A DNA stretch of 64,000 nt from Taklimakanibacter lacteus (lineage in GTDB: Bacteria; Pseudomonadota; Alphaproteobacteria; Rhizobiales; Aestuariivirgaceae): assembly GCA_003576695.1 (NCBI GenBank), contig QOZQ01000003.1, forward strand, positions 310,001 through 374,000, given 5' to 3'. The notes under the pieces are model-generated. The model was not told the DNA's origin and did not search any database. It saw only the letters and a list, made by a program, of their open reading frames with translations. Shown piece after piece: positions 1-64,000 of the stretch; the stretch's first letter is position 1, and the number at the start of each line of letters is the position of its first letter. Made by a program: the position numbers and the translations under genes.

Positions 1-443
1 ACGGGACGCTTGCCCGCCTTGGCGAGCTCCGCCTTGAGCCAGGCCTTGCGCTGGGGGCAATAGAGCCCGGCCGAGGAGGGCGGACCTTTCAGCGTGTCGA
101 GCAGCAGGAAGACGGCGTCGTCGCGCACGAAGGCATGTTGAACGAAGCTCGCCTCATCGCGCGGCGCGTTCGGAAAGGCCGACAGGAAATGTCCGCGATC
201 GTCGTGATTGCCGAGCATCAGATGCGTCTCGATCGGGAAATCGGCGAGCCGCGCGCCGAGCTGCCGATAGGCCAGCACCTCGCCCTTCTCGGTGAGGTCG
301 CCGCTGACCACCACGAAGGCGGCATCGCCGTGGAACTTGACGATGTCGTCGAGGCAGGCCTCGAAGCGGGCGAACGGATCGAGCCCCCATAATTTGTCTC
401 CTTTGGGAACCAGATGCAGGTCGCTGACATGGATGAACTTCAT
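1..443 (-). CDS. Metallophosphoesterase (class III cyclic-nucleotide phosphodiesterase-like), 3' part missing
   Basis: Calcineurin-like phosphohydrolase; the first 147 residues are visible and the gene runs off the left edge. Metal-binding motifs are in the family order: DLH (residues 8-10), GDL (48-50) and GNHD (78-81), as in CpdA-type proteins that hydrolyse cyclic nucleotides or other phosphodiesters. Its ATG overlaps the TGA of the upstream Na/Pi transporter (ATGA), so it is the last visible gene of the phosphonate operon and probably translationally coupled. In that setting it could release phosphate from a phosphodiester taken up with aminoethylphosphonate, but the substrate cannot be read from sequence. 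Confidence 0.85.
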   Translation of the reverse strand, partial: MKFIHVSDLHLVPKGDKLWGLDPFARFEACLDDIVKFHGDAAFVVVSGDLTEKGEVLAYRQLGARLADFPIETHLMLGNHDDRGHFLSAFPNAPRDEASFVQHAFVRDDAVFLLLDTLKGPPSSAGLYCPQRKAWLKAELAKAGKRP

Positions 444-2116
444 TTCGTCTTCTTCTCCGGCCGGATGCGGGAATCGCGCAGGAGTCCGGCGGCCTCGATG
501 ATCGGGTAGCCGGCCGACACGATATGCGAGTTGACCCTGTGCAGGTCACGGATCATGTCGACATAAAGCGCGCTCTTGCGCAAAGAGGCGCCACGCGCCT
601 TGCCGCTCTCACGGAAGTGCTCGTCGATGATCTTGTTCTCGAGCGCGCGGAAAGTGTTCTTCTGGGCGATCAGCCGCTTGGCACCCTCTATGTCGTTGGA
701 GGTGAGGACGCCGGTGGCGAGCCTGAGCGAATGGCTGATGATGAGGCAGAGGTCGTCGAGCGAGGCGTGCTGCTCGACCGAGAAGCTGATGCTCTGCTTC
801 GCCTTGGCCTTGATCCGGTCGGCCAGGTTGAGATGGATGACATCGCCCGCATGCTCGAGATTGCTGGCATAGAGCATGATTTCGAGCGCCCGCTTGGTGT
901 CGCTCTTCTCGAGCTCCGACTGGGTGAGGTCCGAGAGATAGCCATGCACCGAGGTCTGGTAGCGGTTGAGCCGCTCATCGAGGGTCTTGAGTTCCTTCAG
1001 CTTCTCGAGGCTGCCGCTCCGCAAGGCGACGATGGCGGTATCGAACATGCGGTCAAGCAGCTCGCTCATGCGCACCGTCTCGAGCGCCGCATTGGAGAGC
1101 GCGACGCTTGGGGTGGCCAGCGCCATCTGGTCGAGATAGCGCGGCTGGCTCAGATTGTCGGGTGCTGCCTGGAGATCAGGCACGATCCGCCGCATGAGCC
1201 GCGACACCTGCCGGGTGAGAGGAAGATAGGCCAGGGCGGCGAGCAGGTTGAAGCCGGCATGGAAGACGACCGCCTGCTCGATCGGACCGACGGGCAGCGC
1301 CGTCACATAGGGCGCAATCCAGCCGACGAAAAAGAGAAGGGCGATCGACACCGTGCCGCGGCAGAACAGATTGGCAAGCGGCAGGCGGCGCGCTTCCGGC
1401 GACAGGTTGAAGGTTGCCGTGACCGAGGGCAGGCCGCCGCCGCAATTGATGCCGAGGATGAAGCTCAATGCGCCGGGAACATCGAGGCTGCCATTGGCGA
1501 GGAAGGAAGCGATGAGCAGGATGACGGCGAGCGTTGAGTGGCAGAGCCAGGCGAGCACCGCACCGGTCAGGAAGGCCAGGACCGGTTCGCGCCCGATGGC
1601 CGAGAGCGCCTCGTGGAAGAGGCTCGCCTCGCGCAAGGGGGCGGTGGCACCGACGATAAGCCTGAGCGACAGCAGCATCAGCCCGAAGCCGATGAGGATG
1701 CGCCCGAAATTATGCGGCCGGAACTCGTTCGAAGTCGAGAAAGTCACATAGCCCGCAAACAGCAGGAGCGGCGACAGCCAGAGCGCGTATGAGCTCGACG
1801 AGGCGAAAAGCGCCGAGACGAGGGCCGAGCCCACATCGGCGCCGAGCAGCACGGCAAGGCCGACCGAGGTGCCGATGGCGCCGCTGGCCGCGAGCCCGGC
1901 GACGATGAGCGCCATGGCGGTGGCGCTGCCGAGTGCTGCCGTCGCCATGCCGCCGGCGGCAAAGGCCGAGACATTGTTGCCGAGGCGCTGCTGGATGAAC
2001 TGCTTCAGTCGATCGCCCCAGCCGCGCATGATGCCGGTACGCACCATGCGCACGCCCCACAGCAGCATGGCGACGCCGCCCAGGAGCTCGATGATGACGA
2101 TGGTGCCGGCGGTCAC
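440..2116 (-). CDS. Na/Pi cotransporter family protein with PhoU-like C-terminal domain
   Basis: 558-residue membrane protein of the NptA/YjbB family (PF02690). It has two inverted membrane repeats in about the first 320 residues and a soluble helical PhoU-like domain from about 340 to 545. The family moves phosphate with sodium, and E. coli YjbB exports surplus phosphate. The family's QSSSAT signature is degenerate here: ALGSATAM (61-68) in repeat one and LCHST in repeat two. It starts with GTG, 61 bp after phnY. The last step of AEP breakdown frees phosphate in the cytoplasm, so export of excess phosphate is a sensible role in this operon. That role is inferred. Confidence 0.85.
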   Translation of the reverse strand: MTAGTIVIIELLGGVAMLLWGVRMVRTGIMRGWGDRLKQFIQQRLGNNVSAFAAGGMATAALGSATAMALIVAGLAASGAIGTSVGLAVLLGADVGSALVSALFASSSSYALWLSPLLLFAGYVTFSTSNEFRPHNFGRILIGFGLMLLSLRLIVGATAPLREASLFHEALSAIGREPVLAFLTGAVLAWLCHSTLAVILLIASFLANGSLDVPGALSFILGINCGGGLPSVTATFNLSPEARRLPLANLFCRGTVSIALLFFVGWIAPYVTALPVGPIEQAVVFHAGFNLLAALAYLPLTRQVSRLMRRIVPDLQAAPDNLSQPRYLDQMALATPSVALSNAALETVRMSELLDRMFDTAIVALRSGSLEKLKELKTLDERLNRYQTSVHGYLSDLTQSELEKSDTKRALEIMLYASNLEHAGDVIHLNLADRIKAKAKQSISFSVEQHASLDDLCLIISHSLRLATGVLTSNDIEGAKRLIAQKNTFRALENKIIDEHFRESGKARGASLRKSALYVDMIRDLHRVNSHIVSAGYPIIEAAGLLRDSRIRPEKKTK

Positions 2117-2177
2117 GGCCGGTCCCCGGCGAAAGCAGTGTCGCGGCGATGTGTGGATCCGCCAGCGTCGGGCGCCG

Positions 2178-3638
2178 TCAGTTGGGCCAGGGCAGGGACC
2201 AGGTTTTCACATTGGTGTAGAATTTCATCGCCTCCAGGACGCCCTCTTTGATGCCGTTGCCGGAATCCTTGATACCGCCGAAAGGCGACATTTCGATCCG
2301 GTAGCCCGGCACTTCCCAGATATTCACCGTGCCGACATTCAGTCCTTCGATGAATCGCGTGATCCGGTCAAGCCGGTTGGTGCACACGCCTGAGGACAGG
2401 CCGAAGGGGGTGGAATTGGAGATCCGGATCACCGCCTCATCGTCATCGGGCACCCTGACGATCGGGATGATCGGGCCAAAGGTCTCCTCGAAGACGAGCT
2501 CGGATTCATGCGGCACATGGTCGAGCGTGATCGGCGGCAGGAGGGCGCCCTTGCGGCCCGGATTATAGAGCACCTTGGCGCCCTGCGCCTCGGCCAGGTG
2601 GACGCGGCGCTCGAACAGGGCCGCCGCCTGCTCATGCACCACGGTGCCGAGATCGGTCTCGGGCGCCATTGGGTCGCCGAACTTGATCTTCTTCGCCTTT
2701 TCGAGGACGAGCGCGACGAATTTGTCGGCCACCCGCTCCTGCACCAGGATACGCTTCACCGCCGTGCAGCGCTGGCCCGAATTGCGGGTGGCGCCCTGGA
2801 CGGCAAGCTCGGCCGCCTTGCCGAGATCGGCATCGGAGAGATCGTCGAGCACGATCAGCGGGTCGTTGCCGCCGAGCTCGAGCGCGGCGCGCCGGTAGCC
2901 GGCCTTGCCGGCGATGATCTTGCCCACCTTGACGCCGCCGGTGAAGGTGATGACGTCGATGTCGGGGTTCATCACCATCTCATCGCCGACGTCCCGGGGC
3001 CAGCCGGTCACCACCTGGAACATTTCCGGCGGCAGGCCAGCCTCATAGAGGATGTCGGCGAGCGCAATGGCGGTGAGCGGCGTAAGCTCGGTCGGCTTGC
3101 ACACCACGCAGTTGTTGGTGGCGATGGCCGGCGCCACCTTGTGCGAGACCATGTTGAGCGGGTGGTTGAAGGGCGTGATGGCCGAAATGACGCCCACCGG
3201 CTCGCGCTTGGTGAAGATCTTGCGGGGCTTGCCTTGCGGTGTCAGGTCACAGGAGAAGATCTGGCCGTCATCGAGAATGGCCAGCTGTCCCGCCAGCGAA
3301 TAGACGTCATAGGCCCGACCGCATTCATAGAGCGAGTCTTTCTTCGACAGGCCGAGCTCGAGGGTGATGAGATCGGAGAGCTGGTCCTTGCGGTCGCGGA
3401 TGAGCTCGGCGGTGCGGAACAGGATCTGCTGGCGCTCATAGCGGGTGAGCTTCGGCTTGAAGGCTTTAGCGACGGCGAAGGCCTTGGCCGCATGTTCCGC
3501 GCGCCCCGCCGGCACCGTGCCGATGACCTCGTTCGTATAGGGATAATGGACCGGAACGACATCGTCGGCCGCGACCGGCTTGCCGCCGATCCGCATCGCT
3601 TCCTTGATGATCTTGCGCGTGGGGGTGATCTTGTTCAT
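2178..3638 (-). CDS. phnY: Phosphonoacetaldehyde dehydrogenase
   Basis: 486-residue NAD(P)-dependent aldehyde dehydrogenase. Visible active-site residues are Asn158 (PFNHPLN), Lys181 (CKPTE), general base Glu254 (LELGG) and nucleophile Cys291 (NSGQRC). In the PhnWAY pathway it oxidises phosphonoacetaldehyde to phosphonoacetate, the substrate of PhnA. The ATG at 3638 lies 14 bp after the phnA stop, with AGGAAA upstream, and is preferred over longer in-frame extensions that would run into phnA. ALDH family membership is certain. The specific substrate is assigned from its position between phnA and phnW, as in Sinorhizobium. Confidence 0.9.
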
Positions 3639-3652
3639 GGCGTCGGGGTTTC

Positions 3653-4948
<1,296 letters not shown>

Positions 4949-6127
4949 TCAGGCCAGGGGATGCCGGTCGGCGACATTCATGTCGCGCAGCACCTCGCGG
5001 ATGGCGACGAGCGCGTTGCGGATCACGGTCTCGTCGAGCTGCCCGATCGTGCCGATGCGGAAGCTCGGCCGCTTGGTGAGCTTGCCGGGATAGATGGCAT
5101 AGCCCTTCTGGCGCAGTTTTTCGTAGAAGGTGTCGAACTGGAAATTGGGATCGCGCGGCATGAGGAAGGTCTGGATGATGGGCCCGGCCTCATCGTCGCT
5201 GAGCAGCGTCTGGATGCCCATCTCGCGCATGCCGCGCACCAGCACGTCGGCATTGCGCTGGTAGCGGGCGGCGCGCGCCGCAATGCCGCCTTCGCGGGCA
5301 AATTCCTCGAGCGCCTTCTGGAAGGCGACCAGCGCATGGGTGGGGGGCGTGAAGCGGAACTGGCCGGTGCGCTCGAGCACCGTCCATTGCTCATGCAGGT
5401 CGAGCACGACCGAATGGCACTGGCCTTCGCTCTCATCGAGTATCGGACGCCGCACCAGCACATAGGAGAAGCCCGGCACGCCTTCGATGCATTTGTTCGA
5501 GGATGACACCATCACATCGATATTCCAGCCGCTCATGTCGATCGGTATGGCGCCGAAGGAGGACATGGCATCGACCATGATGGTGAGTGCCCGGCCCTGG
5601 ACCGCCTTGCTGATCGCCTGGATGGGATTGACGATGCCCGATGTGGTCTCGCAATGGACGAGCCACAGATGGCTGATGGTGCGGTCGGCATTGAGGGCGC
5701 TGACGATCTCGTCGGGCGTCGGCGCCTCGCTGTCGCCCTTGTCGAGCGTGACCACCGGCCGGCCGAGACGGTTGAGGATCTTGGCGGCGCGCTCGCCATA
5801 GGCGCCGTTGCAGACGACCAGCGTCTTGTAGCGCTTGGACGGGCAGAAGCTGCCCAGCGCCGCTTCGATGGCGAAGGTGCCCGAGCCCTGCATGATCACG
5901 CATTCGTAGTTCGAGTTGCAATGGGCGAGGTCGAGCAGGCTCGCGCGGATCTGCTTGACGATCTGGCGGAACTCGATGTCGCGCGAGCCATAATCGGCCA
6001 GCATCGCGAGCTTCACCCCGCGCGAGGTGGTGAGGGGGCCGGGTGTCAGCAGATAGGGCATGTCCTCCTGGCCTTCGGGACCATTGAAGGTGGGGGAGAA
6101 GGAAGCGGCAAGGGCGGTGGTGCTCAT
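4949..6127 (-). CDS. phnW: 2-aminoethylphosphonate--pyruvate transaminase
   Basis: 392-residue class V PLP aminotransferase. It converts 2-aminoethylphosphonate and pyruvate to phosphonoacetaldehyde and alanine. The N-terminal LLTPGPLTTS motif and PLP lysine Lys212 (SSSNKCIEG) are visible. The ATG at 6127 is chosen. An open frame extends upstream to 6250 but crosses an 11-bp perfect hairpin and the promoter region shared with the divergent LysR gene, so the longer form is unlikely. First gene of the phnW-phnA-phnY operon. Confidence 0.95.
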   Translation of the reverse strand: MSTTALAASFSPTFNGPEGQEDMPYLLTPGPLTTSRGVKLAMLADYGSRDIEFRQIVKQIRASLLDLAHCNSNYECVIMQGSGTFAIEAALGSFCPSKRYKTLVVCNGAYGERAAKILNRLGRPVVTLDKGDSEAPTPDEIVSALNADRTISHLWLVHCETTSGIVNPIQAISKAVQGRALTIMVDAMSSFGAIPIDMSGWNIDVMVSSSNKCIEGVPGFSYVLVRRPILDESEGQCHSVVLDLHEQWTVLERTGQFRFTPPTHALVAFQKALEEFAREGGIAARAARYQRNADVLVRGMREMGIQTLLSDDEAGPIIQTFLMPRDPNFQFDTFYEKLRQKGYAIYPGKLTKRPSFRIGTIGQLDETVIRNALVAIREVLRDMNVADRHPLA

Positions 6128-6141
6128 GGGGGCCTCGAATG

Positions 6142-6169
6142 AGGCCCTCCCCATGATCGGGGAGGGCCT
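6142..6169. repeat. 11-bp perfect inverted repeat in phnW leader
   Basis: Arms at 6142-6152 and 6159-6169 are exact reverse complements around a 6-base loop. It sits 15 bp upstream of the phnW ATG. It could be a REP-type extragenic palindrome or a leader hairpin that affects phnW translation or mRNA stability. Its CCCTCCCC core resembles other extragenic palindromes in this window. Confidence 0.7.
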
Positions 6170-6224
6170 AAGGAGAAGGGATCGGGCGTTGATTGATCCC
6201 ACATACGCATTTCGCTCCCGTCCC

Positions 6225-6265
6225 GAATATAAGTCAAATCGTAAGATCATATATTGAATATAAGT
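6225..6265. promoter_or_regulatory. Direct repeat GAATATAAGT x2 between phnW and the LysR gene
   Basis: GAATATAAGT occurs at 6225-6234 and again at 6256-6265, 31 bp apart (three helical turns), in an AT-rich island of otherwise GC-rich DNA. It lies between the divergent phnW and LysR-type genes. LysR regulators bind multi-site targets in such divergent promoters, so this is a candidate control site for both. Binding is inferred. Confidence 0.5.
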
Positions 6266-6272
6266 TTGACTG

Positions 6273-7145
6273 ATGTATTACAGGGCCATGCGCTATGCCC
6301 AGCTCAAGGCCTTTCACGCTGTTGCGGTGAATGGCGGCTTTTCCAAAGCCGCGCAAAGGCTCTCGCTTACCCAGCCGGCGATCTCCGATCATATCCGCAA
6401 GCTCGAGGATGCCTATGGCTCGGAGCTGTTCCTGCGCCGGCGCGGCGGGGTGGAGCTCACCGCCTTTGCCCGCAAGCTCCTGGCCGTCACCGAGCGGATG
6501 TTCGAGGCCGAGGCGCAAGCGCTCGAGCTCCTGGCAAAAGCGAAGGGCCTGGAGGAAGGCAGCCTCGTCATCGGCGCCGATGCCGCCACCCATGTCCTGC
6601 CGCTCATCCGCCGCTTCCGCGAGCGCTATCCCAAGGTCGCGGTGCGCCTCGTCGCCGGCAACTCGGCCCAGCTGCTCGACCGGCTCGATCGCTTCGAGAT
6701 CGATTTCGCCGTGATCGCCGAGACGCCGCCACAGCAGGCCTATCAGGCGCGACTGCTGCGCGACGATGCGGTCACCGCCTTCACCGCGGCGTCGCATCCC
6801 TTCGCCCGGCGCGCCGAAATCTCCTTTGCCGAATTCCTGAGCCAGCCGGTGGTCCTGCGCGAGGAGGGTTCGGTGACCCGCACCTTGCTGGTCGAGGAGG
6901 CGGCGCGTCGGTCATTGCCGATCGCCAATGTCATCGAGATCGAGAGCCGCGAGGCCGCGCGCGAGGCGGTGGCGGGCGGCATGGGCATCGGCATCATCTC
7001 GACCGCCGAGATCGTGCCGGATGCGAGATTGCATGTCTTGCGCTTCAGCGATTGGTCGGCGAGCATGAGCGAATGGCTGGTTTGCCTTGCCGCGCGCAGC
7101 GATCTCCACATCATCCGCGCCGTGCTGGGCCTGCTGCGGCGCTAA
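6273..7145 (+). CDS. LysR-family transcriptional regulator of the AEP operon
   Basis: 290 residues: an N-terminal winged helix-turn-helix (about 5-65, with the KAAQRLSLTQPAISDHIRKLE signature region) and a periplasmic-binding-protein-like effector domain (about 90-285). It is divergent from phnW with 145 bp between them, the usual arrangement for a LysR activator of the adjacent operon. A second ATG at 6288 (MRYAQLKAF) would give a more typical N-terminus and is equally possible. The inducer is probably AEP or a pathway intermediate, by context only. Confidence 0.9.
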   Translation: MYYRAMRYAQLKAFHAVAVNGGFSKAAQRLSLTQPAISDHIRKLEDAYGSELFLRRRGGVELTAFARKLLAVTERMFEAEAQALELLAKAKGLEEGSLVIGADAATHVLPLIRRFRERYPKVAVRLVAGNSAQLLDRLDRFEIDFAVIAETPPQQAYQARLLRDDAVTAFTAASHPFARRAEISFAEFLSQPVVLREEGSVTRTLLVEEAARRSLPIANVIEIESREAAREAVAGGMGIGIISTAEIVPDARLHVLRFSDWSASMSEWLVCLAARSDLHIIRAVLGLLRR

Positions 7146-7215
7146 CCTTGCCGCTTGGTCAAGCTCTCAAAGTTGAGAAGTGACATCGCGCAGCATTGGT
7201 ATAGACTGCTGTTCC

Positions 7216-8067
7216 ATGGTTCAGAAATTCATCGCGGCCTGCGTCCAGAACTGCGCGACGCCGGATGTCGAGGCCGATATCGCCATCCTGTCGAAGCTGG
7301 TCGACAGGGCCGCCGCGAAGGGCGCCAAGCTCGTGGCGTTGCCCGAATATTGTGCCGGACTCGATACCAAGGACGGCATGCTGCATCCTTTCGCCGTGCC
7401 CGAGAGTGACCATCCGGTGCTGCCCGCCATGGCGGCGCTCGCCCGCGCCCACAAGGCCTGGATTCTCATCGGTTCGATCGGCGTGAAATCGGCCGACGGC
7501 CGCATTTTCAATCGCGGCTACATGCTGTCGCCCGATGGTGCCGTCGCGGCGCGCTATGACAAGATCCATATGTTCGACGTCGATCTGGGCGACGGCCACT
7601 CCTATCGTGAATCGGCCACCATCATGGCGGGCGCCGAAGCGGTGCTCTCGCCCTGCATCGGCGGGCCGATCGGGCTGTCCATTTGCTACGACCTGCGCTT
7701 TGCCGCGCTCTACCGCACGCTCGCCAAGGCCGGGGCCCAGATGCTGGCGGTGCCGGCAGCCTTCACCCGCATCACCGGCAAGGCGCATTGGCATGTGCTC
7801 AACCGGGCGCGCGCGATCGAGAATGGTGCCTATGTGATCGCCCCCTGCCAGTATGGCACGCTGGCCGGCGGCTCGGAATGCTATGGCCATTCCCTCATCA
7901 TCGATCCCTGGGGACGGGTGCTGGCCGATGGCGGCGAGGCCGAGAACGTCATCGTTGCCGAGATCGATCTCGCCGAAGTGGCGAAGACCAGGGCGCGCAT
8001 TCCCTCGCTCACCCATGACCGGCCCTTCGCGGTCGAGAGCATCATGCCGGCGGTCGCCGCCGAATAG
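7216..8067 (+). CDS. Carbon-nitrogen hydrolase (nitrilase superfamily, Nit/omega-amidase-like)
   Basis: 283-residue nitrilase-superfamily hydrolase with the full catalytic triad: Glu44 (LPEYC), Lys116 (RYDKIHMFDVD) and Cys157 (SICYDLRF). The DKIHMFDVD and CYDLRF contexts are those of Nit1/Nit2 enzymes, which hydrolyse omega-amides or deaminated glutathione. The ATG at 7216 gives the family N-terminus; the frame stays open to 7180. It lies 70 bp after the LysR gene on the same strand, but no link to phosphonate use is evident. Confidence 0.85.
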   Translation: MVQKFIAACVQNCATPDVEADIAILSKLVDRAAAKGAKLVALPEYCAGLDTKDGMLHPFAVPESDHPVLPAMAALARAHKAWILIGSIGVKSADGRIFNRGYMLSPDGAVAARYDKIHMFDVDLGDGHSYRESATIMAGAEAVLSPCIGGPIGLSICYDLRFAALYRTLAKAGAQMLAVPAAFTRITGKAHWHVLNRARAIENGAYVIAPCQYGTLAGGSECYGHSLIIDPWGRVLADGGEAENVIVAEIDLAEVAKTRARIPSLTHDRPFAVESIMPAVAAE

Positions 8068-8127
8068 GCGCATCGGCCCGAAAAATTGCAGACCTTTGGA
8101 TAGGCTGATGCGGAAAAATCGAAGGCC

Positions 8128-9036
8128 TCAGCTCGACTGCGCCGCGACGACCTTCGCGACATTGCTCCGATGGACCGCCTCATAGGGCGCGAAGTAGTTC
8201 ACCCATTTGGCCTGCAGCGGCCCGGCGATGAGCGTCGCCAGGTCCTCGGAGCGCAGCTCCGGCTGGTTAACGCAGCGCTTCAGGGTGCGGATATATTGCT
8301 GGGTGGCCCTGATGAGGGTCTTCTCATAGCCACCGGCCGAAATCACCAGCGGGTCGCCGTGATTGGGCAGGATGCGTGAGATGGGCCAGCTCCACAGCCG
8401 GTCGAGCTCGCTCAGATGCGTGTCGAGCGCATGCGGTTCGGCCACATAGGTCACGGTGTCTTCCAGCGTGTCGCCGGCGAACAGCAGGGACAGATCGTCG
8501 ATATAAAGAAGCGTCGCATCGTCGCTGTGGATATTGGCGTGCCTGAGATGCACGCGCAGCCGCCCGACATCGAGCTTGAGTTGGTCTTCATAAGTGACGG
8601 TCGGCATGATGAGCGGCGAGATGGCGGGGAGGCCGTGATAGCTGCCGTCCTCGATGCCGGCCTGGTTGGCTTTCATATGCGCGAGCGTGCGCTCATGCGC
8701 GATGATCTCGCAATCGGCGAAGGCCTCATTGCCGGCAATATGATCGAGATGATGGTGGCTGAGCACGACACGGATGCGCTTGAGGCCGAGGCGGTCGAGG
8801 AACATGCGGATCTTGCGCGCATGCGCGAGCGACATGTGCGTGTCATAGACGAGCGCGTCGTCTTCGTCGACCAGCACATAGCTGGCGGTGCCGAGCGAGA
8901 AGCCGCCATCATCGAGCCAGTTCTCGTCTTCCGAATGCAGCCGCACACCGGGAATGCGCCCGTCATAGAAGGCATAGGCGAAAGGCAACGGCTTCAGGAT
9001 GCGCAAGTGCGCGACGGGATTGGTTTCGATCGTCAT
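8128..9036 (-). CDS. MBL-fold metallo-hydrolase
   Basis: 302 residues with the metallo-beta-lactamase zinc motif HHHLDH (94-99) and downstream conserved His/Asp positions (for example GDTLED). The fold covers hydrolases such as glyoxalase II, lactonases and RNases, and the substrate cannot be assigned. It converges with the nitrilase-like gene and lies 15 bp downstream of the J-domain gene on the same strand, so they may be co-transcribed. Confidence 0.85.
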   Translation of the reverse strand: MTIETNPVAHLRILKPLPFAYAFYDGRIPGVRLHSEDENWLDDGGFSLGTASYVLVDEDDALVYDTHMSLAHARKIRMFLDRLGLKRIRVVLSHHHLDHIAGNEAFADCEIIAHERTLAHMKANQAGIEDGSYHGLPAISPLIMPTVTYEDQLKLDVGRLRVHLRHANIHSDDATLLYIDDLSLLFAGDTLEDTVTYVAEPHALDTHLSELDRLWSWPISRILPNHGDPLVISAGGYEKTLIRATQQYIRTLKRCVNQPELRSEDLATLIAGPLQAKWVNYFAPYEAVHRSNVAKVVAAQSS

Positions 9037-9051
9037 TCGGTTGCTGGAAGG

Positions 9052-9519
9052 TCAGGTCGGGATCTTGGTCGTGTCCAGCTCGTCATAGGCCTTTTGAATG
9101 CGGATGAACATGGCGTTCATATAGTCGCCGACCTCGCGCGGCACATCCTTGCTGGCGAGCTTGTCGGGATGATAGAGCCTGGCCTTGGCGAGATAGGCGG
9201 CGCGCACCTCGCCCGGATTGGCGCCCGGATCGACGCCCAGCGTGTGATAGGGATCGAAGGTGGCGGCACTGTTCGCGCGCCTGGTGAGATGATCGGTGCG
9301 CGGCAGGTCGATCGCGGCGATCGCCGTGATGGCGCGCTTGGCGATCATCGTCACCGTGCTGTCGCGCTTTTCGAAATCGATGAAGCTGTCGGGGTTGTTG
9401 AGCAGGTCGCGCAGCTTCTGCGCCCGTCCGAGAAACACATGTCCGTTCAGCATGTCGCCGGAGGCGAGCGTCAGCGTGACCGCGACACGTTGCCGTTCTG
9501 ATTCACTCGATCCAAACAT
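9052..9519 (-). CDS. J-domain (DnaJ-like) protein
   Basis: 155 residues. The C-terminal half (about 88-152) is a J domain with the HPD tripeptide at 117-119 that stimulates DnaK-type ATPases. The N-terminal 80 residues form a small unassigned domain. It lacks the Gly/Phe and zinc-finger regions of DnaJ, so it is a class III (type C) co-chaperone with an unknown client. Confidence 0.85.
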   Translation of the reverse strand: MFGSSESERQRVAVTLTLASGDMLNGHVFLGRAQKLRDLLNNPDSFIDFEKRDSTVTMIAKRAITAIAAIDLPRTDHLTRRANSAATFDPYHTLGVDPGANPGEVRAAYLAKARLYHPDKLASKDVPREVGDYMNAMFIRIQKAYDELDTTKIPT

Positions 9520-9615
9520 GGGACAGCACTTCCGGTACCGAAACTAGGACCGGAGATTGCCCGATAGGCGGCTAGAGAACTATTATAATTGTCCTTAAAA
9601 TTTAATCGGTTTGGT

Positions 9616-10482
9616 TTACGCAGCCGCGGCCCGGCCCTTCGCCATATAGCCGTCGAGCCAGGAAGTCCGGTAGCCATCCTGTTGCCAGAGCACGGGAAAA
9701 TAGCTCTCGTCCATCTCCGTCGAGCCCGCCTTCTTGTAGCGCGAGTAAATGTAGCTGATGTCGTGCGGGTGAAATTTTGCTGTGGACGAAATGCAATGGG
9801 CGATGACCGAGCGGCGCGGATTGGTGCCCTTGTTGTCGCGTGACCCATGCCAGGTGCGGCCGTGATGGAACACCGCCGTGCCCGCCGGCACCTCGATCGG
9901 CACGATCTCATAATCGGAGATGCCCGCCGCTTGCGCCGCGGGCTTGAGGTCGGCCAGCGCGTCGTCGGGCGCGTGGAATTGCTTGATGGGCGGCGAGATG
10001 GGCCAGCGATGCGAGCCCCTCACATGCTCGATCGTGCCCTGGAACGCCTTGGTGTCGTCGAGCGTGATCCAGCACGTCATCATTTCGCCGGGCACGATCC
10101 AGCCATTGTAGGAATCGTCCTGATGGAAGCCGAGCGGCTTGCCGCCGGGCGGCTTCCAGATGACATTGTCCTGGCCGATGCGGGCGCCGGGCCAGCCGCG
10201 CAATCTGGCGCATGCCTCGCCGACATCGCTTCTCAGCACGATCGAGGCGATGGTGAGATCGGATTTCCAGCCATTGCAGATCTGGCGCGTCAGGTCCTCG
10301 CGGTCGCGGCCGAGCCGCCAGTTCCATTCATCGGGATAAAGCCCGGTCTCGAACTTGCCGGAGAACATCGGCTTGAAGCGCGATCGGGCGCTTGCGATCT
10401 CATCCGGTGACAGCGCACCTTCGACGGCGACGAAACCATCGCGGGCGAAATCATCAAGATGCTTCTGGGTGATGACGATCAT
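9616..10482 (-). CDS. Phytanoyl-CoA dioxygenase family (Fe(II)/2-oxoglutarate) protein
   Basis: 288-residue PhyH-family oxygenase. The iron facial triad is visible: His120 and Asp122 (GFHQDDS) and distal His212 (RTWHGS). Arg224 in the NPRRS context is suited to bind 2-oxoglutarate. The ATG at 10482 is preceded by AGGG; an open upstream extension to 10530 has no support. It hydroxylates an unknown small molecule. It lies 66 bp downstream of the XRE regulator on the same strand. Confidence 0.85.
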   Translation of the reverse strand: MIVITQKHLDDFARDGFVAVEGALSPDEIASARSRFKPMFSGKFETGLYPDEWNWRLGRDREDLTRQICNGWKSDLTIASIVLRSDVGEACARLRGWPGARIGQDNVIWKPPGGKPLGFHQDDSYNGWIVPGEMMTCWITLDDTKAFQGTIEHVRGSHRWPISPPIKQFHAPDDALADLKPAAQAAGISDYEIVPIEVPAGTAVFHHGRTWHGSRDNKGTNPRRSVIAHCISSTAKFHPHDISYIYSRYKKAGSTEMDESYFPVLWQQDGYRTSWLDGYMAKGRAAAA

Positions 10483-10548
10483 GAAACCCTCGCTGGAATG
10501 GCGTCGGCGAGGATAGTCGATATTTCGCAACAGGCAAATCCGCCCCTG

Positions 10549-11355
10549 TCAGGCGGCGAGCTGCCGGATGATCCGGCCGGTTTCGGCATCGGCTGGGAAG
10601 AAGGCCTCGACCGCTATTTCGGAAAGGGTGATGTCGCGCGGGGTGCCGAATATGGTGGTGGTGGACAGAAACGACAGAAGGCCGTGACCGGTCACCAGCT
10701 TGAGAGGCACGAAGACGCCGCCGTGATCTTCCGGTGCCGGGGAATGCAGGCTGGTGAGCGTGCCATTGACGGGATAGGCCGAAAGCTCCTGCAAGAGCCC
10801 GGCCAGCACATCATCGCCCGTGACTGCGGCCTGGCGGCGCAGACGGTCGAGGAGATGCGCCCGCCATTCGCTGAGATTGGCGATACGTGGCGCGAGACCC
10901 CGCGGGTGGAGTGCCAGCCGCATGACATTGACAGGTGCTTCGAGAAGCATTTTGTCGTCAATGCCGGCGAGCAGGGGGGCAAGCGCCGCATTGGCGGCGA
11001 CCAGGATCCAATGCCGGTCGACGGCCAGCGCCGGGAAGGGTTCATGTCCTTTCAGCACCATCTCGATCGCGCCGCGCGCCGCTTCCATGGCCGGATCCTC
11101 CAGGTTGCGCTCGGCATAGACGGGTGCGAAGCCGGCGGCGAGCAGCATGGCATTGCGCTCGCGCAGTGGCACGTCGAGCCGTTCCGCCAGATGGAGCAGC
11201 ATCTCGCGGCTGGGCATTGCGCGGCCGCTTTCGAGGAAGCTCAGATGCCGCTGTGAAATTTCGGCCTCGAGCGCGAAATCGAGTTGACTCAGGCGCCGGC
11301 GGCGGCGCCAGCTGCGCAAATAATCGCCGGCCTTCAGGGCGGTGGCAGTCTTCAT
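10549..11355 (-). CDS. XRE-family transcriptional regulator with MmyB-like ligand domain
   Basis: 268 residues. An N-terminal helix-turn-helix (about 10-65: LRSWRRRRRLSQLDFA to LSFLESGR) is followed by an MmyB-type C-terminal sensor domain (about 85-260), a PAS-like fold found in Streptomyces-type MmyB regulators. The ATG at 11355 directly precedes the HTH region. It lies between the SnoaL-like and PhyH genes, all on the minus strand, and may control either. The ligand is unknown. Confidence 0.85.
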   Translation of the reverse strand: MKTATALKAGDYLRSWRRRRRLSQLDFALEAEISQRHLSFLESGRAMPSREMLLHLAERLDVPLRERNAMLLAAGFAPVYAERNLEDPAMEAARGAIEMVLKGHEPFPALAVDRHWILVAANAALAPLLAGIDDKMLLEAPVNVMRLALHPRGLAPRIANLSEWRAHLLDRLRRQAAVTGDDVLAGLLQELSAYPVNGTLTSLHSPAPEDHGGVFVPLKLVTGHGLLSFLSTTTIFGTPRDITLSEIAVEAFFPADAETGRIIRQLAA

Positions 11356-11418
11356 CCTCGGATCTCCAGACGCGGCGCGGACCACAGGATAGAGTGTCCG
11401 CGCCGGCTTCAGGATAGT

Positions 11419-11787
11419 CTAGGCCGCCCCTGCCGGCACCTTGTCGAGGAAGCCGGTGACGGATTTCAGGCGCCCGTCCTCGGTGGTGGCGAAGTCGGTG
11501 CCCTTGATCATTTCAGGGGCGCTTTCTGGGCCAAGCGACCAGGAAAAGCGGAGCTTGTCGCCATGGCTGTCGACGCGGCCGTCGAGCGTGAAGCGGAAGC
11601 CCGGGAAGCGCGCCTGCACGGCGCCGATGAGCTTGCCGATTTCCTCATGGCCTTCGCCCTTCATCAGGGGATCGGCATAGGTCGCATCTGCGCTCCAGCC
11701 TTTGGCCAGCAGGGCGCTGCGGCGGGCGGGATCGGTCTCGTTCCATACGGCGATATAGCGGTCGGCTATATGGGCGGCATCGGTCAT
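11419..11787 (-). CDS. SnoaL-like / nuclear transport factor 2 family protein
   Basis: 122-residue single NTF2-fold protein (cone-shaped alpha+beta barrel) similar to SnoaL polyketide cyclases and small isomerases. The start codon is preceded by AAGGAG. No catalytic residues can be assigned with confidence. It is immediately upstream of the XRE regulator (63 bp), so the regulator may control this promoter. Confidence 0.75.
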   Translation of the reverse strand: MTDAAHIADRYIAVWNETDPARRSALLAKGWSADATYADPLMKGEGHEEIGKLIGAVQARFPGFRFTLDGRVDSHGDKLRFSWSLGPESAPEMIKGTDFATTEDGRLKSVTGFLDKVPAGAA

Positions 11788-11872
11788 GGTTGTCTCCTTC
11801 GTTCTGACCGGCACAGCATGACGAAGGCGCGACGGGCACTCAATTACGTGGCAGGTAATGAGAAGAGCGCAT

Positions 11873-12730
11873 TCACTTGAACGCCGAAAGTACCGCGACG
11901 CCGGAGAAGGTCGCGGCGACCCCGAGCCAGCGCATCGGGGCAATTTTCTCTCTGAGGAATATCCAGGCGAGGATGACAGTGATGGCGCCCGAGGCGGAGC
12001 CGCAGACCGTCGCGAGCTCGGGCTGCGCCGTCCTGCCGGCGGCAAAGAGGAGCGAGACCGCCAGCGCGTCGAGAAAGGCCATCATGGTGAGGAGGGGCAG
12101 ATGCGGTATCTGGTTGCGCAGTCTCTCCCTGGAGAGGAAAAGCAGAGGCAGCATGACGGCGGTGCCGGCGAGGCGCGAGATCCAGGCGGATTCGATCTCG
12201 CCGAATTGGGCTGCCGACTTCTGCCCGACGAAGACCGCGAAGACGAAAGTCAGATGAGCAAGCGTGGCGAGGATGAGGGTACGGCGGCGCTGACCGGCGG
12301 CCTGGGCTTCGCCGTCCTCATATTCGCCCAGGGCGACCAGCAGGACGCCCGCCAGAATGAGGGCGACGAAGAAGAGCTGGACCGCGCTGGGCGCGTTGCC
12401 GAGTGCTGTGGCGACAACGACACTCGTCGCCGGATAGGACATGGTCACCGGCACGGCGAGCGATATCGGCCCCGAGGCAATGGCGGCGAAGAGGCAGAGG
12501 GTGGCGAGGGCATAGCCAGCCCCGGCGAGGAGCGGCCACCAGATTCCGTCCTGCACCAGCGATGGAAAGGCGCCGAAGGCCCAGAGCCACAGCGTGATCA
12601 GGACAAGGCCGATAGCCGTTACGGTGACGGTGACATGGATCGGCCCGATGGCGCGGCTCACCTTGCCGGCCAGGAAATCGAGCGTGCCCCAGCACAGCGC
12701 CGCCAGCGATCCGAGCAGAACGGGGTTCAT
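11873..12730 (-). CDS. DMT-superfamily (EamA) transporter
   Basis: 285 residues with about ten hydrophobic helices in two EamA repeats. It begins NPVLLGSLAALCWG, typical of the drug/metabolite transporter superfamily that exports amino acids or small metabolites. The ATG at 12730 starts directly at the first membrane helix. No clear ribosome binding site precedes it, and the frame stays open upstream to 12853 through a palindromic repeat, which is unlikely to be coding. Confidence 0.85.
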   Translation of the reverse strand: MNPVLLGSLAALCWGTLDFLAGKVSRAIGPIHVTVTVTAIGLVLITLWLWAFGAFPSLVQDGIWWPLLAGAGYALATLCLFAAIASGPISLAVPVTMSYPATSVVVATALGNAPSAVQLFFVALILAGVLLVALGEYEDGEAQAAGQRRRTLILATLAHLTFVFAVFVGQKSAAQFGEIESAWISRLAGTAVMLPLLFLSRERLRNQIPHLPLLTMMAFLDALAVSLLFAAGRTAQPELATVCGSASGAITVILAWIFLREKIAPMRWLGVAATFSGVAVLSAFK

Positions 12731-12798
12731 GCGCAGGCAATCATATTTGCGGCTGCAACATGCACGACAGAGCGAGCGCCCTTGCAAAGTTTCCCCTT

Positions 12799-12823
12799 CT
12801 CCCGTCCGGAGGATGGACGGGAG
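12799..12823. repeat. Extragenic palindrome / possible terminator
   Basis: CTCCCGTCC at 12799-12807 pairs perfectly with GGACGGGAG at 12815-12823. It lies between the end of the GntR gene and the start of the DMT transporter, so it may end GntR transcription. A variant (GGACGGGAG in the opposite order) recurs near 54.84 kb. Confidence 0.6.
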
Positions 12824-12871
12824 AGGGAGAATGATCTGTGAAATCTCGCACAATTTGCCAAGCTTGTGTGC

Positions 12872-13627
12872 TCAGATGCTGTCGGCACCTACCAAATCCT
12901 GGCGCGCGGTTTCGAGATGCTTCGAGATGAGATCGGCGGCCGTCGCCGGATCACGCATCTTGAGAGCCTCGAAAATGGCACGGTGCTGCTGGTTGTAGAT
13001 GTCGATCTTCTCCTTCACCAGGATGATCTGCTTCATCTGCTCCCACTGCGCGTGATTGCGCACCGTGTTGATGTGCTGATAGAGCCGATAGAGCAGGGGA
13101 TTGCGCGAGCAGCGCGCCAGCGCCAGGTGGAACTCCGAATCGAGCTTGGTGAACAGGTCCTGGTCGTCGGTCGCGGCCTCGATCCTGAGCAGGATGCTTT
13201 CGATGGCGTCGAGATCGCGCGCCGAGGCGTGCAGCGCCGCAAGCCGCGACATCGAGGGCTCGATGGCAATGCGCGCCTCGATCAGCTGCAGGGGCGAGAT
13301 GAGGTCGGTGACATCCGACATCGCGTCCTGCACCGGGCCCTGATAGCTGATGAAAGTGCCGGAGCCGACCCGGCGCACCACAAGATTCCTCTGCTCGAGT
13401 TGGTCCAGTGCCTTGCGGATGGTGGAGCGCGCCGTGCCGAAAGCCACCGCAAGCTGGCGTTCGGGCGGCAGCTGGTCGCCATCACTGTAAACGCCGCTTT
13501 CGATCGCCCGCTTGAGCCGCGAGGTGATGGAATTGGCGCCTCTCGTAGCGACAAGCTGGGGATCCTCCCCTTCAGTTTCGAGACCGCTGCGCGGCTTGAT
13601 CAGGTCGTCTTGCAGGTCTGGGGTCAT
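12872..13627 (-). CDS. GntR-family (FadR/FCD-type) transcriptional regulator
   Basis: 251 residues. The N-terminal winged HTH (about 30-95: PPERQLAVAFGTARSTIRKALDQLE) is followed by an all-helical FCD-type ligand domain (about 105-245) with Asp/His residues that usually bind a metal. It is divergent from the FAD oxidoreductase, and its ATG is only 6 bp from a five-unit array of AATTGGT-like repeats. No Shine-Dalgarno sequence precedes the ATG, so the transcript may be leaderless. It is the best local candidate for regulator of the adjacent amine operon. Confidence 0.88.
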   Translation of the reverse strand: MTPDLQDDLIKPRSGLETEGEDPQLVATRGANSITSRLKRAIESGVYSDGDQLPPERQLAVAFGTARSTIRKALDQLEQRNLVVRRVGSGTFISYQGPVQDAMSDVTDLISPLQLIEARIAIEPSMSRLAALHASARDLDAIESILLRIEAATDDQDLFTKLDSEFHLALARCSRNPLLYRLYQHINTVRNHAQWEQMKQIILVKEKIDIYNQQHRAIFEALKMRDPATAADLISKHLETARQDLVGADSI

Positions 13628-13633
13628 GGTCGC

Positions 13634-13681
13634 AATTGGTTGTAATTGGCAAAAATTGGTTTGCAATCGGTCTGAATTTGT
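13634..13681. promoter_or_regulatory. Five-unit helically phased heptamer array (AATTGGT)
   Basis: Units begin at 13634 (AATTGGT), 13644 (AATTGGC), 13654 (AATTGGT), 13665 (AATCGGT) and 13675 (AATTTGT). The spacings are 10, 10, 11 and 10 bp, so all units face the same side of the helix. It lies between the divergent GntR gene and the FAD oxidoreductase gene. Related arrays occur at 28851, 35144 and 35731. The bound protein is not known. Confidence 0.75.
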
Positions 13682-13726
13682 GGATCATTATGCCAGAACC
13701 GCGGGTTTTGTCCCGAAAAAAGCATT

Positions 13727-13737
13727 CAAACCGGTTC
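13727..13737. promoter_or_regulatory. CAAACCGGTTC element upstream of FAD oxidoreductase
   Basis: This 11-mer with a palindromic ACCGGT core lies 47 bp upstream of the FAD oxidoreductase start. It recurs exactly at 15157-15167 upstream of the glutamine-synthetase-like gene of the same cluster. Two copies at successive genes suggest a shared control site. Function is inferred. Confidence 0.35.
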
Positions 13738-13783
13738 AGCCCAATCTGCTCCGGCTTGGGTTCCAAGGAGGAAGGCGAGGCTC

Positions 13784-15130
13784 ATGGCAGTTCCGTCCGG
13801 CGTGAAATACGCGATCATCGGGGCCGGCATTCACGGCCTCTCGACGGCCTATCATCTGGCGCTCAAGCTCAGGGAAACAGGCAAGGGGTCGGGCAAGGAC
13901 ATCCTCGTCATCGACAAGACCTCAATCGCCGCCGGCGCCTCGGGTATCGCCTGCGGCGTCGTGCGCAACAATTACTACCAGCCGGCGATGCGCGAATTGA
14001 TGGCGCATTCGGTATCGGTGTGGGAGAGTGACCCCAAGGCCTATTCCTACCATCCCGTCGGCTATATGCAGATCTCGCCCGAAGTCATGCACCAGCAGGT
14101 CGGCACCATCTACGAGCAGCAGAAGGCCATCGGCTATTCCTCGACCTTCATCGAAGGCGAGAAGGATTCGATGACCTATATGAAAGGCCTGTTCGACGAC
14201 TGGCAGGCCAAGGGCATCACCTCGGTGCTGCACGAGAAGAAGGGTGGCTACGCCAACAACACCGCCTCGATCTACGGCCTCGCCTCCAAGGCCGAAGCCG
14301 AGGGTGTGCGCATCATGACCGGCGTCACCGTCAACGGCTTCGAGTTCGGCAGCAATTCGCAGGCCGTCACCGCGCTCAATACCAGCAAGGGCCGCATCGC
14401 CTGTGATTATGTGGTGGTCGGCGTCGGGCCCTGGGTCAACCAGGTCTGGAACATGCTCGATCTGCCGCGCACCGTCTCTATCAAGGGGCGCGACGGCAAG
14501 ATGCATGACGGGGTGCGCATGTGGAAATACTGGTGCCTCGAGGAAGGCACCCTCGGCGTCGATCCCAACATGCACAAGACCAATGACGGCAAGATGCCGC
14601 CGGTCATCCATGTCGACACCGATGCGCCGCTTTATTCCGATGTCGATGGAAGGCTTCTGACCGACAAATTGTGGGGCCTTTATTACAAGCCCGATTTCAA
14701 TTTCGGCGGCGTGCAGGGCGGCGCGTCGCCCTACAAGGTAGAGGGTGAGCCCGACAATGTCGCGATCGACCCTTACGGCCCCGATTCGCCTGATTTCATC
14801 GTCGGCGATGAGTTCATCGAGACTTGGTGCTCGATGCTGGCGCATTGCCAGAAACGTTTCGAAGGCAAGATCGGCATCTACAAGAAGGACGAGAAATCGG
14901 GCGGGCTCGGCTGCTTCACACCCGACAATTTCCCGGTCTTCGACGTCTTCCGCGATAATGTCTTCATCATCGCGGATTCCAACCACGGCTACAAGATGAT
15001 CGGCGTCGGCAAGCTCGCCGCCCAGGAGATCGTCGGCGAGAAATCGCGCCTGCTCGAGCCTTTCCGCTTCTCGCGCTATGCCGAAGGCAAGCTGCATCCC
15101 GTTTCCAACAGCCCGTTCCCGTGGAGCTGA
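13784..15130 (+). CDS. FAD-dependent amine oxidoreductase (DAO / sarcosine-oxidase-beta-like)
   Basis: 448-residue flavoprotein with an N-terminal GAGIHG dinucleotide-binding motif (13-18), an FAD-contact region IAAGASGIACG and a C-terminal HGYKMIGVGK segment typical of the DAO fold. Relatives oxidise secondary amines such as sarcosine, dimethylglycine or N-methylglutamate. AAGGAGG precedes the ATG. It heads a cluster with a gamma-glutamyl ligase and three split glutamate-synthase subunits, so an N-methylglutamate-type substrate is plausible. The partner subunits of a four-subunit dehydrogenase (mgdBCD/soxDAG) are not present, so this would be a single-subunit enzyme. Confidence 0.8.
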   Translation: MAVPSGVKYAIIGAGIHGLSTAYHLALKLRETGKGSGKDILVIDKTSIAAGASGIACGVVRNNYYQPAMRELMAHSVSVWESDPKAYSYHPVGYMQISPEVMHQQVGTIYEQQKAIGYSSTFIEGEKDSMTYMKGLFDDWQAKGITSVLHEKKGGYANNTASIYGLASKAEAEGVRIMTGVTVNGFEFGSNSQAVTALNTSKGRIACDYVVVGVGPWVNQVWNMLDLPRTVSIKGRDGKMHDGVRMWKYWCLEEGTLGVDPNMHKTNDGKMPPVIHVDTDAPLYSDVDGRLLTDKLWGLYYKPDFNFGGVQGGASPYKVEGEPDNVAIDPYGPDSPDFIVGDEFIETWCSMLAHCQKRFEGKIGIYKKDEKSGGLGCFTPDNFPVFDVFRDNVFIIADSNHGYKMIGVGKLAAQEIVGEKSRLLEPFRFSRYAEGKLHPVSNSPFPWS

Positions 15131-15156
15131 ATGCCGCCCGCCATTTCTGAATTTAC

Positions 15157-15167
15157 CAAACCGGTTC
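15157..15167. promoter_or_regulatory. Second CAAACCGGTTC element
   Basis: Exact repeat of the 11-mer at 13727-13737, here 61 bp upstream of the glutamine-synthetase-like gene. It may mark an internal promoter in the cluster under the same control. Confidence 0.35.
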
Positions 15168-15228
15168 GATCACGTTAGGCTTCCCTACGCAACCAGGAAC
15201 CGGAAAACGACAAAGAGGAAAACGCCAC

Positions 15229-16701
15229 ATGAGCGACTATGAGAAATTCATCAAGACCGACGGCCGCGATGAGCTGATCAAGCAGGTGCGCAAGAAGATC
15301 GATCAGCTCGGCATCGAATATCTCTATCTGCAGTTCGTCTCGGTCACCGGCCGCATCATGGGCAAGGGCATTCCGGCCGATCACTGGGAGAACATCGCCA
15401 ATGGCGGCTTCCAGCTCGTCTATGGCGCCACCGTCAACCTGTTCATGAACCGGCGCGGCGAATATCTGGGCTACGGTCCGGAAGCGGCCGAGCTGGTCGG
15501 CGTTCCCGAGCCTGAGACCTTCATGCAGCTGCCGTGGGACAAGCGCGTGGCGCGCATGTTCTGCACGCTGTTCCGCAATCGCGAGGAGAAGGAAAATCCC
15601 GGCGCCTATCTGACCTCCGACTGCCGCGGCAATCTCAGGCGCATCCATGACCAGTTCGAGAAGGACCATGGCCTGCGCATGCGCCACGGCACCGAGCCCG
15701 AGATGATGTGGCTCAGGAAGGACGACAACGGCAACCCGAATGGCGGCTATTCTAATCCCTACTGCTACCACATCGACCAGTTCGAGAGCCTGCGCCCCGT
15801 CTATATGCGGGTGATCGAATATGGCCGGAAAATGGGCCTCGACATGATCCAGGGCGACCACGAGGACGCGCCGGGCCAGCTCGAGCTCAATTTCAACTAT
15901 GACGATGCGCTGAGAACCGCCGACCGCCTCACCACCTACCGCCAGATCTGCGCCCAGGTGGCGCGCGAGTTCAACATCATCGCCTGCTTCATGTGCAAGC
16001 CCTTCATGGGCGTGTCGGCCAATGGCTGCCACCACAATGTCTCCTTGTGGAAGGGCGGCAAGGACGAGTTCAAGGCGCTGGGCAACGATCCCAAGAACCT
16101 GCCCGGCTTCGAGAACAATTACATGTACCGCCGCGGCGGTGAGAACACCTTCATGCCCGACACGAAGGACAAGCAAATGCCGGGCAAGATCGGCCTCTAT
16201 ACGATCGGTGGCATCGTCAAGCATCTCGGTGCCCTGACGGCGATCGGCTGCTCGACGGTGAATTCCTATCGCCGGCTGTGGGACACGGGCTTCTGGGCGC
16301 CGGTCTTCGCCGACTGGGGCTTCCAGAACCGCACAACGGGCCTGCGCATCTCGGCCCCCGGCCGCTTCGAATACCGCGCGGTCGACTCGATGGTGAACCC
16401 CTACATCATGGCGGGCGCCATCCTCAGGGCCGCCGATGACGGCATCAGCAACAAGATCGATCCGGGCAAGCCCGAGGAGCGCAACATCTATGCCGCCATG
16501 GAGGCCGGCAAGCAGGTGAAGCGCCTGCCGATGACCCTGGGCGATGCGCTGGAGGCGCTCAAGAAGGACGACGTCATCAAGTCGGCGATGCCGGGCGAGA
16601 TGCATCGCCTCTATGACGAATACAAGCGCGATGAGTGGGAGCGTTTCCTCCACACATCGACGCAGTGGGATCTCGATACCTATCTGAACTGTCTGCCCTA
16701 G
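15229..16701 (+). CDS. Glutamine synthetase family ligase, candidate gamma-glutamylmethylamide synthetase
   Basis: 490-residue glutamine-synthetase-fold ligase. Metal and ATP-site features are visible: GTEPEMMW (Glu ligands), GDHEDAPGQLELNF, NGCHHNVSLW (metal His region), NSYRRLWD and RFEYRAVDSMVNPY. These enzymes join an amine to the gamma-carboxyl of glutamate using ATP. Next to MgsABC/GlxBCD-like genes, the likely amine is methylamine (GmaS reaction), but it is longer than described GmaS/GlnT proteins (about 440 residues), so another amine or ammonia is possible. GAGGAAAAC precedes the start. Confidence 0.75.
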   Translation: MSDYEKFIKTDGRDELIKQVRKKIDQLGIEYLYLQFVSVTGRIMGKGIPADHWENIANGGFQLVYGATVNLFMNRRGEYLGYGPEAAELVGVPEPETFMQLPWDKRVARMFCTLFRNREEKENPGAYLTSDCRGNLRRIHDQFEKDHGLRMRHGTEPEMMWLRKDDNGNPNGGYSNPYCYHIDQFESLRPVYMRVIEYGRKMGLDMIQGDHEDAPGQLELNFNYDDALRTADRLTTYRQICAQVAREFNIIACFMCKPFMGVSANGCHHNVSLWKGGKDEFKALGNDPKNLPGFENNYMYRRGGENTFMPDTKDKQMPGKIGLYTIGGIVKHLGALTAIGCSTVNSYRRLWDTGFWAPVFADWGFQNRTTGLRISAPGRFEYRAVDSMVNPYIMAGAILRAADDGISNKIDPGKPEERNIYAAMEAGKQVKRLPMTLGDALEALKKDDVIKSAMPGEMHRLYDEYKRDEWERFLHTSTQWDLDTYLNCLP

Positions 16702-16738
16702 TTTCCGTAACGACGGGCATGAGAAAGGAAGGCTAATC

Positions 16739-17674
16739 ATGTGCGGGATAGCAGGGCTCATCCACCGCAACGGATCGGGGAACATCGGTCAGGAAATGAC
16801 CCAGATGCTCCAGTCGCTCAAGCATAGGGGCCCCGATTCGACCGGCTATGCGATCTACGGCACGCCGGGGCGCAATGAATATGTGATGCGCTTCAAGGTG
16901 GCCGAGCAGGAAGACATGGCGAAGGGCTTCGACATTGTCGACGAGGTGAAGCGCCGGCGTGCCAAGGTCGAGGAGCGCCTGGCCACGCTGGGCGTCCAGA
17001 TCATCGACAAGGAAGACGTCACCGACTACGCCTTTCGCTATCGCATCCAGTATGACGGCGACATGAAGAAGCTCGCCGATTATGTCGAGGATGTCGAAGG
17101 CACCGAGATACTGTCGATGGGCAATGCCCTCGAGCTCATCAAGGATCTGGGCGATGCGGCGCGCGTCGCCCAGCAGTACGACCTGCGCAAGTTCAAGGGC
17201 ACGCATGGCATCGGTCACACCCGCATGGCGACCGAGTCCGATGTCGATATCCGCTCGGCGCATCCCTACTGGGCCTATCCCTATAACGACATCGCCGTCG
17301 TCCATAACGGGCAGCTCACCAACTACTGGATGATGCGGCGTGAATTCGAGCGCCGCGGCCATCGCTTCATGTCGAACTGCGATTCGGAACTGCTCGCGGT
17401 CTACACCGCCTATAATCTCGAACATGGCGCGACGCTCGAAGAGTCGCTGCGCCAGTCGATCCAGGACATCGACGGCGTCTTCACCTATCTCGTCTCGACC
17501 AAGGACGCGCTTGGCATGGCCAAGGACACCATGGCCGCCAAGCCCATGGTGCTCTACGAAAGCGACGACCTCGTCGCTTTGGCTTCGGAAGAAGTGGCGA
17601 TCCGCGCCGTCATTCCGCACGAGATCGACACCTGGGATCCCTATGATGAGGAGGTTCGCGTATGGCGGGCTTGA
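16739..17674 (+). CDS. Class II glutamine amidotransferase subunit (MgsA/GlxB-like)
   Basis: 311 residues. The mature N-terminus would expose nucleophile Cys2 (MCGIAG), followed by GIGHTRMATES and AYPYNDIAVVHNGQL, the glutaminase-domain core of glutamate synthase. It supplies the amino or methylamino group released from a gamma-glutamyl amide to the FMN subunit. GAAAGGAAGG precedes the ATG. It overlaps the next gene by 13 bp, so the two products are probably made in a fixed ratio. Confidence 0.85.
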   Translation: MCGIAGLIHRNGSGNIGQEMTQMLQSLKHRGPDSTGYAIYGTPGRNEYVMRFKVAEQEDMAKGFDIVDEVKRRRAKVEERLATLGVQIIDKEDVTDYAFRYRIQYDGDMKKLADYVEDVEGTEILSMGNALELIKDLGDAARVAQQYDLRKFKGTHGIGHTRMATESDVDIRSAHPYWAYPYNDIAVVHNGQLTNYWMMRREFERRGHRFMSNCDSELLAVYTAYNLEHGATLEESLRQSIQDIDGVFTYLVSTKDALGMAKDTMAAKPMVLYESDDLVALASEEVAIRAVIPHEIDTWDPYDEEVRVWRA

Positions 17675-18519
17675 CGACGACGAAGCAGGCCCATGTCTCG
17701 CATGACCTGGGCATGCACACCGAGGCCTTGCGCGGCAAGACGCAACAGCGCTTCTTCGATGTGACCGAGGAGGGCGGCGGCTACGGCTACCCGGATGCGC
17801 CGGATGTCGACTTCAACAAGCGCGCCGAGCTGGATTGCGAGAAGCTCGACACCAAACAGATCAATGCCCAGCTGCGCGACCTGATGAACCGCGGCTATGG
17901 CACGATCGTGCTCAAGAATCCGGGCTCCAAGCACTCGCTGGCCGTCGGCATCCTGAACCGGCTCAATCTCTATATCGAGGGGTCCTGCGGATATTTTGCG
18001 CTCGGCCTGCTCGATGGGCCGAATGTGAAGGTCAAGGGCCGAGTCGGCTGGGCCTGCGGCGAGAACATGCTGTCGGGAACCATTCTCATCGAGAAGAATG
18101 CCGGCTCCCAGTTCGGCGCTGCGCTGCGCGGTGGCGATATCGTCTGCAAGGGGTCCGTCGGTGCGCGCACCGGCATCGACCAGAAGGGCGGCAACATCAT
18201 CGTCGGCGGCGATACGGGCTCGTTCACCGGCTTCATGATGCAGCGCGGCCGCATGGTGATCTGCGGCAATGCCGGCAAGAACCTGGGCGATTCCATGTAT
18301 GACGGCACCATCTATCTGGGCGGCGAGGCGAGGAGCCTCGGCGTCGATGCGGTGCCGGGCGAGATGACCGATCTCGATCGCGAATGGCTGACCCGCAAGC
18401 TCAAGATGTACGGGCTCTTGCCCTCCAAGGGCATCGGCCATTTCAAGAAGATCGTCGCCGGCAAGCAATTGTGGAACTACGACAATCTCGAGCCCGGCGA
18501 AAAGAAGCTGGTGCTCTGA
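17662..18519 (+). CDS. Glutamate synthase GXGXG-domain subunit (MgsB/GlxC-like)
   Basis: 285 residues, dominated by the right-handed beta-helix repeat of the glutamate synthase C-terminal domain (repeated Gly-rich turns from about 75 to 225, such as VKGRVGWACGENM and IVGGDTGSFTG). This structural domain is separate from the catalytic domains here, as in the N-methylglutamate synthase and Glx systems. It overlaps the amidotransferase gene and lies 78 bp before the FMN subunit, with an extragenic palindrome in between. Confidence 0.85.
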   Translation: MAGLTTTKQAHVSHDLGMHTEALRGKTQQRFFDVTEEGGGYGYPDAPDVDFNKRAELDCEKLDTKQINAQLRDLMNRGYGTIVLKNPGSKHSLAVGILNRLNLYIEGSCGYFALGLLDGPNVKVKGRVGWACGENMLSGTILIEKNAGSQFGAALRGGDIVCKGSVGARTGIDQKGGNIIVGGDTGSFTGFMMQRGRMVICGNAGKNLGDSMYDGTIYLGGEARSLGVDAVPGEMTDLDREWLTRKLKMYGLLPSKGIGHFKKIVAGKQLWNYDNLEPGEKKLVL

Positions 18520-18550
18520 GTTTGGTCCAGGATTCGTGGGATGAGTTTGG

Positions 18551-18578
18551 TGGGTCCCGGCTTTCGCCGGGATGACGA
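18551..18578. repeat. Extragenic palindrome, CCCGGCTTTCGCCGGG family
   Basis: The core CCCGGCTTTCGCCGGG is flanked by TGGGT and ATGACGA. It lies inside the operon between mgsB-like and mgsC-like genes. Related copies occur at 52061-52084 (partial), 58738-58763 (inverted) and 58811-58837. Confidence 0.7.
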
Positions 18579-18597
18579 AATAAGGTGAGGACCTGCA

Positions 18598-20094
18598 ATG
18601 GCTAAGAAACCAGCCAAGAAAACCAAAGCGAAATCGGCACCCGTGAAAGCCAGGACGAAGGCAAGGCCGCGCGTGACAGCGCTTGCCAAGACCAATGGCA
18701 AGGGCGCGGTGAAGCGCACCGCGACCGGACTTGCAGCCCTTTCGCGCGCGCCGGCCGAGAGCAAGAAATATCTTTTGGGCTCGTCCAAGATCTTCACGCC
18801 CGAAGTGATGAACGATATCCACATCAAGTCGGAGCTCGGCCGCTATCGCATGCGCGGTTTCTCGCTGTTCAAGAAGATCCCGCATTGGGACGATCTCACC
18901 TTCCTGCCCGGCACGCTGACGCGCTTCGTCATCGAAGGCTATCGCGAGAAATGCGACACCAAGACCGTCATTGGCCCGCGCGCCAAGCGCCCGATGGTGC
19001 TCGACATTCCGGTCTACGTGACCGGCATGTCCTTCGGCGCGCTGTCCTATGAAGCCAAGATCGCGCTTGCCCGCGGCTCGACCATGGCAGGCTCCGCTAC
19101 CTGCTCGGGGGAGGGCGGCATGATCCCCGACGAGCGCCGCTACTCGATGAAATGGTTCTACCAGTGCATCCAGTCGCGCTATGGCTTCAACCCGCATCAT
19201 CTCAGGCTCGCCGACGCCTGCGAATTCTTCATCGGCCAGGGCTGCAAGGTCGGTCTCGGCGGCCATCTGATGGGCCAGAAGGTGACCGACCAGGTCGCCG
19301 AGATGCGCTCGCTCCCCGCCGGCATCGACCAGCGCTCGCCCGCCCGCCATCCGGACTGGCTGGGGCCCGACGATCTCGCCCTCAAGATCCAGGAGATCCG
19401 CGAGGCGACGAACTGGGAGATCCCGATCCAGCTCAAGCTCGGTGCCGCGCGTGTCTATGACGATGTGCGCATGGCGGTGAAGTGCGATCCGGATTCGATC
19501 TATATCGACGCGATGGAGGGCGGCACCGGCGCCGGTCCCCATATTGCGACCGAGGACACCGGCGTCCCCGGCATCGCAGCCATACGCGAGGCGCGCCGCG
19601 CCATCGATGAGCTCGGCAAGAAGGGCGAGATTTCGCTCGTCTATGCCGGCGGCATCAGGAATGGCGGCGACGTCGCCAAGGCCCTGGCCTTGGGCGCCGA
19701 CGCGATCGCGATCGGCCACTCGGTGCTGATGGCCCTCAACTGCAACAAGCATATCGAGGGCGTCACCGACTATCCGTCCGAGATCGGCGTCGATGCCGGC
19801 TTCTGCTATCACTGCCACACCGGCCGTTGCCCGGTCGGCGTCGCCACCCAGGATCCGGTGCTGCGCCAGCGCCTCGACCCCGACAAGGCGGCCGAGCGCG
19901 TCTACAACTTCCTCCACACGCTCACCATGGAAGCCCAGTTGCTGGCCCGTGCCTGCGGCAAGACGAATATCCATTCGCTCGAGCCTGAGGATCTCGCCGC
20001 CCTCACCATGGAAGCTTCCGCCATGTGCAAGGTGCCGCTCGCCGGCACCAACTACACGGTCGGCATGGAAGGCGGGAATTACCACAAATACTGA
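18598..20094 (+). CDS. FMN-binding glutamate synthase domain subunit (MgsC/GlxD-like)
   Basis: 498 residues. From about residue 90 it is the FMN/Fe-S synthase domain of glutamate synthase: GMSFGALS, GEGGMIPDER, the GTGAGP phosphate-binding loop, YAGGIRNGGDVAKALALGADAIAIG and a CYHCHTGRC cluster for the 3Fe-4S centre. It would form (N-methyl)glutamate from 2-oxoglutarate using the group passed from the amidotransferase subunit. The first about 48 residues are an unusual Lys/Ala/Thr-rich, disordered, highly basic extension absent from the ordinary domain. Confidence 0.88.
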   Translation: MAKKPAKKTKAKSAPVKARTKARPRVTALAKTNGKGAVKRTATGLAALSRAPAESKKYLLGSSKIFTPEVMNDIHIKSELGRYRMRGFSLFKKIPHWDDLTFLPGTLTRFVIEGYREKCDTKTVIGPRAKRPMVLDIPVYVTGMSFGALSYEAKIALARGSTMAGSATCSGEGGMIPDERRYSMKWFYQCIQSRYGFNPHHLRLADACEFFIGQGCKVGLGGHLMGQKVTDQVAEMRSLPAGIDQRSPARHPDWLGPDDLALKIQEIREATNWEIPIQLKLGAARVYDDVRMAVKCDPDSIYIDAMEGGTGAGPHIATEDTGVPGIAAIREARRAIDELGKKGEISLVYAGGIRNGGDVAKALALGADAIAIGHSVLMALNCNKHIEGVTDYPSEIGVDAGFCYHCHTGRCPVGVATQDPVLRQRLDPDKAAERVYNFLHTLTMEAQLLARACGKTNIHSLEPEDLAALTMEASAMCKVPLAGTNYTVGMEGGNYHKY

Positions 20095-20168
20095 GAAGCT
20101 TTGCCCCGTTCCCCTCCCCCTTGCGGCGAGGGGCAGGGGGTGGGGAGTTTCTCCGAAGGAGCAGAACA

Positions 20169-20585
20169 ATGGCAGGCACAAGCTACAAAGGCTCGGACAT
20201 CAAGTCGGTCGACCAGTTCATCAAGGACAAGGCCGGCCTTTCCTCCTCGCGCGAGAAGGAGATCGGGCAGCATATCGGTTACCGCTATGACGTGAACCTG
20301 ATACCCGACTACACGCGGATCACGCCCTTCCTCAAGGGCTATATGGAATTCATGGGCTGGGACGACCTCAACTGGCTCGAGGACGTGCATATGGGTTACG
20401 AAGAGGGCGAGCCCGCCATCTTCGATCGCAACTGCAATGGCTGGGTGCGCATTCCGAAGAATGTGAAACTGCCCGACAACCAGCAGGATCGCGATATGAT
20501 GGCGCGCGAATTGCTGATCAAGTTCCAGATGTCGCCCAACCACCCGATGGTGCAGCTCAACAAGGCCTATCGCAAGGTCGGTTGA
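20169..20585 (+). CDS. Unknown 138-residue protein of the amine-ligase cluster
   Basis: Not recognised. Soluble, rich in aromatic and acidic residues, with no signal peptide or membrane segment. AAGGAG precedes the ATG, so it is clearly translated, and it is the last gene in line with the FAD oxidoreductase, ligase and mgsABC-like genes (75 bp gap). That gap contains a G/C-run palindromic repeat (20105-20145). A role as accessory subunit of one of these enzymes is plausible, but nothing in the sequence names it. Confidence 0.75.
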   Translation: MAGTSYKGSDIKSVDQFIKDKAGLSSSREKEIGQHIGYRYDVNLIPDYTRITPFLKGYMEFMGWDDLNWLEDVHMGYEEGEPAIFDRNCNGWVRIPKNVKLPDNQQDRDMMARELLIKFQMSPNHPMVQLNKAYRKVG

Positions 20586-20616
20586 TCGCCTCCCGCCTCT
20601 GTCATAGACAGGGGCC

Positions 20617-21024
20617 ATGACACGAACCGGCGGATGCCAGTGCGGTGCCGTGCGCTATGAATGCGCCGGCGAGCCCTTTGCGCTCTTCATCTGCCATTGC
20701 ACCGAATGCCGCAAGCAATCGGCTTCCGCCTTCGGCATGTCGCTCCCGGCGCCGCGTGAGGGCTTCAGGATCACGAAAGGCGAGCCGAAATTCTGGTCGC
20801 GTCGGGGCGACAGCGGGCTCCAGATAAACGGTGCCTTCTGTCCGCATTGTGGGAGCCGTTTGTGGGACGAGCCTCAGGATGCGCCCGACATCGTCGTCCT
20901 CAAGGGTGGATCGCTCGACCAGCCGATCGACATGGCGAAGGCCATCCATATCTGGACGTCGCGCAAGCTGCCGGGGATGATTATTCCCCCTGACGCCGCG
21001 CAGTTTCCGGAAGAGCCGGGCTAA
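20617..21024 (+). CDS. GFA-family (glutathione-dependent formaldehyde-activating-like) zinc protein
   Basis: 135 residues with the family's zinc-binding cysteines: CQCG near the N-terminus, CHCTEC and CPHCG. Founding member Gfa speeds glutathione-formaldehyde adduct formation; other members have other or unknown roles. It follows the amine cluster by 31 bp on the same strand. Since oxidative demethylation releases formaldehyde, a detoxification role would fit but is inferred. It overlaps the convergent arginase-like gene by 4 bp. Confidence 0.85.
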   Translation: MTRTGGCQCGAVRYECAGEPFALFICHCTECRKQSASAFGMSLPAPREGFRITKGEPKFWSRRGDSGLQINGAFCPHCGSRLWDEPQDAPDIVVLKGGSLDQPIDMAKAIHIWTSRKLPGMIIPPDAAQFPEEPG

Positions 21025-21896
21025 GGTTTCAAGATCTCGATCAGTGCCGCCACGAGATTGCGTGCAGCACTGCGCTGCGGATCGAGATTGGGATTATAGA
21101 TGGTGAGCGTCATGCCCTTCACCTTGGCCGTAGCGAAAGCGGCGCCGAGCAGGCGCTTCAGCTCGGCATGGGACAAGCCGTCCTCCATCCGGTAGTCGAC
21201 CGCCGGCATGATCTCGTCGTCCAGCACATCGACATCGAAATGGATCCAGAAGCCATCGAGACGGTTATTCGTCAATCGCGCCAGGGCCTGGTCCACGCCG
21301 GCCTGGCCCAGCGCATGCGCTTCCTTCACATCGATGCGCATGAGAGTCGAAGGATAGGGCGTCTCGATGAAATCGGAACTGTAGAGATGGTCGCGCGTGC
21401 CATAGGCGACACAATCCTCGGGGCGGAAATAGGGGGATAGCCCATCGATATTGGAGAGTGCTGCGGCTCCATGTCCCGTCACCAAAGCGAGATCCATCGA
21501 GGCAGCCTCGCCGGTCGGCTCGATCCTGGCATCCCAGTAATCCATATGGCCGTCGACGAAGAGAAGTCCGTGCCGGCCACGTTCACGTAGCGCCAGAGCG
21601 GGGCCGAGCAGGATGCTGCAGTCACCACCAAGCACGATGGGTACGGCCCCATCCTCTACCGCGTCCCACACGTCTGTCGCGAGGAGATGCGTATAGGTGA
21701 CAAGGCCCGCGGGATTGAGCATGTGGGTGCTGGCATCGCGGCGGGGGTCATAGGCCGGTGGCTCGATGCGTTTTGTCTCCGCGATGCCAAGTCCGACGCC
21801 CAGTCCCATTTCCATGAGCACCTGCGGCGCGTGCTGGACGCCCGAGGGCCAGAGGCCGAGGACGGATGGAGCTTCTATGATCCGATAAATCGGCAT
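21021..21896 (-). CDS. Arginase/agmatinase/ureohydrolase family protein
   Basis: 291 residues with ureohydrolase metal motifs: GGDCS (90-94), DGHMD (115-119) and DVDVLD (221-226). Canonical enzymes have GGDHS, so the first metal ligand is Cys93 instead of His here. Gly116 replaces the usual Ala in DAHxD. It probably hydrolyses a guanidino compound with two metals, but the replaced ligand makes substrate and metal uncertain. ATG 21896 is preferred over an upstream GTG at 21914. Confidence 0.8.
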   Translation of the reverse strand: MPIYRIIEAPSVLGLWPSGVQHAPQVLMEMGLGVGLGIAETKRIEPPAYDPRRDASTHMLNPAGLVTYTHLLATDVWDAVEDGAVPIVLGGDCSILLGPALALRERGRHGLLFVDGHMDYWDARIEPTGEAASMDLALVTGHGAAALSNIDGLSPYFRPEDCVAYGTRDHLYSSDFIETPYPSTLMRIDVKEAHALGQAGVDQALARLTNNRLDGFWIHFDVDVLDDEIMPAVDYRMEDGLSHAELKRLLGAAFATAKVKGMTLTIYNPNLDPQRSAARNLVAALIEILKP

Positions 21897-21973
21897 GGCC
21901 GGAAACTTTGCCACTTTCTGGATGGCCGCTCCAGCGCTAGAAATATCTCCCTTTCAACCGCGGGAACCCAGTC

Positions 21974-22801
21974 ATGAGCACAGCTGAAGCATTCGCATCG
22001 TCCTCTCTTGAGGGGAAAGTCGCCATCATCACAGGCGGCACGCAGGGCCTGGGCGAAGCGACGGCGCATCTCTTTGCCGATCGGGGTGCCAAGGGTGTGG
22101 TGATCTGCGGCCGCAACGAGAAGAATGGCGAGAAGGTCAAGGCGGCACTCGCCAAGAAGGGCGTCGAGACGGTCTTCATCAAGGCTGATCTTGGCAAGGT
22201 GGACGACAGCCGCGCCGTCGTTGCTGCCGCCGACAAGGCTTTCGGCCGCGCCGATATTCTCGTCAATGTCGCCGGCATCACCGATCGCGGCACCATCTGG
22301 GACACGAGCCCTGAACTCTTCGACCAGATGTTCGCGGTTAATGTCAGGGCGCCGTTCTTCCTCATGCAAGACACCGCCAAGCTGATGAAGCGCGAGAAAT
22401 CGGGCGGCACCATCGTCAACATCATCTCGATGTCGGGCCATGGCGGGCAGACCTTCATCACGGCCTATTGCGCCTCCAAGGGGGCGCTCATCACCCTCAC
22501 CAAGAATGTCGCCTTCAGCCTCATGCGCCATCGCATCAGGGTCAATGGCCTGTGCATCGGCTGGATGGATACGCCGGGCGAGGACCGGATCATGAAGACC
22601 TATCACGATGCGAAGGACGGCTGGCTGGTGGAGGCCGAGACGAAGCTGCCTTTCGGCCGCTTGCTCAAGACCGACGAGGTGTCACGCGCCATCGCCTATC
22701 TCGCCAGCGATGAATCCGGAATGATGACGGGATCGATCATCGATTTCGATCAGCAGGTCGCGGGCTGCGCCGACTCGGCGCCGCAGCCGCCGCCGCTTTA
22801 A
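21974..22801 (+). CDS. Short-chain dehydrogenase/reductase (SDR)
   Basis: 275-residue classical SDR: TGGTQGLG cofactor loop (20-27), NVAG (98-101), catalytic Ser near 152-154, and Tyr165 and Lys169 (YCASK). It oxidises or reduces an unknown alcohol/carbonyl with NAD(P)(H). It is divergent from the arginase-like gene. A perfect 8-bp hairpin (22814-22836) follows the stop. Confidence 0.88.
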   Translation: MSTAEAFASSSLEGKVAIITGGTQGLGEATAHLFADRGAKGVVICGRNEKNGEKVKAALAKKGVETVFIKADLGKVDDSRAVVAAADKAFGRADILVNVAGITDRGTIWDTSPELFDQMFAVNVRAPFFLMQDTAKLMKREKSGGTIVNIISMSGHGGQTFITAYCASKGALITLTKNVAFSLMRHRIRVNGLCIGWMDTPGEDRIMKTYHDAKDGWLVEAETKLPFGRLLKTDEVSRAIAYLASDESGMMTGSIIDFDQQVAGCADSAPQPPPL

Positions 22802-22813
22802 CCCAAGTTCATC

Positions 22814-22903
22814 ATGGCCGCCCTTGAGGCGGCCATCCAGTCTCTACTATGTACAACTGATTTGACGGACGGGCTGGATGGCCGAGTCGAAGCCCGGCCA
22901 TGA
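22814..22903. repeat. Extragenic palindromes after SDR gene
   Basis: ATGGCCGC (22814-22821) pairs with GCGGCCAT (22829-22836), a possible terminator for the SDR gene. A second GGCC-rich imperfect palindrome lies at about 22873-22903. They fill the space between the convergent SDR and DoxX genes. Confidence 0.55.
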
Positions 22904-22926
22904 CGAAATGGGGGAGAGGTGATCGC

Positions 22927-23400
22927 TTACGATGAGGAGTTAGAGTTGTTCCGCACCTTGATCAGGTGATCCAGCGACCAGGCGCCCGCACCTCTGGCGA
23001 TGAGAATGAGAAAGCATGCGGCCCAGGTGCCATGCGTCGGCCAGGCATCCGGATAGACGAAGATCTCGATGACGAGCGTCATGACAAGGAGCGCCAGCGC
23101 GGCGAAGCGTGTCGCAAGCCCCAGCACCAGCAGGATGGGGAAAAAATGCTCGGCGAAAGCGGCGAGATGCGCTGCGATCGCGGGATCGACAAGCGGCAGC
23201 CGATATTCCTCCCGGAACAGATAGACGGCATTGTCGGAGACCTGCCAGCCGTCGAGCTTGGTCTGGCCCGATTGCCAGAAGACGGCGGCCGGGAAGACAC
23301 GCGCGGCAAGCGCGATGAGCGAATAGGGAATCTGCTCGCACAGGCCGATGGCCTTCCTGATCAGGGCCGCTGCCGGAATATTTGCGATCGCCTTGTCCAT
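22927..23400 (-). CDS. DoxX-family membrane protein of bufferin operon
   Basis: 157 residues with about four hydrophobic helices and the DoxX pattern ([19 protein letters not shown], then [22 protein letters not shown]). DoxX proteins often accompany MNIO/bufferin clusters as terminal genes. The ATG directly follows the stop of the DUF2063 gene, so it is the last gene of the operon. Its role, possibly membrane redox or assembly, is not established. Confidence 0.82.
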
Positions 23401-24177
23401 TCACGCCTCCAACGGGGGTTCGGAGAGGATGTCGATGACGGCGCCCGAGCGCAGGAGATCGGCGAGATTGCCGCCGAGATCGAAGGTCTCGTCCACCGTG
23501 AGGGCTTTCCCGAAAGCGCCGGCCAGCCCGTCGCCCGCCATCAGCGCGAGGAGAAAGGCGGTGCTGCCGGGGGCGATACGACGGGTGAGGACGGCAAGCT
23601 CCGGCCGCGTGACGAGCGCGTCTTCCGCCTGCCAGTCGGCAATTGGTGTCAGAGGCTGCTCGCCCGAATTCATCGACCAGATGGTGACGACGGGATAGGC
23701 CGACCGTAGCACCGAAGCGGCCGGGTGGAAGATGAATGTGAGTCCCGCCATCCGTTCAGGCGCGATCCGGGTGAGGACTTGCGGGTCGACCGAGGCGATG
23801 TCCGCTGCGTGATAGGCGCGCACCTGCGCGTCCTCCAGCCGCACGATATCCGCGAGATATGGCACGCTTGCCGCCGGCGCAAAGCCCGCGACGAAATCGG
23901 CGAAGCTATTGCCATAATGTAGAAGCACCGGCGAGGACGGCGGATGCTCGAGCACATAGTCGCGCGCCATCGCGGTGAAGAAGTCTTCCCCCACGATCTT
24001 CTCCGTCACGGGGAAGCGTGCCGCGAGCGCGCGGGCAAGTCCCGTGGCCACATTGTTGCGATAGACGCCATAGCGCCGCACCGGCTCCGCACCCGTCCAG
24101 GATCTGAGACCGGACGGCGGCGGCTTCGAACGATCGAGCAGGGGGGCCGCGAAACTGGCTTGCGTGACCTGGGTCAT
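23401..24177 (-). CDS. DUF2063 partner protein of the MNIO (BufC-type)
   Basis: 258 residues. The N-terminal half matches the putative DNA-binding DUF2063 domain (RRYGVYRNNVATGLARALAARFPV). In related RiPP systems this protein acts as the recognition partner that delivers the precursor peptide to the MNIO enzyme. It starts 7 bp after the MNIO stop and ends directly against the DoxX gene. The family is recognised clearly; the partner role comes from studied homologous systems. Confidence 0.85.
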   Translation of the reverse strand: MTQVTQASFAAPLLDRSKPPPSGLRSWTGAEPVRRYGVYRNNVATGLARALAARFPVTEKIVGEDFFTAMARDYVLEHPPSSPVLLHYGNSFADFVAGFAPAASVPYLADIVRLEDAQVRAYHAADIASVDPQVLTRIAPERMAGLTFIFHPAASVLRSAYPVVTIWSMNSGEQPLTPIADWQAEDALVTRPELAVLTRRIAPGSTAFLLALMAGDGLAGAFGKALTVDETFDLGGNLADLLRSGAVIDILSEPPLEA

Positions 24178-24184
24178 GGCGCCC

Positions 24185-25039
24185 TCACGCGGCGGCCGGG
24201 CGACGGGCCCGATCGAGGATGGCTTGTGCCGCCTGCGCCTCGGCCCGCAATACGGGCCAAGCCGGAATATTGTCGTCCCACTCGACGAGACTCGCCACGG
24301 GGCCTGAGCGCGCGATCACACTTTCATAGAGTGCCCAGACCGGATCGGCGACTTGTTTGTCATGCGTGTCGATGAGGAGAGGTGCGCCCGCTTCATCGAT
24401 CGTCTCGGCATGGCCGCTGAGATGGATCTCGCCGACATGCTGGAGCGGGAAGGAGGCGAGATAGGCTTCCGCGTCGAGCTTGTGATTGGTCGCCGACACG
24501 AACACATTGTTGACGTCGAGCAGCAGGCCGCAACCGGTGCGGCGTGCGATCTCGGCAAGGAATTCGGTTTCCGGGATCGTGCTTTCGGCGAAGAGCAGAT
24601 AGGTGGCTGGGTTCTCGAGCAGCATCTGCCGGTTGAGGGTCGACTGCACCTGGTCGACATGCTCGACGATGTGGTCGAGTGTTTCATGCGTATAGGGCAA
24701 CGGCAGGAGATCGTTCAGGAACACCGTATCATGGCTCGACCAGGCGAGATGCTCGGAGAAGCTCTCAGGCTCGTAGCGATCGCACAGGCTCTTGAGTCTC
24801 GCGAGGTGGTCGCGGTCGAGCGGTTGCATCGAGCCGATCGACAGACCGACGCCATGCAGCGAGAGCGCATAGTTCTCTCTGATGTATCTGAGATGTGCAT
24901 GCGGCGGGCCGCCATCGCCCATGTAGTTCTCGGCATGGACTTCGAAGAAGCCGATCGGTTGCCGGCCTTCCCTGATGGCGGAGAAATGCTCGGGCTTGAA
25001 GCCGACCCCCGACTGGCGAGGCAAGTGGCTGAGTTGCAT
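24185..25039 (-). CDS. MNIO (DUF692) multinuclear non-heme iron oxidase, bufferin maturase
   Basis: 284-residue TIM-barrel enzyme of the DUF692/MNIO family. Metal-ligand candidates are visible: His62 (LHGVG), SEH (95-97), ENP (142-144), LDVNN (174-178), EIHLSGH (204-210) and DTHD (224-227). Homologues use iron to modify cysteines of precursor peptides, into thiooxazoles in bufferins. GGAGGG precedes the ATG; a longer frame to 25258 would run into the precursor gene. The two precursor genes lie just upstream with a strong hairpin between. Confidence 0.88.
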
Positions 25040-25063
25040 GGCTTCCCTCCGGTTACTGGGTTG

Positions 25064-25094
25064 GCGGCGAAGCCCGAACAACGAGCTTCGCCGC
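25064..25094 (-). promoter_or_regulatory. Intercistronic hairpin between precursor genes and MNIO gene
   Basis: GCGGCGAAGC (25064-25073) and GCTTCGCCGC (25085-25094) form a perfect 10-bp stem with an 11-base loop. It sits after the second precursor stop and before the MNIO start. Such a stem could protect the upstream precursor mRNA or partly stop transcription, so precursors exceed enzymes. There is no U-run, so a strong intrinsic terminator is unlikely. Confidence 0.65.
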
Positions 25095-25103
25095 GATTTC
25101 GTG

Positions 25104-25388
25104 TCAGGAAGGCCGGGTAATGGGGGCAAGCGAGCCTGGCCCAAGGGGCGTCTGCATCGTGACGCAGGTGCCCTTGGGAACGAGCTTCCAGGCATTGCCC
25201 TGGTAGTCGACCTTCGAGGTCCCGGCGCATGTGGTGCCGGGCCCGGCGGCGCAGTCATTCTGGCCCTTGAGCGCCACCCCGTAGCACTTCTCCTTCTCGT
25301 CGGCGGCCGACGCCTGAGGAAGGCTCAGGAGAGAAACGGCGGTGGCGAGCGAAGCGGCCAGGATGGCTTTTGAGGCGATGCCGGCCAT
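25104..25388 (-). CDS. Bufferin precursor peptide 2 (DUF2282 family)
   Basis: 94 residues: a Sec signal peptide (about 1-29, ending PQASAAD) and a core with four conserved cysteines at 35, 46, 54 and 75 in the bufferin pattern ([14 protein letters not shown]... KLVPKGTC). The cysteines are the sites modified by the MNIO, giving a copper-binding periplasmic peptide. Its ATG shares an A with the TAA of precursor 1 (TAATG), so translation is coupled. It is a paralogue of precursor 1. Confidence 0.9.
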
Positions 25389-25657
25389 TACCCCTTCATC
25401 GGCTCCAATGTGCCCTTGCCCTTAGGCGTCTCCATCGAGGTGCAGGTGCCTTTCGGCACCAGCTTGAAGGATTCGCCGTCATAGTCGACAGTCGAATGGC
25501 CCTTGCAGTCATGCATGCCGGCCTTGCAGTCATTCTGGCCCTTCATGGCGACGCCATAGCATTTCTCGGTTTCCTGGGCCTGGGCCGGAATGGCGAGCAG
25601 GGCCACGGCCGAGGCGAGCGATCCCGCCAAAGCGAGATGGAGCGAGCGGCGATTCAT
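25388..25657 (-). CDS. Bufferin precursor peptide 1 (DUF2282 family)
   Basis: 89 residues: signal peptide (about 1-28, IPAQAQE) and a core with cysteines at 33, 44, 51 and 72 ([14 protein letters not shown]). A strong GGAGGAAAG ribosome site precedes the ATG at 25657. An in-frame ATG 39 bp upstream would add a hydrophobic leader and lacks such a site. Known bufferins bind copper and protect against copper stress; both precursors here match that type. Confidence 0.9.
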
Positions 25658-25674
25658 GTCTTTCCTCCATATGA

Positions 25675-25698
25675 ATATGAGCCCCTGTTGGCTCATAT
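25675..25698 (-). promoter_or_regulatory. Hairpin at the 5' end of the bufferin mRNA
   Basis: ATATGAGCC (25675-25683) and GGCTCATAT (25690-25698) form a perfect 9-bp stem with a 6-base loop. With the predicted promoter just upstream (CGAA at 25706-25709), transcription would start at about 25700, so the stem would form at the extreme 5' end of the mRNA and could stabilise it. Confidence 0.6.
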
Positions 25699-25705
25699 GG
25701 GGCTC

Positions 25706-25731
25706 TTCGCGGAATGGGCTGGCGGCATTAC
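25706..25731 (-). promoter_or_regulatory. SigF-type ECF promoter of the bufferin operon
   Basis: On the minus strand, GTAATG (25731-25726), 16 bases, then CGAA (25709-25706). It matches the Caulobacter SigF-type pattern GTAACC-N16-CGAA closely and lies 49 bp upstream of the first precursor start. The same architecture faces the sigma factor gene. Confidence 0.7.
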
Positions 25732-25787
25732 AGTGAGTGCGAATTTTTCTGCCGCCTGACACGCCAACGTGATAGTTCGGGACGGTT

Positions 25788-25813
25788 GTAACGATTTGGC
25801 CCCGGTGAGCGAA
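25788..25813 (+). promoter_or_regulatory. SigF-type ECF promoter of the sigma factor operon
   Basis: GTAACG (25788-25793), 16 bases, CGAA (25810-25813), 20 bp upstream of the sigma factor ATG. It differs from the Caulobacter SigF consensus by one base and has the same 16-base spacer as the bufferin promoter. It implies autoregulation. Confidence 0.7.
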
Positions 25814-25833
25814 GAAGGGAAGACGCGGAATAT

Positions 25834-26385
25834 ATGGGTGCCGTTGAAGAGGAATGGGCCGTGCTGATGCGTGCCGCCATGGCTGGGGATGAGGCTGCCT
25901 ACAGGGCTTTCCTGACGGCGGTGACCCCTTCCATTCGCGCTACGGCACGGCGCAATCTGGGCCGCTTCGGGCTGGGCGCGAGCGAGGCCGAGGATGTCGT
26001 CCAGGATACGCTTCTCGCCATCCATCTGAAGCGCCAGACCTGGGACCAGGACCGCCCCATCGGTCCCTGGATTTCGGCCATCGCGCGCAACAAGTTCATC
26101 GATCTGATGCGCCGCCGCGGCCGCAATGCCCAGGTGCCGATTGAAGACGTGGCCGAAAGCCTGGCCGCCGAGGACAGCGACGTGACGCTCGATAACTATG
26201 ACGTCCATCGCATGCTGGACAATCTCAACGAGAAACAGCGCAATGTCGTGCGCTCTCTCGCCATCGAGGGCGTCTCGGTGCGCCAGACGGCGGAACGCCT
26301 GAACATGACGGAAGGGGCCATTCGCGTGACCTTGCATCGTGCGGTCAAGGCGCTGGCCATGATCTACCGGGAGCAGAAGAAGTGA
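25834..26385 (+). CDS. ECF RNA polymerase sigma factor, SigF-like
   Basis: 183 residues with sigma region 2 (about 25-95; [21 protein letters not shown]) and region 4 (about 125-180; [42 protein letters not shown]). It is followed with a GTGA overlap by an NrsF-type (DUF1109) membrane anti-sigma factor, the pairing of Caulobacter SigF-NrsF, which responds to copper/oxidative stress and controls bufferin genes. The divergent bufferin operon carries a matching promoter. Confidence 0.9.
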
Positions 26386-27020
26386 AGACCGATGATCTCA
26401 TTACGGCACTCGTAGCCGACCGCGCCGCGAAGCCGCCGAAGCCCAAGGCGGCGATCATGGCGGCAGCGGCCGGAGGCGCCGTCATCGCTGCGGTCCTGTT
26501 CCTGTCCATAATTGGTTTCAGGAACGACATCGCCGCGGCGGTCGAGACCTATCGCTTCCTGTTCAAATTCGTCGTGACCCTGACGCTGGCCGCAAGTGCG
26601 ATCGCCTTGGCGCTGCAGGTCCTGCGCCCCGAAGCATCGCCCGGACGCTGGCTTTGGGGCATTGCGATCGCGCCCGGCCTGCTGCTCCTCGCCGTTGTGG
26701 CCGAGCTTGTCGTCATGCCGTCCGCGACCTGGATGCCGCGCCTCATTGGTACCAATGCGCGCGTCTGCTTGACGGTCATCCCGTTGCTGTCGATTGTGCC
26801 GCTGACGGCTTTCCTGTGGGCTCTGCGCCAGGGCGCGCCGGCCCGGCCCGGCCTCGCCGGCGCCCTGGCGGGCTTGGGCGCAGGCGGCATCGCCGCCACG
26901 CTCTATGCCAGCCATTGCACCGATGACAGCCCGCTCTTCGTCATGACCTGGTATTCGCTCGCCATTGGCCTGGTGACGCTGGTCGGCTACCTTGCCGGTA
27001 AGCGCTGGCTCGCCTGGTAG
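26382..27020 (+). CDS. NrsF-like (DUF1109) membrane anti-sigma factor
   Basis: 212 residues: a short cytoplasmic N-terminus ([13 protein letters not shown]) that would hold the sigma factor, then six hydrophobic helices. In NrsF, conserved periplasmic-side cysteines sense the signal; two cysteines are visible here (ARVCLTV and ASHCTDD). The GTG start overlaps the sigma stop, giving coupled production of sigma and anti-sigma. Confidence 0.88.
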   Translation: MKTDDLITALVADRAAKPPKPKAAIMAAAAGGAVIAAVLFLSIIGFRNDIAAAVETYRFLFKFVVTLTLAASAIALALQVLRPEASPGRWLWGIAIAPGLLLLAVVAELVVMPSATWMPRLIGTNARVCLTVIPLLSIVPLTAFLWALRQGAPARPGLAGALAGLGAGGIAATLYASHCTDDSPLFVMTWYSLAIGLVTLVGYLAGKRWLAW

Positions 27021-27030
27021 GCGGGTGGAC

Positions 27031-27447
27031 CTAAATGCGATCGATGCGAGCGGAGGCTTGCCCGATGAACGGGCGCACCGCGGCGGCGATCTTGGCGAGG
27101 AAGGACGAGCTGAAGCGTCCGAGAATCTCAGTATTCGGATCGAAGTAGTGGGAAGTCTCCGCCACATCGTAATTGTATTCCGAGACCGTGATCCATGCCT
27201 CTTTCCACTCGCGCAAGCCCGCACGGCGTCGTTCGAGAGCAGGAATGAGCAGGGCGGCCTGATCGGAGCGCGGCGGGGTGCCTGAGATGGCCAGCAAGAC
27301 GAGATGCGTCACGTCGGATTTCAAGATCGCAAGCAACAAACAGACCGGGCGATCCTTTCGCCCTTCGGTTTCTCCGTTCTCCGACTGCCAGCGCCAAAGA
27401 TAGGGATAGGTCAAAACAGAACCTTTTGGCGGCAGGGCCGCAGTCAT
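27031..27447 (-). CDS. PemK/MazF-like toxin candidate
   Basis: 138 residues. The N-terminal PKGSVLTYPYLW... GRKDRPVCLLL and the following hydrophobic strand resemble PemK-like growth inhibitors with an SH3-like barrel, which are mRNA endonucleases. Its ATG overlaps the antitoxin stop (ATGA), the standard toxin-antitoxin arrangement. Similarity is moderate and no catalytic residue is certain. Confidence 0.65.
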   Translation of the reverse strand: MTAALPPKGSVLTYPYLWRWQSENGETEGRKDRPVCLLLAILKSDVTHLVLLAISGTPPRSDQAALLIPALERRRAGLREWKEAWITVSEYNYDVAETSHYFDPNTEILGRFSSSFLAKIAAAVRPFIGQASARIDRI

Positions 27448-27695
27448 CTGCCTTTCTTTCCTTCCTCAATCAGCTTGTCGAGTTCGGGAAGAATGATCTC
27501 TGCGAGTTCGGCCGGCGTTTCGCCCGGACCATACACTCGCCGCGGGTCGGCCTTGCGGATGTTCTGGAAGTCCTCGAAGGTCATGAGGACATAGCGCGGC
27601 TTACGGTGATGAGTGATTGCAACGGGTTGCCGATCAGCCGCCATAGTCACGGCTTTCAGATCGCGCACGAGTTCGACCGTCGTAAACAGCTTCAT
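27444..27695 (-). CDS. Phd/YefM-type antitoxin
   Basis: 83 residues with the Phd/YefM pattern (LVRDLKAVTMAADRQPVAITHHRKPRYVLMTFEDFQNI): an N-terminal DNA-binding domain and a flexible C-terminal toxin-binding tail. It is upstream of the toxin candidate with an ATGA overlap. A near-palindrome 17 bp upstream (27712-27734) is the likely autorepression operator. Confidence 0.8.
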   Translation of the reverse strand: MKLFTTVELVRDLKAVTMAADRQPVAITHHRKPRYVLMTFEDFQNIRKADPRRVYGPGETPAELAEIILPELDKLIEEGKKGR

Positions 27696-27711
27696 TAGAG
27701 CCTCTCAAATG

Positions 27712-27734
27712 ATAATGCGAATTATACGTATTAT
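27712..27734. promoter_or_regulatory. Near-palindromic operator of the toxin-antitoxin operon
   Basis: The outer arms ATAATGCG and CGTATTAT are near-perfect inverted repeats in an AT-rich stretch directly upstream of the antitoxin start. Phd/YefM antitoxins repress their own promoters through such sites. Confidence 0.55.
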
Positions 27735-27805
27735 TTGCTTTTTTGTCAAGTGAATGAAACAGAAGCATCCGGCTCCGCGTTGCGACCGGAGACGGAGGAA
27801 CCGGC

Positions 27806-28234
27806 ATGGAAACCCAGGAACTGCATCGCGGACGGCTGATCGATCACATCCAGCTTGTGGTGAGGGATCTCGGCGCCAGCCGCCGCTTCTATGAAGCGAT
27901 TTTCAAAGTGCTCAATATTCCGATAGGCGGCAGTGCCAAGGATTATTTCTGGGCGGACGAGCTGTTTGTCTCGACCGCCGACAGCCAGGCAGCACAGGGC
28001 AAACTGACCGGCCGCCATCATCTCGCCTTCCAGGCCAAGGATCGGGCGATGGTCGAGGCCTTCCACAAGGCCGGAGCTGAGAATGGCGGCTGGGACAATG
28101 GTGCTCCGGGCGAACGTCCCTATCATCCGGGTTATTACGCGGCGTTCCTGCTCGATCCTGATGGCAATAATATCGAGGCCGTCTATCACGGCGAAGCCAG
28201 GCGCAGCGCAGCTTCGGTTGAGATCAGGTTCTAG
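27806..28234 (+). CDS. VOC-family (glyoxalase/dioxygenase fold) protein
   Basis: 142 residues with one vicinal-oxygen-chelate module: IDHIQLVVRDLGASRRFYEAIF, HHLAF and LLDPDGNNIEAVYHG, holding the His/His/Glu-type metal sites of the fold. The reaction is unknown. It overlaps the convergent downstream gene by 4 bp. Confidence 0.82.
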   Translation: METQELHRGRLIDHIQLVVRDLGASRRFYEAIFKVLNIPIGGSAKDYFWADELFVSTADSQAAQGKLTGRHHLAFQAKDRAMVEAFHKAGAENGGWDNGAPGERPYHPGYYAAFLLDPDGNNIEAVYHGEARRSAASVEIRF

Positions 28235-28797
28235 CCCGGCCAGGGCTCCGCCATCGCATTCTTCCAGTTGGGCCGGAAGCTCAGCACCTCGACGTCATTG
28301 CCGAGGCCAGGATTGAACAGCCGGTTGTGCCAGAGACTTGCCTCGCGCGAGATATCGCGCGCCGCCAGCCGCTTGACCGCGCAGGCCAGGCGGAAGCGCT
28401 GCGCATATTGCTCGAAGTCGAGGAGCACGGTCTTGAGCTTGACGAGCCGATCGGCCATCGCCGAACCCTTGGCGAAGACGGCGGTGAGTTCGTCCGAGAA
28501 GAGTTCCGGCAACTGATAGTAATCCGCCGCCAGATATTTGATCCCGGCCTCGAAGGCCAGACGGTGGTCATGGGTCTTCTGCAGTTGGAACCTGAAGAAA
28601 GCGGTACTCTCCTCCGGCTGCTCGGGAACCAGGAGGACGGTCATCTCGGGCATGACGATCTCGCCCCTGAGGCTCGAAACCTGTGGCCGGAAGCCCGGCA
28701 TGGGCACCCCGCCATGGTCGCGCATGGCCATCTGCCTGAGCCGGCATTGCCAGGCGATAAAGCTGGTCTTGAGTTCGCTGTTGGAGAGTCGTTTCAT
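28231..28797 (-). CDS. Unknown 188-residue protein divergent from tmm
   Basis: Not recognised. Soluble and mostly helical, with no signal peptide. AAGAAGG precedes the ATG at 28797. It is divergent from the trimethylamine monooxygenase gene and shares the 158-bp intergenic region holding a phased AATTGGT array, so it may belong to the same regulon. Four-base overlap with the convergent VOC gene. Confidence 0.7.
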   Translation of the reverse strand: MKRLSNSELKTSFIAWQCRLRQMAMRDHGGVPMPGFRPQVSSLRGEIVMPEMTVLLVPEQPEESTAFFRFQLQKTHDHRLAFEAGIKYLAADYYQLPELFSDELTAVFAKGSAMADRLVKLKTVLLDFEQYAQRFRLACAVKRLAARDISREASLWHNRLFNPGLGNDVEVLSFRPNWKNAMAEPWPG

Positions 28798-28850
28798 GGC
28801 CTTCTTTCTAGACCAATGTCGCACCGCAGCATGCGTCTTTACGGTTGCAA

Positions 28851-28889
28851 AATTGGTTCAGAATTGGCCTAATAGTGGTCAGAATTGGT
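28851..28889. promoter_or_regulatory. Four-unit helically phased heptamer array upstream of tmm
   Basis: Units begin at 28851 (AATTGGT), 28862 (AATTGGC), 28873 (TAGTGGT) and 28883 (AATTGGT), spaced 11, 11 and 10 bp. Three of four match AATTGG exactly. It lies 67 bp upstream of the tmm start and 54 bp from the divergent unknown gene. Confidence 0.75.
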
Positions 28890-28955
28890 CATAGAGTCAA
28901 AATAAACACGCTCCGCCGGTGTGGCAGGGGCGGTGAATGGAGGAGAGCTTCGGCA

Positions 28956-30326
28956 ATGGCAAGAGTAGCAGTGATTGGCGCGGGTCCGTCCGGCCTGGCG
29001 CAGTTGCGGGCCTTTCAGTCGGCCAGGAAGAAGGGCGCCAAGATCCCCGAAGTGGTCTGCTTCGAGAAGCAGGCCGACTGGGGCGGCCTGTGGAACTACA
29101 CCTGGCGCACTGGCCTCGATGAATATGGCGAGCCCGTCCATGGCAGCATGTACCGCTATCTGTGGTCGAACGGCCCCAAGGAATGTCTCGAATTCGCCGA
29201 CTACACTTTCGAGGAGCATTTCGGCAAGCCGATCGGCTCCTACCCGCCGCGCGCCGTGCTGTGGGACTATATCAAGGGCCGCGTCGAGAAAGCGGGCGTG
29301 CGCAAATGGGTGCGCTTCTCGACGCCCGCCCGCATGGTGACCTACAGCAAGAAGACGAAGAAATTCACCGTCACCGTGCATGACCGCAAGAAGGACAGGA
29401 TGTATTCGGAGGAGTTCGATTACGTCGTCGTCGCTTCCGGCCACTTCTCGACCCCCAATGTTCCCTATTTCGAAGGGTTGAAGACCTTCAACGGCCGCGT
29501 GATGCATTCCCATGATTTCCGCGACGCGCTCGAATTCAAGGGCAAGGATATCCTCGTGGTCGGGCGCAGCTATTCGGCCGAGGATATCGGCTCGCAATGC
29601 TGGAAATATGGGGCGAAGTCGGTCACCGCGAGCTATCGCTCGAAGCCCATGGGCTTCAACTGGCCGAAGAATTTCGAGGAACGTCCGCTGCTGCAGCGGC
29701 TCGAGAACAAGACCGCTTATTTCAAGGACGGCTCATCGAAAGAGGTCGATGCGATCATCCTATGCACCGGCTATCTGCACCACTTCCCGTTCCTGCCCGA
29801 CGATCTGCGCCTCAAGACGGCGAACCGGATGTGGCCATTGGGCCTCTATAAGGGCGTCGTGTGGGAGGAAAACCCGAAGCTCTTCTATATCGGCATGCAG
29901 GACCAGTTCTACACCTTCAACATGTTCGACGCCCAGGCCTGGTATGCGCGCGATGTCATCATGGGACGCATCAAACTGCCGTCCAAGGACAAGATGATCA
30001 AGCACAGCAAGGCCTGGCGCAAGCGCGAGGAGAAGCTCGAGAATGCCGAGCAGATGATCTGGTTCCAGGGCGACTATGTGAAGGAGCTCCTGGCCGAGAT
30101 CGACTATCCGAAGTTCGACATCGAGGCGACGAACAAGACCTTCATGGAGTGGGAGCACCACAAGGTCGAGAACATCATGGGCTTCCGCAACAATGCCTAT
30201 CGCTCCCTGATGACCGGCAACATGTCGCCCAAGCATCATACGACCTGGGTTGACGCCATGGATGATTCCATGGAGACCTATCTGGGCGATGGCAAATCGG
30301 GAGCCCACAGGAAGGCCGCCGAGTAA
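28956..30326 (+). CDS. tmm: Trimethylamine monooxygenase (bacterial FMO)
   Basis: 456-residue flavin monooxygenase that converts trimethylamine to TMAO with NADPH and O2. The FAD motif GAGPSG (8-13), the [15 protein letters not shown] segment, WSNGPKE with the conserved Asn72, the FMO signature region [12 protein letters not shown] (178-189) and the NADPH loop VGRSYSAED (202-210) match known Tmm proteins such as that of Methylocella along the whole length. GGAGGAGAG precedes the ATG. A phased AATTGGT array lies upstream. The Tdm gene 2.4 kb downstream supplies the next pathway step. Confidence 0.92.
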
Positions 30327-31401
30327 GTCGGCCGCATCTGACGGAGAAGAGCGGGTCCGCCAGGCCTTCCGCTTGCAGGCGGGCTGGTGCCGCGATCTGG
30401 GATCGCCCTTCACCTCGCTCCTCTGTGCGCTCGCCGGCGAGCGGCTCGACCGCTCGACCGCCATTGGCGAGACGATCCTCGATTGGCAGGGCGATCCCGA
30501 TTCGAAGGCGGATTCGGTGCCCTTGCGCTTCGCCGGCGCTCTGAACGGGCTGGTGCGCAAGGGGCTCTTGCCCGAGCTCAAGCGTCTCTATCCGCCCAAT
30601 CCCGTGCCGGACGGTGACGTGCTCTGGTCCAAGGTGCGGGAGGCGCTGGCGGCGGCCGAGGCCAATATCGCGCCCTGGCTCGCTCTACCGCCGCAGACCA
30701 ACGAGGTCGGGCGCTCCGCTATCCTCTATGCCGGCCTGTGCTGGCTTGCCGCGCGCTATCCCTTGCCGATGCGGCTTTACGAAGTGGGCGCCAGCGCCGG
30801 CCTCAATCTAAATCTCGACCGCTATGCCTATCGCTTCGGTGAAGATGTCTTTGGCGCCGCCGGCGCTGCGCTTTTCCTGACGCCGGAATGGGATGGGCCA
30901 CCGCCGCCCAACCTGTCGCCCCGTATCGTGAGCCGCGAGGGCTGCGATCTCTCGCCCCTCGATGCGACCGCGGCCAAGGATCGCGAGCGGCTTCTGGCCT
31001 ATGTCTGGCCCGATCAGGCGCAGCGCGTGAAGCGTCTCACCTCAGCACTCGCGATCGCCCAGCATCATCCGGTGAAGATCGAGCGCGTCGATGCCGCAGC
31101 CTGGGTCGAGCGCAAGCTTGCGGCGACGACGGCCTGGGGCGAGCAGCAGGTGCTCTTCCACTCGATCGCCTTCCAGTATTTCCCGAAAGCGAGCCAGGAG
31201 CGCATCGCCGGCCATATGGAGCGGGCAGGGGCCTCGGCGACACGCGACGCACCGCTTTCCTGGCTGCGCTTCGAGGTCGATCCGGAGCTGGACAAGGCTT
31301 TTTCGCTCAGGTTGCGCGTGTGGCCATCAGGTGAGGATCACCTCCTGGCCACCGGCGATCCGCATGGAAGCTGGGTGAAATGGCTGGCGCCTCGCTCCTG
31401 A
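30289..31401 (+). CDS. DUF2332 family protein overlapping tmm
   Basis: 370 residues matching the uncharacterised DUF2332 family ([62 protein letters not shown]). The ASAGLNL segment resembles a cofactor loop, perhaps of a methyltransferase-like fold, but the function is unknown. The ATG at 30289 lies within tmm, 38 bp before its stop, suggesting co-translation. No other ribosome site is obvious. Confidence 0.75.
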
Positions 31402-31408
31402 AAGTCAT

Positions 31409-32260
31409 CTAGTCGGTGGGCAGACCGCCAGCGGCCTGGCGTACCCCGCGCCAGAGATCATCCTTCAGCTCGATGATCGGCGGATTGGGCAGGTCGGCGG
31501 GCGGCTGCGGATTGATGGCGCCGCGCTCAGTCAGGACCATGACGCGGATCTCCCCGTCGGTATAGTAGCTGTCGCCGCCGCCATTGCGCCCGAACAGCGT
31601 CGGCCCGACGCCGGAAACCTGATAGGTGGTGACCACCATGCGTGCCCCGGTGAGGCTGGCGCTCAGATAATCGCGCTCGGCATCGACATCTGCAGCGATA
31701 TGATGCGTGACCTGTCCTGTATAATGGCTGAGGCCCACGCCCTTGTCGAAAGTGGCGGAGCCGAGCCAGACCGGCCGTCCTTCAGCGCCTTTCGCCAGGA
31801 CCTGCCACAGCCGCACATGGTGCCGCCGGTCGGCGCTGGCTCCGTCCTCTTTCTCGAAAGCAAGCTCCTCGCGGTGCCCGCCGAGAAAGAGGGGGCTGAC
31901 CGGCGCATCCTTGTAGGAGCGGTCGAGGATCACGCTGCCGACGATGGCGATGCTCGAGCGCAGCGTCAGCGGATCGGCCGGCGACCAGCCGATGGCCTGC
32001 ATGGCGAAAGCGATATCCTCATGGCTGCCGACCAGCCCGATATTGATCGGACCACCTGGAATGCCTTGTGCGGTGCGGGTCACCATCGGCAGGTCTTCCA
32101 GGCCCTTCTGATGCTCATAGTGAGACCAGGCGAAGGGCAGGATGACATAGGTGGCGAGCACATAGGCAGCGACCAGCGCCACAAGGAAGATGAGCGCACG
32201 CCGGCCGCGCTGGGAAAGAGAAGTAGGGTACGATCGAGACGGTTGACGGTTTGAGACCAT
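31409..32260 (-). CDS. LssY-like C-terminal domain membrane-anchored protein
   Basis: 283 residues with one N-terminal membrane helix (about 25-45) and a large extracytoplasmic domain resembling the LssY C-terminal region (GPINIGLVGSHEDIAFAMQAIGWSPADPLT; FDKGVGLSHYTGQVTHHI). The function is unknown; LssY-like domains occur in envelope proteins. ATG 32260 is chosen. It converges with the DUF2332 gene. Confidence 0.75.
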   Translation of the reverse strand: MVSNRQPSRSYPTSLSQRGRRALIFLVALVAAYVLATYVILPFAWSHYEHQKGLEDLPMVTRTAQGIPGGPINIGLVGSHEDIAFAMQAIGWSPADPLTLRSSIAIVGSVILDRSYKDAPVSPLFLGGHREELAFEKEDGASADRRHHVRLWQVLAKGAEGRPVWLGSATFDKGVGLSHYTGQVTHHIAADVDAERDYLSASLTGARMVVTTYQVSGVGPTLFGRNGGGDSYYTDGEIRVMVLTERGAINPQPPADLPNPPIIELKDDLWRGVRQAAGGLPTD

Positions 32261-32278
32261 GCTACGTTTTCTCAACAA

Positions 32279-32330
32279 CCCTCACCCTGAGGTGCCCGGC
32301 AAAGCCGGGCCTCGAAGGGTCCATCAGGAT
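32279..32330. repeat. Left inverted palindromic repeat flanking GIY-YIG gene
   Basis: About 52 bp starting CCCTCACCCTGAGGTG, with a GCCCGGC...GCCGGGC hairpin, then CTCGAAGGGTCC and TCAGGAT. The reverse complement of 32646-32695 matches it apart from the hairpin core and one base (CCATCAGGAT versus CCTTCAGGAT). Confidence 0.85.
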
Positions 32331-32343
32331 AGATAGAACACAT

Positions 32344-32652
32344 ATGCCTTGGGTGTACATTCTGCACTGTGCCGACGGTACCTACTATACAGGCATGACG
32401 CGCGCTGAAGAGCCAGACCAACGCCTATCTGAACATCAAATGAAACTCTCTCCGAGCGCATTCACGGCGTCGCGGCTTCCGGTTCGCTTGGTTTACTCCG
32501 AACATTTTGTCTTGATCGCGGACGCAATCTTCGCGGAGCGGAAAATCAAGGGCTGGTCGCGCGCCAAGAAAGAGGCGCTGATCAGAGGCGATTGGGACTT
32601 GATCCAGGTGCTGTCGAAACGAAGTGGCGGGAAGGCTAGAGCCCCATCCTGA
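32344..32652 (+). CDS. Small GIY-YIG nuclease family protein
   Basis: 102 residues forming one GIY-YIG domain: VYIL at 4-7, YYTGM with an early Tyr, an Arg in the DQRLSEH helix, and Glu in AIFAERKIKGW as the metal-binding acidic residue. Domain-only members of this size (YhbQ/UPF0213-like) have unsettled roles. The gene sits inside a 417-bp unit bounded by near-identical inverted palindromes, and its stop codon lies in the right repeat, so it looks like cargo or driver of a small mobile unit. Confidence 0.85.
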   Translation: MPWVYILHCADGTYYTGMTRAEEPDQRLSEHQMKLSPSAFTASRLPVRLVYSEHFVLIADAIFAERKIKGWSRAKKEALIRGDWDLIQVLSKRSGGKARAPS

Positions 32653-32695
32653 AGGACCCTTCGAGGGCCGCTACGCGGCCACCTCAGGGTGAGGG
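32646..32695. repeat. Right inverted palindromic repeat flanking GIY-YIG gene
   Basis: Inverted counterpart of 32279-32330: ATCCTGAAGGACCCTTCGAG, a GGCCGC...GCGGCC hairpin, then CACCTCAGGGTGAGGG. The hairpin core differs from the left copy but keeps pairing. It contains the TGA stop of the GIY-YIG gene. Confidence 0.85.
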
Positions 32696-32725
32696 GTGTG
32701 GAGAGAAGCGTGTGTGGGACCGTCT

Positions 32726-35110
32726 CTAGCTCCGCGGCCTTGTCTTTTCCGGATCGAAATGCGGGAAGCGCGCGATGCGGGCCGGCAGGCGCTTCTGATG
32801 GCCGTCGAGCTTGCCGATCTCGACCTCGGTGCCGATCTCGGCATGGGTGACATCGACGCGCGCCAGCGCGATGTTCTTCTTGAGCAGCGGCGAGCGCGTT
32901 CCGCTGGTCACGACGCCGATCTGGGCGCGGCCGATATGGATGCAATCGCCATGGCCGACCGCCTCATTGGCGTCGATATCGAGGCCGACGAGCTTGTGGC
33001 GCGGATGCTCCTTGCGCTCGACGAGTGCTGCCTTGCCGATGAAGTCGTCGGTCTTGCTCTTGAGCGGCACGGTGAAACCGATGCCAGCCTCGAAGGGATC
33101 GATCTGGTCGGAGAACTCGTAATTGAAGAAGATGAGCCCGGCCTCGATGCGCAACATGTCGAGGGCCTCGAGACCCAGCGGCGACAGGCCATGCTTCTGC
33201 CCCGCCTCCCACACCGCGTCGAAGACGGCCGTCGCGTCCTTGGGATGGCAGAAGACTTCATAACCGAGCTCGCCCGTATAGCCGGTGCGCGACACGACGA
33301 TGGGGACACCCTCGAAGCCACCGATGCGCCCGACGGTGAAGCGGAACCAGTCGAGCTCGCCGATGGCGGTCTGAGCCGGAGCCGTCCACACGATCTCCTT
33401 GAGAAGCTCACGCGATTTCGGGCCCTGCACGGCGATATTGTGCAACTGATCGGTCGATGAGCGCACCCAGGCCTTGAGGCCCATCTTCTCCGCCTGCTGG
33501 CGCAGCCAGATGCCGCTATACTCATCGCCGCCGATCCAGCGGAAATTGTTCTGGGCGATGCGGAACACGGTTCCGTCATCGATCATGCCGCCATGCTCGT
33601 AGCACATCGCGGTATAGACGACCTGGCCCGGCGACAATTTGCGGATATCGCGCGTCAGGCAATATTGCAGCAGCGCCTCGGCATCGGGGCCGGTCACCTC
33701 GAATTTGCGCAACGGCGACAGGTCCATTACCGCGACGCGCTCGCGGCAGGCCCAGTATTCCTCGACCGGTCCGTCATTGTTGAAGCGCTGCGGCAGCCAG
33801 AAGCCGCGATATTCGGTATAGTTGCGGGTGAGCGCAGAAAAGCGCGGATGGAACGCGGTCTCGCGCGTGAGCTGGGGATCGGCGTCTGGGGTCATGCGAT
33901 AGGCCACCGCTCTCGAGAATTTTTCTTTGTCGGAATAAGTGCGCACATGGATGTCGCTCGGATCCCAGCCATTGCCCACATTGATGTCATCGGGACAGGC
34001 CGATGACACGCAGACGAGATCGGTCAAAGCGCGCATCAGCACATAGTCGCCGGGTCTCGACCAGGCTTCATCGAAGGTGATCTGGTTATGGTCGTCGATC
34101 CGGGTGTTGTAGAAATAGTTGATCGCTTCCCAGCCTTTGCGCGCGGCGACACCATGGGGAGCGAGCGCGCGGTTGAAATTCTCCGTGCAGTTCACATGCC
34201 CAGGATAGCCGACATCGTCATAGTAGCGGCTGTTGCAGGCGGTGGCGAAGAAGTCATGCCGCCCGACCGTGTCCTGCACGACTTCCACCAGGGGTTCGAA
34301 GTCGAAGCCGAACATCTTCGAGAGCAGCCCCGGTGTCGGATAGGCGCGTCCGGTCAGCGTGCGCGTCACCGTGCCATCGAGGGCATTCTCCAGGCCCTTA
34401 TCCAGCTTGCGCTGCGAGAAGCATTGGAAGTCCGTCATTTGCCGGCCGGAGACATCGATGATCTGGATGTATTCGCCGGCGCGCACGAGATAGGCCTTCG
34501 CCGTTCTTGCCCCGACGCGGATTTCCTGCAGGGGATCGGCGAGCGGCTCGGGCAGCACATCGAGGGTCTTGCCTGGCGCGGGCTTCGCCCGCTCGATCCT
34601 GACCTCGATGGGGGTCGCCGTGTCCTGCAGTTCGGCATCCATCTTGGCCCCGGGCGCGCCGATGACGAGAGTGCCATCGCGCCCCGCCGTGAAGTTTTGG
34701 CGGCTGCCGGCGGGCGACATCGTGCCGAACAGGCGAATCGCCCTGGCTTGCCCCAGATCGATGTGACGCCGCGCCAATGCCTTGCGGGCCCGCAGCGCTG
34801 AGTCATTGTCTTCGGCAAGCATTGCCTTGAGGCCGGTCGGATCGCCGGCGCCTTTAGCGCCCAGGATGGCGGGGTCGCTTTGACCGTCGGGACCTGCGGC
34901 GATGATCTCGCAAGGCTGCCCGCCTTCGATATCTGTCACAGTGATGCGGTCGCCGGCTTTGATCTCCAGGGAAAGAGACCCGCCACCCGGAATCCTGTAG
35001 CGTTCCGTGCCCGGGGGCAGGGCCGGCATGCCGGGCCTGAGGATGATGCTGGGCCGCGGTGCGATGCTGGCGATGGGATGGTTCTGAAAGCTCTTTTCGA
35101 ACCTGTTCAT
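32726..35110 (-). CDS. tdm: Trimethylamine N-oxide demethylase (DUF1989 + GcvT domains)
   Basis: 794 residues with the two-domain layout of TMAO demethylase. An N-terminal region ends in a DUF1989 metal domain (about 195-385; Cys292, Cys367 and Cys372 are candidate zinc ligands). A GcvT-like tetrahydrofolate domain follows (about 400-790; RVAVMDLSPLRKFEV, GYTGELGYEVF). The enzyme cleaves TMAO to dimethylamine and formaldehyde, the latter captured on THF. It lies near tmm and beside a phased AATTGGT array. The ATG at 35110 has no Shine-Dalgarno sequence. Confidence 0.87.
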   Translation of the reverse strand: MNRFEKSFQNHPIASIAPRPSIILRPGMPALPPGTERYRIPGGGSLSLEIKAGDRITVTDIEGGQPCEIIAAGPDGQSDPAILGAKGAGDPTGLKAMLAEDNDSALRARKALARRHIDLGQARAIRLFGTMSPAGSRQNFTAGRDGTLVIGAPGAKMDAELQDTATPIEVRIERAKPAPGKTLDVLPEPLADPLQEIRVGARTAKAYLVRAGEYIQIIDVSGRQMTDFQCFSQRKLDKGLENALDGTVTRTLTGRAYPTPGLLSKMFGFDFEPLVEVVQDTVGRHDFFATACNSRYYDDVGYPGHVNCTENFNRALAPHGVAARKGWEAINYFYNTRIDDHNQITFDEAWSRPGDYVLMRALTDLVCVSSACPDDINVGNGWDPSDIHVRTYSDKEKFSRAVAYRMTPDADPQLTRETAFHPRFSALTRNYTEYRGFWLPQRFNNDGPVEEYWACRERVAVMDLSPLRKFEVTGPDAEALLQYCLTRDIRKLSPGQVVYTAMCYEHGGMIDDGTVFRIAQNNFRWIGGDEYSGIWLRQQAEKMGLKAWVRSSTDQLHNIAVQGPKSRELLKEIVWTAPAQTAIGELDWFRFTVGRIGGFEGVPIVVSRTGYTGELGYEVFCHPKDATAVFDAVWEAGQKHGLSPLGLEALDMLRIEAGLIFFNYEFSDQIDPFEAGIGFTVPLKSKTDDFIGKAALVERKEHPRHKLVGLDIDANEAVGHGDCIHIGRAQIGVVTSGTRSPLLKKNIALARVDVTHAEIGTEVEIGKLDGHQKRLPARIARFPHFDPEKTRPRS

Positions 35111-35143
35111 ATGGGAAGGCTAACGCTAACAGCTACGGAAAGC

Positions 35144-35171
35144 AAATGGTATGAAATTGGGCGTGATTGGT
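35144..35171. promoter_or_regulatory. Three-unit phased heptamer array between tdm and flavin reductase
   Basis: Units begin at 35144 (AAATGGT), 35155 (AATTGGG) and 35165 (GATTGGT), spaced 11 and 10 bp. It starts 34 bp upstream of the tdm ATG and 83 bp upstream of the flavin reductase ATG. Weaker than the arrays at 13634 and 28851 but with the same period and strand. Confidence 0.6.
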
Positions 35172-35253
35172 TTTGCGGTAAAGCTACGCGCGAAAACCTA
35201 TCCATTTATTGCCATCCGGCGCTAAAAGCGCAGATGTTTCTCGGAGAAGCCGA

Positions 35254-35739
35254 ATGACTGCGCCCATCGACGTCCGCGCCTTCCGCACTGCCCTTGGCGG
35301 CTTCGCGACCGGTGTCACCATCGTCACGACCCGTGGTCCCAAGGGCGAGCTTGTCGGCAACACGGTCAACTCTTTCAGCGCGGTTTCCCTCGACCCGCCG
35401 CTCGTCCTGTGGAGCCTCGGCAAGCGCGCTTACAGCTTTAAATCATACCTTTCGGCAGATCATTTCGCGGTCAATGTGCTGCGTGAGGGCCAGGATGACA
35501 TATCGCGCCGCTTTGCCCGCTCGCTCGACGACAAATGGGCTGGCATCGACTACGAGACCTGGGAGACCGGCTGTCCGATCCTGCCCAATGCGCTCGCCGT
35601 CTTCGAATGCCGTATGGCCTATACCTATCAGGGCGGCGACCATGTGATTTTTGTCGGCGAGGTCACCAATTTCGATCACGATCCCCATGGCCGCCCCTTG
35701 ATCTTCTGGCATGGCGATTATCGGTTGGTAACCAAATAG
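35254..35739 (+). CDS. Flavin reductase family (NADH:FMN) protein
   Basis: 161-residue split-barrel flavin reductase (RutF/HpaC type): FATGVTIVTT, GNTVNSFSAVSLDPPLVLWSL, FAVNVLREGQ and GDHVIFVGEV. It supplies reduced FMN/FAD to a monooxygenase partner. GGAG precedes the ATG at 35254. It is divergent from tdm and lies between two phased arrays. Tmm needs no separate reductase, so the partner is probably another flavin- or iron-dependent demethylating oxygenase not in this window. Confidence 0.85.
   Translation: MTAPIDVRAFRTALGGFATGVTIVTTRGPKGELVGNTVNSFSAVSLDPPLVLWSLGKRAYSFKSYLSADHFAVNVLREGQDDISRRFARSLDDKWAGIDYETWETGCPILPNALAVFECRMAYTYQGGDHVIFVGEVTNFDHDPHGRPLIFWHGDYRLVTK
35724..35734. promoter_or_regulatory. 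Perfect palindrome TTGGTAACCAA at end of flavin reductase gene
   Basis: An 11-base perfect palindrome made of two opposed TTGGT half sites just before the stop codon, abutting the first unit (35731) of the downstream array. It may be the strongest binding site of that array. Confidence 0.45.
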
Positions 35740-35779
35740 AGCCCAATTATTACCACTTGAAACCAAATTCATACCATTT
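35731..35779. promoter_or_regulatory. Five-unit phased heptamer array (ACCAATT orientation) upstream of APC permease
   Basis: Units begin at 35731 (ACCAAAT), 35742 (CCCAATT), 35752 (ACCACTT), 35762 (ACCAAAT) and 35773 (ACCATTT), spaced 11, 10, 10 and 11 bp. This is the complement orientation of the other arrays. It precedes the APC permease by about 230 bp. Confidence 0.7.
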
Positions 35780-36005
35780 TAGCATCCCTACAGCCGCTCG
35801 TGCGGCTGGCCCGCAAGGGCGATTAGTGGGGAACGCTCATGCTGATAGCCGGGCGAAAAAGATCCGGGCTAGCGTGGTCATCAGGGAAGGAAGGCGCAGC
35901 CGCGCCTCACCGACCTCTCTCCCATTGTACTGATCACAGCCGGCCTGATGGGGCGCTTCGGGCGCTGGCCGGCAGGTGTCACTTCAACATATGGAGATGT
36001 CGCTC

Positions 36006-37814
36006 ATGACGACGAAACAGGGCGCTGGCGGAGCAGCCAGCGCGACGGTTTCGCCGGGTTTGGTCACAACCGAATCCGGCGAGCTGCACCGCGCCATCGA
36101 CTGGCGCGGCGCATTCTGGGTGGCGGCGGGTGTGCCGCCGCTGGTGCTCTTCTCGATCGGTGGCATCGCCACGACGACGGGCAAGTTCGCTTTCCTGGTC
36201 TGGATCATCTCCATGATCATGGGCTTCCTGCAGTCCTTCACCTATGCCGAGATCGCCGGCATGTTCGGCAACAAGTCGGGCGGCGCCTCGGTCTATGGCG
36301 CCACCGCCTGGCTGCGCTATTCAAAATTCATCGCGCCGCTCTCGGTGTGGTGCAACTGGTTCGCCTGGTCGCCGGTGCTGTCGCTCGGCTGCGCCATCGC
36401 GGCGGGCTACATCTTGAACGCGCTCTGTCCGATCCCCGCGGCGGATTCGCAAATGGTGCTCGACTGGGTGACGGCCAAGGCCTCGACGCTCACGGCCGAG
36501 TCGCCGCGCGTCGTCGAATGGCTGGCCGCCAATGCCGGCAGGACGGCGCAGGATGCGATGACGGCACTCCTGACCCAGGATGCGGTTGCCGCACTCACGC
36601 CGACGGTCCGTACCTGGTCGCTTCTGTCATTCAATATCCCCTACCTGGCCCAGGCGCATCTCAATGCCACCTTTTTCATCGGTGCGATCCTGATGCTGAT
36701 CATCTTCGCCATCCAGCATCGCGGTATCGCTTCGACCGCCGGCGCGCAGAAATGGCTGGCGATCATCGTGCTTGTGCCGCTTGTCGTCATCGGTGTGCTG
36801 CCCATTCTCCTGGGCAAGGTCGACACGATGAATGTGACGGCCCTGGTGCCGCCTGCGGCAACTGACACCGGCGCCTGGACGATTGGCAGCTGGACCTTGA
36901 TCCTCGGCGGCCTCTATATCGCCGCCTGGTCGACCTACGGCTTCGAGACGGCGGTCTGTTATACGCGTGAATTGAAGAACCCGAAGACCGACACCTTCAA
37001 GGCCATCTTCTATTCGGGCCTTCTCTGCATCCTGTTCTTCTTCCTCATCCCCTTCACCTTCCAGGGTGTCCTGGGGGCTTCAGGAATGCAGGCGCCCGGC
37101 ATTGTTGACGGCACCGGTATCGGTGAAGCGCTTGCCGGCCTGGTCGGTGGCGGCAAGGTGGTGACGCAGATCCTGGTGATTCTGATGATCCTGGCGCTGT
37201 TTCTCGCCATCATGACGGCGATGGCCGGCTCCTCGCGCACGCTTTATCAGGGGTCGAAGGATGGCTGGCTGCCGCGCTATCTGAGCCATGTCAACTCGCA
37301 TGGCGCGCCGACGCGGGCAATGTGGACGGATTTCGCCTTCAATCTGTTCCTGCTCGCCATCGCGTCCGACGTTGCCGGTTATTTCTTCGTGCTCGCCGTG
37401 TCGAATGTCGGCTACATTATCTTCAACTTCCTCAACCTCAACGCCGGCTGGATCCATCGCATCGACTCGGCACACATCACGCGTCCCTGGAAAGCGCCGA
37501 CATGGCTGATCGGGCTCAACACGGTTCTGGCCTTCGTGAATGCCTTGTTCCTCGGCGCCGGCGCCAAAGTGTGGGGCTATGGCGGAAGCATTCTGCTGGT
37601 CGGAGCGGTCTTTGCCGCTCTCATCCTGCCGATCTTCGCCTTCCGCCATTATGTGCAGGATGGCGGTCGCTTCCCGGCCGGAGCATTGGCCGATCTCGGT
37701 CTCAGGGAAGGCGATATGGGCGAGCGCAAGGCCGGCATGCTGCCCTATCTCGCTCTGGCGGCCGGGCTGATCGTGGTCCTGGTGGCCAACTGGTTCTTTG
37801 TCATGCCGGGATAG
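36006..37814 (+). CDS. APC-superfamily amino acid/amine permease
   Basis: 602 residues with about twelve membrane helices and APC motifs (helix 1 WVAAGVPPLVLFSIGGIATTTG, YAEIAGMFGNKSGGASVYG). A long extracytoplasmic loop of about 70 residues lies after helix 3 (CPIPAADSQ to TPTVRTW), unusual for the family. ATG 36006 is preferred because GGAG lies 9 bp upstream; the frame is open to a GTG at 35976. Between the tdm/flavin reductase block and a terminator it probably imports a methylated amine or its product. The substrate is inferred from context and the shared operator. Confidence 0.82.
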   Translation: MTTKQGAGGAASATVSPGLVTTESGELHRAIDWRGAFWVAAGVPPLVLFSIGGIATTTGKFAFLVWIISMIMGFLQSFTYAEIAGMFGNKSGGASVYGATAWLRYSKFIAPLSVWCNWFAWSPVLSLGCAIAAGYILNALCPIPAADSQMVLDWVTAKASTLTAESPRVVEWLAANAGRTAQDAMTALLTQDAVAALTPTVRTWSLLSFNIPYLAQAHLNATFFIGAILMLIIFAIQHRGIASTAGAQKWLAIIVLVPLVVIGVLPILLGKVDTMNVTALVPPAATDTGAWTIGSWTLILGGLYIAAWSTYGFETAVCYTRELKNPKTDTFKAIFYSGLLCILFFFLIPFTFQGVLGASGMQAPGIVDGTGIGEALAGLVGGGKVVTQILVILMILALFLAIMTAMAGSSRTLYQGSKDGWLPRYLSHVNSHGAPTRAMWTDFAFNLFLLAIASDVAGYFFVLAVSNVGYIIFNFLNLNAGWIHRIDSAHITRPWKAPTWLIGLNTVLAFVNALFLGAGAKVWGYGGSILLVGAVFAALILPIFAFRHYVQDGGRFPAGALADLGLREGDMGERKAGMLPYLALAAGLIVVLVANWFFVMPG

Positions 37815-37838
37815 GCGAATAAAACCTGTGAGGGCGCG

Positions 37839-37870
37839 AATGGCGGTTCGAAAGGACCGCCATTTTATTT
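37839..37870 (+). terminator. Rho-independent terminator after APC permease
   Basis: AATGGCGGT (37839-37847) pairs with ACCGCCATT (37856-37864), followed by the T-rich TTATTTG. It ends the permease transcript 25 bp after its stop and insulates lemA. Confidence 0.75.
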
Positions 37871-37928
37871 GCCTTGATCGGATTCCATCACCCGCCGATA
37901 CTCCCCCGCCATAACAGGGGAGGAATCA

Positions 37929-38495
37929 ATGTCGCTGAGCCTCATCATTCTGGCTATCATCGTCGTTGTCGGCGGCTACCTGATCTATGCCTACAACGCC
38001 TTGGTGAAGAACAAGAATCTTGTCGCTGAGGGGTGGAGCGGCATCGATGTGCAGCTGCGCCGGAGGGCCGACCTTATCCCCAACCTCGTCGAAACCGTGA
38101 AGGGCTATGCTTCGCATGAGGACAAGCTGTTCCGCGACCTCGCCGAATTGCGCGCCAAGAGCATTTCGGGCGGCTCCGTCACTGAGCAGTCGCAGGTGAG
38201 CCAGGCGATGACCGGCATGCTGGGCCGGCTCTTCGCCATTGCCGAAGCCTACCCTGAGCTCAAGGCGGACGCCAATTTCCGCGACCTGCAGGACAAGCTT
38301 TCCGGCGTCGAGGACGAGATCCAGCTGTCGCGGCGCTATTACAATGGCGCGGTGCGCAATTTCAACACGATGATCGAATCCTTCCCGACCAATATTATTT
38401 CGAGCTTCTTCCAGTTCACCAAGGCCGAATTCTTCGAGATCGGCGACCAGGCGGCACGCCAGGTGCCGAAGGTGGAATTCAACAAGGCTTCATAG
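37929..38495 (+). CDS. lemA: LemA family protein
   Basis: 188 residues: one N-terminal membrane helix (about 4-24) and a helical domain with the LemA signature (NALVKNKNLVAEGWSGIDVQLRRRADLIPNLVETVKGY). The family's role is poorly defined. GGGGAGG precedes the ATG. It is paired, with a 10-bp gap, with a DUF2207 protein, a common partnership. Confidence 0.9.
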   Translation: MSLSLIILAIIVVVGGYLIYAYNALVKNKNLVAEGWSGIDVQLRRRADLIPNLVETVKGYASHEDKLFRDLAELRAKSISGGSVTEQSQVSQAMTGMLGRLFAIAEAYPELKADANFRDLQDKLSGVEDEIQLSRRYYNGAVRNFNTMIESFPTNIISSFFQFTKAEFFEIGDQAARQVPKVEFNKAS

Positions 38496-38505
38496 GCAAA
38501 TAGCC

Positions 38506-40422
38506 ATGCGCGCATTGCTGTTTTCTCTGGCGCTGCTGCTGGCGGCCACCGGCAACGTGGCTGCGGCCGAGCGCATCACCTCGTTCTTGAGCGAGGTGAC
38601 GATCGGTGCCGATTCCGCCTTGACGGTCAAGGAGACGATCGCCGTCGTCTCGGAAGGAGCCGAGATCAAGCGCGGCATCCAGCGCGATTTCCCGACCCGG
38701 TACAAGGACAGCAAGGGTCTCAATTATGTCGTCGGCTTCGAGGTCCTCGATGTGAAGCGCGACGGCCGCGATGAGCCCTTCACCGTCCTGTCGATCGACA
38801 ATGGCAAGCGTATCCGCATCGGCAGCGCCGATGTCTTCCTCGACAATGGCCCGCATGTTTACGAGATCACCTACAAGACGACGCGCCAGCTCGGCTATTT
38901 CACCGACTATGACGAGCTCTACTGGAATGTGACCGGCAGCTCCTGGACCTTCCCGATCGAGAAGGCCGAGACCGTCATCCAGCTGCCGCCCGGCGCCACC
39001 ATCAGGCAGCATGCCGAATATACCGGTCCGCAAGGCGCAAGCGGCAGCGACGCCGAGGTCATCCAGGGCACGGGCGATCGCTATCAGGCGCGCACCACCC
39101 GTGGGCTCAATCCCTATGAGGGCTTCACCGTCGCGGTCGGCTGGCCGAAAGGCTTCGTGACGGCGCCGACCGAGATCGAGAAGACCGGGGAGGCGGTCAA
39201 GGACAATCTCGGCTTCTTCGCCATACTGGCGGGCGTCGTAGTATCGTTCCTCTATTATCTCTTCGCCTGGATGCGGGTCGGACGTGACCCGCCGGCCGGC
39301 ACGATCATTCCGCTATTCACGCCGCCCGCGGGCCTTGGCCCCGCCGGCATGCGCTATATCTGGAAGCAGGGTTTCGACGACAAGTCTTTCGCTGCATCAC
39401 TGGTCGGCCTCGCCGTCAAGGGTCGCCTCAAGATCATCGAGGACGACGGCGACTTCTCTATCCAGCGCAAGGATGACGGCACCCAGCCGCTGACCCAGGC
39501 AGAAGCCGCTCTCTATAAAGCCATACCGCGCGGCACGACCGAGCTCGAGAAGTCCAATCACGCGACCGTGCGCGCCATGAAGGGCGCGATCGAGGACATG
39601 CTCGAGAAGGAGAATGAAGGCGTCACCTTCATGCGCAACCTCAAATGGCTGTGGGGCGGCGTCGCGCTTTCGATTCTGGTCTTGCTGGCCGGCGCAGCGT
39701 TGCTGCCGGGCGAAGATGCCTTTGTCGGCCTGTTCCTGTCGGTCTGGGGCGGCGGTTGGTGGGGCATATTGCTGGTCATCAGCTGGACCCTCGTCAGGGG
39801 GTTCTGGCAACGGCGTGGCATCCTCGCCAAGGTTGGCTCGATCTTCTCGCTGGGCTTCCTCCTGCCGTTCTTCCTCGTCGGCGGCGCGGCCCCCGCCATG
39901 ATCTTCTTCAACGCCGCATCGCCGGGACTCTATGCGCTGGCCGGCGGCGCCATCCTCCTCGTCATCATGGCCTTCGTCTTCCACAAATTGCTGCGCGCCC
40001 CCACCATCACCGGGCGCCGGCGGCTCGACCAGATCGAAGGCTTCCGCATGTATATGCAGACGGCGGAGGAAGAGCGCCTGAAGGTGCTGCATCCGCCGGA
40101 AAAGACGCCGGAGCTTTTCGAGCGCTACCTGCCTTTCGCCCTGGCGCTCGATTGCGAGAATGAGTGGAACGCGAAATTCGCCACCGTTCTCGCCGCCGCG
40201 GCGGCAGCAGGTGCCGCGGCCTCACCTGTCTGGTATTCCGGTAGCCACTGGAACCCCGGCAATGTTGGAAGCTTCACCGACAGCGTCGGCTCAAGCCTCA
40301 GCAGTGCCACGTCATCGGCATCCGTGCCGCCGGGCTCCGCCTCGAGTTCCGGCGGCGGTTTCTCGGGTGGTGGAGGCTCATCCGGCGGCGGCGGCGGTGG
40401 TGGCGGCGGTTCGGGCTGGTAG
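38506..40422 (+). CDS. DUF2207 domain membrane protein
   Basis: 638 residues: signal peptide (about 1-20), an extracytoplasmic DUF2207 domain (about 20-220), membrane helices near 240, 385-410 and 425-500, and a C-terminal Ser/Gly-rich tail ending in a run of glycines. It is the standard partner of LemA, probably in the cell envelope, with unknown function. The last 45 residues are low-complexity GSG repeats. Confidence 0.87.
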   Translation: MRALLFSLALLLAATGNVAAAERITSFLSEVTIGADSALTVKETIAVVSEGAEIKRGIQRDFPTRYKDSKGLNYVVGFEVLDVKRDGRDEPFTVLSIDNGKRIRIGSADVFLDNGPHVYEITYKTTRQLGYFTDYDELYWNVTGSSWTFPIEKAETVIQLPPGATIRQHAEYTGPQGASGSDAEVIQGTGDRYQARTTRGLNPYEGFTVAVGWPKGFVTAPTEIEKTGEAVKDNLGFFAILAGVVVSFLYYLFAWMRVGRDPPAGTIIPLFTPPAGLGPAGMRYIWKQGFDDKSFAASLVGLAVKGRLKIIEDDGDFSIQRKDDGTQPLTQAEAALYKAIPRGTTELEKSNHATVRAMKGAIEDMLEKENEGVTFMRNLKWLWGGVALSILVLLAGAALLPGEDAFVGLFLSVWGGGWWGILLVISWTLVRGFWQRRGILAKVGSIFSLGFLLPFFLVGGAAPAMIFFNAASPGLYALAGGAILLVIMAFVFHKLLRAPTITGRRRLDQIEGFRMYMQTAEEERLKVLHPPEKTPELFERYLPFALALDCENEWNAKFATVLAAAAAAGAAASPVWYSGSHWNPGNVGSFTDSVGSSLSSATSSASVPPGSASSSGGGFSGGGGSSGGGGGGGGGSGW

Positions 40423-40441
40423 TGCAAGCGAGCGCATCTCA

Positions 40442-41137
40442 CTACCCGATATAGCTCTCGAGCTCGGGCAGGTCGCGGCGCTGCAGCAATTGCCTGGTCG
40501 GCTCGAAAGCGAGGATGCGGCCATTGTCGAGGAAGGCCGTGCGCGTCGCCGCGTATAGCGCATCCTCGGGATTATGCGACACCAGCATGACGGTATAGGT
40601 CTTCTCGGCCTGCAGCTCTTTCACCAGATCGAGCATTTCGCGCCGCAGCGCCGGCCCCAGCGCCGCGAAGGGCTCATCGAGAAGCAGGATCGGCTCATCG
40701 CGCAGCAATGCCCGGGCGATGGCGACGCGCTGGCGCTCGCCGCCCGAGACCTCGCCGGGCTTGCGCCGGGCCAGTGCCGCAAGCCCGGTGCGCGCCAAAG
40801 CTTCATCGACATCCTGCTTCTCTGTCGCGGTGAGCTTGAGTGAGGGGGAGATGCCGAGCGCCACATTCGTCCACAGATCGAGATGAGCGAATGTATTATG
40901 GTCCTGGAACACCATGGTCACCGGCCGCGCCGAGGGTGGCGCCCGGGTCATATCCTTGCCGTCGAGCAGGATGCGGCCGGATTGCGGCGCATCGAAGCCG
41001 GCGATGAGCGACAGCAGCGTCGACTTGCCCGAGCCCGACGGGCCGATGACCGCGACGAATTCACCCTTCGCGATCTCGAAATCGAAATCGGCGGTGTAGT
41101 CGTCATAGCGGAAATGGATGTTGTCGAGCCTGATCAT
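40442..41137 (-). CDS. thiQ: Thiamine ABC transporter ATP-binding protein
   Basis: 231-residue ABC ATPase: Walker A GPSGSGKST, Q-loop VFQDHNTFAHL, signature SGGERQRVAIARAL, Walker B ILLLDEPFAALGP and switch His in VSHNPEDA. It drives uptake of thiamine/TPP with ThiP and ThiB. The ATG overlaps the thiP stop (ATGA). Last gene of the riboswitch-controlled thiBPQ operon. Confidence 0.92.
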   Translation of the reverse strand: MIRLDNIHFRYDDYTADFDFEIAKGEFVAVIGPSGSGKSTLLSLIAGFDAPQSGRILLDGKDMTRAPPSARPVTMVFQDHNTFAHLDLWTNVALGISPSLKLTATEKQDVDEALARTGLAALARRKPGEVSGGERQRVAIARALLRDEPILLLDEPFAALGPALRREMLDLVKELQAEKTYTVMLVSHNPEDALYAATRTAFLDNGRILAFEPTRQLLQRRDLPELESYIG

Positions 41138-42693
41138 GCTTTGGCCGCCCACTTGTCCAGAAGCGTGATGATTACCATCGAGAACAGCGCCAAAGCGAGA
41201 GCCGAGCCCGCTGCCGCGTCGATGCGATAGCTTCCCATTTGCGCATAGATGAGCGCCGGCAGCGTCACCAGCGATTGCGACCCGAACAGGGTGATGGCGG
41301 TGAGATCGCCGAGCGAGAGCATGAAGGCCATGGCGGCCGCGAGGCCGAGCGGGCGGCGCAGCACCGGCAGGTCGATGAGGATGAGGCGGCGCAAGCCGCC
41401 GATGCCAAGGCTGGCGCACAGCCGGTCATGCTGCGCCATGGCCTGCTGCACCGAAGTGCTGAGCGTGCCGAGCGCGAAGGGTAGCGCCATCAGCGCATTC
41501 ATGGCGATGACCAGGAAGGGGGCGGCGCTGAGGGCGAGGCCCGACCGGCTCGCCAGGATGAACCAGCCGGTCGCCAGCACGGCCGGCGGCACGATGAGGG
41601 TCAGAAGGGCCGAGAGATTGAGGAGCGAGCGCCATGAAGGGCTTGCGGCCCGGGCGCTGGCTTGCGCCAGGGGCCAGGCCAGAGCGAGGCTCAGGGCCGC
41701 GGCGGGCAGCGCGATGGCGAGGCTGGTGAGCGTGGCATGGAGGAGGCCGGACCAGGTGAAGGTGGCGAGCGCGCCTGCGATCACGATCGCGGCGATCGGC
41801 ACACCGACAAAGAGCGCCGCAGCTGCGATGATGACGGACAATATCAGCGAGCGGAGCGGCGATTGTGCATCATGCCGGTCGGGCTTCCGGCGCAGCGACG
41901 GCCAGCTCTGCACCGCATTGGCATATTGCCCGGCGAGCAGCACGAGGAGGGCGCAGAGCGCCAGCTGGAGCAGCGACAGCACTGTCGCCCGCGCCGGATC
42001 ATAATCGAAGCGCAAGGCCTGATAGATGCCGACTTCGAGCGTCGTGGCCGACGGCCCGCCGCCCAGCGTCAGCACCACGGCGAAACTCGCGGCACAGAGC
42101 AGGAAGACGAGGCTCGCAATGCCGGGCAGGCTTCCTCGCATCTGCGGCCATTCGATCAGCCGGAAGCGGGCGCGCTCGGTGAAATCGAGCTGGGCCGCCA
42201 GGCGCCAGCTCTCGGGCGGGATGCCGTCGAGCTGCTGCAGCAGCAGGCGCGTCGCCAGCGGCAGGTTGAAGAACACATGGGCGAGAAGGATGCCGGCGAG
42301 GCCATAGACATTGAGCGGACTGCCGATGAGGGAGCTGAGCCAGCCGGTACGGCCATAGACGGTGACGATGCCGAGGATCACGACGATGGCAGGCAGCGCC
42401 AGCGGCAGGGCGAAGAGGCGCAGCAGGAGACGGCGGCCGATGAAATCGACCCGCGCCAGAGCGAGCGCCACCGGAATGGCGAGCGCCACCGAAAGGATGG
42501 TCGAAAGTCCCGCCTGCAGCAAGGTGAACCACAGGATGCGCAGCACATAGGCATCGATGATATGGCCGGTGATGATGCCCTCATCGATGCCTATGAGGGC
42601 GACGGGAACGATGCCGGCCAGCACCGCCAAGACTATGGCCGCCAGCGGCAGGCTGGCGGCCAGTCTTGAGCGGCTGAAGCTCGATCCTGTCAT
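41134..42693 (-). CDS. thiP: Thiamine ABC transporter permease
   Basis: 519-residue double-length permease with about twelve helices and two copies of the binding-protein-dependent transport domain (EAA-like loops near the middle of each half). It forms the membrane channel for thiamine with ThiQ and ThiB. The ATG at 42693 overlaps the thiB stop (ATGA); a longer frame to 42714 would extend into thiB. Confidence 0.9.
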
Positions 42694-43688
42694 CTGCTCA
42701 TCGCATTGAGCCATTCATCGATCCAGGCGCGGCGATTGTCGGCCACTTCCTCAGGCGTGAACAGGAAAGTCTTGTCGGGCTTGACCATGCGGTCGAAGGC
42801 CGGCGACAGCGGCGCCGTTGTCTGGCCCGCCGGGAACATCCAGTTGTTCTCGGGGATGGCATCCTGGAAGCCCGGGCCTTCCATGAAGGCGAGGAATTTC
42901 TGTGCCAGGGCTTTCTCCGGCGAGTTGGCGATGAGGCCCGCGACCTCGACCTGGAGATAGTGGCCCTCGGCGAATTTCATCGCCTGGTAGCGCTCGGTCT
43001 TCTCGGCGATGATGTGATAGGCGGGCGATGTCGTATAGGAGAGCACCATTGGCGCCTCGCCCTTGGTAAAGAGCCCATAGGCCTCCGACCAGCCCGGCGT
43101 CGTGGTGAGGATGCGCGGCTTGAGCTTCGCCCACGCCTCCGCCGACTTGTCGCCATAGACGGACTTGACCCACAGGAGGAAGCCGAGGCCCGGCGTCGAG
43201 GTGCGCGGATCCTCGAGGATGATCTTCTCCTCGGGCGAGCCCTCGACCAGATCCTTGAGGCTCGCATAGGCCCTGTCCTTCGGCAGTTTCTCGGTGTCAT
43301 AGACCACCGCGAAATGCGCATAGTCATAGGGAAGGAAGGTGTCGTCGGTCCAGGCGATGGGGAGCGTGAGCTTGCTTGCATCCTGGCCATGCGGCCCGAA
43401 CAGGCCGGTCGCCTTGGCTTCGGCCGTCAGGTTGGTATCGAGGCCGAGCACGACATCGGCTTGCGTGCCTGAGCCTTCGAGCTTGAGGCGGTTCAGCATG
43501 GCGACGCCATCGGTCACCGCCACCCAGTTCAGCGTGCAGTTGCATTCTTTCTCGAAGGCGTCTTTCACCTTGGGGCCGGGGCCCCAGTCGGCGACGAAGC
43601 TTTCATAGGTATAGACGGTCAGTGTCTCGGCCCGCGCCACGTTCGACAGAACGCAGAAGGCCAATAAGGTGAAGAGAAGTTTCTTCAT
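42690..43688 (-). CDS. thiB: Thiamine ABC transporter substrate-binding protein
   Basis: 332 residues: signal peptide (about 1-20, cleavage near ARA-ET) followed by a type 2 periplasmic binding fold ([29 protein letters not shown]). It captures thiamine/TPP in the periplasm. It is the first gene of thiBPQ, 158 bp downstream of a TPP riboswitch, with GAGGATAAC before the ATG. Confidence 0.92.
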
Positions 43689-43702
43689 TGTTATCCTCCA
43701 CA

Positions 43703-43814
43703 GAGCCTTCCCCGTTCGGATTGCTTCAATCCGAACGGGACAAGAAGGCTCGAAAACTTAAATGTGGAGCGCTTCCTTATCGCCAAAGTCGAGCAACTTT
43801 GGCGGGAAGCGCTC
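43703..43814. repeat. Two-hairpin dispersed repeat, copy 1 (thiB leader)
   Basis: Hairpin A (43703-43751): outer stem GAGCCTTC/GAAGGCTC and inner 12-bp stem from CCCGTTCGGATT. Hairpin B (43767-43814): outer stem GAGCGCTTCC/GGAAGCGCTC and inner stem GCCAAAGT/ACTTTGGC with a CGAGC-type loop. A second copy is at 59448-59552. It separates the riboswitch aptamer from thiB. Confidence 0.85.
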
Positions 43815-43846
43815 TACACCGGATGAAGGAGGAAGGGGTTCGAAGA

Positions 43847-43948
43847 CCCGCTCGCAATCCCTCCGCCGGCATGATCCGGATCAGGTTCAGCGGGTTGGCC
43901 TGCAAAGGCCTCTCAGCTCAAGACTTTGAGCACCCCGTTGAGAGCGGG
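43847..43948 (-). ncRNA. TPP riboswitch (THI element) upstream of thiBPQ
   Basis: Read on the minus strand: P1 arm CCCGCTC (43948-43942), ACGGGGTGC, the CTGAGAG motif, ACCCGCTGAACCTGATC, the ATGCCGGCGGAGGGA end motif and closing P1 arm GAGCGGG (43853-43847). These are the conserved pieces of the TPP aptamer in order. It should turn off thiBPQ when TPP is plentiful. The expression platform is not obvious because a two-hairpin repeat occupies the space before thiB. Confidence 0.95.
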
Positions 43949-44004
43949 GGCGAAGATAGGCATTGAGGGGTGCGCTGGCAAGCTTCATCTGTTATTCCTA
44001 GAGA

Positions 44005-44640
44005 ATGACCCGTTTCGTTGTGCTTCTCGGCGGCGATTTGACGGCGACAAGACGCCTCAAGTCCCAGATACAGAAGGCGCGCATCATCGCGGCCGATGGC
44101 GGCATGGCGCATGCCGAAACTTTGGGGCTGACACCCGAATTGTGGGTCGGCGATTTCGATTCGACCCCGGATGACCTGGCCGAGAGGCACAAGGATGTCG
44201 TCCGCCATGCTTTCCCGCCCGAGAAGGACAAGACCGATGGCGAGATCGCGGTCGATGAGGCGATGCGGCTGGGCGCGCGCGAGATCATCATGGTGGGCGG
44301 GCTTGGCGGCCAGGCCGATCATGCGCTCGCCCATCTGGGCCTGATCCTGAAACTGGGGCGGAGGCGGGTGGCGTCCTTCATCACCTCGGGCCATGAGGAG
44401 GCCTATCCGATCCTCAACGGCACGCATCATTTCGATGTGCCGCGCGGCGCCCGCATCAGCGTCATTCCTTTCACCGACCTGGCCGGGCTAGACCTCGAAG
44501 GGGTGAAATGGCCGCTCACCAACCGCTCCGTGCCCTTAGGATCGAGCCTCACCGTGTCGAACATCGCCATGGGGCCGGTCACGGTCAGGCTCAGCCAGGG
44601 CTATGCGGTGGCGCTCACCTATCCCGAGAGCAAGATGTGA
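44005..44640 (+). CDS. thiN: Thiamine pyrophosphokinase
   Basis: 211 residues with thiamine pyrophosphokinase motifs: ADGGMAHA, VGDFDST and KDKTDGE, which bind thiamine, Mg2+ and ATP; the C-terminal beta-sandwich half ends LSQGYAVALTYP. It makes TPP from thiamine and ATP. It is divergent from the thiamine transporter operon, so uptake and activation genes are side by side. It overlaps the next gene. Confidence 0.9.
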   Translation: MTRFVVLLGGDLTATRRLKSQIQKARIIAADGGMAHAETLGLTPELWVGDFDSTPDDLAERHKDVVRHAFPPEKDKTDGEIAVDEAMRLGAREIIMVGGLGGQADHALAHLGLILKLGRRRVASFITSGHEEAYPILNGTHHFDVPRGARISVIPFTDLAGLDLEGVKWPLTNRSVPLGSSLTVSNIAMGPVTVRLSQGYAVALTYPESKM

Positions 44641-45839
44641 CCAAGCTCGAGCTTGCCGAAATGGGCCGTCATGGCGAGGCCGTCGGCCAGGTGGGCGGGC
44701 GACCGGTCTATGTGCCTTATGCTTTGCCAGGCGAAACCGTCGAGGCCGAGATTTCCGGAACGCATGCGCGCCTCACGGAAATCCTCTCACCCAGTCCTGA
44801 GCGCATCGAGCCTTTCTGCCCGCATTTCGGCGAATGCGGCGGCTGCCAGATCCAGCACTGGCAGGCCGATGCCTATCGCCAGTGGAAGCGCAGTCTCGTC
44901 GCCACCGCGCTGAAGAACCAGGGCGTCGCCGCGGTGGTCGAGCCGCTGATCGATGCTGAGGGCGAGGGGCGACGGCGCGCCACCTTGCATGTCGCGAAGA
45001 CACCGGCGGGCGTGGTTGCGGGCTTCAATGCCGTGCGCAGCCACGCCGTCCACCCGCTCGATTATTGTCCCATCCTTGTGCCCGCTCTGGCGCCGGCGCC
45101 CAGGATCGCCCGCCGCATCGGCGAGCTCATCGGCGATTGCGATGTGGCCTTCACGGCAAGCGACATGGGCCTCGATGTCGACATCACGACAAGGCGTAAG
45201 GCGCCGCCTGAGCTTGCCGCTCTTGTCCACAGCGAGGACCTGGCGCGGATCTCTCTCAACCGCGAGCCCCTGGTGACGCGTCTTCTGCCGGATATCGCCA
45301 TTGGCGCGATCCGCTTGCGCCTGCCTGCCGGGAGCTTTCTGCAGGCGACGCAGAAAGGCGAGGAGGTCCTGGCCACGCTGGTCATCGACAATGTGAAGAA
45401 GGCGAAGAAAGTTGCCGATCTCTTCTCAGGCGTAGGCGTCTTTGCGCTCCGCCTTGCAGCCTCCTCGCAGGTCTTCGCCGCCGACAGCGACAAGCCCTCG
45501 ATCGAGGCCATGACCGACGCCGCCCGCCGCGCATCCGGCCTCAAGCCCGTCGACGCCAAGGTCCGCGATCTTTTCCGCGAGCCGCTGATGGCGCGCGAGC
45601 TCAACGAGTTCGATGCCGTCGTCTTCGACCCGCCGCGCGCCGGCGCCGAGGCGCAGGCGCGGCAACTGGCGAAATCGACCGTGAAGACCGTCGTCGCCGT
45701 CTCCTGCGATCCGGCGAGCTTCGCCCGTGACACGCGCATCCTGGTCGAAGGCGGCTACCGGCTGATGCGCGTGACCCCTGTCGATCAGTTTGCTTTCACG
45801 GCGCATGTGGAGATAGTGGCGCTGCTTTTGCGCGGATAG
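44637..45839 (+). CDS. 23S rRNA (uracil-5-)-methyltransferase family (RlmD/TrmA-like)
   Basis: 400 residues starting at GTG that overlaps the thiN stop (GTGA). An N-terminal TRAM-like domain, a 4Fe-4S cluster site (Cys61, Cys67, Cys70 in CPHFGECGGC and Cys144), a SAM-binding domain (VADLFSGVGVFALRLA) and a catalytic VSCDPASFARD segment are visible. It methylates C5 of a uridine in 23S rRNA or tRNA using SAM. The exact target (RlmD, RlmC or TrmA) cannot be fixed. Confidence 0.88.
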   Translation: MTKLELAEMGRHGEAVGQVGGRPVYVPYALPGETVEAEISGTHARLTEILSPSPERIEPFCPHFGECGGCQIQHWQADAYRQWKRSLVATALKNQGVAAVVEPLIDAEGEGRRRATLHVAKTPAGVVAGFNAVRSHAVHPLDYCPILVPALAPAPRIARRIGELIGDCDVAFTASDMGLDVDITTRRKAPPELAALVHSEDLARISLNREPLVTRLLPDIAIGAIRLRLPAGSFLQATQKGEEVLATLVIDNVKKAKKVADLFSGVGVFALRLAASSQVFAADSDKPSIEAMTDAARRASGLKPVDAKVRDLFREPLMARELNEFDAVVFDPPRAGAEAQARQLAKSTVKTVVAVSCDPASFARDTRILVEGGYRLMRVTPVDQFAFTAHVEIVALLLRG

Positions 45840-45855
45840 AAGGCGATCGGGGAAG

Positions 45856-46356
45856 ATGACCGACCGGATTGGCAAAGCGCTCATGGAAAATTGGGCGGAT
45901 TACCTGAAGTACAGCTCAGCCCATGTCAGCGACTATCAGGCGATCTGCAGGCTCGGCGAGTTTGTCAATCTGCTTCATCATGACAAGATTCCTCAGCCTC
46001 TTGCCGACAAATGGCGTCTTGCGCTTGATAGCCAGAAGATATCCGCAGGGAGTCTCTCGAAAGCCATTGCCGGAATGCAAAAAGATGTGGCCCGCTTGCG
46101 GCACGTGATGAGCATTGGGGATGAGTTCATCTTTGAGGAGACGATGCTGCTGATCACTTTGCGCGTAAACGTTCAGCTCGCCATGGAGTTCTTTGAGAGC
46201 CGGGGCGTCTCTGTAACTGTCGATCTTCAGGATGTCGATGACAGCCTTCGGTCCATTGCCCGGTCTGGCCAGAATTTCTCTGCCTATGAAAGTGCCAGGA
46301 GAATGGCGAGGAAGAACTGGGGACTTCCAATCGTATCGAGGTGGCTTGATAGCTGA
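45856..46356 (+). CDS. Hypothetical protein, 166 residues
   Basis: Not recognised. Soluble, mainly helical, with no signal peptide. Its base and codon use is less GC-biased than its neighbours (many AT-ending codons), hinting at recent acquisition. It is flanked by the rRNA methyltransferase (16 bp) and the convergent siderophore-interacting protein (10 bp). GGGGAAG precedes the ATG. Confidence 0.65.
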   Translation: MTDRIGKALMENWADYLKYSSAHVSDYQAICRLGEFVNLLHHDKIPQPLADKWRLALDSQKISAGSLSKAIAGMQKDVARLRHVMSIGDEFIFEETMLLITLRVNVQLAMEFFESRGVSVTVDLQDVDDSLRSIARSGQNFSAYESARRMARKNWGLPIVSRWLDS

Positions 46357-46366
46357 TAGATGGAAA

Positions 46367-47446
46367 TCACCCCGCCATCGGCCCGAGCGCGCCGCGCCGC
46401 CAATAGGCGGCCGCCAAAGTCTCGTCTCTGCCAAGCCCCAGCTTCCCCCGCCAGTGCTCGCGCACTTGCTTGGCCGCCTCCGCCTCGGCGGCGAACCAGC
46501 TGAAGCATTTGGTGCCGGCAGGACGGCTCACCGCGCAAATGGTCTCGGCGAGGCGTGCATCCTCGCCCGGCGCCTTTCCGTTGCGGTGGATCCAGTGCAA
46601 TTCGAAACCCGGTGGATGCGCAATGATCTGCTCTTCGCCCTTATCGGCGACCTCGACAAAGGCGAACCCCCTGGTGGCGGCGGGCAGTTTCTCGAGGATG
46701 CGTCCCAGCGCCGGGAGGCCGGTTTCGTCGGCGCCAAGCACATACCACTGCGCGGAGCGCACCGGTCGTCCGAGCGGTCCCATGATGCCGACGATGCTGC
46801 CGGGCCTGGCCGAAGCCGCCCAGCCCGAGCCGATGCTCTCATCGCCATGCATCACGAAATCGATCTCCATGAAGCCCCTGGCGACATCGAGCTTGCGGAT
46901 CGTATAGACACGCGCCGGCGCGCGGCGGTCCTCCGCCGGCCAGACAGGCAGGCCATTCGGCCCGGCCTCGGGCCATCCGGGCTCAGGTACCTGCGGCGTC
47001 GGGAACAGCACGCGCACATGCATGCCGTCGAATTCGGCAAAGCGGGTGAGATTCTCGCCCTTGAGCCTTATGCGCCGCATATGGGGCGTCAGATCCTCGA
47101 TGCCGGCGACCCGCATCTCGCGGAACTGGGCCAGCCGCCTGTCGCCGGCGAGATCGCCCTGCCAGACGATGCGTGGCTGGGCGCGCCTGGCATGGACCTC
47201 GATGGCGGTCGCGAGAATATCCTTGAGCCGCGCCAGCCTGGCGGCATCGCCGGCGCGGATGCGCACGGTGAGCGCGTCCGGCGACAGACCGAGGGACGCC
47301 TGGCCGAAGGGGAAGCGGAAATCCATCCCGCTTCCCTCATTCGTCACCACGGCATCGAAGCTGAACAGCCGGTCGGCGATCCGCTCGACATAGTCGGCGG
47401 GCGAGGGGATCGCGATATGGGCTTCGGCCTTCAGTTCAGTCATCAT
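46367..47446 (-). CDS. Siderophore-interacting protein (FAD ferric reductase) with DUF2218 domain
   Basis: 359 residues. Residues about 5-90 match DUF2218 (HIAIPSPADYVERIADRLF), and about 105-355 form a SIP/ViuB ferric reductase: FAD-binding RVYTIRKLD, the FVMHG segment, an NAD(P)-site ADETGLPALGRIL and SWFAAEAEAAKQVREHW. It reduces ferric siderophore or heme iron in the cytoplasm. It starts 11 bp after the TonB receptor gene with GGGAG upstream; a second ATG at 47443 is equally possible. Confidence 0.87.
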   Translation of the reverse strand: MMTELKAEAHIAIPSPADYVERIADRLFSFDAVVTNEGSGMDFRFPFGQASLGLSPDALTVRIRAGDAARLARLKDILATAIEVHARRAQPRIVWQGDLAGDRRLAQFREMRVAGIEDLTPHMRRIRLKGENLTRFAEFDGMHVRVLFPTPQVPEPGWPEAGPNGLPVWPAEDRRAPARVYTIRKLDVARGFMEIDFVMHGDESIGSGWAASARPGSIVGIMGPLGRPVRSAQWYVLGADETGLPALGRILEKLPAATRGFAFVEVADKGEEQIIAHPPGFELHWIHRNGKAPGEDARLAETICAVSRPAGTKCFSWFAAEAEAAKQVREHWRGKLGLGRDETLAAAYWRRGALGPMAG

Positions 47447-47457
47447 TCTGGCTCCCG

Positions 47458-49605
47458 TCATCCGCCGAACCGCGTCGTGACGCCGATCTTGAAGGTGCGG
47501 CCCTTGCCCTGTTCGACATCGGACGTGTAGCTCCACGCACTTTGCGGATCAGTATAGGCGACATCGAACAGGTTCTCGACGGCGAGATCGATCTTGAGAT
47601 TCTCCGACACGATCCAGTTGGCGAACAGGTTCACCAGCTCGAAGGCATCGCTATATTGCGCCGGGCCGTCGACCTGGCCGGGATTGGTGCCCGAAGAGCG
47701 CTGGGTGCGCTTGACTTCGCCCACCGCCAGATACTGGCCGCCGAAGATGAGTTGGTCCTCGAAGGCGCGGAAGCCCACCGTTGCCGAGAACTTGTCGAGC
47801 GGCGCATTCTCCAGCGGCTGGCCCTTGTATTTCGGATTGTCGGTGTCGATCAGCTCGGCATCGATGAGGGCGCCCGTCAGGTTGATGAAGCCCCAGCCGA
47901 GATCATAGATGAGCTCGGCCTCCACGCCTTGCAGCCGGGCCGTGCCGATATTGTCGGTCATGCGCGGCGTGATGGTGAAGTCGGTTTCGATATAGTCATA
48001 GACCTTGGTGTAGAAGCCGGTGAATTTGCCGCGCAGGATATCGCTCTCGGTGAGGATGCCGTCATATTTGAGATTGACGCCGCCTTCCCAGCTCTTGGCC
48101 ACTTCGGGCTTCAGCCCGAAATTCGGAATATAGCCATCGGCCGTGTCGTGGGCGCCGGAGCCGCGGAAGACATCCTGAAGCCCGGGGGCGCGATAGCCTT
48201 CCGAATAGCCGCCGAAGAGCTGGAAGCCGGTGAAGGGCGTCACACCGACCGTGAAGCGGGGCGACACCTGGTCGCCATCCAGCGACTCGTCCTCGGGCGG
48301 CGTCGTCGTCGTGCCCTTGGTCTCACCGTCGAGATGATAGCCGTCATAGCGGATGGCGGCGATGAGCTCGAGCCAGCTGCTGTAGTGACCCATCCATTGC
48401 AGGAAGCCGCCATAGGCCTGGGCTTCACCCTGGCCGAAATGCGAGGCGGAGGATTCCCCTTCGAGATAGTAATAATCGCCGCCATAGGTCAGCGTGTGGG
48501 CGAGGCCCATCCAATCGAAGCGCGAGGAGTTGTGTCCCGATATGCCTGTGGTGCGCACGTCATAGTAGCGGAAATTGCCGATTGAACTTGTCGGCCACAC
48601 CTGCGTCTGCTCGGCCTTCGTCTTGTTGTGATAGGCGGTGAAAGCATAATCGAGCAGGCGGTCGTCGGGATCGAAATAGGTGTATTTCGCGGTATAGGTG
48701 TTGTTGATCGTATCGGCATCATAGCGGCTCAAGGTTGCGGAGGTCGATCCGCTGGAGCCGGTGACATAGTCCTCGTAGCGCTGGATGATGGCGCCGAGCT
48801 TGATCTCATGGCCTTGCGCCGGGCGGAAGGTCGCCTTGCCATAGCCGCTCGTCACTTCCTCGCCGGTCCAGCGCACCTCATCGCCATGGCCGTCCTCATA
48901 GGCATCGCGGTCGCGCCAGTTTACATTGCCGATGATGTCGAAGGCCTGATGCGGCCGGATCGCCGCCGTGGTGCTGGTGGTGAAGCCCTCGCCATTGCTC
49001 TCATAGGCGATCTTCTCGCTGATCGCATATTGCTCGTCGGCATTGAGGAAGTCGCCCGCATCCTTGGTCTCGAAGGCGACGAGGCCGCCAATGCCGCCCG
49101 AGCCATAGGCATTGGAGACGGGGCCCCTGATCACGGTCACGGCCTTGAGCAAATCGGGCTCGATATAGAAGGAGCCCGAGCCATGGCCGACGCGCCAGTA
49201 ATCCTGGCGCGCGCCATCGAGGGTGACGACGACGCGGCCATATTGCTGGAGCCCTCGGATATTGATGGCGGTCGCCGGGTCATCGCCATTCATCGAGGCG
49301 CCGACGCCGGGCGTGGTCTTGAAGATGTCGGCCGGCGTATTGGCCTGGATGCGCTCGAGGTCCTTGTCTCCCACATAGGAGGTTGCCGAAAGCGAATCGA
49401 ACACCGCCTCGTTGATCATCGTCGCCGAGATGGTGATGGTGTCGAGCAGGGTCTCGCGGTCGGCCTTGGCGGTGGAGGTCTCCGCCTCCTGCTGCTCTTC
49501 GGCCTTGGGCTTCGTCGTGCTCTGAGCGGCAGCCGGGGAGGGGGTGAGGACAAGGACGGACGCCAAAGCGGTTCCCGCCATGAGTATGGTCTTGATGCGT
49601 GGCAC
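47458..49605 (-). CDS. TonB-dependent heme/hemoglobin-type outer-membrane receptor
   Basis: About 715 residues: signal peptide (to PAAAQ), plug domain (about 45-185; TPGVGASMNGDDPATAINIRG, VTVIRGPVSNAYGSGGIGGLVAFETKD) and a 22-strand beta-barrel ending in phenylalanine (KIGVTTRFGG). The plug resembles the hemoglobin/transferrin/lactoferrin receptor group. GTG 49605 is preferred because AAGGAG lies 8 bp upstream; GTG 49611 is too close to it. It is divergent from hmuT with an iron-box candidate between. Confidence 0.87.
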   Translation of the reverse strand: MPRIKTILMAGTALASVLVLTPSPAAAQSTTKPKAEEQQEAETSTAKADRETLLDTITISATMINEAVFDSLSATSYVGDKDLERIQANTPADIFKTTPGVGASMNGDDPATAINIRGLQQYGRVVVTLDGARQDYWRVGHGSGSFYIEPDLLKAVTVIRGPVSNAYGSGGIGGLVAFETKDAGDFLNADEQYAISEKIAYESNGEGFTTSTTAAIRPHQAFDIIGNVNWRDRDAYEDGHGDEVRWTGEEVTSGYGKATFRPAQGHEIKLGAIIQRYEDYVTGSSGSTSATLSRYDADTINNTYTAKYTYFDPDDRLLDYAFTAYHNKTKAEQTQVWPTSSIGNFRYYDVRTTGISGHNSSRFDWMGLAHTLTYGGDYYYLEGESSASHFGQGEAQAYGGFLQWMGHYSSWLELIAAIRYDGYHLDGETKGTTTTPPEDESLDGDQVSPRFTVGVTPFTGFQLFGGYSEGYRAPGLQDVFRGSGAHDTADGYIPNFGLKPEVAKSWEGGVNLKYDGILTESDILRGKFTGFYTKVYDYIETDFTITPRMTDNIGTARLQGVEAELIYDLGWGFINLTGALIDAELIDTDNPKYKGQPLENAPLDKFSATVGFRAFEDQLIFGGQYLAVGEVKRTQRSSGTNPGQVDGPAQYSDAFELVNLFANWIVSENLKIDLAVENLFDVAYTDPQSAWSYTSDVEQGKGRTFKIGVTTRFGG

Positions 49606-49698
49606 AGCCACATCTCCTTCTGATGAGGATCAATGGCTGGCTGAAACCAGGGATGGTTTCCGGCGGGCTCGGGATTGCACCCCTTGCTTATTTAATCC

Positions 49699-49713
49699 TG
49701 ACTAATATAGTCA
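49699..49713. promoter_or_regulatory. IRO-type iron box TGACTAATATAGTCA
   Basis: A palindrome of the form TGA-N9-TCA, the consensus bound by RirA in Rhizobiales, lies between the divergent TonB receptor and hmuT genes. A second imperfect dyad TGTGA-N8-TCACA is at about 49721-49738. Iron-dependent repression of both operons is the expected outcome. Confidence 0.6.
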
Positions 49714-49771
49714 AGTATTATGTGACCGTTGAATCACATTCTCATAAAAATTCTACAGAAGGTTGAATCTC

Positions 49772-50680
49772 TTGGCGAATTCACTTGTCGGCCGGCGCCT
49801 GTGGGTGCTTTGCAGCATGCTTCTCCTGGTTGCTTTGATGCCGCAGGCGGGAGCCCAGACGGTCATCGACGCAGCCGGGCGCGAGGTCGAAATCGGGCCG
49901 GCGCAGCGCATCATGACGCTGGGCTCCGATGTCACCGAGATCGTCCATGCGCTGGGCGCGGGCAAGCGGGTCGTGGCGGTCGACCGCGGCAGCCGCTACC
50001 CGGCCGAGACCCTCGCCAAGCCCAATGTCGGCTATCGACGCGCGCTTTCCTCGGAAGGCGTGCTGGCGCTGGCGCCTGACCTCATCATCGCGTCCGAGGA
50101 TATCGGACCGCCGCCGGTGGTCGAGGTCCTGAAGACGACCGCCATTCCGCTGCTGCTGGTGCCTGAGGACAACACACTCGAAGGCATCGAAAGGAAGATC
50201 GCGCTGGTCGCCGGTGCCCTGAAGCTGGAAGAAGAGGGCAAGCGCCTCACCCAGTCGGTACGAGACGATTTCGCCGCAGCGACCCGCCTGACCGCGGCGA
50301 TCCCGCCCGTGAAGCGCAAGAAGGTCGTCTTTTTCCATGGCCTCACCCGCCTGAGCGCCGCCGGCGCCGGCACGGCCGCCAATGCCATCATCACCTATGC
50401 CGGTGGCATCAATCCGATGAGCGCGATGCAGGGCTATAAGGCGGCATCGGAGGAGTATCTGCTCGAGGCGGCGCCCGACGCCATCCTCCTGATGAGCGAC
50501 GGCAAGGGTGGGCCAACCGCCGATCATGTCTTCGCGATCCCGGCGCTCAAGCCGACGCCCGCTGCGAAGAACGGCGCGCTGATCGTGCTCGATGGCCCCT
50601 ATATGATCGGTTTCGGCCCCCGCACCGCCCAGGCCGTGCGCGACCTCGCAACGGCGCTCTATCCGGAAGTTGGCGATTGA
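49772..50680 (+). CDS. hmuT: Periplasmic heme-binding protein
   Basis: 302 residues starting at TTG with AGAAGG 9 bp upstream. It has a signal peptide (to PQAGAQ) and a cluster A-II binding-protein fold typical of HmuT: VIDAAGREVEI, RIMTLGSDVTEIVHALG, DLIIASEDIGPP, AGGINPMSAMQGYKAASEEYLLEAAPDAILLM. It delivers heme to an ABC transporter. The expected permease and ATPase genes (hmuUV) do not follow; instead two unrelated secreted-protein genes and a decayed copy of the hmuT end are found. Confidence 0.87.
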   Translation: MANSLVGRRLWVLCSMLLLVALMPQAGAQTVIDAAGREVEIGPAQRIMTLGSDVTEIVHALGAGKRVVAVDRGSRYPAETLAKPNVGYRRALSSEGVLALAPDLIIASEDIGPPPVVEVLKTTAIPLLLVPEDNTLEGIERKIALVAGALKLEEEGKRLTQSVRDDFAAATRLTAAIPPVKRKKVVFFHGLTRLSAAGAGTAANAIITYAGGINPMSAMQGYKAASEEYLLEAAPDAILLMSDGKGGPTADHVFAIPALKPTPAAKNGALIVLDGPYMIGFGPRTAQAVRDLATALYPEVGD

Positions 50681-50748
50681 AGCCAAAATTGCCACAGTTT
50701 GCCCCGAGCCTTGCTGGCACCTGGGTGGTGAGGGATGCGGGAAAGACA

Positions 50749-51237
50749 ATGAAATGGCGTGACGCGCTCGCCACAATCGGAATTGCCGTTGCGCTGACAT
50801 GGTCGGCCGCCGCCGGATCTACGCAACGTTGTCTGTCGGAGGATGAGGGAGAGGCTATTGGCCAGCTTCTCAAGTCCGGAGATTACAAAGGCGTATATGA
50901 CGCCTTGGCTCCAGGTGCCGGATCAGGATGCCCAGAAGAGCAATTCGCGCTGGGTACCCTGATGTATCATGGCAAGCTGGATATGAACGAGAAAGACAAG
51001 AAGGGCGAACAGGAGGAAGGCTACTCATTGCTGCTGGGCGCAGCCTCTTTGGGGACTGACCGCGCTGTCAGGTATTTGGGTGCCATAAGAAAAAATGGTT
51101 GGGGAGGTTTTGCGAGAAGCAGTGCATTGAGTGACTGTTGGCAGCGCGCTTATCGTGAAGGCGGCGATATTGATGGAGCGATCGTCAATCAGTGCTTGAG
51201 TTTGGAAGGAGAGACCGCTCTTTGGCCATCGCCGTGA
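50749..51237 (+). CDS. Secreted protein, unknown, possible Sel1-like repeat
   Basis: 162 residues with an N-terminal signal-like helix (WRDALATIGIAVALTWSAAAGS). Mature part with four cysteines and a segment (FALGTLMYHGKLDMNEKDKKGEQEEGYSLLLGAASLGTDRAVRYLGAI) reminiscent of Sel1-like helical repeats. ATG 50749 is chosen with GGGAAAG upstream. Its AT-richer codon use differs from hmuT. It lies 16 bp before a lipoprotein gene. Confidence 0.65.
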   Translation: MKWRDALATIGIAVALTWSAAAGSTQRCLSEDEGEAIGQLLKSGDYKGVYDALAPGAGSGCPEEQFALGTLMYHGKLDMNEKDKKGEQEEGYSLLLGAASLGTDRAVRYLGAIRKNGWGGFARSSALSDCWQRAYREGGDIDGAIVNQCLSLEGETALWPSP

Positions 51238-51253
51238 CCGAGATCGAGGCGTG

Positions 51254-51598
51254 ATGCCAAGGCTCGTAATTCCAGCGTCAATAGCCCTGATAGTGAGCGC
51301 CTGTCTGCCATTGGCTGCTGATGGCAGGCTGGAGATAACAGGACGCGTATCGGACGGTAATCGCAAGCTCTTTGAAAAGTGCCGTTTGGAGCTGTTTTCT
51401 ACAGCGGGCGGCCCCCGTGTTGTTTATCGTGAGATCGCTGGCGAATTCACTTTTTCTTCGACCGGACCTCCCGGTCGCAGCTCATATGTCGTGGAGATTT
51501 CTTGCGAAGGCGCAAGGACGCGCTATCGCAGTGATCCAGTTGAAATAGGGGGCAAAATGCCGACCGATCTCGGGCAGATTGTTCTCGAGCGGAGATAA
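51254..51598 (+). CDS. Small predicted lipoprotein
   Basis: 114 residues. The N-terminus has a lipobox (VSAC near residue 16) after a short hydrophobic helix; the rest looks like a small beta-sandwich (RLEITGRVSDGNRKLFEKCRLELFS). No family recognised. Probably co-transcribed with the preceding secreted-protein gene. Confidence 0.6.
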   Translation: MPRLVIPASIALIVSACLPLAADGRLEITGRVSDGNRKLFEKCRLELFSTAGGPRVVYREIAGEFTFSSTGPPGRSSYVVEISCEGARTRYRSDPVEIGGKMPTDLGQIVLERR

Positions 51599-51599
51599 A

Positions 51600-51737
51600 T
51601 ATCCGGCTACCCCTGTGCATGACCGCCACGCGGTCGTGCTGGACAGGCATCCCATATGATCGGCTCCGGCCCATGCGCCGCCCGGGCTTCGCGCGATCCT
51701 GCAACGACACTTTTTCCGGAAGTTGGTGATTGAAGCC
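51600..51737 (+). pseudogene. Decayed duplicate of the hmuT 3' end
   Basis: The stretch from about 51628 to 51737 aligns over about 105 bases with the last 108 bases of hmuT (about 50573-50684), including CATATGATCGG against TATATGATCGG, TCCGGAAGTTGG and GATTGAAGCC across the stop. It has small deletions and many substitutions, and no reading frame. The two small genes between the copies therefore sit between a live and a dead hmuT terminus. Confidence 0.75.
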
Positions 51738-51764
51738 TACGCTTCGGTCACATCTGTCGGGTGA

Positions 51765-52050
51765 GGCTTTTACCCTCGCCCTGCAAGCGAAGCGCAGCGG
51801 GGAGAGGGAAGGGGCCCACCGCGCAGCGGTGGGAAGGGTGAGGGGCAATGGGCTTGCGTTACCGTGTTGATCGAAGACTCAAGGCCAAATCCCCGCGGGC
51901 CCCTCACCCTCCCATTGCTCTCGCCTTCGCGAAGCCGAGATTTTCCTTCGACAGAGCAGAATCTTACTGCTTCAGCGGAGCAAGGTCGCAATGGGTCCCT
52001 CCCTCTCCCCGCTGAAGCGGGGCGAGGGTAAGTGGCTATCCTTCTGCGAT
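51765..52050. repeat. Cluster of extragenic palindromes upstream of efp 3' end
   Basis: No gene is seen between the hmuT remnant and the efp stop. The stretch holds CCCTCGCCCT...GGGGAGAGGG, CCCACCGCGCAGCGGTGGG, CCCCTCACCCTCCCATT and CTCCCCGCTGAAGCGGGGCGAG palindromic units in mixed orientation, related in style to those at 54.6 and 63.2 kb. Confidence 0.6.
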
Positions 52051-52060
52051 GTGTGAATCC

Positions 52061-52084
52061 GATAGCGGCTTTCGCCGGGATGAC
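52061..52084. repeat. Partial CCCGGCTTTCGCCGGG-family palindrome
   Basis: GGCTTTCGCCGGGATGAC is shared with the unit at 18551-18578, but the left arm is altered. It lies 24 bp past the efp stop. Confidence 0.5.
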
Positions 52085-52107
52085 AGATTCGGTGACGAGG
52101 CGAAGGA

Positions 52108-52680
52108 TCAGTCCTTCGCGCGCTCAACGTAAGAGCCGTCTTCCGTCGCGATGACGACGCGGGTGCCGGTGGCGATATGGGGCGGCACCGCGGTGCGCAC
52201 GCCATTCGACAGCACCGCCGGCTTGAAGGAGGAGGCCGCCGTCTGGTTCTTGATGACAGGCTCGGTCTCGACGATCTCGAGCGTCACGCGCTGCGGCAAT
52301 TCGATGGTGATCGGCACGCTGTTGAACAGCGCGATCATGCATTCCATGTTTTCCTGGAGATAGGCCGCACTGTCGCCGATGAGGTCGGCGGGCAGGTGGA
52401 TCTGCTCGAAATTATCCGGGTTCATGAACACATACTGGTCGCCGTCCTGATAGAGATAGTTGAACGGCAGCGTCTCCACGAAAGCGCGCTCGACCTGGTC
52501 GGTCGTCTTGTAGCGCACCACCGTCTTCACGCCGTCCGAGATGCGGCGCATGTCGATCGAGGTGGTGGGCGTGCCCTTGCCCGGGTGGAAGCTTTCAGCC
52601 TTCAGGACGACATAGAGCTTGCCATCCTCATGCTCGATGACATTGCCTTTACGCACGGCGCTTGCGATGATCTTGGCCAC
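52108..52680 (-). CDS. efp: Translation elongation factor P
   Basis: 190 residues, three-domain EF-P. It relieves ribosome stalling at polyproline. The modified lysine is Lys35 in the tip loop FHPGKGTP. The start codon is GTG (52680). It is divergent from the EpmA-type enzyme gene that lysylates this residue in homologous systems, which supports lysine-type modification. Confidence 0.95.
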
Positions 52681-52775
52681 GAAATCTCTCTATAAATAAA
52701 GCATTTGCTGAATTGGGTTGGGCGGGTATTAGCAGCCGCCATGCCATAAGCCAAGCCCTGCCGGAGTTCTTTGTT

Positions 52776-53810
52776 TTGACACCTGTTTCGCCCTGGTGGC
52801 GCCCCGATATCCATGCCGACCGTCGGCCTTTCCTGATGATGCGGGGCCGCATCGTGGGAGCGATCCGCGACTGGTTCCGGGCCAAGGATTTCCTCGAGGT
52901 CGATTGCGGGGCGCTCCAGGTCTCGCCCGGCAACGAGACCCATCTCCATGCCTTCAAGGCGCCGCTCGTCAATCCCGACGGCTCGAGCGAAGACCGCTAC
53001 CTGCACACCTCGCCCGAATTTGCCTGCAAGAAGCTGCTGGCCGCCGGCGAGAAGCGCATTTTCAGCATGGTCCATTGCTTCCGCAACCGCGAGCGCACCC
53101 CGCTCCACGCGCCCGAATTCACCATGCTCGAATGGTATCGGGCAAATGAGCCCTATGAGCAGATCATCGCCGACACGGTGGGCATGCTGAAGCTGGCGTC
53201 CCGCGTGAGCGGCAATGCGCTCACCTGGCGCGGCAAGACCTGCGATCCCTCCGGCGAAGCGGAGTATCTGAGCGTGGCGGAGGCCTTTTCGCGCCATGCC
53301 GGGATCGACCTTCTGGCGACCCTGAGCGCGGAAGGCGCCGACCGGAAAGCGCTGGCGGCGCAGGCCGAGGCGCAAGATATTGCCTTTGCCAAGGATGATT
53401 CCTGGTCCGACATCTTCAGCCGCATCCTGGTCGAGAAGGTCGAGCCGCAACTGGGACAAAGCCGGCCGACCGTGCTTTTCGAATATCCGGCCGTCGAGGC
53501 GGCCCTCGCGCGCGTCAGCCCGAAGGACCCGCGCATCGCCGAGCGCTTCGAGCTCTATGCCTGCGGTGTCGAGCTTGCCAATGGCTTCGGCGAGCTCACC
53601 GATCCGGTCGAGCAGCGCCGCCGCTTCGAGGCCGATATGGCCCTGAAGCAGAAGCTCTATGGCGAGCGCTATCCGATCGATGAGACTTTTCTTGAGGCGC
53701 TGGAGACGATGCCGGAAGCTTCCGGTGTAGCGCTTGGCCTCGACCGGCTGGTGATGCTGGCGACCGGCGCCGGCCGTATCGACCAGGTGATCTGGACCCC
53801 CTTCAACTAG
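52776..53810 (+). CDS. epmA: EF-P--(R)-beta-lysine ligase
   Basis: 344 residues, a truncated class II lysyl-tRNA synthetase lacking the anticodon domain (PoxA/GenX). Motif 2 (FRNRERTPLHAPEFTMLEWY) and motif 3 (GVALGLDRLVML) are visible. It attaches beta-lysine to EF-P. A TTG start at 52776 is chosen because GGAG lies 9 bp upstream; an upstream frame to 52713 lacks support. No lysine 2,3-aminomutase (epmB) gene is in the window. Confidence 0.9.
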   Translation: MTPVSPWWRPDIHADRRPFLMMRGRIVGAIRDWFRAKDFLEVDCGALQVSPGNETHLHAFKAPLVNPDGSSEDRYLHTSPEFACKKLLAAGEKRIFSMVHCFRNRERTPLHAPEFTMLEWYRANEPYEQIIADTVGMLKLASRVSGNALTWRGKTCDPSGEAEYLSVAEAFSRHAGIDLLATLSAEGADRKALAAQAEAQDIAFAKDDSWSDIFSRILVEKVEPQLGQSRPTVLFEYPAVEAALARVSPKDPRIAERFELYACGVELANGFGELTDPVEQRRRFEADMALKQKLYGERYPIDETFLEALETMPEASGVALGLDRLVMLATGAGRIDQVIWTPFN

Positions 53811-53813
53811 GAA

Positions 53814-54629
53814 ATGCCCATGCGCCCTGTCTATGTCCTGCTTCTGGTTCTGGTGGCGAATGGCATTGCATGGGCCGCGGGTGCGGAGAGTGATCTCTAC
53901 CGTGGCCGCACCCTGGTCACCGGCATACGCGATGAAATCCGGATTCCCGCTGTGCCCGGCTTGCTGCTCGACGTGTTGGCCAAGGTGTCGGGCGATGCCC
54001 GGCTGCTGCGCGATCCGCGCGCCGCGGAACTCGCCGCCGGGGGAACATTGCTCGTCACGGAATACAGCTTTCGCGATCGTCTCGCAGGCAGACAGATCCA
54101 TGACGAGCAGGGCACGCGCGACCGGCCCTATTACCTGACGATCACTTTCGATCCGCATATGGTGGATGCCGCCCTTGAGCGGCTGGGAAGCAAGCCATGG
54201 GCCGGCAAGCGTCCGCGGCTTGCCTTGTTCCTCGTCGTCGACAACGCTTCCAACGTCTATGCGCTGGCAAGCGACGGCACCTTTGGCCGCGATCAGCGGG
54301 ATTCGCTCGTTGCGGCGTCCTGGCAGACCGGCATGCCCGTGATGCTGCCGAGCGAAGCCGACTTCGCCAGGGAAGGGCTCATCGCCAACACCTTGTCTTC
54401 AGCCGGGCCCGAGAAGCTCGGCCGCTTGGCCAAGACTGTGGGGGCTGATCTCGCTCTCACCGGAAAGCTTGTCTGGAACAAGGGCACGCTGGGCTGGGCG
54501 GCGGAATGGCGGCTCTTCGACGGCAAGGCTGCCCATGGCTGGACGATCAAGGATGTGAATTTCGACGATGCCTTCCGCGACGCACTCAGGGGGAGTGCGT
54601 TGATCTTGTCAGGAAATGGGAAGTCGTAA
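53814..54629 (+). CDS. DUF2066 domain secreted protein
   Basis: 271 residues: signal peptide (about 1-23) and a DUF2066-like domain (GIRDEIRIPAVPGLLLDVLAKVSGDARLLRDPRAAELA). The function is unknown. It starts 3 bp after epmA, probably co-transcribed. A repeat-rich region follows the stop. Confidence 0.7.
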   Translation: MPMRPVYVLLLVLVANGIAWAAGAESDLYRGRTLVTGIRDEIRIPAVPGLLLDVLAKVSGDARLLRDPRAAELAAGGTLLVTEYSFRDRLAGRQIHDEQGTRDRPYYLTITFDPHMVDAALERLGSKPWAGKRPRLALFLVVDNASNVYALASDGTFGRDQRDSLVAASWQTGMPVMLPSEADFAREGLIANTLSSAGPEKLGRLAKTVGADLALTGKLVWNKGTLGWAAEWRLFDGKAAHGWTIKDVNFDDAFRDALRGSALILSGNGKS

Positions 54630-54636
54630 AGGTTTA

Positions 54637-54930
54637 TCCTCCCCACAAGGGGGAGGGCAATCGCATTTGAAATTTCCGAAGTAGGCGAGCCACCTCCAAT
54701 TTCCCCCTCGCCCGTTGCGAAGCAATGGGAGAGGGTGCCCGAAGGGCGGGTGAGGGCTCTTAGTCCCGATACTCAATGCTTTCAGAATCTCGCATACTTC
54801 GAGGAAGAGCCCTCATCCGCCCTTTCGGGCACCTTCTCCCATCCTCCGGACGGGAGAAGGGGAAATGAAGAAGAGTAAAGCTCCCCTTCAACAGCCCTTT
54901 CAAATTCCTCCCCACAAGGGGGAGGGGAAT
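54637..54930. repeat. Dispersed palindrome-rich repeat, copy 1
   Basis: About 290 bp with no gene. It is bounded by CCTCCCCACAAGGGGGAGG units at both ends, with an internal CCCTCGCCCGTTGCGAAGCA...GGGTGAGGGCTCTT block and its complement AAGAGCCCTCATCC. From about 54640 to 54845 it matches 63172-63375 closely. It fills the gap between the convergent DUF2066 and aminotransferase genes. Confidence 0.75.
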
Positions 54931-54945
54931 TGAATGTGGAACGCG

Positions 54946-56286
54946 CTACCTCACGCTCGCCAGCACCTGGCGGATCGACTTCGCCATCTTGTCGACGATC
55001 TCGCCGAGCTCATTCGGGCTCGCATTATAGGGCGGCGCCAGGATCACGCAGTCGCCGGCGACGCCATCGACATTGCCGCCCACGGGATAGCAAATGAGTC
55101 CGTTTTCAAGGGCTTGCTGGCGAATGCGCATATAAAGCTTGAGCTCGGCCGGGAAGGGCGCCCTGGTCTTGCGGTCCTTCACCAGCTCGAGCGCCTGGAA
55201 GAAGCCGCGGCCGCGAATGTCGCCCACCGCCTCGATGTCGGAGGTTGCCTCGCGCATCATGTCGACAAGCTTCGGCCCCCATTCCATCACCCGCTCGACC
55301 AGCTTCTCGCGCGTGACGATCTTCTGCACCGCGACGCCCGCGGCACAGCAGGCGGTGTGGCCGGTGAATGTGTGTCCGGTGAGGGCACCGCCATGGACGG
55401 GGACGATCGCGTCGGCAACCTTCTGTGAATAGACGGCCGCGCCCAGCGGCAAATAGCCCGCCGCCAGGCCCTTGGCGACCGACATGATGTCGGGCTCGAC
55501 CCCGTCATGCGCCAAAGCCCGCCAGGGGCCGCAGCGCCCGGCGCCCGACATGACCTCGTCCGCGATCAGCAATATGCCGTGCCGGTCGCAGATCTCGCGC
55601 ACGCGCCTGGAATAGCCCGGAGGGGCTGGGACACAGCCGCCGGCGGCACCGACCACCGGCTCGAAGATGAAGGCGGCGACATTCTTCGCGCCGAGCCGCA
55701 GGATCTCGTCCTCGAGCTCTTTGGCACAGGCTTCGCCCGTGGTTTCGGCTGTGGCGCCCGCGGGCGGGCGATAGACATTGGCAGGCGAGAGATGGGAGGC
55801 GGGGACGAGCGCCCCTTCGAAAGCCGCGCGCCTTTCGAGGAAACCCGACACCGACAGCGCGCCCAGCGTATTGCCATGCCAGGAGCGTTCGCGCGCGATG
55901 AAACGACGGCGGCTCATCTCGCCCTTCGCGGCATGATATTGCAGCGCGAGCTTCAGGCAGCTCTCCACCGCTTCCGACCCGCCGGTGACGAACACCATGT
56001 GCTTGAGGCTGCCGCCGCATTTTTGGGCCACGATCTGGGTCAGCTCTTCCAAGGCATCGGTGGTGAAGTTGTAGCGATAGCCATGCGCGATGCGTGAAAG
56101 CTGGTCGGCGATGGCGGCGTTCACCTCTTCATTGCCGTGACCAATGCAATAGACGGCGGGGCCGCTCGATCCGTCGATATACTGCTTGCCATTGGCATCA
56201 TGAATGTAGCTGCCCTTGGCCCATTTGGCCTTGGGAAGATTGGCGCCGGCTGTCGTGATGCTGGCGGGAAGCGGCTGCTTGGTCAT
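54946..56286 (-). CDS. Class III aminotransferase (PLP)
   Basis: 446 residues of the omega-aminotransferase fold: substrate loop GSSGPAVYCIGHG, VTGGSEAVES, RERSWHGNTLGA, PLP Asp in LLIADEVMSGAGRCG and PLP lysine in SVAKGLAAGYLPLGA. It transfers an amino group from an omega-amino acid or polyamine to pyruvate or 2-oxoglutarate. Acetylpolyamine amidohydrolase and ornithine decarboxylase genes nearby make a polyamine-related substrate possible. Confidence 0.88.
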   Translation of the reverse strand: MTKQPLPASITTAGANLPKAKWAKGSYIHDANGKQYIDGSSGPAVYCIGHGNEEVNAAIADQLSRIAHGYRYNFTTDALEELTQIVAQKCGGSLKHMVFVTGGSEAVESCLKLALQYHAAKGEMSRRRFIARERSWHGNTLGALSVSGFLERRAAFEGALVPASHLSPANVYRPPAGATAETTGEACAKELEDEILRLGAKNVAAFIFEPVVGAAGGCVPAPPGYSRRVREICDRHGILLIADEVMSGAGRCGPWRALAHDGVEPDIMSVAKGLAAGYLPLGAAVYSQKVADAIVPVHGGALTGHTFTGHTACCAAGVAVQKIVTREKLVERVMEWGPKLVDMMREATSDIEAVGDIRGRGFFQALELVKDRKTRAPFPAELKLYMRIRQQALENGLICYPVGGNVDGVAGDCVILAPPYNASPNELGEIVDKMAKSIRQVLASVR

Positions 56287-56381
56287 GCGGAGTATCTCAT
56301 GGAATGAAAGTGAGTAATGCGCAGGTTAGAGTTTTGACAATCTTTGCCAATTTGTGTCATGCTCGCGTTATGGAGGCCGAC

Positions 56382-56627
56382 ATGGCGACTATGAATGTAT
56401 CCCTGCCTGATCTTATGAAAGACTGGGTCGAAGCACAAATGAAAACAGGGCGTTACGCCAATGCCAGCGACTACGTGCGCGATCTCATTCGCAAGGATCA
56501 GGAACGCAGCGGCAAGATTGCCGCCATGCAGCGTTTCGTCGATGAAGGATCGAAAAGTGGTGCCGGCAATCGTTCAAAAGATGAGCTTTTTTCGTCGGCG
56601 GTGACGCGGACCAAGGCGCGGCAATAA
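56382..56627 (+). CDS. parD: ParD-family antitoxin
   Basis: 81 residues: ribbon-helix-helix N-terminus (MATMNVSLPDLMKDWVEAQMKTGRYANASDYVRDLIRKDQ) with a flexible C-terminal tail that would wrap the toxin. GGAGG precedes the ATG; the longer frame to 56304 is not needed. Divergent from the aminotransferase, 3 bp before ParE. Confidence 0.88.
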   Translation: MATMNVSLPDLMKDWVEAQMKTGRYANASDYVRDLIRKDQERSGKIAAMQRFVDEGSKSGAGNRSKDELFSSAVTRTKARQ

Positions 56628-56630
56628 CTC

Positions 56631-56924
56631 ATGGGTTTTCTTCTGTCTCGTGCAGCGGAAGAAGACATTATCGCAATTGCTGAGGCTGGTATCCGCCTGT
56701 TCGGGACTTCACAAGCCAGGCAGTATCATGATGAACTGTTCGCGATCCTCGATCTGATCGCCGCCAATCCTCGCATGGCGCGCGAGCGCCTCGAAATATC
56801 ACCACCCGTGCGCATCCATCCCTTCAAAGCTCATCTTGTCGTCTATCGGATCGAAGTAGGCGACGATATTCTCATTATCCGCGTGCGGCACGGGCATGAG
56901 GATTGGGCCGACGATGCTTCTTAG
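56631..56924 (+). CDS. parE: ParE-family toxin
   Basis: 97 residues with the RelE/ParE fold (LSRAAEEDIIAIAEAGIRLFGTSQARQYHDELFAILDLIAANPRMARER; VYRIEVGDDILIIRVRHGHEDW). ParE toxins typically inhibit gyrase. Directly downstream of its antitoxin gene. Confidence 0.88.
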   Translation: MGFLLSRAAEEDIIAIAEAGIRLFGTSQARQYHDELFAILDLIAANPRMARERLEISPPVRIHPFKAHLVVYRIEVGDDILIIRVRHGHEDWADDAS

Positions 56925-56931
56925 GTAAATC

Positions 56932-57963
56932 ATGTTCACCGTCTTCGCCGACATGCAACGTCTGCACAATCCGCCGAGCTTCATGGTCGCCGGCAAGCCG
57001 AAACCCATGCCGGAACGGCCCGAGCGCATCGACATGCTGCTCGAGGGCGTAAAGCGTGCCGGCGGCAGGCTGGTTGCGCCGGCGCCGATCGGCAACGAGA
57101 CCCTGGCTCTGGTGCATGCGCCACGCTACCTCGCCTTCATGGACACGCTGTGGGAGCGCTGGCACCGCCAGCCCGAGGCGGCGGATACTCCAGCCCCCAA
57201 TATCCATGCGCTGGGACGCGCCAGCCTGGCGCCGGTCGGCTATCCGGATTCGGTCGTGGGGCAAGTGGGCTATCATCTGGGCGACGGCTCCTGTCCGATC
57301 ATGGACAGGACCTGGGACGCGGCGAAAGCCAGCGCCGCGACGGCCGCTCATGCAGCTGGCCTGATGCTCGAGGGCGAGACGCTTGCCTATGCGCTGTGCC
57401 GGCCGCCCGGACATCATGCGGCCTCCGATGTCGCGGCGGGCTTCTGCTACATCAACAATTCGGCACTGGCGGCGGAAATACTCACCCGCGCCGGGCGGCG
57501 CGTGGCGATCCTCGATATCGACGTGCATCACGGCAATGGCACGGAAGCGATCTTCTATGACCGTGCCGATATCCTCACGGTTTCCCTCCATGCCGATCCG
57601 AAGCGCTTCTATCCCTTCTTCTGGGGCTATGCGGAAGAGACCGGGAGGGGCGCGGGCGAAGGCTTCAACCTCAATCTGCCGCTGCCGCGCGGCACAAGGA
57701 TCGATGACTATCGCGCGGCGCTGGCGAAAGCCTTCCGCCGCATCGCAGACTTTGCGCCCGATATGCTCGTCATCGCGGCGGGGCTCGATATCGCGATCGA
57801 TGATCCCTTCCAGGGCTTCGCCATCGAGACGGCCGATTTCGCCACGATCGGCCGCGACCTTGCCGGGCTGAAGCTGCCGATGCTGGCGGTGCAGGAAGGC
57901 GGCTATCCCTCGGCAAGCCTGGGCGCCAATCTGGCGTCATTGCTCGAAGGACTTGGATCATGA
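56932..57963 (+). CDS. Histone-deacetylase-family acetylpolyamine amidohydrolase
   Basis: 343 residues with class II deacetylase residues: RPPGHHA (catalytic His pair), GFCYINN, DIDVHHGNG (zinc Asp/His), a second zinc Asp in AAGLDIAIDDP and GGYP. The N-terminal MFTVFADMQRLHNP and VGYHLGDGSCPI match acetylpolyamine amidohydrolases, which remove acetyl groups from acetylputrescine, acetylcadaverine or acetylspermidine. The GNAT gene downstream overlaps by ATGA. Confidence 0.88.
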   Translation: MFTVFADMQRLHNPPSFMVAGKPKPMPERPERIDMLLEGVKRAGGRLVAPAPIGNETLALVHAPRYLAFMDTLWERWHRQPEAADTPAPNIHALGRASLAPVGYPDSVVGQVGYHLGDGSCPIMDRTWDAAKASAATAAHAAGLMLEGETLAYALCRPPGHHAASDVAAGFCYINNSALAAEILTRAGRRVAILDIDVHHGNGTEAIFYDRADILTVSLHADPKRFYPFFWGYAEETGRGAGEGFNLNLPLPRGTRIDDYRAALAKAFRRIADFAPDMLVIAAGLDIAIDDPFQGFAIETADFATIGRDLAGLKLPMLAVQEGGYPSASLGANLASLLEGLGS

Positions 57964-58427
57964 CGCTGACCATCAGGCCCATGCGCGGGGAAGATGCGCC
58001 GCAGGTCGTGGCGATGGTCCAGGGTCTGGCGCGCGATACGGGCGTGGATGTCATCCCCAAGCTCACTGCCGAAAGTCTCATTGCCCATGGCGACCTCATC
58101 GATGTGACCCTGGCCGAGGATGCGGGCGGCATTCTCGGCGCCTGCCTGACGCTCCTCACCTATTCGACCTGGCGCGATGCCAAGGGGCTCTATGTCGTCG
58201 ACCTTTTCATCGACGGGAAAGCGCGCAACCAGGGTCTCGGTGTGAAGCTCCTGCGCGAAGCGGCGCGCCGCGGGAGGCAAAAGGGTGCCCGCTTCATCAA
58301 GCTCGAAGTCTATGACACGAATGAGGGCGCGGCGCGCTTTTATGAGCGTCTGGGCTTCGTGCGCAACGACAAGGACCGGTTGTTCGTCCTCGAAGAGGAC
58401 AAGGTCACTGAGTTTCTCACCGGATGA
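57960..58427 (+). CDS. GNAT-family N-acetyltransferase
   Basis: 155 residues with GNAT motif A (DLFIDGKARNQGLGVKLLREAARRGRQKGARFIKLEVY) and motif B (NEGAARFYERLGFVRND). Overlaps the deacetylase gene (ATGA), so the acetyltransferase and deacetylase are co-expressed, suggesting one acetylation cycle, perhaps of a polyamine. The acceptor is not known. Confidence 0.85.
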   Translation: MTLTIRPMRGEDAPQVVAMVQGLARDTGVDVIPKLTAESLIAHGDLIDVTLAEDAGGILGACLTLLTYSTWRDAKGLYVVDLFIDGKARNQGLGVKLLREAARRGRQKGARFIKLEVYDTNEGAARFYERLGFVRNDKDRLFVLEEDKVTEFLTG

Positions 58428-58520
58428 TCTGGTGGGTCTCGGGGTGTTTCACCGGTGAAAAACGAGTGGTCTACCGGTAAGCAAGTCCCCGGCTTCGGCG
58501 GCCTGGCCGGGGTTCGGATA

Positions 58521-58550
58521 CAGGGAATTACAGGGAATTACAGGGAATTT
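58521..58550. repeat. Tandem 10-mer CAGGGAATTA x3
   Basis: Two exact units and a third with one mismatch (CAGGGAATTT) in perfect head-to-tail order. Too short and regular for a CRISPR; more likely the edge of a decayed mobile or multicopy element. Confidence 0.75.
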
Positions 58551-58737
58551 TAGCGAAAAACTTCCACCCTGAACGATATCAATGACTTGGAAAGTCGAGC
58601 AGGGAATTTTCATTCTCAGCGGGGCTGTTTGCGGGCGCGGCCGCGGCGCAAGCTTCCGGCGCGCTTCATACCATTCTGACATTTCCCGAATCTCGCACGC
58701 GTCCGTCCGCAAAGGCAAGATGGCAGCCCCATTTATC

Positions 58738-58837
58738 GTCATCCCGGCGAAAGCCGGGACCCATTGAATAAGCGCAACCGGGCGGCGCTCGCCGCGCTTC
58801 ACCAATTTAGTGGGCCCCCGACTTTCGTCGGGGTGAC
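58738..58837. repeat. Oppositely oriented pair of CCCGGCTTTCGCCGGG palindromes
   Basis: Unit at 58738-58763 reads GTCATCCCGGCGAAAGCCGG and onward; the unit at 58811-58837 reads the other strand with compensating changes (CCCCGACTTTCGTCGGGG). Paired inverted units of this kind are typical of bacterial interspersed mosaic elements. Confidence 0.7.
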
Positions 58838-58891
58838 GGATGGAGGGAAGTAAACCCTCGCCCCACTGACGCGAGTGATCGGGGAGCGCGC

Positions 58892-59434
58892 TTACGCCGT
58901 CTGGCGCACCGCCGTGTCGTCATTGACCGGGATCATCCGCCCGCTGGCCGAGATCATGCCCTCGGCGCCAGCAAGCGAGTCCGCCGCAAGCTCGAGCCCG
59001 AGGAAGCGCTCGAGCGCCACCGGTCCCGGCAGGCTCAAGGCTTCGACGCTCGAGCGCGAGAAGCCGAAGCGGCCGTAATAGGGCTCATCGCCCACCAGCA
59101 GCACGGCCTTGTGGCCGAGCTTGCGGGCCTCCTCGATCGCATGGCGCATCAGGCGGCCGCCGATGCCGCGCTTCTGATAGGCGCAGTCGACGGCAAGCGG
59201 CCCGAGCAGCAGCGCCGGACCGGCCGATCCTGCAGTGATGTCCCACAGGCGCAGCGTGCCGATGACCCGGCCGCGGCGGTTGCGCGCGGTGAAGGCAAGG
59301 CCTTCCGCCGGCAGGCGGTTCTCGCGCAGCCGTTCGGATGTCTTGCGCCGGCGCTCGGCCTTGCCGAAAGCGCGGTCGAGAAGGGCTTCGCGGGCCGGAA
59401 GATCGGTCGCAGTTTCAGGCGTGATGGTGACCAT
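58892..59434 (-). CDS. GNAT-family N-acetyltransferase (YhbS-like)
   Basis: 180 residues. Motif A is LLGPLAVDCAYQKRGIGGRLMRHAIEEARKLGHKAVLLVGDEPYYGRFGFSRS, the pattern of YhbS-type predicted acetyltransferases. The acceptor is unknown. Its start is 13 bp downstream of the two-hairpin repeat copy 2, which would lie in its leader. Confidence 0.85.
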   Translation of the reverse strand: MVTITPETATDLPAREALLDRAFGKAERRRKTSERLRENRLPAEGLAFTARNRRGRVIGTLRLWDITAGSAGPALLLGPLAVDCAYQKRGIGGRLMRHAIEEARKLGHKAVLLVGDEPYYGRFGFSRSSVEALSLPGPVALERFLGLELAADSLAGAEGMISASGRMIPVNDDTAVRQTA

Positions 59435-59447
59435 TCTGGCCTCTATA

Positions 59448-59552
59448 GAGCCCTTCCCACTCGGGGGACCCGAGTGGGAAAAAGGGCTCGATTAATTTAC
59501 TTTTGCGCGCTTCCTTGTCGCCAAAGTCGAGCAACTTTGGCGGGAAGCGCGC
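59448..59552. repeat. Two-hairpin dispersed repeat, copy 2
   Basis: Hairpin A (59448-59489): outer GAGCCCTT/AAGGGCTC, inner CCCACTCGG/CCGAGTGGG. Hairpin B (59505-59552): outer GCGCGCTTCC/GGAAGCGCGC, inner GCCAAAGT/ACTTTGGC. Same layout and order as 43703-43814, with different but still paired arm sequences. It lies between the ornithine decarboxylase end and the GNAT start. Confidence 0.85.
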
Positions 59553-59611
59553 CCGCCTCTGATGCCGCCCCAAACCTGAAGCTCAGGGCAGGCATCTCGG
59601 GATCGCTGAAG

Positions 59612-60745
59612 TTAGATGATGTAGGTCTGCAGCGGCGGGAAGCCGTTGAAGGCGATCGACGAATAGGTCGTCGTGTAGGCGCCCGTATTGTCGATCAGCA
59701 CCTCGTCACCGACGGTGAGCGAAAGCGGCAGGTCGTAGGGCGTCTTCTCATAGAGCACATCGGCGCTGTCGCAGGTGGGACCTGCAATGATGCAGGGGCC
59801 CCTGGCATCGCCGTCACGCTCAGAGAGGATCGGATAGCGGATCGCTTCCTCCATCGTCTCGGCCAGGCCGCCGAACTTGCCGATGTCGAGATAGACCCAG
59901 CGCGCCTTGTCGTCGGCATGCTTCTTCGACACGAGCACGACTTCCGCCTTGATCACGCCGGCATTGCCGACCATCCCGCGGCCCGGCTCGATGATCGTTT
60001 CCGGGATGGCATTGCCGAAATGCCTGGCGAGCGACTGCTCGATGCCCTGGGCATAGGCGCCGACGCCCGGAACCTGCTTGAGGTAACGGGTCGGGAAGCC
60101 GCCGCCGAGATTGACCATCGACAAGGTGATGCCGCGCTCCGCCATCGTGCGGAAGATCTGAGCCGACTGGGCCAGGGCCGAATCCCAGCCATCGGTCTTG
60201 GTCTGCTGCGAGCCGACATGGAAGGAGATGCCATAGGCCTGGAGGCCGAGCTTATGGGCGCGGTCCAGCACGTCGATCGCCATCTCGGTGGCGCAGCCGA
60301 ATTTGCGCGACAGCGGCCATTCGGCGCCGGCGCCATCGGTCAGGATGCGGCAGAAGATGCGGGCGCCGGGAGCGGCGCGGGCGACCTTCTCGACTTCCTC
60401 GATGGAATCGACGGCATAGAGCGACACGCCGAGCTGGTGGGCGCGCGCGACATCGCGCTCCTTCTTGATCGTGTTGCCGAAGGAGATGCGGTCGGGCGTG
60501 GCGCCGGCGGCGAGCGCCATTTCGATTTCGGGCACCGAAGCCGTGTCGAAGGACGAGCCGAGGCCGGCGAGCAGCGAAAGCACTTCGGGCGCCGGATTGG
60601 CCTTCACCGCATAGAAGATGCGGGTGGCCGGCATGGCGCGGGCGAAGCGGAGATAATTGTCGCGGATGATCTCGAGGTCGACGACGAGGCAGGGGCCCTC
60701 GGGTCGTCGGTCGGCGAGGAAGTCGATCATGCGTTGCGTGGCCAT
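59612..60745 (-). CDS. Ornithine (or lysine/ornithine) decarboxylase, alanine-racemase fold
   Basis: 377-residue fold-III PLP decarboxylase. PLP lysine Lys48 (YAVKANP), phosphate-binding EPGRGMVGNAG, GGGFPTRY and a catalytic Cys in GPTCDSADVL are visible. It makes putrescine from ornithine (and perhaps cadaverine from lysine). GGGGGAG precedes the ATG at 60745. It has an unusually long leader with hairpins and an upstream frame, as expected for the alphaproteobacterial speF leader element. Confidence 0.9.
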   Translation of the reverse strand: MATQRMIDFLADRRPEGPCLVVDLEIIRDNYLRFARAMPATRIFYAVKANPAPEVLSLLAGLGSSFDTASVPEIEMALAAGATPDRISFGNTIKKERDVARAHQLGVSLYAVDSIEEVEKVARAAPGARIFCRILTDGAGAEWPLSRKFGCATEMAIDVLDRAHKLGLQAYGISFHVGSQQTKTDGWDSALAQSAQIFRTMAERGITLSMVNLGGGFPTRYLKQVPGVGAYAQGIEQSLARHFGNAIPETIIEPGRGMVGNAGVIKAEVVLVSKKHADDKARWVYLDIGKFGGLAETMEEAIRYPILSERDGDARGPCIIAGPTCDSADVLYEKTPYDLPLSLTVGDEVLIDNTGAYTTTYSSIAFNGFPPLQTYII

Positions 60746-60767
60746 AGGCGTATCTCCCCCATCAGGG

Positions 60768-61010
60768 TCAGCAGTGGATGGCCTTGGAGGTGCGATGGCA
60801 CGCCCCCGCGATGGAGACGGGAACGGGCCGGCCGCCTTTCGGGCCGTCGAGTGCGATGATTGTCCGGGCGCTTGCGCGCCTCGCATTCACCGCGGTTTGT
60901 CTGCCTTTGATTGGAGGGAAATCCCATCCGCACTTCGGGCAAGGAAAGTGGTGCCTCTTCAGTAACGCTGACTGTTGGACCAGCCAGTCCGAGACCAAAA
61001 AAGCCCGCAC
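60768..61010 (-). other. Upstream open frame in decarboxylase leader (possible leader peptide)
   Basis: An 80-codon frame starting at GTG and ending 22 bp before the decarboxylase ATG. It would encode a basic peptide with a CPKCG motif. It has no clear ribosome site and no recognised homologue. It may be chance within a structured RNA, or a regulatory uORF. Confidence 0.3.
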
Positions 61011-61130
61011 CGTCGTTGCTTCAAGGCGTCCGCGGTCTTGACCGACCGCTAGGGATCATGTCCCTAGTACCGTCCCGGAGACCTTCTTGAGGATCCGGGG
61101 GACGCCCACAGGCACGTGCGACTTTGGGCG
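60770..61130 (-). ncRNA. Structured leader of the ornithine decarboxylase mRNA (speF-element candidate)
   Basis: About 390 bp separate the decarboxylase start from its probable promoter region, with no convincing gene. On the minus strand two hairpins are adjacent: CTAGGGA/TCCCTAG (arms 61061-61067 and 61049-61055) and GCGGTC/GACCGC (about 61032-61049). A GCGGGCTTTTTTGG stretch follows at about 61003. A conserved speF RNA motif is known upstream of alphaproteobacterial ornithine decarboxylases; I cannot run the covariance model, so the match is by position and style. Confidence 0.45.
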
Positions 61131-61225
61131 ACCGTGATATGATGGATTCTCACGTCGCATTCAAGAAAAATTTTGCCCGGAACCCGAAAAATCGCGTGGG
61201 GCTTCAAAGGGTTCTTTATAGAACC

Positions 61226-61690
61226 TTAATCGCAAGCGTTTGGACGGAGGTGACCGCCGATGGCGCCGAGAAGTTTTGCCAGCTGCTCGAGGTCCTTCTC
61301 CGGAAGATCGGGTCCCAGAGTCTCTTCGACGGCATCGCGATAGGCCGGCCAGACTCGCTTCTGCATGGCGCGGCCTTCCGCCGTCAGCTGGATCATCTGG
61401 CCGCGCCCGTCGCCGGGGCAGGCGATGCGCTCGATGAGTCCCGCCGCCTCCATTCGGTCGAGGAGGCGGGAGAGATTGTACTGGGCGACCAGCAGTTCCT
61501 TCTCGAGTTCCAGCGGCCGCATCCGGCGCCCGCCTTCGCGCGAGAGCTCGAGCAGCACGTCATACCAGGCGATGGGCGGCAACCCTTTGGCCTTCACCGC
61601 AGCCTCGACCTTGCGCACGACCTTGTCATGGGCGCGGATGAGCCGCACCCAGACATGCAAAACCTTGTCGATCCGCTTTTCCTCGGCCAT
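61226..61690 (-). CDS. MarR-family transcriptional regulator
   Basis: 154 residues with a winged helix-turn-helix (about 55-120: LELEKELLVAQYNLSRLLDRMEAAGLIERIACPGDGRGQMIQLTAEG). It is divergent from a glutathione transferase gene, with three ATGCA-NN-TGCAT palindromes between, so it probably represses both and is released by an electrophile or phenolic ligand. The inducer is not known. Confidence 0.9.
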   Translation of the reverse strand: MAEEKRIDKVLHVWVRLIRAHDKVVRKVEAAVKAKGLPPIAWYDVLLELSREGGRRMRPLELEKELLVAQYNLSRLLDRMEAAGLIERIACPGDGRGQMIQLTAEGRAMQKRVWPAYRDAVEETLGPDLPEKDLEQLAKLLGAIGGHLRPNACD

Positions 61691-61710
61691 CGCCGCTATC
61701 CTAGAGATTC

Positions 61711-61770
61711 ATGCATCTGCATCAAGCTTGACATATAGATGCAACTGCATTAATGTCAATGCACTTGCAT
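61711..61770. promoter_or_regulatory. Three ATGCA-NN-TGCAT operators between marR and gst genes
   Basis: Perfect palindromes ATGCATCTGCAT (61711-61722), ATGCAACTGCAT (61739-61750) and ATGCACTTGCAT (61759-61770). Start-to-start spacings are 28 and 20 bp. They fit the dimeric MarR site size and cover the divergent promoter region. Confidence 0.85.
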
Positions 61771-61796
61771 CAAACTGAGTCCCAAAGGAGACTAAC

Positions 61797-62411
61797 ATGA
61801 AGCTCTATTATTCGCCCGGTGCCTGCTCGCTGGCTCCCCATATCGTGGCCAAGGAAGCCGGCATCGCACTCGATCTCGAGAAGGTCGACCTTGCCGCCCA
61901 CAAGCTCACCGACGGCACCGACTATTATGATGTCAATCCGCGCGGCTATGTGCCGGCGATCCGCGTCAAGGCGGATGAGCCGGTGCTGACGGAGGCCAAT
62001 GTGCTGGTGCAGTTCCTCGCCGACCAGAAGCCGGAAGCGGGCCTGATGCCGAAGGCGGGAACGCCCGAGCGCTACCGCGCCCAGCAGTGGCTGGCTTTCG
62101 TCGCCACGGAGCTGCACAAGAACTTCTCCTGGCTCTGGTACAAGGACACCCCGGCCGAGACCAAGACGGCGGTCAAGGACAAGCTCAACAAGCGTTTCGC
62201 CGAGCTCGACGCCCATCTGAAGAGCAACGACTTCATCCTCGGCAAGACTTTCTCCGCCGCCGATGCCTATGCCTTCACCATCATCAACTGGGTGAATTTC
62301 CTCGGCATGAACCTGAAGAGCTTCCCCAATCTGCAGGCCTTCATGGACCGGGTCGCCGCCCGTCCCAAGGTGCAGGAAGCGCTCAAGGCCGAAGGCCTGA
62401 TCGCCGCTTAG
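61797..62411 (+). CDS. Glutathione S-transferase (beta-class-like)
   Basis: 204 residues: thioredoxin-like N-domain beginning MKLYYSPGACSLAPHIV (beta-class GSTs have a Cys near position 10; Cys10 here), the cis-Pro/glutathione site YVPAIRVKADEPVLTEANVL, and a helical C-domain. It conjugates glutathione to electrophiles. AAAGGAG precedes the ATG. Control by the MarR operators upstream is likely. Confidence 0.9.
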   Translation: MKLYYSPGACSLAPHIVAKEAGIALDLEKVDLAAHKLTDGTDYYDVNPRGYVPAIRVKADEPVLTEANVLVQFLADQKPEAGLMPKAGTPERYRAQQWLAFVATELHKNFSWLWYKDTPAETKTAVKDKLNKRFAELDAHLKSNDFILGKTFSAADAYAFTIINWVNFLGMNLKSFPNLQAFMDRVAARPKVQEALKAEGLIAA

Positions 62412-62442
62412 TCTTGTCCCTTCTCCTTGCGGGGAAGATGGC

Positions 62443-62464
62443 TCACCCGGCTTCGGCCGGGTGA
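62443..62464. terminator. Hairpin with TTCG loop between the two gst genes
   Basis: TCACCCGGC (62443-62451), TTCG loop, GCCGGGTGA (62456-62464): a perfect 9-bp stem closed by a stable UUCG tetraloop. No T-run follows, so it may be a pause or mRNA-stabilising hairpin more than a terminator. Confidence 0.55.
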
Positions 62465-62497
62465 GAAGAACATTTCATGCAGACAATGTGAGGCCCC

Positions 62498-63166
62498 ATG
62501 ACGAAACTCACTCTCATCAGCCACGCTCTATGCCCCTATGTGCAAAGGGCGGTGATCGCGCTCAAGGAGAAGGGTGTCGATTTCGAAAGGATCGATATCG
62601 ATCTCAGCCAGAAGCCGGACTGGTTCCTGGAAATCTCGCCGCTCGGCAAGGTGCCGGTGCTGAAGGTGGAGGACGACGTGATCTTCGAATCGACGGTGAT
62701 CGCCGAATTCCTCGAAGATACGGTCGCGCCGCCTCTGCATCCCTCCGACGCCGTCAGGCGCGCCGATCATCGCGCCTGGATCGAATTCGCAAGCGTCGTG
62801 CTCTCCGACATCTGGGGGTTCTATACCGCGACGAATGCCGAGACTTTCGAACAGAAGCGCCGTGACCTCATCCAGCGCTTCGAGCGCCTCGAGGCCCGCG
62901 TCAAGGCGGAACCCTGGTTCGACGGCGGAACCTTCCATCTGGTCGATGCCGCTTTCGGCCCGGTCTTCCGCTATTTCGACGTCTTCGACACCATCGAGGA
63001 TTTCGGCATCCTGGCCGGCAAGCCGAAGCTCGCGCGCTGGCGCAAGGCCCTGAAGGCGCGTGCCTCGGTGGCCTCGGCCGTGGCGCAGGATTATCCGGCA
63101 AGGCTGCATGATTTCATCCTTGAGCGCCACTCGCATATGTCGGGACTGCTGCTGGAGGCTGCGTAG
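62498..63166 (+). CDS. Glutathione S-transferase family protein (omega/zeta-like, CPY motif)
   Basis: 222 residues with an N-terminal thioredoxin fold and catalytic Cys12 in ALCPYVQR, the glutaredoxin-like CPY motif of omega-type and glutathionyl-reductase GSTs, then GKVPVLKVEDDVIFESTVIAEFL. It likely carries out thiol transfer or dehalogenation-type chemistry. It lies 86 bp after the first GST gene and may share its transcript. Confidence 0.88.
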   Translation: MTKLTLISHALCPYVQRAVIALKEKGVDFERIDIDLSQKPDWFLEISPLGKVPVLKVEDDVIFESTVIAEFLEDTVAPPLHPSDAVRRADHRAWIEFASVVLSDIWGFYTATNAETFEQKRRDLIQRFERLEARVKAEPWFDGGTFHLVDAAFGPVFRYFDVFDTIEDFGILAGKPKLARWRKALKARASVASAVAQDYPARLHDFILERHSHMSGLLLEAA

Positions 63167-63171
63167 CCATT

Positions 63172-63376
63172 TACCCTCCCCCTTGTGGGAAGGGCAATCG
63201 CATATGAAAATTCTTGAGCCAGGTAGGCTGTCTCCATTTTTCCCCCTCGCCCGTTGCGAAGCAATGGGAGAGGGTGCCCGATAGGGCGGGTGAGGGCTCT
63301 TTGCCTACAACAAGAACAGCTTTTGAAGGCTTCGCGTGCTTCGAGAAAGAGCCCTCATCCGGCCTGTCGGCCACCT
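63172..63376. repeat. Dispersed palindrome-rich repeat, copy 2 (truncated)
   Basis: Matches 54640-54845 over about 200 bp, including GGGCAATCGCAT, CCCTCGCCCGTTGCGAAGCA and GGGCGGGTGAGGGCTCTT. Similarity stops at about 63376, just after GGCCACCTT, where sequence belonging to the transposase end begins. Copy 1 continues for another 85 bp, so this copy appears interrupted by the insertion sequence. Confidence 0.7.
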
Positions 63377-63721
63377 TGTATGGGGCTTTTTTTGTCAAGA
63401 TCGCTTTCACACATTTTTACTCCTTCAGTTTGGCAAGACGGGTGCACAGGTGATGGATCGAGGCGAACGACCTGAGGGGAACTTGCATGATGTGGCGAAG
63501 ACTTCCGCCACAGCCTTGTATACGGTGGCCCTGAGGACCGAACCATGATGCAGTCATGCGCATCTGCGGCAAGTTCCGTGATGCTGGCTCCAATCTTCTC
63601 CGCGGCATCAAAGCCATGGTGGTGTAACGGTCAGCCATCACCCCGGGTCGTGAATGGCACTGAGTGCCAAAACCTCTCTTCAAATGAACGCTGTCCAGCC
63701 TCCTCCTTTGCTTTCTTCCTC
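63377..63721 (-). mobile_element. Non-coding terminal segment of IS110/IS1111-family element
   Basis: About 345 bp with no convincing gene between the interrupted repeat and the transposase stop, on the 3' side of the transposase. Base composition is more AT-rich than the flanks. In IS1111-type elements the longer non-coding end lies 3' of the transposase and encodes the bridge RNA, so this segment may hold one. The outer boundary is inferred from loss of repeat homology. Confidence 0.5.
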
Positions 63722-64000
63722 TTAAACTGCCTGGCACAACCTGATGCCTTCGGGGATCACACCCTGAGTAATCATGCGCCACAAGGCGATGAGCAGCTTG
63801 CGGGCAAGCGCCACGATCATCAGCTTGCGCACATCCTTGCGCGCACTTTGTGTCTTGCGCTCGTACCATTGCGCCAGTGGACTGTCCTTCTGGAATCTGA
63901 GGAAGCGCCAGGCGAACTGGATCATGCCACGTCTGACCCGACCATTGCCGGCGCGCGCCAGGCCTTGCTCGCGCCGCCTTTGCCCGCTCTCATCGGGCGA
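63722..64000 (-). CDS. IS110/IS1111-family transposase, C-terminal part
   Basis: The visible 92 residues are the C-terminal Transposase_20-type region: GNGRVRRGMIQFAWRFLRFQ, SPLAQWYERKT and RKLMIVALARKLLIALWRMITQGVIPEG. This region holds the second half of the catalytic site, with the conserved serine domain of IS110 recombinases. The reading frame is open through the right edge, so only the 3' end is visible and intactness cannot be judged. Confidence 0.85.
   Translation of the reverse strand, partial: SPDESGQRRREQGLARAGNGRVRRGMIQFAWRFLRFQKDSPLAQWYERKTQSARKDVRKLMIVALARKLLIALWRMITQGVIPEGIRLCQAV

Follow-up and report, generated by a model that had tools for sequence, protein, structure and literature searches.

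Helically phased AATTGGT arrays at methylated-amine genes and their putative GntR/FCD regulator

The locus and its four arrays

The window, by which we mean the whole stretch of 64,000 nucleotides analysed here, carries a set of genes for the breakdown of methylated amines. On the minus strand, gntR (12872-13627, ATG start at 13627) codes for a regulator with a winged helix-turn-helix and an FCD domain, our proposed array binder. The plus-strand gene dao (13784-15130) encodes an FAD-dependent oxidoreductase (PF01266), a candidate N-methylglutamate dehydrogenase, and adjoins gmaS-mgs in many relatives. On the same strand, a glutamine synthetase gene and three further genes span 15229-20094 (15229-16701, 16739-17674, 17662-18519 and 18598-20094); their Pfam domains, together with what is known of the pathway, lead us to take them for gmaS and mgsABC. 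The trimethylamine monooxygenase gene tmm (28956-30326, plus strand; NF058570, 861 bits for a cut-off of 675) diverges from a minus-strand gene (28231-28797) that has no Pfam family over cut-off and is preceded by arrays in five relatives. Then come tdm, for trimethylamine N-oxide (TMAO) demethylase (32726-35110, minus strand; NF053776, 1253 bits, cut-off 1100), a flavin reductase-like gene (35254-35739, plus strand; PF01613), which is 84-91% identical in four same-genus genomes and has one 48% match elsewhere (L187), and the gene of an APC-type TMAO permease (35976-37814, plus strand; NF053774, 829 bits, cut-off 690). The neighbours named in the first-pass annotation are thereby confirmed, the GntR, FCD, DAO and flavin reductase domains being found and Tmm, Tdm and the permease exceeding their NCBIfam cut-offs. 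PF11927, the HODM-type dimethylamine enzyme, had no match in the organism's own genome, which leaves the DMA step without an assigned gene.

Units close to AATTGGT form four arrays at these genes. Array 1 (13634-13681, plus strand) has five units, lies 6 bp from the gntR start codon and reads toward dao; array 2 (28851-28889, plus strand) has four units and lies upstream of tmm; array 3 (35144-35171, plus strand) has three units, lies between tdm and the flavin reductase gene and reads away from tdm; array 4 (35731-35779, minus strand) has five units, lies upstream of the permease gene, from which it points away, and shares its first 9 bases with the 3' end of the flavin reductase ORF. All 17 units listed in the first-pass annotation are present where it had placed them, and the phasing on one helix face that it deduced from steps of 10 or 11 bp persists in a distance count that imposes no step. 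Its blocks 13-20 kb apart do not fit the gaps between successive arrays, which are 15.2, 6.3 and 0.6 kb.

The four arrays are not a product of chance. Chains of at least three units, with 5/7 matches per unit and steps of 10 or 11 bp, occur exactly four times in the 64 kb, at arrays 1-4, against 0.35 expected, and 60 first-order Markov sequences averaged 0.33 chains of three units and 0.017 of four units per window, with none longer. On the whole genome, a strict IUPAC pattern failed at arrays 1 and 2, where C variants and other letters depart from it, and a three-unit profile derived from 20 arrays, including three of the window, was used instead. It returned three clear matches, all within the window (arrays 3, 1 and 4; E 0.002-0.004), the best match outside reaching 13.5 bits (E 0.7); since array 2 itself scores just E 6.5, a lone weak array elsewhere in the genome could escape this profile. 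Furthermore, in all four intergenic regions the units are better kept than the flanks in the four same-genus genomes (units 91-99% identical, flanks 39-85%, gaps counted as mismatches). The identities are 99% for the units, 100% for the spacers and 85% for the flanks of array 1; for units and flanks they are 99% and 61% at array 2, 93% and 44% (39% using equal regions) at array 3, and 91% and 66% at array 4.

Recurrence of the arrays and their link to gntR

Comparison of orthologous promoters places arrays before tmm, tdm and the other pathway genes of relatives. They recur in other Hyphomicrobiales and in some Kiloniellaceae, ahead of gntR/dao, gmaS-mgsABC, tmm, tdm and the gene of the TMAO permease or of an OpuAC-type ABC transporter. 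Of the 80 arrays, 65 stand at most 500 bp upstream of a pathway gene or of gntR; the number of units ranges from two to six, and 30 of the 80 have two only. An equal amount of Markov sequence (1.26 Mb) yields one chain of at least 20 bits.

The presence of an array upstream of gntR follows the similarity of gntR itself. When an array of at least 20 bits was sought within 700 bp upstream at 80 loci, four of them without a gntR match, it was found in 18/18 cases at 60% gntR identity or more, 14/23 at 50-60%, 8/27 at 40-50% and 1/8 below 40%. Away from gntR, tmm has an array in 10 of 23 gntR-positive genomes versus 1 of 22 gntR-negative ones (p 0.004), most of the latter having the more similar Tmm. 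In 13 of the 23 gntR-positive genomes, tmm has no array of 20 bits at 400 bp or less; in L091 and L095 the array precedes an ABC-transporter operon running into tmm, and no array at all is present in L080, the locus where one gntR-positive genome has its tmm and tdm. Profile R1 found a match in 16 of 32 gntR-positive versus 6 of 118 gntR-negative genomes (p 1.6e-8), a split that is partly circular because R1 contains arrays from 14 of the genomes searched; at the E of 0.05 used, about 7 of 150 genomes would match falsely. Among the six gntR-negative genomes, G028 (78% complete) has its array before gmaS and G111 near tmm, while the sequence analysed from the remaining four contained no match to a pathway gene of the window. 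Profile R2, built as an unbiased check from the window arrays alone, is weak and matched 5 of the 32 gntR-positive genomes, all of one genus, and 1 of the 118 negative ones. A search of nine named genomes with R1 gave one weak match, and among ten tmm loci collected by way of a Rhodobacteraceae locus none had an array of 20 bits with 10-11 bp steps. Locus L217 shows a pair of units scoring 18.6 bits immediately upstream of tmm, and downstream of that gene a chain with 9-bp steps.

The regulator and the layout of its putative operators

The gntR product contains the GntR (PF00392, 70.9 bits, 7e-20) and FCD (PF07729, 99.2 bits, 2.9e-28) domains, both over cut-off, and stays below the NCBIfam cut-offs of NanR (106.5 bits for 260) and PdhR (97 bits for 330). 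Its residues D163, H167, H215 and H237 correspond to the metal site of zinc-binding FCD domains, with the same ligands as NanR; together with R119 they are invariant in 20 orthologues and match D172, H176, H222, H244 and R128 of NanR. A fold search gave NanR as the first PDB match by E-value (TM 0.43) and a higher TM for 6az6 (0.56). The wing (RRVGSGTFI) resembles that of PdhR (RRQGGGTFV) and not that of NanR.

The usual operator of GntR/FCD regulators is a TKGT/ACMA palindrome, a rule that is not universal, NanR being an exception (literature sources used here and below: PMC13390433, PMC4494728, PMC7660256, PMC8012715). The arrays do not form this palindrome. In 68 regions, 81 unit pairs are direct at 10-11 bp and 59 are inverted at offsets other than +10, and none is inverted at +10, the PdhR-type arrangement; the palindromic reading is ruled out by this zero against 81 direct pairs, in agreement with the first-pass annotation. 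Distances between same-strand units peak at 10-11, 20-22, 31-33 and 41-45 bp, which are multiples of the helix turn. The additional statement that no known operator could be recognised stands for the layout and falls for the unit. Indeed, the PdhR box of E. coli, AATTGGTnnnACCAATT, has exactly AATTGGT as its half-site, so that the unit is known and this layout is not: the PdhR box is a single palindrome serving a different regulon, whereas the window arrays are direct repeats. The E. coli NanR operator, (GGTATA)3, does consist of head-to-tail direct repeats and is bound by cooperative dimers, as we propose here, which shows that an FCD regulator is able to bind such repeats. Its unit and its steps differ, however, being three GGTATA repeats at 9 and 8 bp instead of two to six AATTGGT units at 10-11 bp, and NanR differs from the window regulator in its wing and in the genes it controls. 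The unit and the binding of direct repeats by an FCD regulator each have a precedent; no description of these arrays was found in the open-licence PubMed Central literature.

The cooperativity of NanR depends on a 32-residue N-terminal extension. By a rough start-codon rule, this extension measures 32 residues in the window protein, where residues 1-27 are of low confidence in the model, and 3 to 64 residues in relatives; in L127 it has only 9 residues, yet the array there has five units. An extension of the NanR type as the general source of cooperativity is unsupported, the extension not being conserved among relatives.

A model for the control of the pathway

In the model we propose, to which we give a probability of about 0.7, arrays 1-4 would be the operators of one methylated-amine regulon, bound cooperatively by the gntR product, which would act mainly as a repressor. 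That a single regulon is read by this GntR protein was suggested in the first-pass annotation, and the comparison of genomes argues well for it, the arrays tracking gntR among relatives. The gntR product would read each AATTGGT unit with its PdhR-like winged helix, and the units, one to each helix turn, would be bound in head-to-tail order, which would bring adjacent molecules onto one face of the DNA and allow them to bind cooperatively. The protein would repress its own gene together with the N-methylglutamate operon, tmm, tdm and the genes of TMAO uptake. A carboxylate derived from methylamine, such as gamma-glutamylmethylamide or N-methylglutamate, would bind at the FCD metal site and release the protein from the DNA.

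Repression is suggested by the position of the arrays, which would cover or closely follow core promoters. At array 4, a promoter-like TTGAAA-17-TAGCAT (35757-35785, plus strand; one found by the scanner for 0.6 expected) overlaps the array, and its TAGCAT is kept in 6/6 aligned sequences. At array 2, units 1 and 2 fall in the spacer of TTGCAA-17-CCTAAT (28845-28873, plus strand), a core picked out by eye where the scanner found none. Array 1 lies just downstream of GGGACA-16-CATAAT (13687-13714, minus strand; one found for 0.2 expected), a possible promoter of gntR. The best promoter-like core per region overlaps the array in 36 of 55 regions, for 17.1 expected, these cores being weak calls and the TTGG units partly resembling a -35 box.

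The same protein might instead activate the pathway genes and repress only itself, which we consider unlikely. Activation has a precedent in TmaR of the marine Roseobacter Ruegeria pomeroyi, the AraC-type master regulator of tmm, tdm, gmaS-mgs and mgd, which acts mainly as an activator, most pathway genes being activated in Ruegeria. TmaR resembles the proposed regulator in governing the whole pathway and differs from it in type, no AraC-type helix-turn-helix being detected by Pfam in the window gntR product. The fixed orientation of the arrays, toward dao (20/23), gmaS (26/28) and tmm (2/3) and away from gntR (44/50), would likewise suit a contact with the polymerase. Against activation, the arrays overlap or follow the promoter-like cores and are not upstream of them, and the orientation is reversed at tdm, from which the arrays point away in six of the loci inspected (L066, L069, L071, L078, L101 and L202). 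In the window's genus they also point away from the permease gene. These two orientations are not explained by a pure roadblock, which tells against the repressor model as well.

It is less probable still that the arrays are bound by a second GntR protein, of the TmoR-like kind found beside tmm, either by itself or jointly with the first. TmoR of R. pomeroyi is, like the window gntR product, a GntR regulator of the trimethylamine pathway; it is a repressor acting on tmm only, its gene usually adjoins tmm, and the main text of its paper does not mention a "binding site". A second binder would account for G111, in which no gntR was matched at E 1e-30 and a 29% relative adjoins tmm, with an array there, and for the Hyphomicrobium loci in which 31-33% relatives occur together with arrays close to the permease gene; both kinds coexist in at least two genomes, G007 and G105. 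On the other hand, the next-best gntR match in the window's genome has just 35% identity (E 2e-31), arrays stand at the main gntR in 18/18 close orthologues, and the tmm-adjacent kind forms a separate branch in a quick tree whose branches are long and leave 27 of the 79 inner ones open. The window gntR, beside dao and 15 kb from tmm, lies outside that branch; it is by position and branch, and not by the TmoR sequence, that the two are distinguished.

Regulators of the OmpR/PhoB and SARP families typically recognise directly repeated heptamers with an 11-bp step, and an unrelated regulator of such a type could bind the arrays; this is very improbable, the unit being a GntR/FCD half-site and the arrays tracking gntR. 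That the arrays are merely inherited tandem DNA devoid of function would fit their variable unit number and the many two-unit cases, and is next to negligible in view of units kept above their flanks, spacers differing between units and recurrence at the same genes across many families.

Returning to cooperative repression by the gntR product, we tentatively suggest, as a possibility that we hold to be less than even, that a PdhR half-site has been turned into a scalable head-to-tail track, in which the number and quality of the units (five, four, three and five) would set the order in which the breakdown steps are released. If so, such a track would be a mode of GntR operator distinct from both the palindrome and the 8-9 bp repeats of NanR, and spread over several orders of Proteobacteria. 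The natural series of operators with two to six units would provide material for studying the recognition of direct repeats by a dimeric regulator. In conclusion, control of the whole pathway, attributed to an AraC master regulator of a marine Roseobacter in the single paper found on it, would be exerted by a different regulator in many Hyphomicrobiales and their relatives, and as the pathway would be linked by an operator code that is easily scanned, the members of the regulon, unknown genes included, would be predictable from sequence.

Helix-phased direct repeats

Four chains of AATTGGT-like units, with 5, 4, 3 and 5 units at 13634..13681 (plus strand), 28851..28889 (plus), 35144..35171 (plus) and 35731..35779 (minus), are the sole output of a both-strand chain scan of the 64-kb window, where a first-order Markov model leads us to expect 0.33 three-unit and 0.017 four-unit chains by chance. 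Array 1 separates gntR (12872-13627, minus strand; GntR winged helix and FCD domain) from a divergent operon made of dao, a glutamine synthetase-like gene and three mgsABC-domain genes. Array 2 lies upstream of tmm, array 3 in the gap that separates tdm from a flavin reductase gene, and array 4 upstream of the TMAO permease gene. On re-reading the sequence, all unit coordinates of the first-pass annotation were borne out, and its separation of 13-20 kb was corrected to gaps of 15.2, 6.3 and 0.6 kb.

The whole-genome scan proposed in that annotation was made with R1, a 28-bp three-unit profile with 3 of its 20 rows taken from the window; counts based on R1 are partly circular. Over the 5.78 Mb of the genome, its top three matches, arrays 3, 1 and 4 (E 0.002-0.004), all fall inside the window; array 2 is weak (E 6.5), and the best match outside the window reaches only 13.5 bits (E 0.7). 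A profile made from the window arrays alone finds the window's genus only. The proposed comparison of orthologous promoters was carried out on four same-genus genomes, with the window as reference and gaps scored as mismatches. For arrays 1 to 4, identity to the window is 99, 99, 93 and 91% in the units, 100, 93, 89 and 70% in the spacers and 85, 61, 44 and 66% in the flanks (39% for the array 3 flank with equal regions), so that the units are retained above the flanks at all four arrays. The two successive permease genes of genome G003, with one array each, are an internal repeat of the array finding.

In 68 gntR-upstream regions (gntR identity at least 40%; related species, not independent), sites matching 6/7 positions number 307 versus 64 in shuffles. 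Same-strand distances, tallied up to 45 bp without any imposed step, fall at 9 bp (6 pairs), 10 bp (23), 11 bp (58), 12 bp (5), 13-15 bp (0), 20-22 bp (48), 31-33 bp (26) and 41-45 bp (17), with 8 at the remaining distances; inverted pairs number 0 at the PdhR offset (+10) and 59 at other offsets. The distance peaks and the absence of PdhR-type pairs therefore indicate units arranged mainly head to tail, and the initial view that they occupy one helix face holds.

Association of the arrays with gntR

GntR relatives at E ≤1e-30 occur in 32 of 150 genomes, our own counted. Of the 30 loci fetched, the 22 with gntR identity of at least 51% include 21 with a chain of at least three units no more than about 1.5 kb from gntR, and none of the 8 at 49% or less has one; at L051 the chain is downstream of gntR, and L046 has no such chain, a two-unit pair being seen for the same locus as L119. 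Scored with a weight matrix built from the 17 window units alone, the chains in 40 stretches of those and some other genomes precede gntR/dao, gmaS, tmm, tdm and the permease gene, some lying elsewhere; L080 and L105 have none, and Markov sequence of equal length (554,721 bases) has zero chains of at least 20 bits.

A wider survey, with one genome per GTDB species, covered the best 80 of 148 loci, including Aestuariivirga, Methyloceanibacter, Methyloligella, Anderseniella, Kiloniellaceae, Rhodospirillales and some Gammaproteobacteria. These hold 80 arrays of at least 20 bits (30 two-unit only), compared with a single one across 1.26 Mb of Markov sequence. Within the same best 80, such an array stands at most 700 bp upstream of gntR in 18/18 loci at an identity of at least 60% (15 with at least three units), 14/23 at 50-60% (9), 8/27 at 40-50% (2) and 1/8 below 40% (0); 4 loci have no gntR match. 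The 20-bit cut-off is strict: L145, L146, L151 and L160-L165, counted as having none, show on reading two or three TTGGT units spaced 9-11 bp apart, L164 excepted. On a quick tree the array/none label requires 9 changes versus 25 in shuffles, and 32 of the 43 rows in the clade of the window protein have arrays.

At tmm, 45 of the 52 genomes with Tmm over cut-off were compared. Ten of 23 gntR-positive genomes, versus 1 of 22 gntR-negative ones, carry an array no farther than 400 bp from tmm (p 0.004), and the independent events are fewer than the genomes because five of the ten belong to one genus. Tmm is 78-83% identical to that of the window in 19 of the 22 negatives, and only 67-69% in four positives with arrays; since the negatives mostly carry the closer Tmm, its similarity does not account for the pattern, and the arrays would appear to track gntR, not tmm. 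The 13 of 23 gntR-positive genomes without an array within 400 bp of tmm would speak against the proposed reading, and a TmoR-like second GntR may also use the arrays. G111, the lone gntR-negative genome with an array at tmm, carries a GntR relative (29%) adjoining tmm. L205 (4782-7319), whose genome lacks a main gntR match, shows a TmoR-like GntR gene (29%) beside tmm and an array near tmm.

The predicted binder

The first-pass annotation recognised no known operator; the unit AATTGGT is, however, identical to the half-site of the PdhR box AATTGGTnnnACCAATT of E. coli (PMC7660256, in part). FadR-subfamily sites are usually palindromes with TKGT/ACMA boxes, NanR being a stated exception (PMC4494728, in part), and three cooperative NanR dimers occupy three GGTATA direct repeats (PMC8012715, in part), whose starts in MG1655 are 9 and 8 bp apart. 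The arrays share this direct-repeat layout and differ in their unit and in their step, mainly 10-11 bp. The wing of the window protein, RRVGSGTFI, is near RRQGGGTFV of PdhR and unlike that of NanR. Given the PdhR half-site, a wing close to that of PdhR and direct repeats as for NanR, recognition of the unit would resemble PdhR and the arrangement of units NanR, with a step that differs from that of NanR; the system would be a GntR/FCD operator of variant layout. Among relatives, the N-terminal extension used by NanR ranges in length from 3 to 64 residues (rough start calls), which would count against the proposed reading.

The top models for the protein are NanR, LldR and PdhR, each far under cut-off. 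With its structure model (mean pLDDT 82, pTM 0.58), the first fold match by E-value is NanR (TM 0.43), streptococcal GntR 6az6 having a higher TM (0.56), and a profile ranking of structures puts 6az6 and 7c7e ahead of NanR. Among the papers listed in literature searches, no title or abstract start describes such a GntR direct-repeat system for trimethylamine or N-methylglutamate genes. The Ruegeria pathway has an AraC master regulator and a GntR repressor, TmoR, and the words "binding site" are absent from the main text of that paper in its available portion (PMC13390433).

Proposed control and reach of the regulon

In the model we propose, the GntR/FCD protein would bind the arrays and mainly repress. 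A promoter-like TTGAAA-17-TAGCAT overlaps array 4 (TAGCAT kept in 6/6 aligned sequences), and TTGCAA-17-CCTAAT, noticed by eye but absent from the scanner output, overlaps array 2; array 1 is downstream of the promoter-like site of gntR, and the promoter scan found none for tdm. The best core overlaps an array in 36 of 55 regions (gmaS 14/17, gntR 14/25, dao 6/8, others 2/5) against 17.1 expected under random placement, a figure somewhat inflated by the resemblance of TTGG to a -35 box. Judged from sequence, these overlaps would speak for repression. Activation at some promoters is left room by array orientation, toward dao, gmaS and tmm and away from tdm in six of the loci read.

As for the signal, D163, H167, H215, H237 and R119, the counterparts of the NanR zinc ligands D172, H176, H222 and H244 and of carboxylate-binding R128, are invariant in 20 orthologues, which makes a carboxylate inducer plausible. 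N-methylglutamate and gamma-glutamylmethylamide, both guesses, would agree with the Ruegeria TmaR signal, a product beyond methylamine (PMC13390433, in part).

Further targets can be proposed. At L091 and L095, arrays are found before an operon that encodes an OpuAC-type binding protein, an ATPase and a permease and continues into tmm, perhaps a TMAO transporter like Ruegeria tmoXWV; in Anderseniella-like genomes, a second, two-unit array directly upstream of a carbon-nitrogen hydrolase gene (L095, 9035-9943) makes that gene a possible member. In G086 (L204) two long ORFs, each 29-30% identical to part of Tdm, flank an array. In Hyphomicrobium (L180, 8898-9110; L182, 8881-9090), two opposed arrays separate a tmm/tdm block, which in L182 comes with a permease gene, from a GntR gene only 31-33% identical. 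Two AATTGGT/AAATGGT-like pairs before a GntR-type gene (26%) in Paracidovorax (L188, 7255-7380) are perhaps another direct-repeat GntR operator. At L217, whose genome was reached by way of a Rhodobacteraceae locus, a two-unit pair is immediately upstream of tmm (1445-1461), and downstream of tmm lie three ATTTGGT-like units in steps of 9 bp (3501-3525).

In the window, a gene without Pfam family (28231-28797) is divergent from tmm; its relatives are close to mgs or tmm in many loci, five with an array upstream, and it may thus be a so-far unrecognised pathway member. Between arrays 1 and 2, at 22927-25258, lie a DoxX gene, a DUF2063 gene and an MNIO bufferin maturase (BufB, over cut-off). The genome has no match to PF11927 (HODM, dimethylamine monooxygenase type), which leaves the dimethylamine step without an assigned enzyme. 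The lone DAO-type FAD oxidoreductase dao (13784-15130) occupies the place expected for mgdABCD and is a candidate single-subunit N-methylglutamate dehydrogenase; two SoxB-type genes over cut-off are located away from it. The mgs and gmaS names and the role of dao are what we take them to be from domains and pathway knowledge; Tmm, Tdm and the TMAO permease all exceed NCBIfam cut-offs. Jointly, the array-flanked genes take TMA and TMAO from uptake to breakdown and also cover the methylamine (N-methylglutamate) branch.
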